Positions 1 through 34,646 of a stretch of 34,646 nt of DNA are shown here, piece by piece. Within the stretch, counting starts at the first letter, position 1. Each line of letters begins with the position of its first letter. Under the pieces are notes generated by a model. It ran no database searches and had not been told where the DNA came from. It saw nothing but the letters and a program-made list of their open reading frames with translations. Made by a program: the position numbers and the translations under genes. This DNA comes from Iphinoe sp. HA4291-MV1. Its GTDB lineage: Bacteria > Cyanobacteriota > Cyanobacteriia > Cyanobacteriales > Nostocaceae. The stretch lies in contig JAHHHH010000078.1 in assembly GCA_019359415.1 (NCBI GenBank), positions 1-34,646 on the forward strand, read 5' to 3'.

Positions 1-70
1 TCAACTATCCCTCTTTCTGTTCTTGCTTTGCAAGAATACGTTCAAAGGATGTTTCACATTTAACTGCCTT

Positions 71-496
71 TCATCCCCACACTCCGCTTACGCGGAGTAT
101 GGGGTCTTCCCGGCAATGTCGATAAAACCTGTCTGCTTGGTTTTGATTTGGATATGACAGGAAGCCACCTTTTGTACAGATGATCAGCTCATCCCTTGAC
201 ACCTCTCCCGATTCCACTAGATGCCGAACACCCTTTCCTACACTCCGTTCGCTGTGCTGGTAGCGGTAGTTAATTGACGAATCGATTAAATTGACCCCGC
301 GCCGAACCGATTCGACCACAGCTTCCGTCACAAGGGTGTTAGTCTGCTCATTGGGTTCACCAAGGTATGTTCCAAGCCCAATAGAGCTTGCAATCAGTTG
401 GCCAGCTTCTCGAAAGTGATCTGGTACACAGTCCTTTCTGTGCTTTTCTCTGTAACGCCGTGTTCCTTGCGCTGTAGCCTTGCCTGGAAGCATCAT
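71..496 (-). pseudogene. Truncated aldo/keto reductase
   Basis: The first ~112 residues look like an NADPH-dependent aldo/keto reductase of the ~350-380 aa type. The start MMLPGKATAQGTRRYREK is typical, followed by SSIGLGTYLG and NLIDSSINYRYQHSERSVG with the probable catalytic Asp72 and Tyr77, and then ICTKGG with Lys109. After GGFL the sequence leaves the family, and it ends in a stop at residue 142. The rest of the barrel, including the catalytic His region, is missing. The divergent tail contains a 30-bp palindrome (75-104). The start at 496 has a good site (AAAGAGG, 4-5 nt upstream). The gene lies 113 bp downstream of the NRPS-3 stop and could once have reduced the aldehyde released by its R domain (inference). 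It is probably non-functional now. Reading on past the stop in the same frame gives 21 more codons that I do not recognise. Confidence 0.8.
75..104. repeat. Short palindromic repeat at the AKR break
   Basis: The arms ccccacactccgc (75-87) and gcggagtatgggg (92-104) pair at 12 of 13 positions around the loop ttac. The form resembles the dispersed small hairpins common in Nostocales genomes. It lies just before the premature stop of the aldo/keto reductase remnant. Confidence 0.7.
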
Positions 497-609
497 GATA
501 CCTCTTTATGTTAAAATTAGGTTTTTTATACTGTTGACAAATACAGCACGTTGATAGATATATTTTTTGCCATTGTTCACGAGTACCTACAAGTTGCTCC
601 AAGTGTCTT

Positions 610-3600
610 TTACCCGAAGTTTTCCCGCTCATCATTAGGCTGCAGAGGCTTCAAAAAACCGTTATGAATTAGGTAAGAAAAGTAAGTACTAAATAACTGA
701 CTATCTATTGCTGGACAGACGATAGAGGTATCTGCCAGTCCATCAAGGGTATTCTGGTAGTTGAATTGTAACCTCCCTGAGTGAGAGATATTTTCTTCAT
801 AATCCTGAGCGAGAAAAAACGGCACTAATGGATACAAAGTGTTTTCTGGTGAACGTTCAGCAACTTCCAGTAGCTTTGAACGCCACTGCTTATAGGAGAT
901 TTGCTGAATTGGGTAACCTAACGAGCTAAGTAAGTTGCTCAGCATACTTGAGTAAAAAGGCTGGTGATTCACAAAATGGAATGCCTTTCCTAAGGATTTT
1001 TCTTGCCTCGATAAATGGACGATCGCTCTGCTGATATAATCCACAGGAGTCATGTCCTCAATCATCTCCACATCTGGCACACTTCCGAGTTGGGTACAGC
1101 CGATAATTAGCTTGTACAAAAAGTCATTTGTATTAAACACACCAGTTTGACTATGCCCTGATACACGTCCTAGCCTGTAGATACAAACAGGAAGACCGCG
1201 ATCGCGTGCAATGGTGACTAATTTTTCGGCAACCCATTTACTTTGAGCATAACCCCCCGATGGCAATTGGTAATTATCTAGGCTGTCCTGTTCTCGAACT
1301 ACCTTAACTCCAGAATCACCAACTGAGGAGAAAACGCTTTTGGTGGAAATGAAATGCACGGGCTTGACTTTGAATTGACTTGCCAATCTCAAAACTTCTT
1401 GAGTTCCCAAAACATTGGCTGCCTTAAGTACAGAGTAGGGAGAAGTATGATGAACCCATGCTCCATTGTGATAGACGACGTCGATTAACTCAGCCATCTC
1501 TCGAAACTGTTCCTGGGAAAACCCCAAAAGCGGCTCAGACAGATCTCCTACAACTGGGATAATTCTGGGGCTTTGAGATTTATCCCAAAGTAAGTAAGAT
1601 TCAAGGCTGCTTTGAATTCTCTTCTTACCCTCTTCGGCGTTAGAAGCACGTACCAAACAATAAATATCTGCGTGAGTTTGCTGTAGGAGTTCGTTCAGCA
1701 AAAAAGCGCCCACAAAGCCTGTGGTTCCAGTTAAAAAGATACAAGCTGGCTCAGTGGTAAACTGAATGGGGATAGCAAGAGGACAAATTGTGGGGTCAAG
1801 GATAGCTTCGTTGTTGAGATCTACAACATTTTTTGTGCCAATAGTAGAAGCTCCTGTCTTTTGAGCTATCTCAATGCTCTGTGCCAATTGCGCGACTGTA
1901 GGCATCTCAAACAGACTACGCAAGGATAGTTCAATTTGGAAAGTTTCTCGCAACCGAACAACAAGTTGAGTAATTAGCAAGGAATGCCCACCTAAATCGA
2001 AGAAGTTGTCGTAGATACCGACTTGCTCGACCTTAAGTACTTGGGTCCACATTCTCGCCAGTAACTCTTCAACTGGTGTACGTGGTGCTACGTAAACTTG
2101 TTCAAGATTGGATCGATTCTGGTCTGGTGCTGGTAGCGCTCTGCGGTCTACTTTGCCGTTGGGTGTCAAAGGCAGAGCCTCTACCATTACAAAAACCGAT
2201 GGTATCATGTAATCGGGCAACTTCTCTTTGAGAAAGCGGCGCAGTTCACTACTGGTAAGGACTTTTTCCACCTTCGGAATTACGTAAGCCACTAGGCTTT
2301 TGTCATTAGAGTTGTCTTCCCTCGCTATGACCACAGTTTGAAGTACATCTGGGTGTTGGGCTAGCACCGCCTCAATCTCTCCGAGTTCAATGCGGAAACC
2401 ACGAACTTTGACCTGGTGGTCAATTCGTCCCAGAAACTCAATATTGCCATCGCTCAGATAACGTGCCAAATCCCCAGTTTTGTAAAGGTGTGCACTCGGT
2501 TCGTCGGTAAACGGGTTAGGAATGAATTTTTGAGCGGTTAATTCAGGGTGATTGAGATACCCTCTAGCAAGACCGAGACCACCAATGTGCACCTCACCTG
2601 GAACCCCAATTGGTACGGGTTCTTGGTAATTATCGAGGAGGTAAATTTGCGTATTGGCGATCGGGCGACCGATGGGAATAATGGATAAATTGCTCTGCCG
2701 CTTGCAGTCCCAGAAGGTAACATCAATAGTAGCTTCAGTCGGACCGTAGAGGTTATGTAGTTGGGCATTTAGACGAGTAAAAAAGCGTTTTTGAAGTTCA
2801 AAAGGCAGCACCTCCCCACTGCAAATAACACGCTTAAGACAATGACATGCCTCTAGTCCTGGCTCTTCGAGAAAAGCTTGAAGCATAGAGGGGACGAAAT
2901 GGAGCGTGGTGATTTGCTCTTTGGCAATCAGCTTGACTAGATAGGCGTTGTCTTGATGACCTCCTGGCTGGGCGATAATCAGACGAGCACCATTCAGCAA
3001 TGGCCAGAAGAACTCCCAGATTGACACATCAAAGCTGAAAGGAGTCTTTTGCAGAACGCGGTCTGTTTCTGTTAATTGATAAGCATCTTGCATCCAGAGC
3101 AAACGATTGCATAGTCCCATGTGGGTGTTCATTACCCCCTTGGGTTTCCCTGTAGAACCAGAGGTGTAAATGACATAGGCGAGATTTTTAGTTGTTACTC
3201 CACTAACCGGATTTGACTGGCGTTGTTGGGCGTACTGCAAAGCAGGGTCGTCGGCATTGGTTTTCCAGTCTGTGTCCAAACAGATTACTTGAGCTTGATG
3301 AGGAGGCAATATATCAATCCAATGGTGCTCCGTCAACAACACTGGTACTTGAGTATTCTCCAACATAAAAGCTAGTCGCTCCTTTGGATAGGTAGGGTCG
3401 AGAGGTAAGTAAGCTCCTCCTGCTTTGAGAATGCCTAGCAGTCCAATTATCATCTCTATTGAGCGTTTTAGGCAAATGCCCACCAGCACTTCCGGTCCCA
3501 CACCTAGTGTCTGTAAGTGGTGTGCTAGTTGATTAGCTCGATGATTCAGCTCCGAGTAAGTTAACTGCTCATCTTCAAAGACCACCGCCACAGCATTACT

Positions 3601-6600
3601 GTTTTGCTGAACTTGAGCTTCAAATAGCTGATGGATACACTGATTTATAGGATAATCAGTCTTAGTGTTGCTCCACTCTACCAGTAGTTGATACTGTTCC
3701 TGTTGAGAAAGCAGACAGTATGATTCGTAGCGTTCTTCTGGTTCACTAGCGATCGCTGTGAGGGTTCTGGCATAATAATCACCAATTTGTTTAATTTGTT
3801 CCTCACACAATGCTATGGGATCATAGTTAAGAGAAAAGTGAACTTCAGACGAGGAAGGATTTTGGCTAAATTGAGCAGTAAGAGTAAAGTTTGTTTTCTC
3901 GAAAGTCTTTGTGTCTAGAACTTGAACGCCTTTGAGGTTGAGCGTATTCTGATAAACATGAAAGTGGACGAAGTTAAATGCTATTTCAAACAAAGACTGT
4001 CTACCTAGGACTCGCTGCAATTCTGCCAAAGGATACCGTCGAAATGGTAGTAGTTCTTGCTCAGCTTCAAAGGTATTCCTCACCAAATCTATCCAAGTAC
4101 CTCCGTTACATTGCAGGCGAAAAGGTAAAGAGTTGAGGAACAATCCTAGCACTCGTTCTCCATCAGTTCCTTCCAGTCGCCCATGAGATACCAATCCTGT
4201 TACAATATCTGATTGACCACTTAGCAGGCTTAACACCCGCATATGAGCAGCTAATAGCACACTTTTGAGAGAAACTTTTAAGGATTTCGCCAGTTGCAAA
4301 AGACCTTGAGAAACTTCTATTGAAAGTGGAACTTCATATACGCCAACTTGTTGGACAGAATTCCTGTGGTTTGCAGCTGACCAGCGAGGTAACATCGTTA
4401 AGGTGCTGTCGCTTAACTTCTCAGTCCAGTAGCGTTCTTGAGCATCCAATGCGATCGCTTCTTGCTCTAGAGCAACAAAGTCTTTAAAATTAACTGCTGG
4501 GGGTGAAGGAAGCAAATCAGCTTCTTTATTTAGCAAGGAAAAATATTGTACAAACAGCTCAGTGAGCATGGAAGCCACGCTCCACCCATCGAGAATTGCA
4601 TGGTGCTCAGTAAAGCTAAACTGAAAGGTTTCTTCACTGCGACGATGAATATGAAAGCGTAACAGAGGGGCTTTAGTCCAATCAAAAAGCGATTGCTTCT
4701 CGGCTTCAAACCAGTTAGACAGTACTTTCTCTTGTTGAGCAAAAGAGAGATGGCGAATATCTTCTATTTGCAAAGGAACATTAACCATTTTATGGACTAG
4801 CTGTAGTGGCTCATTAAATTTACTCATTTCAAACGAAGTACGCAGCACAGGATGACGATCTGCAAGCTGTTGTACCGCAGTTTGAAAGTATTGCAGGTTA
4901 AAGGGAGCCTGTAAGTGATAACTAGAAACATTATGGTAGGTTGGGGTATCTAAGTTATATTCGCTATGGAAAACCATCCCCATTTGAAGTTGGGTAAGGG
5001 GATAGGCATCCTCTATGTCATTGGGTAACTTCAGCCGATCTTGTTCGCAAATAAGGCTAAACGGTTGAACTTTCTGTGAAATTATTGTGCCTGCCTCTTG
5101 TTCTGTTAGGTTTTGAACCAGTTCATAAATCGTCTGATATTTGAACAACTGCTGTAGTGAAAAGCACAAACCTCGTTCTTGAGCCTGGGATTGAACTTGA
5201 ATACTACGGATTGAATCCCCTCCTAATGCAAAGAAGTTGTCGTAGATGCCCACTTGTTCGAGACCAAGAACCTGATTCCAGATTTCGGCTAATACTTTCT
5301 CTTCTGGAGTGCGAGGTGCTACGAAAGCTTCATCCAATTCCGGTCTAGTTGCGTTAGAATTTGGCAGTGCTTGGCGGTCTACTTTACCATTGGGCGTTAG
5401 AGGCAGGGCATCTAAGAACACGAAGACCGGTGGTACCATATATTCAGGCAACTGCTGCTTCAAGAAGTTCCGTAGTTGACTGGTGGTAAGTGTTTGCTGT
5501 TTACTGGGAACAACATACGCCACCAACTGCTTGTCACCGGGTTGAACCTCTCGCGCCAGCACCACAGTCTCCTGTACCCCTGGGTGTTGAGCTAACACTG
5601 CCTCAATCTCCTCAAGTTCGATGCGGAAGCCCCGAATTTTCACTTGGTGGTCAATACGTCCTAAGTATTCTATGTCTCCATTAGGTAAATAGCGGGCTAA
5701 GTCACCAGAACTGTAAAGGCGTGCATCTGGTTTGTTGCTAAAGGAGTTGGCAATGAACTTAATGGCAGTCAACTCAGGACGGTTGAGATAGCCCCGAGCC
5801 AAACCGGCACCGCCAATGTACATTTCTCCAGGAACCCCAATTGGTACTGGCTGCTGATTTGGAGCAAGTAAATAAACTTGCAGGTCAGGAATTGGACGAC
5901 CAATGAGACTTCCTGAAGCAACTTCTAAATCTGCCATTGTCAGTGGGCGATAGGTGACATGCACGGTGGTTTCCGTGATGCCGTACATATTCACTAACTG
6001 GGGGGATCTATCCCCATGTCTCTCAAACCACGGTTTCAAGCTCTGAAGTTCCAGCGCTTCTCCACCGAAGATGACCAAGCGCAAGGCTAGTTCCTTGGCA
6101 GTCCCCAAAGATTCTTCTGCCCGTATGAGTTGGCGGAAGGCTGAAGGAGTCTGATTGAGTACAGTCACCTGCTGCTTGCACAACAAGTCGTAGAATGCTT
6201 CCGGTGAGCGACTAAGCCAGTATGGCACTACTACCAGCCGCCCACCAAAGAGTAGGGCACCCCAAACTTCCCAAACTGAGAAATCAAAGGCAATTGAGTG
6301 GAACAGTGTCCAGATATCTTTTTCGTTGAAATGATACCAGGACTGCACAGCATAAAAGAGACGAGTGACATTTACATGGTTTACTAAGACACCTTTAGGT
6401 TGACCTGTTGAACCTGAGGTGTAGATGACATAAACTAAGTTATTAGCCGTGGAGTTACTGACGAGATTCTCTTGGCTGTTTTGAGCGATACTTCCCCAGT
6501 CGGTGTCTAAGCAAACGACTCTGGTTTGATGTTTTGGCAAGGTTTCTATCAGAGGCTGCTGTGTCAGCAACACTGGTATCTGAGCATCTTGCAAGATGAA

Positions 6601-8268
6601 AGCGAGGCGCTCCTTTGGATATTTGGAATCCAGAGGAACGTAAGCACCACCCGCCTTGAGAATGGCTAGCAGTCCAACCACCATTTCCACTGAGCGTTCC
6701 ATATAAATGCCAACAAGAACCTCTGGTCTTACTCCTAGTGATCGCAAGTGGTGCGCTAGCTGATTAGCCCTGGCGTTCAGTTGTTGGTAGGTTAGTTGCT
6801 CGTCTTCAAAGACTATTGCCACAGCATGAGGGGAGTGCTGCACCTGAGCCTCAAACAGTTGATGAATACACTGGTTTTGGGGATACTGAACTTGAGTGTT
6901 ATTGCACTCGCCTAGCAGTTGCAGTCGTTCTCCCTCGCTTAAAATTGATAATTCCGATACTCGCCGCTCGGGATTAGAGATCGTGCCTTCGAGCAAAGTT
7001 TGCAAATGCCCTAGCATCCGGGTAATGGTCATTGCGTCAAACCGACGAGAATCGTATGAAATCTCTAGCAGCAACTCTGAACTAGGCACTACTACGACAG
7101 TCAAAGGATAGTTCGTCCGCTCAACAGAACGAATATTCCGAATTTTTAGCTCATCACTACACTCCAGTAAAGAAGCTTCTACGGGGTAGTTCTCAAACAC
7201 TACTATGCTCTCGAACAGAGGCATACTCCTAGGCACATCACTCCAGTCTTGGATCTGTGAAAGAGGACTGTACTCGTACTGGCGTGCTTCAATTTGTTGA
7301 GTCTGAAGTCTCTTGAGCCAGGATAAGAGTAGATCTTCGGCATCAACTCTTACTCGCACTGGCAAGGTGTTGATGAATAGACCCACCATAGACTCGGCTC
7401 CAGCCAGTGCTGCTGGACGACCGGAGACAGTGGCTCCAAAAACCACGTTGGTTTCACCACTGTAACAGCTTAGCAGTAATGCCCATGTTCCCTGTAGTAT
7501 AGTGTTTAGCGTTAGCTGATGCTTTTGAGCTAGAGACCTCAGTGCTGCTGTACTTTCCATTGATAGCTTGATTTGCTGCTGAGCGTAACTTTTCTCCTGG
7601 CTCCCGAATTTCTCAGAAATCCGATCAACTACTAAAGGGGTTGGTGCTTGTACGCTAGTGAGCATCTGCCGCCAGAACGCCTCAGCATTAGACAGTTCCT
7701 GCTGATGTAGCCAAGCGATGTAGTCTCGATAGGGACGGCTCAATTCTAAATGTAACTCCTGACCCAAGCAGTACGCTTCGTAAAAAGCAATGACTTCCTT
7801 GAGGATTAAAGCCGAAGACCACCCATCTAGCAACAGGTGGTGATGACTCCAAACAAATTGGTAAGTGTCAAAAGCCAACTGGATAATGGTTAGGCGCATT
7901 AGAGGTGCTTTGTTAAGTTCAAAGCCCTGTTTTCGCTCCGCTTGAAGTAAAGTCTCCAGTCGCTCTTGCTGCTCTTGTGCTGATAGTTTCTGCCAGTCAT
8001 GCTGTATACAAGGCAATTTCACCTGCCGATGTACTATTTGAACAGGTTCTTTAATACTTTTCCATACAAAAGAGGTTCGTAAGACGGAATGCCGATCTAC
8101 CACCTGCTGCCAAGCTTGCTCAAACGTCGAAACGTTTAGATTACCATGTAAGGTACAAAGCGTTTGATTGAAATATACTCCCGACTCGGGAGCGTAAAGG
8201 GTATGGAAGAGTATGCCCTGCTGTATGGGCGAGAGGGGATAAAAATTTTCTATATTTTCCCAGTTCAC
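610..8268 (-). CDS. NRPS-3: C-A(Thr)-PCP-C-A(Ser)-PCP-R, terminal reductive-release synthetase
   Basis: This 2552-aa protein has two extension modules and a terminal reductase. C1 (~5-440) has an intact HHLLLDG and resembles the DCL type that follows an epimerization domain. A1 (~465-970) reads DFWNIGMVHK, the known L-Thr code. PCP1 has LGGDSIRS (~1014). C2 (~1080-1530) has an intact HHAILDG. A2 (~1550-2050) reads DVWHISLIDK, the Ser code. PCP2 has LGGHSLL (~2093). The reductase (~2175-2540) has the NADPH motif GTTGFVG (~2183) and YAQSK as the YxxxK pair. It should add Thr and Ser and release the chain as a C-terminal aldehyde or alcohol; no thioesterase is present. The GTG start at 8268 lies 1 nt after the NRPS-2 stop, with AGGAG inside the NRPS-2 end, so the two genes are translationally coupled. 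Domain calls are firm; substrates are code-based predictions. Confidence 0.96.
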   Translation of the reverse strand: MNWENIENFYPLSPIQQGILFHTLYAPESGVYFNQTLCTLHGNLNVSTFEQAWQQVVDRHSVLRTSFVWKSIKEPVQIVHRQVKLPCIQHDWQKLSAQEQQERLETLLQAERKQGFELNKAPLMRLTIIQLAFDTYQFVWSHHHLLLDGWSSALILKEVIAFYEAYCLGQELHLELSRPYRDYIAWLHQQELSNAEAFWRQMLTSVQAPTPLVVDRISEKFGSQEKSYAQQQIKLSMESTAALRSLAQKHQLTLNTILQGTWALLLSCYSGETNVVFGATVSGRPAALAGAESMVGLFINTLPVRVRVDAEDLLLSWLKRLQTQQIEARQYEYSPLSQIQDWSDVPRSMPLFESIVVFENYPVEASLLECSDELKIRNIRSVERTNYPLTVVVVPSSELLLEISYDSRRFDAMTITRMLGHLQTLLEGTISNPERRVSELSILSEGERLQLLGECNNTQVQYPQNQCIHQLFEAQVQHSPHAVAIVFEDEQLTYQQLNARANQLAHHLRSLGVRPEVLVGIYMERSVEMVVGLLAILKAGGAYVPLDSKYPKERLAFILQDAQIPVLLTQQPLIETLPKHQTRVVCLDTDWGSIAQNSQENLVSNSTANNLVYVIYTSGSTGQPKGVLVNHVNVTRLFYAVQSWYHFNEKDIWTLFHSIAFDFSVWEVWGALLFGGRLVVVPYWLSRSPEAFYDLLCKQQVTVLNQTPSAFRQLIRAEESLGTAKELALRLVIFGGEALELQSLKPWFERHGDRSPQLVNMYGITETTVHVTYRPLTMADLEVASGSLIGRPIPDLQVYLLAPNQQPVPIGVPGEMYIGGAGLARGYLNRPELTAIKFIANSFSNKPDARLYSSGDLARYLPNGDIEYLGRIDHQVKIRGFRIELEEIEAVLAQHPGVQETVVLAREVQPGDKQLVAYVVPSKQQTLTTSQLRNFLKQQLPEYMVPPVFVFLDALPLTPNGKVDRQALPNSNATRPELDEAFVAPRTPEEKVLAEIWNQVLGLEQVGIYDNFFALGGDSIRSIQVQSQAQERGLCFSLQQLFKYQTIYELVQNLTEQEAGTIISQKVQPFSLICEQDRLKLPNDIEDAYPLTQLQMGMVFHSEYNLDTPTYHNVSSYHLQAPFNLQYFQTAVQQLADRHPVLRTSFEMSKFNEPLQLVHKMVNVPLQIEDIRHLSFAQQEKVLSNWFEAEKQSLFDWTKAPLLRFHIHRRSEETFQFSFTEHHAILDGWSVASMLTELFVQYFSLLNKEADLLPSPPAVNFKDFVALEQEAIALDAQERYWTEKLSDSTLTMLPRWSAANHRNSVQQVGVYEVPLSIEVSQGLLQLAKSLKVSLKSVLLAAHMRVLSLLSGQSDIVTGLVSHGRLEGTDGERVLGLFLNSLPFRLQCNGGTWIDLVRNTFEAEQELLPFRRYPLAELQRVLGRQSLFEIAFNFVHFHVYQNTLNLKGVQVLDTKTFEKTNFTLTAQFSQNPSSSEVHFSLNYDPIALCEEQIKQIGDYYARTLTAIASEPEERYESYCLLSQQEQYQLLVEWSNTKTDYPINQCIHQLFEAQVQQNSNAVAVVFEDEQLTYSELNHRANQLAHHLQTLGVGPEVLVGICLKRSIEMIIGLLGILKAGGAYLPLDPTYPKERLAFMLENTQVPVLLTEHHWIDILPPHQAQVICLDTDWKTNADDPALQYAQQRQSNPVSGVTTKNLAYVIYTSGSTGKPKGVMNTHMGLCNRLLWMQDAYQLTETDRVLQKTPFSFDVSIWEFFWPLLNGARLIIAQPGGHQDNAYLVKLIAKEQITTLHFVPSMLQAFLEEPGLEACHCLKRVICSGEVLPFELQKRFFTRLNAQLHNLYGPTEATIDVTFWDCKRQSNLSIIPIGRPIANTQIYLLDNYQEPVPIGVPGEVHIGGLGLARGYLNHPELTAQKFIPNPFTDEPSAHLYKTGDLARYLSDGNIEFLGRIDHQVKVRGFRIELGEIEAVLAQHPDVLQTVVIAREDNSNDKSLVAYVIPKVEKVLTSSELRRFLKEKLPDYMIPSVFVMVEALPLTPNGKVDRRALPAPDQNRSNLEQVYVAPRTPVEELLARMWTQVLKVEQVGIYDNFFDLGGHSLLITQLVVRLRETFQIELSLRSLFEMPTVAQLAQSIEIAQKTGASTIGTKNVVDLNNEAILDPTICPLAIPIQFTTEPACIFLTGTTGFVGAFLLNELLQQTHADIYCLVRASNAEEGKKRIQSSLESYLLWDKSQSPRIIPVVGDLSEPLLGFSQEQFREMAELIDVVYHNGAWVHHTSPYSVLKAANVLGTQEVLRLASQFKVKPVHFISTKSVFSSVGDSGVKVVREQDSLDNYQLPSGGYAQSKWVAEKLVTIARDRGLPVCIYRLGRVSGHSQTGVFNTNDFLYKLIIGCTQLGSVPDVEMIEDMTPVDYISRAIVHLSRQEKSLGKAFHFVNHQPFYSSMLSNLLSSLGYPIQQISYKQWRSKLLEVAERSPENTLYPLVPFFLAQDYEENISHSGRLQFNYQNTLDGLADTSIVCPAIDSQLFSTYFSYLIHNGFLKPLQPNDERENFG

Positions 8269-8269
8269 T

Positions 8270-11200
8270 TCAAACTTCTCCTATGACTTCGATCATTTTG
8301 TCTAGGTCTGCTTGGCTCCATTGACTCCACTTAAACTCTGCGAAGTCTGAAGACGTGTAGCTTGTGGCATGAGGGGACTGGCAGTGAGAAATGAGCGATC
8401 GCAGTATCTCCACATAACTCTGGGCTAACTTCTCAACCGTAACTCGTTGATGAATAACCTCGCTGTACGTCCACTCTAAGTGGAGTTGGTTTTTAATAAC
8501 ACATCCATTGACCTCAAGCAGATAGTTCCGTCTTCCTTGCTGGTCGCGCGTCGCTCCACAAAATTCCTGAGCTTGTCTGAACAAAGACGCTTTTGGTAAA
8601 ACTAAGTCTAGCTGACCTAAGTAGTTGAAACTTACTTCGGGCTGAGGCAAAGCTCTCAGTTGCTCAACAATTTCTACATTTGTACTCAAATAGCGCAGCA
8701 CACCATAGTCAATACCCCGATTTGGGATTTTATTAAGTTGCTGTTTGACTGCTTTCAATACCTCTACATGGGAAGACTCTTTTGGAGCTAAAAATACGGG
8801 AAAGAACGTGGTGAACCAGCCCACAGTTCTTGACAAGTCTAAATCGGCAAAAATCTCCTCCCGTCCGTGTCCTTCCAGATGTACCAATAGTGAGCGCACA
8901 CCAGTCCACTGTGCAAAAGATTGCACCAGCGCTGTCAGCAACACGTCGTTAATCTCGGTTCGATAAACCTTGGGAACCTCTTGCAGCAGGAAACGAGTTT
9001 CTTGTGCCTCTAGCACCAGCGATATGGTGCGGGCTGAAGCTAGTGTATTTTTTCCCTCAAGATAGTCTACTGGTAGCCGTGAAACCTGTTTGGGCAGCTC
9101 TGCTAACCAGTAATTCATTTCCTGCTGAACATCTGCTGTTTGCGAGTATTCCATTAGTCGTTCAGCCCACTGCTTAAACGAGGTCGTTTTTGCTGAAAGC
9201 TGTATCGTCTCACTCTGACTGAGTTGCTTGTAACCTTTTTCAAGATCCTCTAGCAAAATCCGCCAGGAGACACCGTCAACAACTAAATGGTGAATGACTA
9301 TTAGCAGGCGGCTTGGCTTTTTGCTCCCAAAGTCAAAGAGGGCAACCCGCACAAGCGGCCCTTCTGATATGTTCAGGCTGGCTTGCAGTTCGGCGGCATT
9401 TGCCTCAATGGCAGTAAGTTGCTCCGTTTCTGGTAGCATTGACAAATCCCAGCTAGTAAACGGCATCACCTCGACCTTGCTGGCGTTGATTTGCTGCCAA
9501 CCAGATTCCTTTTGAATAAAACGCATACGAAGTGCATCATGGTGTACTAGTAATTTTTGCACTACCTGTTCCAACAGCGCTGGTTTGAGAGCTTGCTGCA
9601 CTTCCAACAAGATGGCTTGGTTATAGTGGTGGGGGTTAGGCAGATGCATCTCAAAAAACCAGTGTTGGATGGGAATGAGGGGGAGTAGCCCGGTAACCAA
9701 TCCCTGTTCCGCTTGGATAATCTGTGTGGTGCCAGCCACTACTGCCAACTCGGCGATGGTCGGGTAATCGAATAGCTGCTTGGGGATCAGCTGAAGCCCT
9801 GCTTGATGAGCTCTGGCAACTATCTGAAGGCTAAGGATCGAATCCCCACCCAAGGCAAAGAAGTTGTCGTGGATGCCCACTTGTTCTAAGCCAAAAACCT
9901 GGGACCAAATCTTTGCCAGATCTGCCTCTACTGACGTAATAGGTGCAACAAATTTTTCTTGCAGTTCTGGTCTGCTCTGGTCAGGAGCTGGGAGCGCTTG
10001 GCGGTCTACTTTGCCATTGGGTGTTAGTGGTAACGCCTTCAGTATCACGAAGACCGATGGCATCATGTACTCCGGCAAACAATCTTTCAAGAAACTACGC
10101 AGTTCATCGACTGTTGGTGCTTGCTCCCTTGAAGGGACAACATAGGCAACTAAACGCTTGTTGCTATGGATGCCCTCTTGGGCAACAACTATGGTTTCCC
10201 GCACAGCTGTGTGTTGATTCAGAACCGCTTCAATTTCAGTCAGTTCGATGCGGTAGCCCCGAATCTTGACCTGATGGTCGAGACGACCGAGAAACTCGAT
10301 GTTTCCATCCGCGAGGTAGCGTGCCAAATCCCCAGTTTTGTACAGGCGTGCGCTTGGTTTATCGCTAAATGGATTGGGAATGAACTTTTGGGCGGTTAAT
10401 TCCGGACGGTTGAGATACCCTCTAGCTAGACCAAAACCACCAATATGTACCTCACCCGGTACACCAATCGGTACTGGTTGCAGGTGAGAATCCAGCAAAT
10501 AAATCTGGGTGTTGGCAATTGGGCGACCAATCGGGACAGCAGTTCTCAAATCATGATTTTGACAATCGTACACACTGCTCCAAACCGTTGCTTCTGTGGG
10601 ACCATATTCGTTAAACAGACTTGTGTGCGGCAGTAACTCATGGTGTTGCTTTACAAGTTCTTTCGGACAGGTTTCTCCAGCAACGATAACGGTTTGAAGG
10701 CTAACTAGTTGCTGTGGCTGGGCTTGCTCCAATATCAGCTTGTAGAGAGACGGAAGACACAGTAAATGAGAAATCCTAGCTTTTGCGATCGCCTCTATTA
10801 GCTGAATGAGATTCAATTGGAAGTTTTCTGGTGGGAGTGAGATGGATATTCCTTGACAAAGAGTCCAGAATATGCTAGCAACGGAGCTATCGAACGCAAA
10901 AGGAGAAGTCAATAGAAAGCTGGTGACGGATTGATGATAGTATAAGGTACGAGCAATTGTGGAGTGAACCAAGTTTTGATGCGTAACTTGTACTCCCTTG
11001 GGTTGTCCTGTAGATCCAGAAGTATAGATCAAGTAGGCAAGGTTATCAGTCATCACTCCGCTGTGAGGATTCTCATTACTTTCTTGGGCAATTGCATCCC
11101 AAAGAGTGTCTAAGCAGAGTATCTGCGCTCCATAATCAGGTAAACTGTTGACCAAGCGCTGTTGGGTCAATAGCACTGATACCTGAGAATCTTCCAGAAT

Positions 11201-12853
11201 ATAAGCCAACCGCTGGTTTGGATATGTTGGATCGATTGGTACATAAGCTCCCCCGGCTTTGAGAATACCTAGTATACCTACCAGCATTTCCAAAGAGCGT
11301 TCCAAGCAAATCCCCACTAATACATCCGGTTTAACTCCCAAAGCCTGAAGACGGTGTGCCAGTTGATTAGCGCTCTGGTTCAGTTCTTGGTAAGTCATTA
11401 GCTGAGCCTGAAACACAACTGCTACTTTGTCTGGGGTACGTTGTGCTTGTTCCTCAATGAGTTGATGGATACACTTATCGTTGAAATAATCTGTTTTCGT
11501 ATTGTTGAACTCAACAACCAGTTGCTGTCGCTCAACATCGCTTAGAATCTGCAACTCTCCTATTGATTTTTCTGGATTGCTGACGACGTTCTCCAACAAC
11601 GTGTAAAATTGTCTTGCCAAACGATTAATATTTTCAACTGAGAATAAACTAGAATCGTAATGAAACTCTGTGATTATATCTTTTCCCCTTTCAATACAGG
11701 AGAGTTTTACTTTAAATCGGTCAATGCAGGTGTACTGCTTGTAAATTTCAAATGACACATTGCCAGCAGAAAACTTCACAGGCTGGTGCTGAAAATCAAA
11801 ACAAAATGGTAAGAAGGATTGTTCCTTAATATCATCTGTCGCTGCAACTGCTTGCTCCCAAGCAAAGTACTCTTGCCATTCGTATGCCTCACGTATTGAT
11901 TCGTCAAAGAGCTGCAGAACCTCGCTGAATCGGTAGTTTTCTTCTAGAGAACAATGAATTGGTAAATATTTTGCAACTAGCCCAAGCAATTCCTCAAGCT
12001 CTTCATACACTCTACCATCGTAGGCAGTTCCTACAACGATTTCTGACTTTCCAGCGAGGTGCCAAAGTAAGATCTGCCAGCAAGTCAGGAAAAATATAGA
12101 AGTTGAAACTTCATGCTCTTGAACAATTGCTTCAATCTGAGCTAAAGTATCAGGATGAATCGTTAAAGCTAAATATTGGGACTGAAATTCTGAACTCTCA
12201 ATAGGCTGAGTTTCAAAAGGAAGCCTCAAATTAAGAAGAGCAGAAATATTCTTTTTTCGCCAATACTCTGTTCCGCTTTCCCTGTCTTCTGCCTCAAGTA
12301 ATTCATTCTGCAATGCAGAGAATTGCACGTATTGCACAGGTGCTTCAGACCGTTCTTTATATGAGTTTCTAGCATAGAATTGGCTGATTTCTTGAATTAT
12401 ATTCTTCAGCGTCCTAGCATCAGCACAAAGAGATGGCAGGGCAAGAAGTAAAATATGTCTATGCGCTGACAGAGTCAGTAGAGTCAAACGCAAAAGCGGA
12501 TCTTGTTCAAAGTCGAAAGGACGTTGCTCCTCTTCGCTAAAAAATTCCTCAATTTTAGCCTCCTGCTGTTTTTGACTGCAACTACTCAAATCGAACTCCC
12601 GCCATTGTAGACAACCGCTATCGCTTATGACCTGAATTGGGAGCTTCATCCCAGCTAGGCTATGGAATTTTGTACGAAGAATTTCATGTTGATTAACCAA
12701 GTCTTGTAGGGCTTCTTTCAAAACTTTTACCTTGATATTTCCGTCAATCAAAATAGCTAACTGGGCTCGATAAGCCAAACTATTCTGCTGCAATAGCCAA
12801 AGACGCTTTTGTTGTGGCGAGAGTGGAAAGCCTTCAATAATGTTAGTCTGCAT
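8270..12853 (-). CDS. NRPS-2: C(degenerate)-A(X2)-PCP-E
   Basis: This 1527-aa protein is a single module. The N-terminal C domain (~5-430) has LPSLCADAR where HHxxxDG is expected; both histidines are gone (Pro, Ser) and only the Asp remains. The A domain (~450-955) gives the code DSALIAEVW plus the conserved Lys. It shares D, S, L, A, E and V with the published His code DSELTAEVC, but I cannot assign the substrate. The PCP has LGGDSILS (~1003). The epimerization domain (~1040-1490) has HHLVVDGVSW, EGHGRE and RTVGWFTTFFPV, so it should deliver a D-residue to NRPS-3, whose C1 is of the matching DCL type. The C-terminus ends in a short SSDF...LDKM tail typical of sequence after E domains. The start ATG is at 12853, 115 bp downstream of the asparagine synthase gene. 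Confidence 0.95.
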   Translation of the reverse strand: MQTNIIEGFPLSPQQKRLWLLQQNSLAYRAQLAILIDGNIKVKVLKEALQDLVNQHEILRTKFHSLAGMKLPIQVISDSGCLQWREFDLSSCSQKQQEAKIEEFFSEEEQRPFDFEQDPLLRLTLLTLSAHRHILLLALPSLCADARTLKNIIQEISQFYARNSYKERSEAPVQYVQFSALQNELLEAEDRESGTEYWRKKNISALLNLRLPFETQPIESSEFQSQYLALTIHPDTLAQIEAIVQEHEVSTSIFFLTCWQILLWHLAGKSEIVVGTAYDGRVYEELEELLGLVAKYLPIHCSLEENYRFSEVLQLFDESIREAYEWQEYFAWEQAVAATDDIKEQSFLPFCFDFQHQPVKFSAGNVSFEIYKQYTCIDRFKVKLSCIERGKDIITEFHYDSSLFSVENINRLARQFYTLLENVVSNPEKSIGELQILSDVERQQLVVEFNNTKTDYFNDKCIHQLIEEQAQRTPDKVAVVFQAQLMTYQELNQSANQLAHRLQALGVKPDVLVGICLERSLEMLVGILGILKAGGAYVPIDPTYPNQRLAYILEDSQVSVLLTQQRLVNSLPDYGAQILCLDTLWDAIAQESNENPHSGVMTDNLAYLIYTSGSTGQPKGVQVTHQNLVHSTIARTLYYHQSVTSFLLTSPFAFDSSVASIFWTLCQGISISLPPENFQLNLIQLIEAIAKARISHLLCLPSLYKLILEQAQPQQLVSLQTVIVAGETCPKELVKQHHELLPHTSLFNEYGPTEATVWSSVYDCQNHDLRTAVPIGRPIANTQIYLLDSHLQPVPIGVPGEVHIGGFGLARGYLNRPELTAQKFIPNPFSDKPSARLYKTGDLARYLADGNIEFLGRLDHQVKIRGYRIELTEIEAVLNQHTAVRETIVVAQEGIHSNKRLVAYVVPSREQAPTVDELRSFLKDCLPEYMMPSVFVILKALPLTPNGKVDRQALPAPDQSRPELQEKFVAPITSVEADLAKIWSQVFGLEQVGIHDNFFALGGDSILSLQIVARAHQAGLQLIPKQLFDYPTIAELAVVAGTTQIIQAEQGLVTGLLPLIPIQHWFFEMHLPNPHHYNQAILLEVQQALKPALLEQVVQKLLVHHDALRMRFIQKESGWQQINASKVEVMPFTSWDLSMLPETEQLTAIEANAAELQASLNISEGPLVRVALFDFGSKKPSRLLIVIHHLVVDGVSWRILLEDLEKGYKQLSQSETIQLSAKTTSFKQWAERLMEYSQTADVQQEMNYWLAELPKQVSRLPVDYLEGKNTLASARTISLVLEAQETRFLLQEVPKVYRTEINDVLLTALVQSFAQWTGVRSLLVHLEGHGREEIFADLDLSRTVGWFTTFFPVFLAPKESSHVEVLKAVKQQLNKIPNRGIDYGVLRYLSTNVEIVEQLRALPQPEVSFNYLGQLDLVLPKASLFRQAQEFCGATRDQQGRRNYLLEVNGCVIKNQLHLEWTYSEVIHQRVTVEKLAQSYVEILRSLISHCQSPHATSYTSSDFAEFKWSQWSQADLDKMIEVIGEV

Positions 12854-12883
12854 TTGCTTAATTTTCCTGTTTCTCTAATTTGG

Positions 12884-12911
12884 TTTTACTCTAAAGTTAT
12901 GCTTAGTAAAA
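12884..12911. other. AT-rich dyad between asnB homologue and NRPS-2
   Basis: The arms ttttact (12884-12890) and agtaaaa (12905-12911) lie in the 115-bp gap upstream of NRPS-2. It is the only sizeable intergenic gap in the operon. The dyad might be a weak attenuator or processing site, but there is no GC-rich stem with a U-run, so it is not a convincing terminator. Confidence 0.25.
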
Positions 12912-12968
12912 AGTATTCAATAATCAGCCTTTAGTAAACCTATTGCCTACTGAAAACTAAATTTTAAA

Positions 12969-14885
12969 CTATAGATTGTATCGAGCCTGAAGAAAGTATG
13001 TAGACAATAGCATCATCATGGTTGAGTCTAAAGCTATGCGTTTGCGCTCATCCATTTCGGGAAGTTTATCCAGCAGTGTAATGATCATCGCTTGATCGAA
13101 GAACAGCACTGATGCCATAACTGAGCTACGCAAGGAGTCTTGCATCAATGTATACAACTCATTGTTTGTTGTGAGAGTGGCAGGCGGAGCAGTGAAAGGG
13201 TGCTTTGGACGCGCATAAACTGTATCAGTCAGGAAAGGTCGAGCTGCTTCCCGCAGTACATATTTTTCCCGCGTCCCATGAGTCAAAAGAGAGATAGGTA
13301 TTTCACGCACTAACTCGAAAACATGGTGATCTAAAAATGGCAACCGGATCTCAAGGGCATGTGCCATTTCCAGACGTTCAGCAAACAATGAATAATTGGG
13401 CAAGATTGATTTGGACCACAAATATAGTGATTGAATGACTAAAGACCGCCCTACAAGCTGACCCTGCACATCAAACTGGTTCAAAAAAATGCGGTATATA
13501 TCCTGTTGGGCAAATTTGGAGGCGTAATCAGGCGCAAGGAGAACATGGAAAAAGGCTCTGTCTACGGCTACGTTTTTCAACCAAGCGGGGACAAACCCCA
13601 AAGTTTGCTGCACGCTTGCTAAGAAAGTTGGTGTGCTGTTGGGTAATATTGCATTAGAGGTTGATTTCTTTCCTGAAGTCTCCCCCAATCCCTGCTGTAC
13701 CACTTTGGCAGATTGCTGCAAAGTGTTATCGAGCAGCAAATCCTGTCGTACGTGACTGTATCCACCAAATATCTCGTCAGAGCCGTCGCCGGATAGCACA
13801 ACCTTATAGCCTGAATCATGCACCACACGACTTTGTAGATACCTGGCAACGCCGCGCGAATTAGTATCTAGCGTCTCGGCGTGCCAAATCGTGTCGGCAA
13901 TATGGTCGGCAAAATCGGATTGGTTGAGGGGAATGGGCTGAAAGTCAGCTCCAACGAGTGAGGCAGTTTCACGAGCTATTGCCCCTTCGTCATAACCAGC
14001 ACCATCAAACGTGACAGTGAAAGCCCGAATCGCTTCCGGACTGTATTTTGCAGCCATACCGAGTACGGTAGACGAATCGAGACCACCACTGAGGAAGCTG
14101 CCAACTGGCACGTCAGCCCGCAGTCGGATTTGAACGGCTTCCTCCAACTTGTGCCGGATTTGTTCAATGTATTCAGCATCCGTACGCCGTAGAGCCAAAG
14201 CATCTTCTTCTGTTGGGTAATCGAGATCCCAATACCTCTCAAGCTTTATGCCATAGCGCGTTGCCAGAAGGTAGTGACCGGGCGGTACTTGATATACACC
14301 TTCAAATAATGTGCGATCTTGATTTACATAGAGGAATAACTGTTGGAAAAATGACTCATGATCCCAACGAGCTGGAACGCCTGCTGCAAATAACGCTTTG
14401 GCTTCGGATGCTAAATAAAGTGTGTCGCCGACCATTGCGTAAAAGAGTGGCTTGATTCCAAAGCGATCGCGCGCAGCAAAGAGGAGCTGATTCGACTCGT
14501 CCCACAGTATAAATGCGAATTCACCCCGCAAATGGTGCAGACATTGTGTCCCTAACTCCTCATAAAGGTGGAGTGCAATCTCGCTATCAGAACGGGTGCG
14601 GAATCGGTGTCCCCGGTGTTTTAACTCACGCTGAATCCTTTCAAAGTCGTAAAACTCTCCATTGACAATCAAGTGCAGTTGCTCATCTTCGTTGGCAATG
14701 GGCTGATCTCCCGTAGTAGGATCGATAATGCTGAGCCGAGCGTGACCGAGTCCAACCTGTTGATGAGAAGCGATCCACTGACACTGCTTGTCTGGTCCGC
14801 GATATTTGATCTGCTGCGTCGCCCTGAATAACACACTTGCCGAAATCGGCTCCCCTTTCGATAAAATTGCTACAATGCCGCACAT
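12969..14885 (-). CDS. Asparagine synthase (glutamine-hydrolysing) homologue
   Basis: The 638-aa product starts MCGIVAIL, so the N-terminal nucleophile Cys2 of the glutaminase half is intact. The C-terminal half has the ATP-pyrophosphatase loop SGGLDSS (~268), SGDGSDE and RLPFLDHHVF. Length and domain order are those of AsnB-type enzymes, which amidate a carboxylate using glutamine ammonia. The gene lies inside the NRPS operon, 29 bp after the C-dioxygenase gene, with AAGG about 9 nt before the ATG. It probably acts in the pathway, either making an amide-bearing building block (Asn from Asp) or amidating or cyclising an intermediate, as AsnB homologues do in some peptide pathways. Neither Thr nor Ser needs it, so its target may be residue X1 or X2 (inference). 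Catalytic competence looks intact. Confidence 0.93.
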   Translation of the reverse strand: MCGIVAILSKGEPISASVLFRATQQIKYRGPDKQCQWIASHQQVGLGHARLSIIDPTTGDQPIANEDEQLHLIVNGEFYDFERIQRELKHRGHRFRTRSDSEIALHLYEELGTQCLHHLRGEFAFILWDESNQLLFAARDRFGIKPLFYAMVGDTLYLASEAKALFAAGVPARWDHESFFQQLFLYVNQDRTLFEGVYQVPPGHYLLATRYGIKLERYWDLDYPTEEDALALRRTDAEYIEQIRHKLEEAVQIRLRADVPVGSFLSGGLDSSTVLGMAAKYSPEAIRAFTVTFDGAGYDEGAIARETASLVGADFQPIPLNQSDFADHIADTIWHAETLDTNSRGVARYLQSRVVHDSGYKVVLSGDGSDEIFGGYSHVRQDLLLDNTLQQSAKVVQQGLGETSGKKSTSNAILPNSTPTFLASVQQTLGFVPAWLKNVAVDRAFFHVLLAPDYASKFAQQDIYRIFLNQFDVQGQLVGRSLVIQSLYLWSKSILPNYSLFAERLEMAHALEIRLPFLDHHVFELVREIPISLLTHGTREKYVLREAARPFLTDTVYARPKHPFTAPPATLTTNNELYTLMQDSLRSSVMASVLFFDQAMIITLLDKLPEMDERKRIALDSTMMMLLSTYFLQARYNL

Positions 14886-14914
14886 ACATCACATCCTTAT
14901 ATTTCTTTTCTTTA

Positions 14915-17320
14915 CTAAGAATGGCGCGTTTGTATGAAAGCTTCCGCCATAGCCACCGCAATCTTTCGTGTTCCTACAAATGGCTTTCGTCCATGAAACG
15001 CTAACATATTGTCCAGCAGCAATATATCCCCTTTCTGCCAAGAGAAGGTAACCATTTCTTGTAGATAAGCATCGCGCAGATGATCTAAAACTGAGGACTC
15101 AATCGGAGAACCATCACCGTAATAGGTATTGGTTGGAAGATCTTCCTCCTTAAAACTTGCCAACAACGACTCGCGTATCGTTCGCTCTAATGTTGACACA
15201 TGAAAAAAAGTTGCATGATTGAACCATATTTTTTCCTCTGTTCGAGGATGTGGAAAAACAGCGGAACCAACTTGGCAAGTCCTTAGGCGATTATCGTCTT
15301 TCCATTCAAACTGAATGCCATGACTACGGCAATACTCTTCAACCACTGTCTTTTCCGTAGTTTGAAAAACTGTTTGCCAAGGAAGTCCAAATCCATCGTT
15401 ATAATTCCGAACGTACATCACCTTCTTCTGGATGAAACGCTCTATAATTCTTGGGTCAATGCGTTTGAAAACTTTTCGAGTATCGCCAATCGGCGTTTCC
15501 CCTCCTTGCTGTGTAGCTGTGACACAGAAAAAGTAAATTTTTAAAGGAAAGGTAGAGGAATACGCATGCTCGTTGTGTGGGAATATGCTTTGACTAGCAG
15601 GGTAATCCGTTGCAGTATAGATGTTGTTCCTCAATTGAGAACGAGGTGATGCCCGATAACGATACTCCAGTAATTCCCCAGAAATAGCGATGATAAATTG
15701 CTCGAACTCCGCTATTGATTTCACGTCAAAATTACGAAAAAGTATTCCTCCATGTTTCAATAGTTGTTTCTCTATGAATTCTTGATTACTTTTGGTCCAA
15801 GTTACTAGATCAACATCCTGCATGACTGGTTGGATCACTAAAGGGAGTTGATTTCCAAGATGGAAATAATCTTTTGTTATCAATTCTCCATCTGATATTT
15901 TTAAAGCCTTTGGTTTGAAGCTTTTCAGACTCTTGATAGCAGTATTTTGGTGTTCTTTCACTTCCATTGCTTGCTGCTCCCTTTCAGTCTTTTTGAGTAT
16001 TTCTGCCAAAGCGTTCAGTTGAGAATCTGGCTGAGCTACCATGCTGTCTAGCAGTATTTTTAAGTTACTCAGCATTCTAGTTATTGTAGAGGCTCTGAAG
16101 TAGCGCAAATCGTAAAGCATTTCTATCAACAGTTCCCTACCAGGTGTTACATTGACACCGAGGGGATAGCTTGAATGTGTTATGTAACGAAAATTTTTAA
16201 TCTTCAGGTTTCCTAGCTGTTCACGCGAAAAATCCAAGACATTTAGAACCACGAAGATGCTCTCAAACAAAGGCAACCCCTGAGGTATGTCGCTCCATTT
16301 CTGAACTTGTACTAGCGGACTGTACTCATACTCGTGCATCTTCAACAGCTGGGACTGAAGTTCTTTTAGCCAGGAAAAGAGCGAAGCCTTAGAAGAAACC
16401 AGTACCCTTACTGGCAGGGTGTTGATGAACAGCCCAACTATAGACGAAACTCCTGCCAAGGTAGGCGGACGACCAGACACGACGGTTCCGTAGACCACAT
16501 TTTCCTTACCACTGTAATAACTTAAGAGCAAAGCCCAAGCCCCTTGAATCAGGGTATTCAGTGTCAGATGTTGCTGTCGTGCTAAGGATTTTAAGGCAGC
16601 TGTGGTTACTGACGACAGTTGAATCTGCTGTTGACTGAAACCTTCTTCCTGACTGGCAGAGCCACCAGTTCTCCTGTCGGTTGCCAGAGGGGTTGGTACT
16701 TTAAAGCCCTGAAGAATTTTTCGCCAAAATACCTCTGCCTCAGATAAATCCTGCTGCTTGAGCCAAGCAATGTAGTCCCGGTAGGGACGACTTGGTTCTA
16801 ATTGTAGACTCCGACCTTGGCAAAGTGCTTCATAGAAGAAAAAGAATTCCTTCAAGATTATGTTAATACACCACGCATCCAGCACAATGTGACAACTGCT
16901 CCAAATAAATTGATAAGTGTCTGCATCAGTCTGGATTAGGGTTAGCCGCATCAATGGTGGTTCAGAAAGCTCAAAGCCACGTTTACGATCTGCTTGAAGG
17001 TAACTTTGTAATTGCGCTTGTTGACTGGCAATTGAAAGCCCACGCCAATTGTACTGCTCTATCAGCAGTTTCGCCTGTCGGTGTACCACCTGAACTGGCT
17101 TATTAAAACCTTTCCAGACAAAAGCTGTCCTCAAGCTCGGATGTCGGTTCACCACCTGTTGCCAAGCACCTTCAAAAGCTGAAACATTAAGAGTTCCGTG
17201 CAAAGTACATAGCGTCTGCTCAAGATATATCCCGAAATCTGGAGCAGACAGGATGTGAAAAAGCATACCCTGTTGGGTGGAACAGAGTGTGTAAATGTCC
17301 TCGATATTTTGAGCTTCCAT
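14915..17320 (-). CDS. Condensation-like domain fused to TauD/SyrP-like Fe(II)/2-oxoglutarate dioxygenase
   Basis: This is an ~801-aa fusion. Residues ~5-430 form a C domain closely related to C1 of NRPS-3 (both carry TLCTLHG near residue 40). Its active-site motif is CHIVLDA: the first His is Cys and the Gly is Ala, but the second His and the Asp are kept. A linker (~435-490) leads to a TauD/TfdA fold (~500-800) with PHNEH (~582) as the HxD/E iron pair, WFNHATFFH, NTYYGDGSPIE, and the distal AFHGRKP (~776) followed by GTRK as the 2-oxoglutarate Arg region. SyrP-type enzymes beta-hydroxylate carrier-bound amino acids. Here the C-like part may dock the oxygenase on the lone PCP made from the gene before it, or may catalyse the X1-X2 bond. 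I chose ATG 17320 over the in-frame TTG at 17323. No clear Shine-Dalgarno is seen. Confidence 0.9.
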   Translation of the reverse strand: MEAQNIEDIYTLCSTQQGMLFHILSAPDFGIYLEQTLCTLHGTLNVSAFEGAWQQVVNRHPSLRTAFVWKGFNKPVQVVHRQAKLLIEQYNWRGLSIASQQAQLQSYLQADRKRGFELSEPPLMRLTLIQTDADTYQFIWSSCHIVLDAWCINIILKEFFFFYEALCQGRSLQLEPSRPYRDYIAWLKQQDLSEAEVFWRKILQGFKVPTPLATDRRTGGSASQEEGFSQQQIQLSSVTTAALKSLARQQHLTLNTLIQGAWALLLSYYSGKENVVYGTVVSGRPPTLAGVSSIVGLFINTLPVRVLVSSKASLFSWLKELQSQLLKMHEYEYSPLVQVQKWSDIPQGLPLFESIFVVLNVLDFSREQLGNLKIKNFRYITHSSYPLGVNVTPGRELLIEMLYDLRYFRASTITRMLSNLKILLDSMVAQPDSQLNALAEILKKTEREQQAMEVKEHQNTAIKSLKSFKPKALKISDGELITKDYFHLGNQLPLVIQPVMQDVDLVTWTKSNQEFIEKQLLKHGGILFRNFDVKSIAEFEQFIIAISGELLEYRYRASPRSQLRNNIYTATDYPASQSIFPHNEHAYSSTFPLKIYFFCVTATQQGGETPIGDTRKVFKRIDPRIIERFIQKKVMYVRNYNDGFGLPWQTVFQTTEKTVVEEYCRSHGIQFEWKDDNRLRTCQVGSAVFPHPRTEEKIWFNHATFFHVSTLERTIRESLLASFKEEDLPTNTYYGDGSPIESSVLDHLRDAYLQEMVTFSWQKGDILLLDNMLAFHGRKPFVGTRKIAVAMAEAFIQTRHS

Positions 17321-17362
17321 CAATGTTTATATTTAGAGATTTCTAGTTGCTGTTGTCTAGTT

Positions 17363-17854
17363 TTAGGTGTTGTTCATGAAAAGCTTATTGAATTCTTCTT
17401 GACTTAACTCAGCTTCTGGAAAATCTGACGGTGTAAAGCTTGGCGTATCGGTTAATTGGTAGTCAGTTATTGGTGATCGCAATTCCTCCACGGTGACTGA
17501 GCCCTGTTCTGCTTGTGGAGCTGGAATCGTCTCTACAACCATTGCCAACTCAGCGATTGTTAGTAACTCAAATAGCTGATTACTACTGAATTGAAGACCA
17601 GCTTCATGGGCTTTAGCCACAATTTGAATACTCTGAATCGAATCACCTCCCAACTCTAAAAAGTTGTCGTAAATGCCTACCTGCTTAATTCCTAAAACCT
17701 GACTCCAGATTGTGGTTAGTGCCTCCTCCACTGGTGTGCGAGGTTCTACGTAACTAGTTTGCACTTCTGTACTTTTTTCCTTCATCAGCATTTCCAGAAG
17801 TTCACGTCTTTCTGGAGAAAGCTGCTCAATGCGCTTTAAAAGATCATCGCTCAC
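17363..17854 (-). CDS. Free-standing peptidyl carrier protein with an E-domain deletion scar
   Basis: The 163-aa product has a helical N-terminus (LLKRIEQLSPERREL), one PCP (~38-108) with LGGDSIQS and the phosphopantetheine Ser72, and then an unusual tail. AEQGSVT (115-121) matches the entry to the E domain of NRPS-2 (AEQGLVT). It is followed at once by VEELRS...FTPSDF (122-145), which aligns without gaps to the exit of that E domain (VEILRS...YTSSDF). An ancestral E domain therefore seems to have been removed in frame, with the junction near nt 17491. The protein should supply the carrier that NRPS-1 lacks after A(X1) and so hold residue X1. The GTG start at 17854 has GGAG ~10 nt upstream, 28 bp after the NRPS-1 stop. 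The next gene, the C-dioxygenase fusion, is a likely partner. Confidence 0.93.
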   Translation of the reverse strand: MSDDLLKRIEQLSPERRELLEMLMKEKSTEVQTSYVEPRTPVEEALTTIWSQVLGIKQVGIYDNFLELGGDSIQSIQIVAKAHEAGLQFSSNQLFELLTIAELAMVVETIPAPQAEQGSVTVEELRSPITDYQLTDTPSFTPSDFPEAELSQEEFNKLFMNNT

Positions 17855-17882
17855 TGTTAATCGGCTCCAAAAACGTTGTTAA

Positions 17883-20800
17883 TTACTGGCGTTGCATAGA
17901 TAAATTCTTTTTAGCAAGCATCAGTTTCACTTGGTCTTCTGAAAGTGTTTCCAGCATGCCCAGAATTTGAGCTATTCTTTCATCCTCCGACTGTACCTGC
18001 TCAGGTGCTGGCAAACTCCGGCGATCAACCTTGCCACTGGGAGTCAATGGCAAAGCTTCTAGGATGACAAAGACATTAGGAATCATATATTCCGGTAACT
18101 TCTGCCTCAAAAAACTCCGCAATTCGTTGCTTGCAGGCGCAGATTTTTGCTCAGGCATCACATAGGCGACTAAGTGTTTGCTGCCCGACGCCTCTTCAGA
18201 AAGTGTGACAACTGCCTCCCGGACAACGGGATGTTGTTGTAAAATCGCTTCAATCGCCGTTAATTCGATACGGTACCCCCTTAGCTTGACCTGATGGTCA
18301 ATGCGCCCCAGAAACTCAATGTTGCCGTCGCTCTTGTAACGCGCTAAATCCCCAGTCTTATAAAGACGTGCGTTCGGTTCGTCGCTAAAGGGGTTAGGGA
18401 TGAATTTCTCAGTAGTCAGTTCCGGGCGGTTAAGATAGCCCTGACCTACACCGAGACCACCAATATGCACCTCACCCCTGACTCCAATTGGTACTGGTTG
18501 TCCGTAAGAATTCAATAAATAGATCTGGGTGTTAGCAATTGGGCGACCGATAGGGACAGGAGTTCTCAAATCATGGTTGTGACAATCGTAAACACTACTC
18601 CAAACCGTTCCTTCCGTTGGACCGTATTCGTTAAATAAGGATGTACGGGGCAGCAACTCATGGTGACGTTTAACTAACTCGTTTGAACAAGGCTCTCCGG
18701 CGACGATGACGGTACGCACAGAAACAAGCTCAGTAGGATCTATGTGTGCTAACAGAGCGCTGTAAAGTGAGGGAACACTCAACCAGTGTGAAACTTGATA
18801 TTGGGTGATCGCTTTTGCCAACTGCCAGAGGTCTCTGTGTTTACCCTCCTTAAGCAACACAAGGGTTCCTCCTTGACAAAGAGTCCAAAAAATGCTCCCT
18901 ACTGAACTATCAAAAGCAAAGGAGGGAAGCAATAAGAAACTAGTAACGGGTTCCTGGTAGTAGCCTAGCCGAGCACTGATGGAGTGAACCAAGTTTTTGT
19001 GAGTAACTAGCACTCCTTTGGGCTTTCCTGTTGAGCCGGAGGTGTAGATTATGTATGCTATATTTTCTAGGGTAGTTCTATTGATGGGGTTCTCTATACT
19101 CTCCTGAGCCAATGTGTTCCATTGTGAGTCTATGCACACTATTTGAGCCTTATGAGAAGCAAGTCCTGCTACCAGCCGTGCTTGAGTGAGCAAGATTGGC
19201 ACTTGGGCATCCTCCAGCATAAAGGCAAGGTGTTCTTTAGGATACGCAGGATCTAGCGGTACATAAGCTCCGCCTGCTTTGAGGATACCTAAAATCCCTA
19301 CTACCATTTCCCAGGAGCGCTCTACACAGATTGCTACTGGTACGTCGGGACTAATCCCTAAACCTCGTAGGTGATTTGCGATCGCATTAGCGCGATGGTT
19401 CAATTCTTGATAAGTCAGTTGCTCACCTTCAAAATTAACTGCGATTCCATGAGGAATTTGTGTAGCTATCACCTCAATTTGTTGGTGGATAAGTAAATCC
19501 TGTGGATATTCGGTTGCAGTGTTATTCCATTCCACCAGCATCTGATGCCGTTCTCGCTCTGGAAGCAAACATTGAGACTTATAACACTCGAACGGTTGCG
19601 AAGACATTGCCGTTAGCGTCTCACTGAAATAACGACCAATGGCTTCTAATTGTGCTTGACTGATATCTGTCAGGTCACATTCTAAATCGAGTTGTATGCA
19701 GTCGGAAGCATGATTCCGATTAAACTCTACCTTTAAACCAAAATGGGTTTCACCAAACCCTTGAGCGCCTACAATTCCTAGTCCTTCTAGAGTCTCAAGG
19801 GTTTGGAAAATGTGAAAATGCGTGTAGTTAAATACAGTCTCTACTAAAGGCTGTAAGGGTTGACGACCGCTTAACTGCTGTAAATCTGCGTAGGGATAAC
19901 GCCTGAAGGGCAACAACTCCCGCTCAGTCTCAAAGACCTGCTGTACCAATTCTACCCAGGTTCCTCCTGTCAGCTTTAGGCGAAATGGTACTGTGTTCAA
20001 ATGGGTTCCCAGTGTCTTTTCTGCGTCTTTTTCCTCCAGCCGACCATTAGACTCAAGTCCTGTAAGGATATCGGTCTCACCGCTTATCAAACTCATAACT
20101 CTAACATGTGCTGCCAGTAAGACGTTTTTGAGTGGAACTTCTGCCAGTCGCGCTAGTTTCTTTAGTCCATCAGAAACCTGGGAGGAAATGGGGACATCTA
20201 AGACAGCTATTTGGGGTGTGTTTGTTTCACGCTCAGTAAAATGCCAGCGAGGGACTTTTGTTGTAACACAATCTTCCAGCTTTTTCGTCCAAAAATCTTT
20301 GCATTCTAGAGACTTCAGGACTGAGCGCTCTAAGGCGATGAAATCCCGATAGGTAACTGTTAGGGGGGGTTCAATAAAACACTCACCATTGATAAGGGCG
20401 TAATAGCGCTGTAGCAATTCTGTCAATAGGGAAGACTTACTCCAACCGTCAAGAATCGAGTTGTGACAACTTAAGGTGAAATAAAAGGAGTCATCTGTTA
20501 AGCGTTGAATAAAAAAGCGGATAATGGGTGGACAAGCCCAGTCAAAATTTCGCTTCCTTTCAACTTTAATCCAATCTGCCAATGCTTGCTTGCGTTGATA
20601 TGGCGACAGATCTCGCAGATCCTGCACCTGAAATGGTACAGAAACCGTTTGATGAACCAGTTGCAGTGGTTCGCTAAAGTTGGTCAAATCGAAGGAAGTT
20701 CGTAAGATGGGGTGGCGAGCGACAAGTTGTTGCAAAGCTTCTTGAAAAAGTTCAACATCCAAACGAACTTGCAGGTGATACAGGAAGACATCGTGATACA

Positions 20801-23800
20801 TCGGTAAGTCAGGGCAGTACTGACTGTGGAAGATCACCCCGGCTTGGACTCTGGCTAAGGGATAGGCATCCACCACATCGCTAGGTAGTTTCTGGCGCTC
20901 TGCCGACAAGATGAGGCTAAACGGTTCTGTTCTGGGTGTCTCTTGAGTACTGGGTTCGGCAGTAGTAATTTCTTGCGCTAAGTTATGAATAGTCTGATGC
21001 TGGAAAATTTGCGGGAGCGAGAAGTTCAAACCTCTTTCTTGGGCTTTGGCTCGCACCTGAATGCTACGAATGGAATCCCCTCCAATTTCAAAAAAGTTGT
21101 CGTAGATACCCACTTGTTCGATTTCTAGTACAAGAGCCCAAATATCGGCTAATGTCTTCTCAATTGAGGTGCGTGGAGCCACGAAAGGCTTATCCAACTC
21201 AGGTCTTGTCCTGTCTGGTGCCCGAAGCGATCGCCAATCAACTTTGCCATTCGGCGTCAAGGGCATTGTCTCCAGTGGTACAAAGACTGAAGGAATCATG
21301 TAATCTGGTAGCTTTTGTGCCAAAAAGCGACGCAGTTCGCTAATTGTAGGCGCAGTCTGTTGATTACAGACGTAATAGGCAACTAATCGCGCCTCAGCAG
21401 GCTCAACCTCACTTTCAGAAGATTGTTTCAACAGACGACGAAATGCATTAATGGTGTCGGTATCCCCCAGTTCGTTTACCGGAGCTATTCTCTGGCGTTT
21501 TTGACTGTAATCGGGTTGTAGAATCAGGACGACCGCTTCCTGTACAGCAGGATGTTGATGTAAAACCGCTTCAATTTCAGCAAGTTCAATACGGAAGCCC
21601 CGAATCTTGACTTGATGGTCAATCCGCCCCAAGTACTCAAGCTCACCATTGGGTAAATACCGAGCTAAATCACCGGATTTATACAGGCGATTAAATTTTG
21701 AATTTTCAAAGGGGTTAGTAATGAAGCGTTCAGCAGTTAGTTCAGGGCGATTAAGATAACCACGAGCTACACCTGCTCCCCCAATGTAAAGTTCACCGGC
21801 TACTCCAATTGGAACTGGCTGATGTTGTTGATCCAGTAGGTAAACTTGCAAGTCAGGAATGCGACACCCAATCAGGCTAGCAGTGGCATTATTTAAATCG
21901 GCTGTGGTGATAAAATGATAGGTTACGTGTACAGTTGTTTCTGTAATGCCGTACATATTGACTAGTTGCGGCACGTCGCCGTGTCGCTCAAACCAGGGTT
22001 GCAAGCTCTTGAGTTCAAGGGCTTCCCCGCCAAAAATCACCAACCGTAGGGCAAGTGACTTACTATTACTGGATACTTCTTCCTCTGCACGCATCAGCTG
22101 ACGAAAAGCAGAAGGAGTCTGATTGAGAACTGTGACTTTCTCGGTGCATAACAAGTTGTAGAACGCCTCCGGTGACCGGCTAATCCAATACGGAACAACC
22201 ACCAGCCGTCCGCCATAAAGAAGAGCTCCCCAAATTTCCCAAACCGAGAAGTCAAATGCATAAGAGTGAAAATTAGTCCAGACGTCGCGATCGCTAAAGT
22301 TAAACCACGACTGAGTGGAAGCAAACAGCCGAAGAACGTTATGATGATTCACCAAAACTCCTTTGGGAATGCCCGTGGAGCCTGAGGTGTAAATTACGTA
22401 AGCCAGGTTATTGATCGTTACCTTATTGACAGGATTGTCCACGTTTTCTTGCAATAGAGCTTCATTGTCTTTGTCCAAACAAACCACTTGCGCTTCATGC
22501 TCAGGTAAAGCTTCAAGAAGCTTCTGTTGAGTCAACAACACCGGTACTTGCGCATCTTCCAGCATAAAAGCTATACGCTCTTTGGGATAGGTGGGATCAA
22601 TAGGGACATAAGCTCCACCAGCTTTGAGAATCCCTAAAATACTTACTACCATCTCAACAGAGCGCTCCAGGTAAATGCCGACCAACACTTCCCGCTCCAC
22701 CCCCAAAGCTTGCAAATGGTGTGCCAATTGATTTGCTCGTTGGTTCAGTTGTTGGTAGGTAAGCCGTTCTTGCTCACAGACTAGTGCAACTGCATCTGGA
22801 ATCCGCTCTGCTTGAGCCTCAAACTGTTGATGAAGACATGAATCTATATTATAATTAGTCAAAGTAGCATTCCACTCCCGCAGCAGTTGGTGCTGTTCGG
22901 ACTCGCTAAGGAGTGGCAGATTTGAAACCAACTTTTGTGGTTCAGCAACTATACCTTCGAGCAAAGTCTGAAAATGGTTGACCATGCGGGCAATGGTGGC
23001 AGAATCGAACAGGTCTGTATTGTACTGCCAAGAACCAGATAGCACTCCATCTACCTCAGCCATCATCAAAGTCAGATCAAACTGAGCAATCCGCTTCTCT
23101 AAGCTCAAGGACTCCAGTTCAAGCTCTCCTAGTTTTATTCTTGCTCCTGTTTCCCCTAAAGCAAAGGCTGCCAAGCCCTCCTGATTTCGCAAGTGTGCTT
23201 TCTGCAAGACAAACATGACTTGGAACAGGGGTGAGCGACTTGGATCTCGTATCGGCTGTAATTGCTCAACTAGACGCGCAAAGGGATAATCCTGATGAGC
23301 AAAAGCATCTAGCACAGTGGAGCGCACTTGACTAAGAAAGGCTTCAAACGTCGGATTTCCTGATAAATCTGCTCGTAGAACAACTGGGTTGACAAAATAG
23401 CCCACTACCCCTGCCAAATCAGCTCGACTTCTACCTGTTGTTGGAGAACCCACCAGCAAGTCCTCTTGACCTGTGTAACGGTAAAGCAGCACTTGAAAAG
23501 CTGCTAGCATTGTCATGTAGAGAGTGGCTCCGTGAGCATGACTGAGGGTCTTGAGCCTTTGAGTTATCTCTGCATTCAGCCGGAAGGATTGTGAAGCACC
23601 TGTATAACTTTGGATAAATGGTCTCGGTCGGTCAGTCGGCAAATTCAGTACTGGCAAATCCCCAGCCAGTTGCTTGCGCCAGTATTCCCATAGCCGTTCA
23701 CCGGGGGAATGACTGGAGAAATGGGGCAGGTCCTCTTTCGACAGTCTAGAAGCCCCACGATTTATCGTTGGGTTATTAGGACCTGCCCCATTTCTTTGTC

Positions 23801-26501
23801 CCAATGCGTCACCTTCTTTTGAAGCCAGCATTGCTGCTTCTGTGCGAACATAGTCGGTATATCTCAGCACCAAGGAATTAAGGATTGCTCTTGTACCAGC
23901 TTTGTGCGCCTGATACAGTATTTCTAGTTCATGCATCAGCACTGCACCAGACCAAAAGTCAGCGATAATGTGATGCACAACTAGCAGTAAAGTATGTTCT
24001 TGTGATAAACGCTCTTTGGGTGGCTCCCCTTGCAGCGATCGCGTAAATAAGCTGACCCGCAGCAAGGGACCTTGCTCTAGATTAAAGGGACGATGGGCTT
24101 CTTCGACTAGGCGGTTGTTCAAAAACGCCTCGCTCCAAGTGGAAACGTCTTCGTGCTGAAAACAAATTTCCAAGCGTTCGTGAATTTGCTGAACGGGTCG
24201 CCCTGATAAATTAGTGAAGGTGGTTCGTAACGTTGGATGACGTTCCACCAAGCTTTGAAACGCACGACCCAATGCTGGAATATCTAATTCTCCTTGAAGG
24301 CGGGCTGTAGCCACAATATTGTAAGCTGGACTCTCTGGTGTCAGCTGGTGCAGAAAGTACAAAGCTTGTTGACCAATTGAGAGAGAATTTTCAGCAACTG
24401 CTTCGGAGGCTGGAGCGAGAGTCATTTCTTGGGGAAAAGTAGATGTTGTATCTTGTGCAAGTACCTCGTTTGCAAGCTGGTCAATATTGGAATCTGCAAG
24501 AAAACTCGTTATTGGTAAAATTACACTAAAGTTAGTTTCAATGGCGTTTTTGAGTTCAATAGCCATTAGGGAGTCAAGACCCATAGTACTCAAGGGCTGC
24601 TCCAGGTCCAACTGGGACGGAGCTATCTTGAGAACCTTCGCCAAGAGCTCCTGAAAATAAGAAGTTAGTTTTAAGTAACGTTCTTGAGGCTGCAACGCTC
24701 TGAGGTCAAAGCGAGTCAGCGAAGTCATGCTGACTGAAGTATATGAGTTTTCAAGAATGCTGCTTCCTACAATATCCAAGGTTTCATTCAAAAATCCAGC
24801 GCGACACGCATAGCGTTGAATTTTTCCACTGGAAGTTTTTGGGATGCTTCCAGTCTTTAGCAACAACACCGCATAAACTTGTAACTCGTGTTCTTCCACC
24901 ACCGCTTGACGGATGGCTCTAATCACCTCATCAATATCTAGATTCCTCAGGTAAGTGCGCTTCACTTCACCTGCTACTACTAACCGTTCAACACCTGCAA
25001 CTTCAATTGAAAATGCCGCAATACCGCTCTTTTGCAATGCAGGATGACTTTGTTCTACCGTCCATTCAATGTCTTGTGGATAATGGTTGCGACCACGGAT
25101 GACAATTAGGTCTTTGAGGCGACCAGTGATGAACAGCTTACCTTCGTGTAAAAATCCCAAGTCTCCAGTACGTAAAAATGGACCTTCCCCACTGTCTGTT
25201 AAGTATGCTTGGAAAGTCTCCTGGGTTTGCTCGGTTTGGTTCCAATAACCCATAGCCACGCTCGGTCCTTTAACCCAAATTTCACCTACCTCATTGCTGT
25301 CGCAACAAGTTGCAGTTTCGGGATGGGCAATGACAATATGCAAGTCTTGCAGAGGTTGACCACAACTCACCAGTGTCTGAGCACTTACCTCCTCTAAATT
25401 TGTGGGAATTACCCGATTTTGCGCCAGTGCTGCTTGTTGCACAGATAAAAGGACAGGTGGAGTCTTCTTGCAACCACCAGAAACAATTAAAGTCGTTTCT
25501 GCCATACCATAGCAGGGATAAAAAGCTTCGCGACGGAAGCCACAGGACTCAAAGGTTATAGCAAAGCGCTCAAGGGTTTGGGCACGGACAGGCTCAGCTC
25601 CGTTAAAAGCAACCTCCCAACTGCTGAGGTCGAGAGTTGCTCGCTGGGAGGGAGTAATCTTTTGAACGCACAGATCGTAGGCGAAATTGGGACCACCGCT
25701 GGTCGTTGCTTTGTATCGGGAAATGGCTTGTAGCCAGCGCAAGGGTTTTTGCAGAAAAGCCACTGGAGACATGAGGATGCACGGGATACCCAAGTACAGA
25801 GGCTGGAGCATGTTTCCGACTAAACCCATATCATGAAAAAGGGGCAGCCAACCTACGAAGAGGGTTTCTGTTGAATGCTGCATCGCCTGCTGAATCAAAA
25901 GTTCGTTGTGCAGCAAATTCCCATGACTCACCATTACCCCTTTGGGTGAACCTGTGGAGCCTGAGGTGTATTGGAGAAATGCTAGCGTGTTGCTGTTGAC
26001 AGATGGCTCCTGCCATGCATGTGCTAAGTCGCTAGCAATAATGTTGTCGGTAGCTAGGAAACGCAGAGCTTGTAAATTTGGATACTGGGCGAATTGTCGC
26101 TCTATGTTGGACAAAACGGTTGTGGTGGTTAGTGCGATTGCTGAGCGTGCATCCGCCACAACAGCTTGGAGTCGGGACACCGATTGGTTAGCCCGAGGTG
26201 GATAAGCGGGGACAGCAACGACTCCAGCATACAAACAACCGAAAAACGCCGTTATAAATTCCAAACCTGGCGGGTATAACAGCAGAACACGCTCTCCACT
26301 GATGACTCCACAACTTTGGAGCAAGGCAGCAATTTTCCGAGCTTGAAAATCGAGATCCCCGTAGGTGATATGACTTTCTTGTTCTTCAGAATCAAGCAGA
26401 AAAGAATAAGCTTTCTGTTTAGGTTGGTGAAGCGCTCGACCTTGGAGAAGTTCGACCAATGTGGAAAACTTAGCTGGTAGCTCGAAAAGGTTTTTGCCCA
26501 T
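17883..26501 (-). CDS. NRPS-1: FAAL-ACP-C(starter)-A(Thr)-PCP-C-A(X1), lipoinitiation synthetase
   Basis: This ~2872-aa protein starts the chain. The fatty acyl-AMP ligase (~10-590) has YTSGSTGSPKG (~180) and CYGMAETT. The ACP has GLDSLMA (~642). The starter C domain (~700-1150) has HHIIADF (~844) and an in-frame ~37-residue insertion (~897-933). A1 (~1215-1760) reads DFWNIGMVHK (Thr) and has an extra ~40-residue segment before LVAYYV. The PCP has IGGDSIRS (~1805). C2 (~1870-2300) has HNSILDG, so the catalytic second His is Asn. A2 (~2320-2830) reads DSGLIAEVW plus Lys. The protein ends ~40 residues after the A10 motif GKVDRR without a carrier; the next gene supplies it. I prefer ATG 26501 to GTG 26507 because AGG sits 7 nt before the ATG. 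The acyl chain cannot be read from the sequence. Confidence 0.96.
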   Translation of the reverse strand: MGKNLFELPAKFSTLVELLQGRALHQPKQKAYSFLLDSEEQESHITYGDLDFQARKIAALLQSCGVISGERVLLLYPPGLEFITAFFGCLYAGVVAVPAYPPRANQSVSRLQAVVADARSAIALTTTTVLSNIERQFAQYPNLQALRFLATDNIIASDLAHAWQEPSVNSNTLAFLQYTSGSTGSPKGVMVSHGNLLHNELLIQQAMQHSTETLFVGWLPLFHDMGLVGNMLQPLYLGIPCILMSPVAFLQKPLRWLQAISRYKATTSGGPNFAYDLCVQKITPSQRATLDLSSWEVAFNGAEPVRAQTLERFAITFESCGFRREAFYPCYGMAETTLIVSGGCKKTPPVLLSVQQAALAQNRVIPTNLEEVSAQTLVSCGQPLQDLHIVIAHPETATCCDSNEVGEIWVKGPSVAMGYWNQTEQTQETFQAYLTDSGEGPFLRTGDLGFLHEGKLFITGRLKDLIVIRGRNHYPQDIEWTVEQSHPALQKSGIAAFSIEVAGVERLVVAGEVKRTYLRNLDIDEVIRAIRQAVVEEHELQVYAVLLLKTGSIPKTSSGKIQRYACRAGFLNETLDIVGSSILENSYTSVSMTSLTRFDLRALQPQERYLKLTSYFQELLAKVLKIAPSQLDLEQPLSTMGLDSLMAIELKNAIETNFSVILPITSFLADSNIDQLANEVLAQDTTSTFPQEMTLAPASEAVAENSLSIGQQALYFLHQLTPESPAYNIVATARLQGELDIPALGRAFQSLVERHPTLRTTFTNLSGRPVQQIHERLEICFQHEDVSTWSEAFLNNRLVEEAHRPFNLEQGPLLRVSLFTRSLQGEPPKERLSQEHTLLLVVHHIIADFWSGAVLMHELEILYQAHKAGTRAILNSLVLRYTDYVRTEAAMLASKEGDALGQRNGAGPNNPTINRGASRLSKEDLPHFSSHSPGERLWEYWRKQLAGDLPVLNLPTDRPRPFIQSYTGASQSFRLNAEITQRLKTLSHAHGATLYMTMLAAFQVLLYRYTGQEDLLVGSPTTGRSRADLAGVVGYFVNPVVLRADLSGNPTFEAFLSQVRSTVLDAFAHQDYPFARLVEQLQPIRDPSRSPLFQVMFVLQKAHLRNQEGLAAFALGETGARIKLGELELESLSLEKRIAQFDLTLMMAEVDGVLSGSWQYNTDLFDSATIARMVNHFQTLLEGIVAEPQKLVSNLPLLSESEQHQLLREWNATLTNYNIDSCLHQQFEAQAERIPDAVALVCEQERLTYQQLNQRANQLAHHLQALGVEREVLVGIYLERSVEMVVSILGILKAGGAYVPIDPTYPKERIAFMLEDAQVPVLLTQQKLLEALPEHEAQVVCLDKDNEALLQENVDNPVNKVTINNLAYVIYTSGSTGIPKGVLVNHHNVLRLFASTQSWFNFSDRDVWTNFHSYAFDFSVWEIWGALLYGGRLVVVPYWISRSPEAFYNLLCTEKVTVLNQTPSAFRQLMRAEEEVSSNSKSLALRLVIFGGEALELKSLQPWFERHGDVPQLVNMYGITETTVHVTYHFITTADLNNATASLIGCRIPDLQVYLLDQQHQPVPIGVAGELYIGGAGVARGYLNRPELTAERFITNPFENSKFNRLYKSGDLARYLPNGELEYLGRIDHQVKIRGFRIELAEIEAVLHQHPAVQEAVVLILQPDYSQKRQRIAPVNELGDTDTINAFRRLLKQSSESEVEPAEARLVAYYVCNQQTAPTISELRRFLAQKLPDYMIPSVFVPLETMPLTPNGKVDWRSLRAPDRTRPELDKPFVAPRTSIEKTLADIWALVLEIEQVGIYDNFFEIGGDSIRSIQVRAKAQERGLNFSLPQIFQHQTIHNLAQEITTAEPSTQETPRTEPFSLILSAERQKLPSDVVDAYPLARVQAGVIFHSQYCPDLPMYHDVFLYHLQVRLDVELFQEALQQLVARHPILRTSFDLTNFSEPLQLVHQTVSVPFQVQDLRDLSPYQRKQALADWIKVERKRNFDWACPPIIRFFIQRLTDDSFYFTLSCHNSILDGWSKSSLLTELLQRYYALINGECFIEPPLTVTYRDFIALERSVLKSLECKDFWTKKLEDCVTTKVPRWHFTERETNTPQIAVLDVPISSQVSDGLKKLARLAEVPLKNVLLAAHVRVMSLISGETDILTGLESNGRLEEKDAEKTLGTHLNTVPFRLKLTGGTWVELVQQVFETERELLPFRRYPYADLQQLSGRQPLQPLVETVFNYTHFHIFQTLETLEGLGIVGAQGFGETHFGLKVEFNRNHASDCIQLDLECDLTDISQAQLEAIGRYFSETLTAMSSQPFECYKSQCLLPERERHQMLVEWNNTATEYPQDLLIHQQIEVIATQIPHGIAVNFEGEQLTYQELNHRANAIANHLRGLGISPDVPVAICVERSWEMVVGILGILKAGGAYVPLDPAYPKEHLAFMLEDAQVPILLTQARLVAGLASHKAQIVCIDSQWNTLAQESIENPINRTTLENIAYIIYTSGSTGKPKGVLVTHKNLVHSISARLGYYQEPVTSFLLLPSFAFDSSVGSIFWTLCQGGTLVLLKEGKHRDLWQLAKAITQYQVSHWLSVPSLYSALLAHIDPTELVSVRTVIVAGEPCSNELVKRHHELLPRTSLFNEYGPTEGTVWSSVYDCHNHDLRTPVPIGRPIANTQIYLLNSYGQPVPIGVRGEVHIGGLGVGQGYLNRPELTTEKFIPNPFSDEPNARLYKTGDLARYKSDGNIEFLGRIDHQVKLRGYRIELTAIEAILQQHPVVREAVVTLSEEASGSKHLVAYVMPEQKSAPASNELRSFLRQKLPEYMIPNVFVILEALPLTPSGKVDRRSLPAPEQVQSEDERIAQILGMLETLSEDQVKLMLAKKNLSMQRQ
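23718..23794. repeat. In-frame palindromic element inside the NRPS-1 starter C domain
   Basis: The perfect 17-bp arms gaaatggggcaggtcct (23718-23734) and aggacctgccccatttc (23778-23794) flank a 43-bp centre. The centre holds an inner imperfect hairpin around cgatttatcg, a core I associate with dispersed palindromes of Nostocales. It lies within the ~37-residue insertion between LASKEG and ERLWEYW, which are normally nearly adjacent in this domain type. The reading frame stays open. Confidence 0.85.
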
Positions 26502-26508
26502 TTGCACA

Positions 26509-26511
26509 CCT
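26509..26511 (-). promoter_or_regulatory. Shine-Dalgarno core deciding the NRPS-1 start
   Basis: On the minus strand the sequence reads gcAGGtgtgcaaATG. The AGG is 7 nt before the ATG at 26501 but only 1 nt before the upstream GTG at 26507, which favours the ATG. Confidence 0.5.
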
Positions 26512-26558
26512 GCTTATATCTTATAATTTTTCCGTTAAAAATGCTCAATTAAAGTCTG

Positions 26559-26590
26559 CTGTATACAACTGAATTAATTGTTGAATACAG
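26559..26590. promoter_or_regulatory. Inverted repeat upstream of NRPS-1 (possible operator or leader hairpin)
   Basis: The arms ctgtatacaac (26559-26569) and gttgaatacag (26580-26590) match at 10 of 11 positions around a 10-bp AT-rich spacer. The dyad ends ~58 bp before the NRPS-1 ATG, a suitable place for a regulator site or a 5' UTR hairpin. The binding protein cannot be named from the sequence. Confidence 0.5.
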
Positions 26591-27088
26591 TTAGAAAATT
26601 TCAGTGATTACTTGATTTATACGACAGTAATTTTTCACAGAAAATATTTTTACTCCTATGTATAAAATAGCTGAAAAATTAATTTCCTGAGATAGCATAA
26701 ACTAGATTTTCTACTTGAGGTTGAAAACAATCCTATCCTATCGACTTAGTTCTAAGAGACCATTATGTGCAGAAATTGGAAATTTCAGAAAAGGGATTAA
26801 TTATCTATCTCAAAAGCTATCTTCTTGATTAGTTATACGTCATAAAGGAAAACGCATAACAAACATAACGAAAACTTAATTCTAAGAGGAGCTTATTATA
26901 ATTTTGGTAACGAGACAAAGCTAAAAGCCTCGCAAACATTTACGTTACTGTAATTATTAATGCTCCTTACAAAGCCTTTTGGGAGACAAGCCCTCCAAAA
27001 CAGTTTTGAACAACTTTTTTGCAACTTGATCGATATACACTTATCAACATATTACAAACTCCTCATTCTTAGCAAGAAGACATCAATA

Positions 27089-27107
27089 GATAATCATAAT
27101 TCTTATC
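27089..27107. promoter_or_regulatory. Fur box candidate
   Basis: GATAATCATAATTCTTATC matches the classical 19-bp Fur consensus GATAATGATAATCATTATC at 16 of 19 positions. It lies ~450 bp upstream of the receptor start and ~590 bp upstream of NRPS-1. A perfect TATAAT follows 5 bp later on the plus strand (27113-27118) and another overlaps it on the minus strand (27111-27116). Repression of one or both divergent units under iron sufficiency is the natural reading. The distance to both genes implies long leaders if this is the main promoter. Confidence 0.6.
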
Positions 27108-27112
27108 TTTAT

Positions 27113-27118
27113 TATAAT
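27113..27118 (+). promoter_or_regulatory. Possible -10 element for the receptor operon
   Basis: Perfect TATAAT directly downstream of the Fur-like box. No good -35 hexamer is seen 17 bp upstream, and that position lies inside the Fur-like box. Transcription from here would give a ~430-nt leader before the receptor start. Confidence 0.35.
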
Positions 27119-27556
27119 AAGTTTTACTTATTGTGTTGAGTATTTAAATAGCTGCTCAAAAATGTTAGCAAGTATCTAACTCGAAGGCGTGAAAAAAATT
27201 TCTCTAACCCCTTGATATCGGCAAATGAATCATTTGTCGCTTGCACTATAGGCTATCTTAATTTGGAGTCGAGTAAAGTTTGGCAAAGTTTGACAACCCG
27301 TCGTTTGACTTATATAGCTACTTCGTTCATGATAAGAATTGCTTTTGTGCAACTTGACACGATAGATATACAAGCAAAATCTTATGTACAAGTAGAGTCT
27401 TTACTTAACCACCAATCGATTGAGTTTGGGAAACTTGAAGCTGGTGTAAGTCAACTCCTCAACCCCTATCAGGAGACACTCATGTTTTTCTCCAATGTTC
27501 ATAATTACTCTCTGATGTTATAGCGGCAATCTACCATTTAAGTGTGAGGAATTAGG

Positions 27557-30205
27557 GTGAAAAAACAGAAACTATCTGCTTGGATATGGCTGTTTACAGC
27601 TGTATCAGTCTTAGGAACTTTGCCAGCACGTGCTGATGTTGTAAATGTCAGTGCTGTGCAACACAAAATTGGGACAACAAACGCAGCAGCACCCATAAAA
27701 GACATTCCTCGACTGAGTGAGATTCAGCGTCCTTACACCAGTGTCAAGGACTGGGTAGCACAACAGACTCAACAAAATCAACTTATACAAGTTACAGGAG
27801 TGCGCCTTTCCCCAAAGAAGAATGGTCTGGAAGTCATCTTAGAAACTCCTGCATCTGATAAGCTGCAAAGTACAATCAAAAGTGAAGGAAATACCTTTAG
27901 CGCTGTTATTTCTAACGCGCAACTGCGCCTACCATCAGGCAATACATTCCGTGCTGACAAGCCAACAGATGGAATCACAGCAGTAACCGTGACGAATTTG
28001 GATGCAAATAGTATCCAGGTGACAGTGACAGGTGAAACGGGTTTACCGACTGTTGAGTTGTTTGACAGCAATTCTGGTCTAATTTTCGCCTTCACGCCAA
28101 CTGCATCTTCTGTCCAGCAACAACAGCAACAGCAACAAACGCCACAAACGAACAAACCAAGTCGTGAAACACCGCAAGCAAAACCATCAGCTTCTGGTGA
28201 AGAACCGATTGAATTGGTAGTGACAGGTGAGCAAGAAGGCAGTTACAACCCATCAACTGCCGACACTGCAACAAAGCTACGACTGCAAAGGCGCGATATT
28301 CCTCAGTCAATTCAAGTCATCCCGCGTCAGGTGATAGAGGATCGCAAGGTCATTCGTCTTGATGAACTAACTGAGAACGTCAGTGGTGTCCGACGAGAGC
28401 CTGGTTATGGCAACTTATCTTCTGCAGGTTTTCGAGTTCGAGGCTTTAGATTGGGATTTGAAAATTTACGCAACGGGTTTAGGGATATTGGTTATCTGAG
28501 TCCTCGCGAGGTTGCAAACGTTGAACGAGTTGAGTTTCTCAAAGGTCCGGCATCGGTTCTATATGGAGGTAGTGGCAGTGAAGCTTTGAGTGGCGCTGTT
28601 AACACTGTGACAAAAAAGCCACTTGCTGAACCTTTCTATAATGCAACCTTCACCGCAGGTAGCTATAGCTTTTATCGTCCTACGATTGATATTAGTGGAC
28701 CACTCACAACAGACAAATCCCTTCTATATCGTCTTAACCTCGCCTATGAAAATGCAGGCAGTTTCCGCGACTTTGGAGGAAATGAAAGCTTCTTTATCTC
28801 ACCAGCGCTAACTTGGAAAATTGGCAAGCGAACTGACCTGACTGTTGAGTTTGAGCATCTACGTTATGACAATGTCTTTGATTCCGGTTTTCCACTATTA
28901 CCTGAGTCTTTAAGGCTTCCCAGTAATAGATATTTAGAAGATCCCAATTTTAGTCATAGTAACATCGACTCAACTTCGATTACCTATAACTTTGAACACC
29001 GATTCAGTGACAACTGGAGATTCAGGCAAGGCTTTAATACTATCCTTACGAACTATAACAGCAAACAGTTAGACATCTACAGTAGTGATCTGCTGAGCGA
29101 TCGCCGAACACTTCCGCGTGAAGCTTTAAAGACAGATGAAGAAACACACAACTACACGTTGCAAAACGAAATCTTTGGTAAGTTTAATACTGGTTCTGTG
29201 AAACATAACTTCCTGCTGGGAGCGGAGCTAGCCCGCTATGATTTTAACTTTGCTATTTTGAGAGGAACTTTTCCTGAAATTGATATATTTGCACCACAGT
29301 ATAGACAACAACCAGGAGAGTTAGGAAGCCGTACTTTCAGTGGATATGGTTCTGACCTTCTCGGAATTTATGTACAGGATCTCGTTGAGATTCTGCCCAA
29401 TCTGAAAATTCTAGCAGGCGCTCGCTTTGACTCCAACGAAGCTACAAGAAAAAATCTGCTAAATGATACAGTGATCTTTCGACAGTCACTCAATGAAGTT
29501 TCACCACGAGTCGGTATTGTCTATCAGCCAAGCGATACGACTTCGCTCTATTTCAATTGGTCAAAAGCTTTCGCTCCTGTGTTCTATGGTCAGAGCCGGA
29601 CAGATGAACCATTTAAGCCAATTATGGGAGAGCAATTTGAAGTTGGAATCAAGCAGGACTTTCTAGATAACAAGCTCTCAGCAACTTTAGCACTTTACCA
29701 AATTACCAAACAAAATGTGCTGACACCAGACCCAGTAGATAGAACTTACCGCATTCAGACGGGCGAACAAAGAAGCCGTGGGATAGAACTGGACGTAGCA
29801 GGGGAAATCTTACCAGGTTGGAATGTTATTGCCACCTATGCTTACACAAATGCGGAGGTCACAAGTGACAACAGTATTCCTGTAGGCAATAAATTAGTCG
29901 ATGTGCCCGATCATAGCGCCAGCTTATGGACAACTTATAAAATTCAAAGCGGTGATTTGCAAGGGTTAGGGTTTGGAGTGGGGCTTGTGTATGCAGGATC
30001 TCGCCAAGTCTCACTGCCAAATACTTTCAAAACAGATTCCTATCTAAAGACTGATGCTGCTATCTACTACCAGAGAGGTAATTATCAACTTGCTCTAAAT
30101 ATCAAGAATCTCTTTGATATTAAATACTTCTATAATTCTCAGGAATACTTTTTATACCCAGGAGCACCATTAACTGTCTTGGGGACGGTATCAATTCAGT
30201 TTTAA
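27557..30205 (+). CDS. TonB-dependent siderophore receptor with N-terminal AMIN domain
   Basis: This 882-aa outer-membrane protein has a signal peptide (~1-26, ending PARA), an AMIN domain (~55-180), a Gln-rich linker with eight Gln encoded by a CAA/CAG run (~28117-28140), a TonB-box-like IELVVTG, a plug (~235-370, DIPQSIQVIPRQ then GPASVLYGG) and a 22-strand-type barrel ending LGTVSIQF with the C-terminal Phe. This is the usual cyanobacterial siderophore receptor layout. It should import a ferric siderophore using TonB energy; the product of the divergent NRPS operon is the obvious candidate (inference). The start is GTG at 27557, with AGGA ending 6 nt upstream. The length is normal and there is no internal break. 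A defective copy of its 5' end lies downstream. Confidence 0.95.
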   Translation: MKKQKLSAWIWLFTAVSVLGTLPARADVVNVSAVQHKIGTTNAAAPIKDIPRLSEIQRPYTSVKDWVAQQTQQNQLIQVTGVRLSPKKNGLEVILETPASDKLQSTIKSEGNTFSAVISNAQLRLPSGNTFRADKPTDGITAVTVTNLDANSIQVTVTGETGLPTVELFDSNSGLIFAFTPTASSVQQQQQQQQTPQTNKPSRETPQAKPSASGEEPIELVVTGEQEGSYNPSTADTATKLRLQRRDIPQSIQVIPRQVIEDRKVIRLDELTENVSGVRREPGYGNLSSAGFRVRGFRLGFENLRNGFRDIGYLSPREVANVERVEFLKGPASVLYGGSGSEALSGAVNTVTKKPLAEPFYNATFTAGSYSFYRPTIDISGPLTTDKSLLYRLNLAYENAGSFRDFGGNESFFISPALTWKIGKRTDLTVEFEHLRYDNVFDSGFPLLPESLRLPSNRYLEDPNFSHSNIDSTSITYNFEHRFSDNWRFRQGFNTILTNYNSKQLDIYSSDLLSDRRTLPREALKTDEETHNYTLQNEIFGKFNTGSVKHNFLLGAELARYDFNFAILRGTFPEIDIFAPQYRQQPGELGSRTFSGYGSDLLGIYVQDLVEILPNLKILAGARFDSNEATRKNLLNDTVIFRQSLNEVSPRVGIVYQPSDTTSLYFNWSKAFAPVFYGQSRTDEPFKPIMGEQFEVGIKQDFLDNKLSATLALYQITKQNVLTPDPVDRTYRIQTGEQRSRGIELDVAGEILPGWNVIATYAYTNAEVTSDNSIPVGNKLVDVPDHSASLWTTYKIQSGDLQGLGFGVGLVYAGSRQVSLPNTFKTDSYLKTDAAIYYQRGNYQLALNIKNLFDIKYFYNSQEYFLYPGAPLTVLGTVSIQF

Positions 30206-30255
30206 TTTTAGGAAGTCCAGCAAACGTCCTAAGACTTGCCACATTAGCACTATAG

Positions 30256-30392
30256 GCGTCATGTCATTCAAATGTGAGGAATTACGGTAAAACAACAGAA
30301 ATTATTCACCTAGATATGACTGTTTGCAGCTGTATCAGTCTTAGGAGCCTTCTTAGTACGTGCTGATGTTGTAAAGGTGAGTGCTGTGCAAC
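30256..30392 (+). pseudogene. Remnant of a second receptor gene 5' end
   Basis: The sequence repeats the region around the receptor start (~27527-27665) with many substitutions. Both have tgtgaggaatta, then gctgtatcagtcttagga, then acgtgctgatgttgtaaa and gtgctgtgcaac. In this copy the GTG start has become GTA and an in-frame TAG follows after ten codons. Homology stops at ~30392, within codon 37 of the intact gene, so only the ribosome-binding site and signal-peptide region survive. A tandem receptor copy was evidently lost here. Confidence 0.85.
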
Positions 30393-30471
30393 GCAAACAA
30401 GAAGTATGTGTTGAGTTTTGATTTGAAAGAATTTAGAGACCAAAAGATGGAGTTTCAAGGAGAAGCTGACA

Positions 30472-31569
30472 ATGAAATTACGAACCCTAGCATTAACCAT
30501 TCATCGCTCTATCGGTATTCTCCTCGGTCTAATGCTTTTGGTAATAGCTTTAACAGGAAGCGCCTTGGTTTTCCATCGAGAGATTGCACAAGCAATTTAT
30601 CCTCAACTGATGCAAGTGGTGCCCCAAGGGGAGCGCCTTGAGCCGGAAATTGCATTGAATATCGTTCACTCTGCCTTTCCCAATATAGAGCTTTATGGCA
30701 TCGACTGTCCTCGCACCTCCTTTGGAGTCTACCGAGTCATACTGAAGTTTGGTTCTGACGAATGGATTAATGTTTTCGTTAATCCCTACAGCGGAACTAT
30801 CCTAGGGTCACAGCAATGGGGGTATACCCTAATGAGCTTCATTTACAACATCCACCTATCTCTGCTAGTTAAAGAAGTGGGAGAGCAACTCGTCGGGATT
30901 TGTGGTTTATTGTTCTTAGTACTAGTTGTCAGTGGGCTGGTTGTTTGGCCAGGATGGCGCAACCTAAGTCGAGGCTTTTGGATTCGCTGGAAAGCTCCTG
31001 CTCCTTTACTCACCTACGATTTCCACAAAGTAGGAGGTTTTTTAGCAGCTGCATTCCTGCTCTTGATAGCCTCAACCGGGGCGGCTATGGTATTTAGCAG
31101 CCAGTTTGAAAGCGTGACTTATTGGTTAACTCACACGCCTCAACCAACACCGCTTGCCTCAACGCTCGTAGCAGGTCAAGCCCCTCTACCGTTGACTCAG
31201 ATTCTACATGCAGCAGACGCCTCCTTGCCTGAGGGATTAACCACCCTTATATTTCTGCCGCATCAACCAGATGGGGTGTTCGAGGTGGGCAAGAAGTTAC
31301 CTCAAGATATTGATTATTATGGTTCCAGTAAAGTTTATATTGATCAGTATAGTGGAAAAGTGTTGCGGGTGGATAATGCTTTGAAAGCACCTCTAGCAGC
31401 ACAAATTAGTAATGCACTGCTCTCGTTGCATAACGGTGCTTATGGAGGATTGGGGATGCGGTGTCTATATGTACTCATCGGTCTTGTTCCCCCCGCACTG
31501 TTAATCACTGGTGTTCTGATGTGGCGCAATCGTAATGGAGCCAATTACTACAGAACTCAGAAACGTTAA
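30472..31569 (+). CDS. PepSY-associated transmembrane protein (putative ferrisiderophore reductase type)
   Basis: The 365-aa inner-membrane protein has about four TM helices (~12-34, ~138-160, ~185-210, ~335-355). It opens with LALTIHRSIGILLGLMLLV, typical of the PepSY-TM (PiuB/FoxB-like) family. Conserved histidines occur at the membrane edges: LTIHRS, FHREI, YNIHLSL, DFHKVGG and SLHNGAYGG. These are candidate haem or metal ligands. Characterised relatives reduce ferric siderophores in the periplasm after TonB-dependent uptake. It lies directly downstream of the receptor with the receptor remnant between them, so co-transcription is likely. The start ATG at 30472 has AAGGAG ~8 nt upstream (caaggagaagctgacaATG). 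The exact substrate is not predictable. Confidence 0.9.
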   Translation: MKLRTLALTIHRSIGILLGLMLLVIALTGSALVFHREIAQAIYPQLMQVVPQGERLEPEIALNIVHSAFPNIELYGIDCPRTSFGVYRVILKFGSDEWINVFVNPYSGTILGSQQWGYTLMSFIYNIHLSLLVKEVGEQLVGICGLLFLVLVVSGLVVWPGWRNLSRGFWIRWKAPAPLLTYDFHKVGGFLAAAFLLLIASTGAAMVFSSQFESVTYWLTHTPQPTPLASTLVAGQAPLPLTQILHAADASLPEGLTTLIFLPHQPDGVFEVGKKLPQDIDYYGSSKVYIDQYSGKVLRVDNALKAPLAAQISNALLSLHNGAYGGLGMRCLYVLIGLVPPALLITGVLMWRNRNGANYYRTQKR

Positions 31570-31717
31570 AATCCGCTTTCCTGCCCTCTGCACCCTATAG
31601 TTATAAGTTTTAACCACAGGACATGATATGAGCACGCGCGAAGTTTGACAATATGTCTTTTGACAAGTGCTAGAACGCTAACTTAATCTTTTACGTTATT
31701 TAAGACTTCATAACAGC

Positions 31718-32035
31718 ATGAACTCACGCGAAGGAAAACGAAAGCTGGTGTCCCTCGGAATAGGAGCTCATGGACGTATCGCTATTGGGGTATCAGCTCA
31801 TGGCATCATCGCTATTGGCATATCAGCTCATGGCCTGATTAGTATCGGGGTAGTAAGTATGGGTGTGTTCTCAATCGGACTCGTGTCGATGGGGCTAGCC
31901 AGTGTGGGAGCCGTGTCAATGGGGCTAGCAACTGTGGGACCACAGAGCATGGGTTTCGTACGGCTCAAGGCAAATCAACCAGAACTAAAAGACCCGAAAA
32001 CAGATATGCCAGCAGAGCATATGCATCACCACTAA
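31718..32035 (+). CDS. Small His/Met/Gly decapeptide-repeat protein
   Basis: The 105-aa product is almost entirely a tandem ~10-residue repeat: IAIGVSAHGI, IAIGISAHGL, ISIGVVSMGV, FSIGLVSMGL, ASVGAVSMGL, ATVGPQSMGF. The first units carry AHG and the later ones SMG at the same position, so a His column changes to a Met column. The protein ends MHHH. There is no signal peptide; the alternating small and branched residues could form a membrane-associated or beta-solenoid-like stack. I do not know a function. His and Met columns next to iron-uptake genes hint at metal binding (inference). It follows the PepSY gene by 148 bp with no obvious Shine-Dalgarno. The 10-residue periodicity and codon use support a real gene. 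Confidence 0.75.
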   Translation: MNSREGKRKLVSLGIGAHGRIAIGVSAHGIIAIGISAHGLISIGVVSMGVFSIGLVSMGLASVGAVSMGLATVGPQSMGFVRLKANQPELKDPKTDMPAEHMHHH

Positions 32036-32036
32036 G

Positions 32037-32301
32037 ATTTAACACCCTGCGGGATGTCTGCTCAACCACTTGTTCTATACGTGGAAGAAAAATTTCCCAT
32101 TTTTGGAGTAGTTGCTGTGACTTGAGGTGCTCCAAATGATCGAGAAGTATTTTTACTTTTTGAGCTTGTTTAATTGCAGCTTTGGTGACTTCAATCAATT
32201 TTATGTATGTTTGTTTCCTTTTGTGCTTACCAGATTCATTTCTCGTTTTTGATAAACTATCAATCTGTCTAGATATTCTTCTCGCTGTCCGATAACGTTA
32301 G
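32037..32301 (-). pseudogene. ISNCY-like transposase remnant
   Basis: The minus-strand frame reads RRISRQIDSLSKT...KQTYIKLIEVTKAA... and RIEQVVEQTSRRVLN, resembling the middle part of ISNCY-type transposases (a KRxxLYRxLIxVT stretch, then LIExVIxQTERRVL). No start and no catalytic C-terminal part remain. One end abuts the stop of the 105-aa gene; the other runs into the IS66 remnant near 32301. The family call is from memory of conserved stretches. Confidence 0.6.
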
Positions 32302-32467
32302 AAAATTAGAACTGCAACAGGCAGAATTAGTCGCAGTTCAGCAACAGCTATTAGAAAAAATCAATCGTACATCTTTGAACTCATCATCACCACCATCAAG
32401 TGACCCACCGGGATTTGGAAAAAAGCCGCAAAAACAAAAAAGCAGTAAAAAGCGCACGCACAGGTAA
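32301..32467 (+). pseudogene. IS66-family transposase N-terminal remnant
   Basis: The plus-strand frame gives a coiled-coil stretch (KLELQQAELVAVQQQLLEK) and then SSPPSSDPPGFGKKPQKQK, the hallmark SxxPPSSDPPG leader of IS66 transposases. It ends in TAA at 32465 where GGQPGH would normally follow. No start codon and no DDE domain remain. Confidence 0.8.
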
Positions 32468-32585
32468 ACCTGCTCCTTGTTTGCTTCCTCAAGAGAATCA
32501 TTGTTTGAATCAGGTACGAAGAGCAGCCTAACTTTTTCAACACCACGCACTCTCCAACTAAATTCTTGTTGCCATCACGAGTAAT

Positions 32586-33125
32586 TCAGCAACTGGAGAA
32601 GATTGGGCGGCAATAGCGGAGTAGCGGATGCGGGCTACGACAATCTGGAACGTTAGCTGAGGGTTTTTGGCTGCCCGTACCCGCTACCAGATTTACCATA
32701 AAATTTTTCACACTTCTATGACGGGAATGAACAATTTGTGAAATATTTTTTAATTAGTCATTGACAGTTTCAATTAATGACCTTTTCCTTAAGATTAATT
32801 TTTCCCATAATTCAACTAATTTATTGTTCATATTTTTCTTGAATGGGGTAATTAGCTTAATATTATTTGACCAAAGTTCTTGCCATAGTTTTTTAGAAAT
32901 ATATCCTTTATCACCGAAGATGCTACCCCAAAGTTTGTCAGTTAAAGTTGGAACAGGTACTCGATCATCCGTATTGCCGGGAGTTACTTGAAAAGCTAAT
33001 AACTCTCCTCTTTCATTAATAATCAGATGAAGTTTAAAGCCAAAGTACCAAGCGACAGAACTCTTACCCCAACCTGATAAATCTTTAAAAACTTTATTTC
33101 TTTTTGCTCTTTTTGGATGACGCAC
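32586..33125 (-). pseudogene. IS982-family transposase remnant with nonsense codon
   Basis: From 33125 the frame reads RHPKRAKRNKVFKDLSGWGKSS, FGFKLHLIINERGE, TPGNTDD, FGDKGYISKKLW and RKRSLIETVND, the C-terminal half of an IS982 DDE transposase. At 32754-32756 a TAA stands where the family has Gln; beyond it the same frame continues LKNISQIVHSRHRSVKNFMV, the normal C-terminus, then degrades. The N-terminal half with the first catalytic Asp is missing. The copy is therefore dead. Confidence 0.85.
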
Positions 33126-33133
33126 TGTCCCCT

Positions 33134-33209
33134 AATTTTTGGGCAGCCCTATTTCTGGTTGATCTGTGTTGCAAACGAGTTATTAATGTTAGAGGGCAGC
33201 CCAAAAATT
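33134..33209. repeat. Inverted repeat next to the IS982 remnant (possible MITE or IS end)
   Basis: The arms aatttttgggcagccct (33134-33150) and agggcagcccaaaaatt (33193-33209) pair at 16 of 17 positions around a 42-bp centre. It begins just past the broken 5' end of the IS982 remnant and may mark the element that interrupted it. Confidence 0.6.
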
Positions 33210-33333
33210 TCGTGTTAGACCCCCGTGACAGATTGGAATTATGATTTTTGGCTCTAGTTTGGGAGCGGGTTTCAGCCTTTGATTTAGTAGTTCATTTGTT
33301 CGCGTTGAAAGGGCTGGGGCTTGAAACCCAATT

Positions 33334-33408
33334 GCAGGGGTGCAAGGAGCTTCTTTAAATCCAGCAATTCTCTTTCTTCCCCCTGCTCCCCGCCCCCTGC
33401 ACCCCTGC
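33334..33408. repeat. C-rich dispersed repeat with 11-bp inverted ends
   Basis: gcaggggtgca (33334-33344) and tgcacccctgc (33398-33408) form perfect arms. The right side is an imperfect ccctgctcccc run of the kind scattered in Nostocales intergenic DNA. The stretch 33210-33498 otherwise shows no convincing gene; an 80-codon minus-strand frame across it is read from this repeat. Confidence 0.5.
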
Positions 33409-33501
33409 TTAGCTCGGTCAAACCTCACAAAATCCTGTAACTCCTATGAGGAGAGATTTACAGCTTATTTTCTTACATCGAATTCAGGTTATAATTAAGT
33501 C

Positions 33502-33645
33502 GTTATAATCAGCTTCCTTCAAGCGATTGGTTTTGCCACTGCCCTTTGGGCGATCGCATTATTGCCCTTGTTCATTCTTGTGATGACAAATCAAAAAATA
33601 ACCCCCAAGTTGGGAGCAGCAATTGCGCTGGGGCTGGTAAAATGA
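33502..33645 (+). other. Hydrophobic open frame without a start codon
   Basis: After a TAA the frame reads SFLQAIGFATALWAIALLPLFILVMTNQ and then KLGAAIALGLVK before TGA at 33643. It looks like one membrane helix with a basic loop, but the only in-frame ATG comes after the helix. It may be the remnant of a small membrane protein. I cannot name it. It contains a HIP1 site. Confidence 0.25.
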
Positions 33646-33658
33646 AGCAAGATGCTTC

Positions 33659-33907
33659 TCAGGCTGGCACTTCTGCTAGTAGTCGTCCTTGAACTCGCTC
33701 GTACTCATCTTCAAGTAGCCAGAACTTTGCTTCTTCATAGGTGTCACTAGAAAACACCAACTGATAATTCTGATTTGGATCGTAAATACAGCTCTTGCCG
33801 GAACTGTCACTCAGTAAAATCAGAACGTAGGGAGGTGAGGCAGTGGGGTCTACCCATACCTCTGTAAATTGCCAGTTATCGACTAGGTTTGGTACGGGAG
33901 ATGACAT
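33659..33907 (-). CDS. Hypothetical protein, 82 aa
   Basis: A small acidic soluble protein with PYVLILLSDSSGKSCIYDP and YEEAKFWLLEDEYERVQGRL. No signal peptide or TM segment. I do not recognise the family, but the composition looks protein-like. It overlaps the end of the upstream 110-aa gene by 32 nt, so the two are probably co-transcribed and translationally coupled. The start is ATG at 33907. Confidence 0.6.
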   Translation of the reverse strand: MSSPVPNLVDNWQFTEVWVDPTASPPYVLILLSDSSGKSCIYDPNQNYQLVFSSDTYEEAKFWLLEDEYERVQGRLLAEVPA

Positions 33908-34208
33908 GGTATTTGTTTCCCTTTACTTTTATTTCAGCGTAATAAAGTGGAATTCTGCTGCCGTCCATACTGACACGATAACCAATCGGCTCGTCAAAGT
34001 ACAACCCATAACGTTCATGTCCACGAATGAACCCCACAAACTCTCCTTTTTCTATGATTGCTTGAATAACCATAGACATTGTGACTTCATCATTAAACAC
34101 ATGAGCGCTTCCTTCTTTTTCAAGTAGCTTTTGCATTTGGAGAGTGTCTGGGAGGTGTTTGGCAACGTGTCTGGTGTCGAGAGTTAGTTCACGGTCAGTT
34201 AGGCTCAT
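33876..34208 (-). CDS. Conserved cyanobacterial hypothetical protein, 110 aa
   Basis: The product starts MSLTDRELTLDTRHVAKHLPDT and continues with HVFNDEVTMSMVIQAII, FIRGHERYGLYFDEPIGYR and IPLYYAEIKVKGNKYHVI. I associate this pattern with a small cyanobacterial family of unknown function (possibly DUF6972, from memory). I prefer ATG 34208 because the alternative ATG at 34217 adds only MNG, which comes from the junction with the IS1634 remnant. It heads a two-gene unit with the 82-aa gene. Its promoter may have been altered by the adjacent insertion. Confidence 0.65.
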   Translation of the reverse strand: MSLTDRELTLDTRHVAKHLPDTLQMQKLLEKEGSAHVFNDEVTMSMVIQAIIEKGEFVGFIRGHERYGLYFDEPIGYRVSMDGSRIPLYYAEIKVKGNKYHVISRTKPSR

Positions 34209-34488
34209 TCCATTCATTTAGATGTGATGGGAATACTCCTGTTCCTATTAAATGCTCGGTCGCTTTTCCTACAAAAAATTCTTCAAATAAGTATAATGGC
34301 GCGCTCAAAAACCCTAATCCATTCAAAATCATCGCTTTCATTACTTGTCCAGGTGTGAGAGTTTCTTTAACTTTTATTCCCACTTTTTTATTCACTTCTT
34401 CTACCAATTCCATCTCGTCTATTATTCCCGCTACTATGCCTAAATGGTCTATATCTAGGACTTTTATTGCTTCTAGTGCCTCATTCAT
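34207..34488 (-). pseudogene. IS1634-family transposase N-terminal remnant (DUF4277)
   Basis: The frame begins MNEALEAIKVLDIDHLGIVA and contains TPGQVMKAMILNGLGFLSAP, LYLFEEFF and ATEHLIG, the N-terminal DUF4277 region of IS1634-type transposases. It breaks off after HLNE near 34207, right at the start of the 110-aa gene, so about four fifths of a ~500-600-aa transposase is missing. The 158 bp beyond its start (34489-34646) show no gene. Confidence 0.85.
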
Positions 34489-34646
34489 GCTTTTCTCTGT
34501 CTCTACTTGATGCTTATTATGTATCGGCTCAATAAGTCGGGGTAGTGGTAACCGTTCAGGGGGAGCGCCCTTGAAAATACTCGTTGCTTAATTAATCGGT
34601 AAAGTCCAGATCTGAAATGAAAATCGACCGATGTCGGTTGAGGAAT

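Follow-up and report, generated by a model that had tools for sequence, protein, structure and literature searches.

Reitz et al. 2019 reportedly described IBH_His, the hydroxylases of β-hydroxyhistidine (β-OH-His) siderophores, and the known examples are proteobacterial. Like the locus analyzed here, IBH_His systems have a TauD-type hydroxylase and place an interface domain ahead of a His A domain. In the excerpts of PMC12971057 searched, IBH_His is named, β-OH-His is rare (<2% of detected regions), the named cyanobacterial metallophore β-hydroxylases so far are aspartate types (CyanoBH_Asp1/2), the two new cyanobacterial clades are Asp types, and several further unreported clades are mentioned. 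As excerpted, the cyanochelin B cluster of Leptolyngbya sp. NIES-3755 plasmid 2 (AP017310.1; PMC12628792) resembles our locus in its FAAL start, its T-TD release, the receptor alongside and the order C-TauD-interface-A. However, its hydroxylase partners are Asp (giving β-OH-Asp), with M-H-R and S-Q-R at the three residues that are H-T-T here; it has PKS modules and other residues in between, which our locus lacks; it has no AsnB within the stretches read, whereas our locus has one; and both of its TauD rows lie outside the 19-row clade that holds our hydroxylase.

The window, one whole contig of Iphinoe sp. HA4291-MV1 (34,646 nucleotides), holds six collinear minus-strand biosynthetic genes opposed by a plus-strand TonB receptor and PepSY gene (Table 1); because it is a whole contig, the cluster may continue past both ends. 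We propose, with a probability of about 0.62 for the explanation as a whole, that this locus would make and take up a His-containing lipopeptide metallophore. The proposal builds on domain order, A codes, an interface domain, the hydroxylase clade and a regulatory box. From the cyanochelin class the window has the FAAL start and the hydroxylase/interface machinery, but no Asp code occurs among its five A domains; from the IBH_His class it has the hydroxylase HNE motif, the interface domain and a His-coded target A domain. All parts named in the initial annotation of this DNA are present.

Table 1. Features of the window (nucleotide positions).
Feature	Position	Strand	Location	Motif, code or support
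Aldo/keto reductase fragment	71-496	-	directly after reductase gene	
NRPS C-A-T-C-A-T-reductase	610-8268	-		
Thioester reductase TD	634-1758	-	610-8268	TGTTGFVG, YAQSK; TIGR01746, 363 bits
T after Ser A	1852-2082	-	610-8268	
A, Ser	2119-3642	-	610-8268	DVWHISLIDK
C	3682-5016	-	610-8268	HHAILDG
T after second Thr A	5089-5313	-	610-8268	
A, Thr	5350-6873	-	610-8268	DFWNIGMVHK
C	6913-8253	-	610-8268	HHLLLDG
NRPS interface-A-T-E	8270-12853	-		
E	8345-9697	-	8270-12853	HHLVVDGVSW
T	9719-9937	-	8270-12853	
A, His (X2)	9977-11476	-	8270-12853	DSALIAEVWK
Interface (inactive C-like)	11519-12835	-	8270-12853	PSLCADA
AsnB-type glutamine-dependent amidotransferase	12969-14885	-		MCG N-terminus, SGGLDS, SGDGSDE
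C + SyrP/TauD-type hydroxylase fusion	14915-17323	-		
SyrP/TauD-type Fe(II)/2-oxoglutarate hydroxylase domain	14930-15913	-	14915-17323	Pfam TauD 1.9e-42
C	15974-17305	-	14915-17323	CHIVLDA
Standalone carrier protein (T)	17363-17854	-		LGGDSI core
Starter NRPS FAAL-T-C-A-T-C-A	17883-26507	-		
A, His (X1)	17997-19493	-	17883-26507	DSGLIAEVWK
C	19536-20870	-	17883-26507	HNSILDG
T after first Thr A	20946-21173	-	17883-26507	
A, Thr	21207-22838	-	17883-26507	DFWNIGMVHK
C	22881-24389	-	17883-26507	HHIIADF
T after FAAL	24438-24665	-	17883-26507	
FAAL	24708-26492	-	17883-26507	
Fur/Zur-family box GATAATCATAATTCTTATC	27089-27107		divergent intergenic region	16/19 to E. coli Fur consensus
AMIN-plug-barrel TonB-dependent siderophore receptor	27557-30205	+		TIGR01783, 396 bits, above cut-off
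PepSY_TM inner-membrane protein, candidate metallophore reductase	30472-31569	+		
Transposase remnants	32754-33125 and 34195-34488			

What would the assembly line make? The codes of all five A domains were read at the Stachelhaus positions by alignment to GrsA, in a sequence that differs from 1amu at residues 1, 3 and 4 of 488, none of them a code position. The order obtained is Thr, His, His, Thr, Ser. The acylated pentapeptide Thr-X1-D-X2-Thr-Ser claimed in the initial annotation is supported, as is its reductive release by the terminal thioester reductase domain; X1 and X2, left unnamed there, are both predicted to be His from their codes. The X2 code is a published His code accepting β-hydroxylation (PMC12283262, in excerpt). 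On our reading, the FAAL would activate a fatty acid and the line would then assemble acyl-L-Thr-L-His, the standalone carrier presumably serving the upstream His A domain, which has no T in cis. The hydroxylase-fused C domain would couple acyl-Thr-His to a second His loaded on the interface-A-T-E protein, the predicted site of D-β-OH-His, where the TauD domain would dock on the interface domain and β-hydroxylate the carrier-bound His. The E domain would invert the hydroxylated residue, Thr and then Ser would be added, and the TD would reductively free the chain as a Ser aldehyde, or as an alcohol if reduced further. We infer both product and stereochemistry from this scheme, the predicted product being acyl-Thr-His-(D-β-OH-His)-Thr-Ser aldehyde.

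Among the features that count against this explanation are the CHIVLDA motif of the TauD-fused C domain, the replaced catalytic His in the C domain preceding the first His, and the truncation of the aldo/keto reductase gene, whose fragment stops at a repeat common to other contigs. Together with the transposase remnants, such truncation and C-domain motif changes are what a decayed locus, its product no longer made, would display. We nevertheless consider decay very unlikely, given that none of the six biosynthetic frames is interrupted along its length and that every T, E, TD, AsnB and TauD motif inspected is intact. Moreover, the catalytic His in question is replaced (HN, HD or HT) in all nine such cassettes read, so that this change is not a recent loss. 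The aldo/keto reductase remnant, like the AsnB gene a part not named in this finding of the initial annotation, matches at 79% identity residues 1-127 of a 402-residue aldo/keto reductase from a Scytonema MAG, whose gene likewise follows a reductase gene.

Which of the two histidines is hydroxylated? TauD domains were gathered by similarity to the window's protein, with matches of ≤230 residues or <100 bits dropped before counting (a Tistrella locus gave none) and most Vibrio, Klebsiella and Streptomyces plasmid matches left out. One duplicate (G225 = UBA11370) among 74 left 73 distinct rows, 60 with a readable downstream C-like and A domain and 13 without a readable downstream module. The upstream C domain reads HHxxx[D/E] in 60 of the 61 rows having one; the window's reads CHIVLDA. 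In the domain tree the interface domains group in a single 59-member clade (support 0.999), which includes the window's PSLCADA domain and holds 57 of the 60 after-TauD or PxLC-type domains. The His A domain of the interface-A-T-E protein has the interface domain immediately on its N-terminal side, so X2, the residue also epimerized, is the most likely target of the SyrP-like enzyme. The initial annotation had assigned β-hydroxylation to X1. The C-TauD gene does directly follow the standalone T that would carry X1 (gene order 17883-26507, 17363-17854, 14915-17323), and in Trichormus variabilis the residue before the hydroxylase is read as His while the one after is not. Yet hydroxylation of X1 seems quite unlikely to us: the C-like domain between TauD and A domain is without HHxxxD in 55 of the 60 readable loci (3 have the motif and 2 are unread), the A code after TauD is Asp/Asn-type (43) or His (13) in 56 of 60 with 4 others, and the cyanochelin B cluster, with its TauD-interface-A order, gives a product with β-OH-Asp (PMC12628792, in excerpt).

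The hydroxylase itself points to histidine as well. Its target A domain is predicted by code to be His-specific, and in the tree it falls within an 8-row clade in which the partner is His in every case (support 100/99); Methylocystis, the only non-cyanobacterial His-partnered row, lies on a long branch inside the clade of the window's hydroxylase. Beyond the metal motif H583-N-E585, the protein has H586, T705 and T731. These three positions are H-T-T in 11 of 11 rows of the window's kind, all His-partnered, comprising 8 discovery rows and 3 later ones that are not independent, being 86-88% identical to rows already used. A residue rule set before testing was correct in 17 of 19 new loci, including His partners in all three H-T-T loci, but these loci are not independent and a simple transfer of the label from the closest row already in the set would score higher, at 18/19. 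The 19 remained from 20 after exclusion of L176, identical to a used row; further loci, for example in G035, G169, G229 and G017, were left out. The rule missed L177 (G-A-N, His partner) and L178 (M-H-R), the latter with an A domain of neither Asp/Asn nor His type and no interface domain before it. The rule also fails in the relative G257, whose hydroxylase is F-H-R and yet has a His partner. Within the TauD part, residues 551-750 are 62-82% identical to three His-clade enzymes versus 50-66% to three cluster orthologs, while the ends are no closer to the former than to the latter; this is suggestive of gene conversion, with the TauD middle as a possible swapped domain. The TauD domain was also modeled with AlphaFold from 7 rows, but the result, at mean pLDDT 55.6, was set aside.

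Of the relatives, G257 (contig C228) shares most of the cluster: FAAL-Thr-His, C-TauD, AsnB (81%) and interface-A[His] followed by Thr, together with a divergent receptor with a box. It differs in its hydroxylase lineage, a further C-type domain after T that bears an E-type motif, a methyltransferase-like gene (by eye) and an end reading ...Thr - DAEDIGTVVK, in which no TD was found. T. variabilis ATCC 29413 plasmid C (NC_007412.1) likewise has a TonB receptor in divergent orientation and a box of the Fur/Zur type, next to FAAL-T-C-A[Ser]-T-C-A[His], a standalone T and C-TauD (52% identity). Within the stretch read, however, it lacks the AsnB and TD present in the window; a methyltransferase follows, the next A code starts DAHI in a split reading frame, and the end is Thr-His. 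No characterization of this cluster was met in the literature excerpts searched.

A metallophore is further supported by the siderophore receptor, which is linked to the biosynthetic operon and divergent from it. The metal complex would re-enter through this receptor, and the PepSY protein may then reduce the metal and so free it. In five relatives the same starter protein also has a divergent receptor next to it: G257, T. variabilis, G299b, Nostoc sp. LPT and Nostoc sp. CHAB 5715 (only the FAAL end of the starter protein is visible in the last). Could the product instead be a non-metallophore lipopeptide, with the receptor a bystander? Acyl-Thr/Ser-His plus AsnB cassettes without TauD occur in G376, G152 (C37) and G091, with no match to the window's receptor at E 1e-100 on the same contig, and in G152 and G091 an MFS exporter and a penicillin-acylase-like protein (by eye) come after the cassette. 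But the receptorless clusters are also those without the hydroxylase, and the receptor recurs in five relatives, three of them with the box, which makes a bystander highly improbable.

Which metal is captured? The E. coli Fur consensus and the 7-1-7 palindrome served as references for the box. Among 2000 dinucleotide shuffles of the divergent intergenic region, 2 scored as high as the box against the E. coli consensus, and in a second run on the window 0 of 300 did. The box lies near promoter-like sites on both strands, although such sites are no commoner than in shuffles. Boxes of 16-17/19 occur in the receptor intergenic regions of three of the five relatives, and none was found in those of Nostoc LPT and CHAB 5715. 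The published Anabaena FurA consensus gives no support (13/19, reached in 273/300 shuffles). The cyanobacterial Zur box NTNANAATGATNATCATTNTNAN (PMC9337993, in excerpt) has matches overlapping the Fur-type box in the window (13/16, 11/300 shuffles), G257 (15/16, 0/300), T. variabilis (14/16, 2/300) and G299b (14/16, 1/300). A Fur-family repressor bound at 27089-27107 would probably control both the operon and the receptor side. The Fur-like box of the initial annotation is real, at 16/19, but the case for iron drawn from it is weakened, the box being also Zur-like and unlike Anabaena FurA; as Zur control may apply instead, the metal is unproven.

We infer metal and transport from these genes and the predicted ligands: β-OH-His would be bidentate and the other His would supply an extra imidazole. 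This single canonical bidentate group is too few for hexadentate Fe(III), unless the missing ligands are supplied by 2:1 binding, by the AsnB step or by further side chains. The same product family might serve zinc, copper, nickel or cobalt under Zur-type control. Two predicted imidazoles with one β-OH-His, the overlap with the Zur box class, and the SBP_bac_5-type ABC importer adjoining the T. variabilis receptor (Pfam), with an SBP of similar type in G299b (by eye), would agree with such a metal. Against it, the Fur-type match in the window is stronger than the Zur-type match, a reductase-type protein such as PepSY fits a metal that can be reduced and not zinc, and G257, Nostoc LPT and CHAB 5715 carry FecB/FecCD-type ABC genes (by eye). 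We regard a non-iron metal as somewhat unlikely; the metal is probably iron. A cobalamin riboswitch in L020, tried as a clue to the metal, precedes DUF1636-like and MetE-like genes (by eye); it is probably a separate unit and was for that reason not counted.

The role of the AsnB-type protein is a concrete biosynthetic puzzle, since the step is conserved. Homologs at 72-82% identity occur only alongside the acyl-Thr/Ser-His cassette. The closest solved chain is 7ylz, a 'hydroxyamidotransferase' (185 bits), with E. coli AsnB at 160 bits, too close to choose between the two functions. Amidation of an Asp side chain was considered, G243 having Asp after AsnB, and rejected because the residue there is His in the window and G257, Ser in G299b and Thr in G376. 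Inspection of the neighbors of eight distant homologs (52-59% identity; G065, G387, G269, G325, G318, G185, G236 and G378b) found the cassette at none of them. Just one neighbor recurs among the eight, a large synthase-like protein that G269 and G378b have in common (31% over 471 residues). G378a, another AsnB copy, has carrier and A-domain ORFs about 9 kb away; these neighborhoods point to no clear role. A more speculative idea, which we hold to be unlikely, is a Nostocaceae-type family of His-based lipopeptide metallophores on an acyl-Thr/Ser-His starter, in which AsnB would add a nitrogen ligand (amide, amidine or hydroxamate) to the carrier-bound acyl-Thr/Ser-His, completing the metal site with β-OH-His. 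We know of no NRPS that combines such a ligand with β-OH-His in a chelator.

Finally, in the literature excerpts searched, a β-OH-His NRP metallophore is apparently unreported in cyanobacteria, and no cyanobacterial metallophore with this module order was met, in line with the initial annotation. β-OH-Asp siderophores are photolytic (PMC12628792, in excerpt). His-based siderophores may be non-photolytic and may bind other metals, a different expected chemistry. The distinct hydroxylase clade found here pairs with histidine, unlike the named aspartate types, and its H-T-T residues would let genome miners predict β-OH-His versus β-OH-Asp in cyanobacteria.

Which residue of the predicted lipopeptide does the hydroxylase modify? 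The window is contig C94 of the host genome (G000) in full. The six operon genes of the initial annotation lie on the minus strand (26507 to 610) and diverge from the TonB-dependent receptor and PepSY_TM genes on the plus strand; the two sets face each other across 1049 bases. With GrsA as the alignment reference (its sequence verified against 1amu), the five A-domain codes are, in order, DFWNIGMVHK, DSGLIAEVWK, DSALIAEVWK, DFWNIGMVHK and DVWHISLIDK. We take DFWNIGMVHK to be a Thr code and DVWHISLIDK a Ser code. For 14 His-activating domains, PMC12283262 reports four codes and describes DSALIAEVWK as one that tolerates beta-hydroxylation; DSGLIAEVWK, one position apart from it, was assigned His by similarity. 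Because the two codes resemble or equal a published His code, X1 and X2 of the annotated chain acyl-Thr-X1-D-X2-Thr-Ser are each predicted to be His.

Features of the window and of related loci (by eye, named on inspection)
Feature	Location	Strand	Remark
C-A-T-C-A-T-TD	window 610-8268	-	
Interface-A[His]-T-E	window 8270-12853	-	
AsnB-like protein	window 12969-14885	-	
C-TauD hydroxylase	window 14915-17323	-	
Standalone T	window 17363-17854	-	
Starter NRPS	window 17883-26507	-	
C domain before His	window 19536-20870	-	within the starter
Fur/Zur-like box	window 27089-27107		
TonB-dependent receptor	window 27557-30205	+	
PepSY_TM	window 30472-31569	+	
GLTT-repeat protein	window 31718-32035		small; C-terminal end HMHHH
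DDE_Tnp_1_3 remnant	window 32754-33125		transposase; contig's right end
DUF4277 remnant	window 34195-34488		transposase; contig's right end
Acyl-Ser-His-His locus	L020 1109-15987		Nostoc sp. LPT
Cobalamin riboswitch	L020 17698-17840		before DUF1636-like and MetE-like genes (by eye)
PF05118-family gene	L071 19350-20126		G376; runs past the L071 end
PF05118-family gene	L073 7473-8249		G299
Second host cluster	G000:C112 ~98000-142000		L034, L035, L036; with FAAL

We gathered 74 TauD-type hydroxylases (73 distinct rows) from the window, the host genome, other cyanobacteria, proteobacteria, one Streptomyces and one Gemmatimonadota record; because they were picked by similarity to the window protein, counts within the set are no frequency survey. 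The following C-like and A domains were readable in 60 of the 73 rows. The C-like domain lacked HHxxxD in 55 of these, carried it in 3 and was unread in 2, and the A code was of Asp/Asn type in 43, His in 13 and other in 4. The C domain just upstream has HHxxx[D/E] in 60 of 61 cases and reads CHIVLDA in the window. A tree built from 294 distinct C-like domains places the inactive ones in a single clade of 59 (support 0.999), which takes in 57 of the 60 domains following TauD or showing a PxLC-type motif; the remaining three belong to Janthinobacterium, Azospirillum and Gemmatirosa. In the X2 module, the N-terminal domain (PSLCADA) is a member of this clade; the term 'interface' domain for such an arrangement is said to stem from Reitz 2019. 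SyrP-like hydroxylation had originally been placed on X1. The inactive interface domain at the N-terminus of the X2 module argues for X2 instead, and its His is most likely the hydroxylase target, a placement based on the downstream-domain counts, the hydroxylase tree and the C-like-domain tree. Since the E domain of this module keeps an intact motif (HHLVVDGVSW), the residue is predicted to be D-beta-hydroxyhistidine. For the C domain that follows, three of the four nearest relatives are likewise preceded by a C-type (E) domain.

The hydroxylase falls in an 8-row clade, all His-partnered (support 100/99), within a clade of 19 rows, 12 of them His-partnered (99/99). Three alignment columns (586, 705 and 731 of the window protein) separate the partner types. 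In most Asp-partnered rows, column 586 is M, S, N or Q, column 705 is H or Q (A in some) and column 731 is R (37 of 43 rows). H-T-T occupies the three columns in 8/8 rows of the window's clade, and a second His group has G-T-N in three rows and G-A-Y in one; the exception is the relative's genome G257, with F-H-R despite a His partner. This rule was set before 20 further loci were fetched, one of which (L176) was identical to a used row, leaving 19. The rule was correct in 17, including a His partner in 3/3 H-T-T loci; it missed L177 (G-A-N), whose His partner it overlooked, and L178, with an unrelated A domain. This test lends weak support, because the new H-T-T loci share 86-88% identity with rows already in the set and because a label taken from the closest row of that set was right for 18 of the 19. 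We regard H-T-T as marking the clade and, for a causal role in specificity, as a candidate only.

The starter protein has full-length relatives at 60-75% identity in G376, G257, G299b (one of two G299 loci), G152b, the Scytonema MAG G243, Nostoc sp. LPT and T. variabilis, and all seven start FAAL-T-C-A[Thr or Ser]-T-C-A[His]. HN, HD or HT replaces HH in the C domain before His in 9/9 cassettes read. The Nostoc sp. LPT locus encodes acyl-Ser-His-His with a reductase, then an aminotransferase-like protein (by eye), with the receptor divergent and no hydroxylase seen in the stretch; its product is possibly a histidine-amine-ended lipopeptide metallophore. The cobalamin riboswitch unit there adjoins the metallophore genes, yet is probably separate from them.

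The AsnB-like protein is 71-81% identical to copies in G257, G376, G243, G152b, G091 and G299b (blastp). A search of 388 genomes of the order gave 72-82% in G257, G376, G299 (two loci), G152 and G091, the Scytonema MAG has it at 77%, and 386 phylum-wide genomes held no close copy beyond the window's own and the two of G299. Every full AsnB locus (71-82% copies) carries the acyl-Thr/Ser-His cassette (G299a, a short contig, is visible only from T-C onward), and AsnB occurs with and without TauD; thus the occurrence of AsnB goes with the acyl-Thr/Ser-His part rather than with the hydroxyl. G152 and G091 have minimal loci of the cassette, a T with one C-type domain, AsnB and two proteins named by eye, one MFS-type and one penicillin-acylase-like; the contigs of these loci gave no match to the receptor. 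No close AsnB was found in the Nostoc LPT genome or in the T. variabilis stretch read, although both have the cassette, nor in the fragments seen of Nostoc CHAB 5715. In G376 and G299 a gene of the PF05118 aspartyl/asparaginyl beta-hydroxylase family lies directly after AsnB (the Pfam assignment comes from a scan of most of the G376 copy); in these clusters AsnB is present and TauD absent.

Reductive release, also proposed initially, is supported by a TD domain with the motifs TGTTGFVG and YAQSK. In G243 the TD gene is followed by a 402-aa aldo/keto reductase, of which the window keeps the first 127 residues (79%) before the frame meets a stretch of ~124 bases that recurs, whole or partial, on host contigs C111, C55 and C116. 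A search of the host genome (E 0.001) turned up no remaining part of this gene, which was cut either by an insertion or by the contig end. With this reductase truncated, the chain more likely ends in an aldehyde, unless the TD domain reduces twice or another reductase acts.

Which metal would the product bind? In the window, G257, T. variabilis, G299b, Nostoc LPT and CHAB 5715, the receptor and starter genes lie in divergent orientation, and the PepSY partner also occurs in G243 (73%), G094 (44%) and the host's second cluster (38%). G257, LPT and CHAB 5715 carry FecB/FecCD-type genes (by eye) after the receptor gene, and an SBP_bac_5 importer is present in T. variabilis and, by eye, G299b. Just after its PepSY gene the window encodes the GLTT-repeat protein; inspection by eye showed no similar protein beside the PepSY gene of G243. 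The box matches the Fur consensus of E. coli at 16/19 (reached by 2/2000 shuffles), and matching regions score 16/19 in G257 (0/300), 17/19 in T. variabilis (0/300) and 16/19 in G299b (1/300); those of G243, the host C112 cluster, G152b, G094, LPT and CHAB 5715 have no box or a weaker one. The box does not match the published Anabaena FurA consensus (PMC4005646), and the cyanobacterial Zur box of PMC9337993 is matched 15/16 in G257 and 13/16 in the window. Since both the Fur and the Zur consensus are matched, a Fur-family protein likely controls the locus by metal, and Fur and Zur both fit. The Fur-like box of the initial annotation stands, and its reading as a sign of iron uptake is weakened. 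Receptor, PepSY, importer and box context support a metallophore role; a single classical bidentate ligand in the predicted chain speaks against certainty about iron.

On C112, the second and larger host cluster combines one Asp-partnered and one His-partnered hydroxylase with large ORFs that yielded no recognisable domains other than carriers. It also has its own genes for a TonB receptor, a PepSY protein and (by eye) an MFS-type protein, and its predicted product is a mixed beta-OH-Asp/beta-OH-His metallophore. The end TauD-interface-A[His]-T-reductase recurs in G152, G201, G094, G238 and G243 (L039, L040, L043-L044, L045 and L031), and this domain order predicts that several cyanobacteria make beta-OH-His as a reduced C-terminal residue. 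Among the open papers listed for cyanobacteria and siderophores together with beta-hydroxyhistidine or thioester reductase, no cyanobacterial beta-OH-His metallophore appeared. PMC12971057 names its two new cyanobacterial hydroxylase clades as Asp types, calls beta-OHHis rare and omits several unreported clades from its rules; these may include the window's clade. We propose that the locus encodes a beta-OH-His metallophore, of a kind already known elsewhere and, by the literature covered, apparently new in cyanobacteria.
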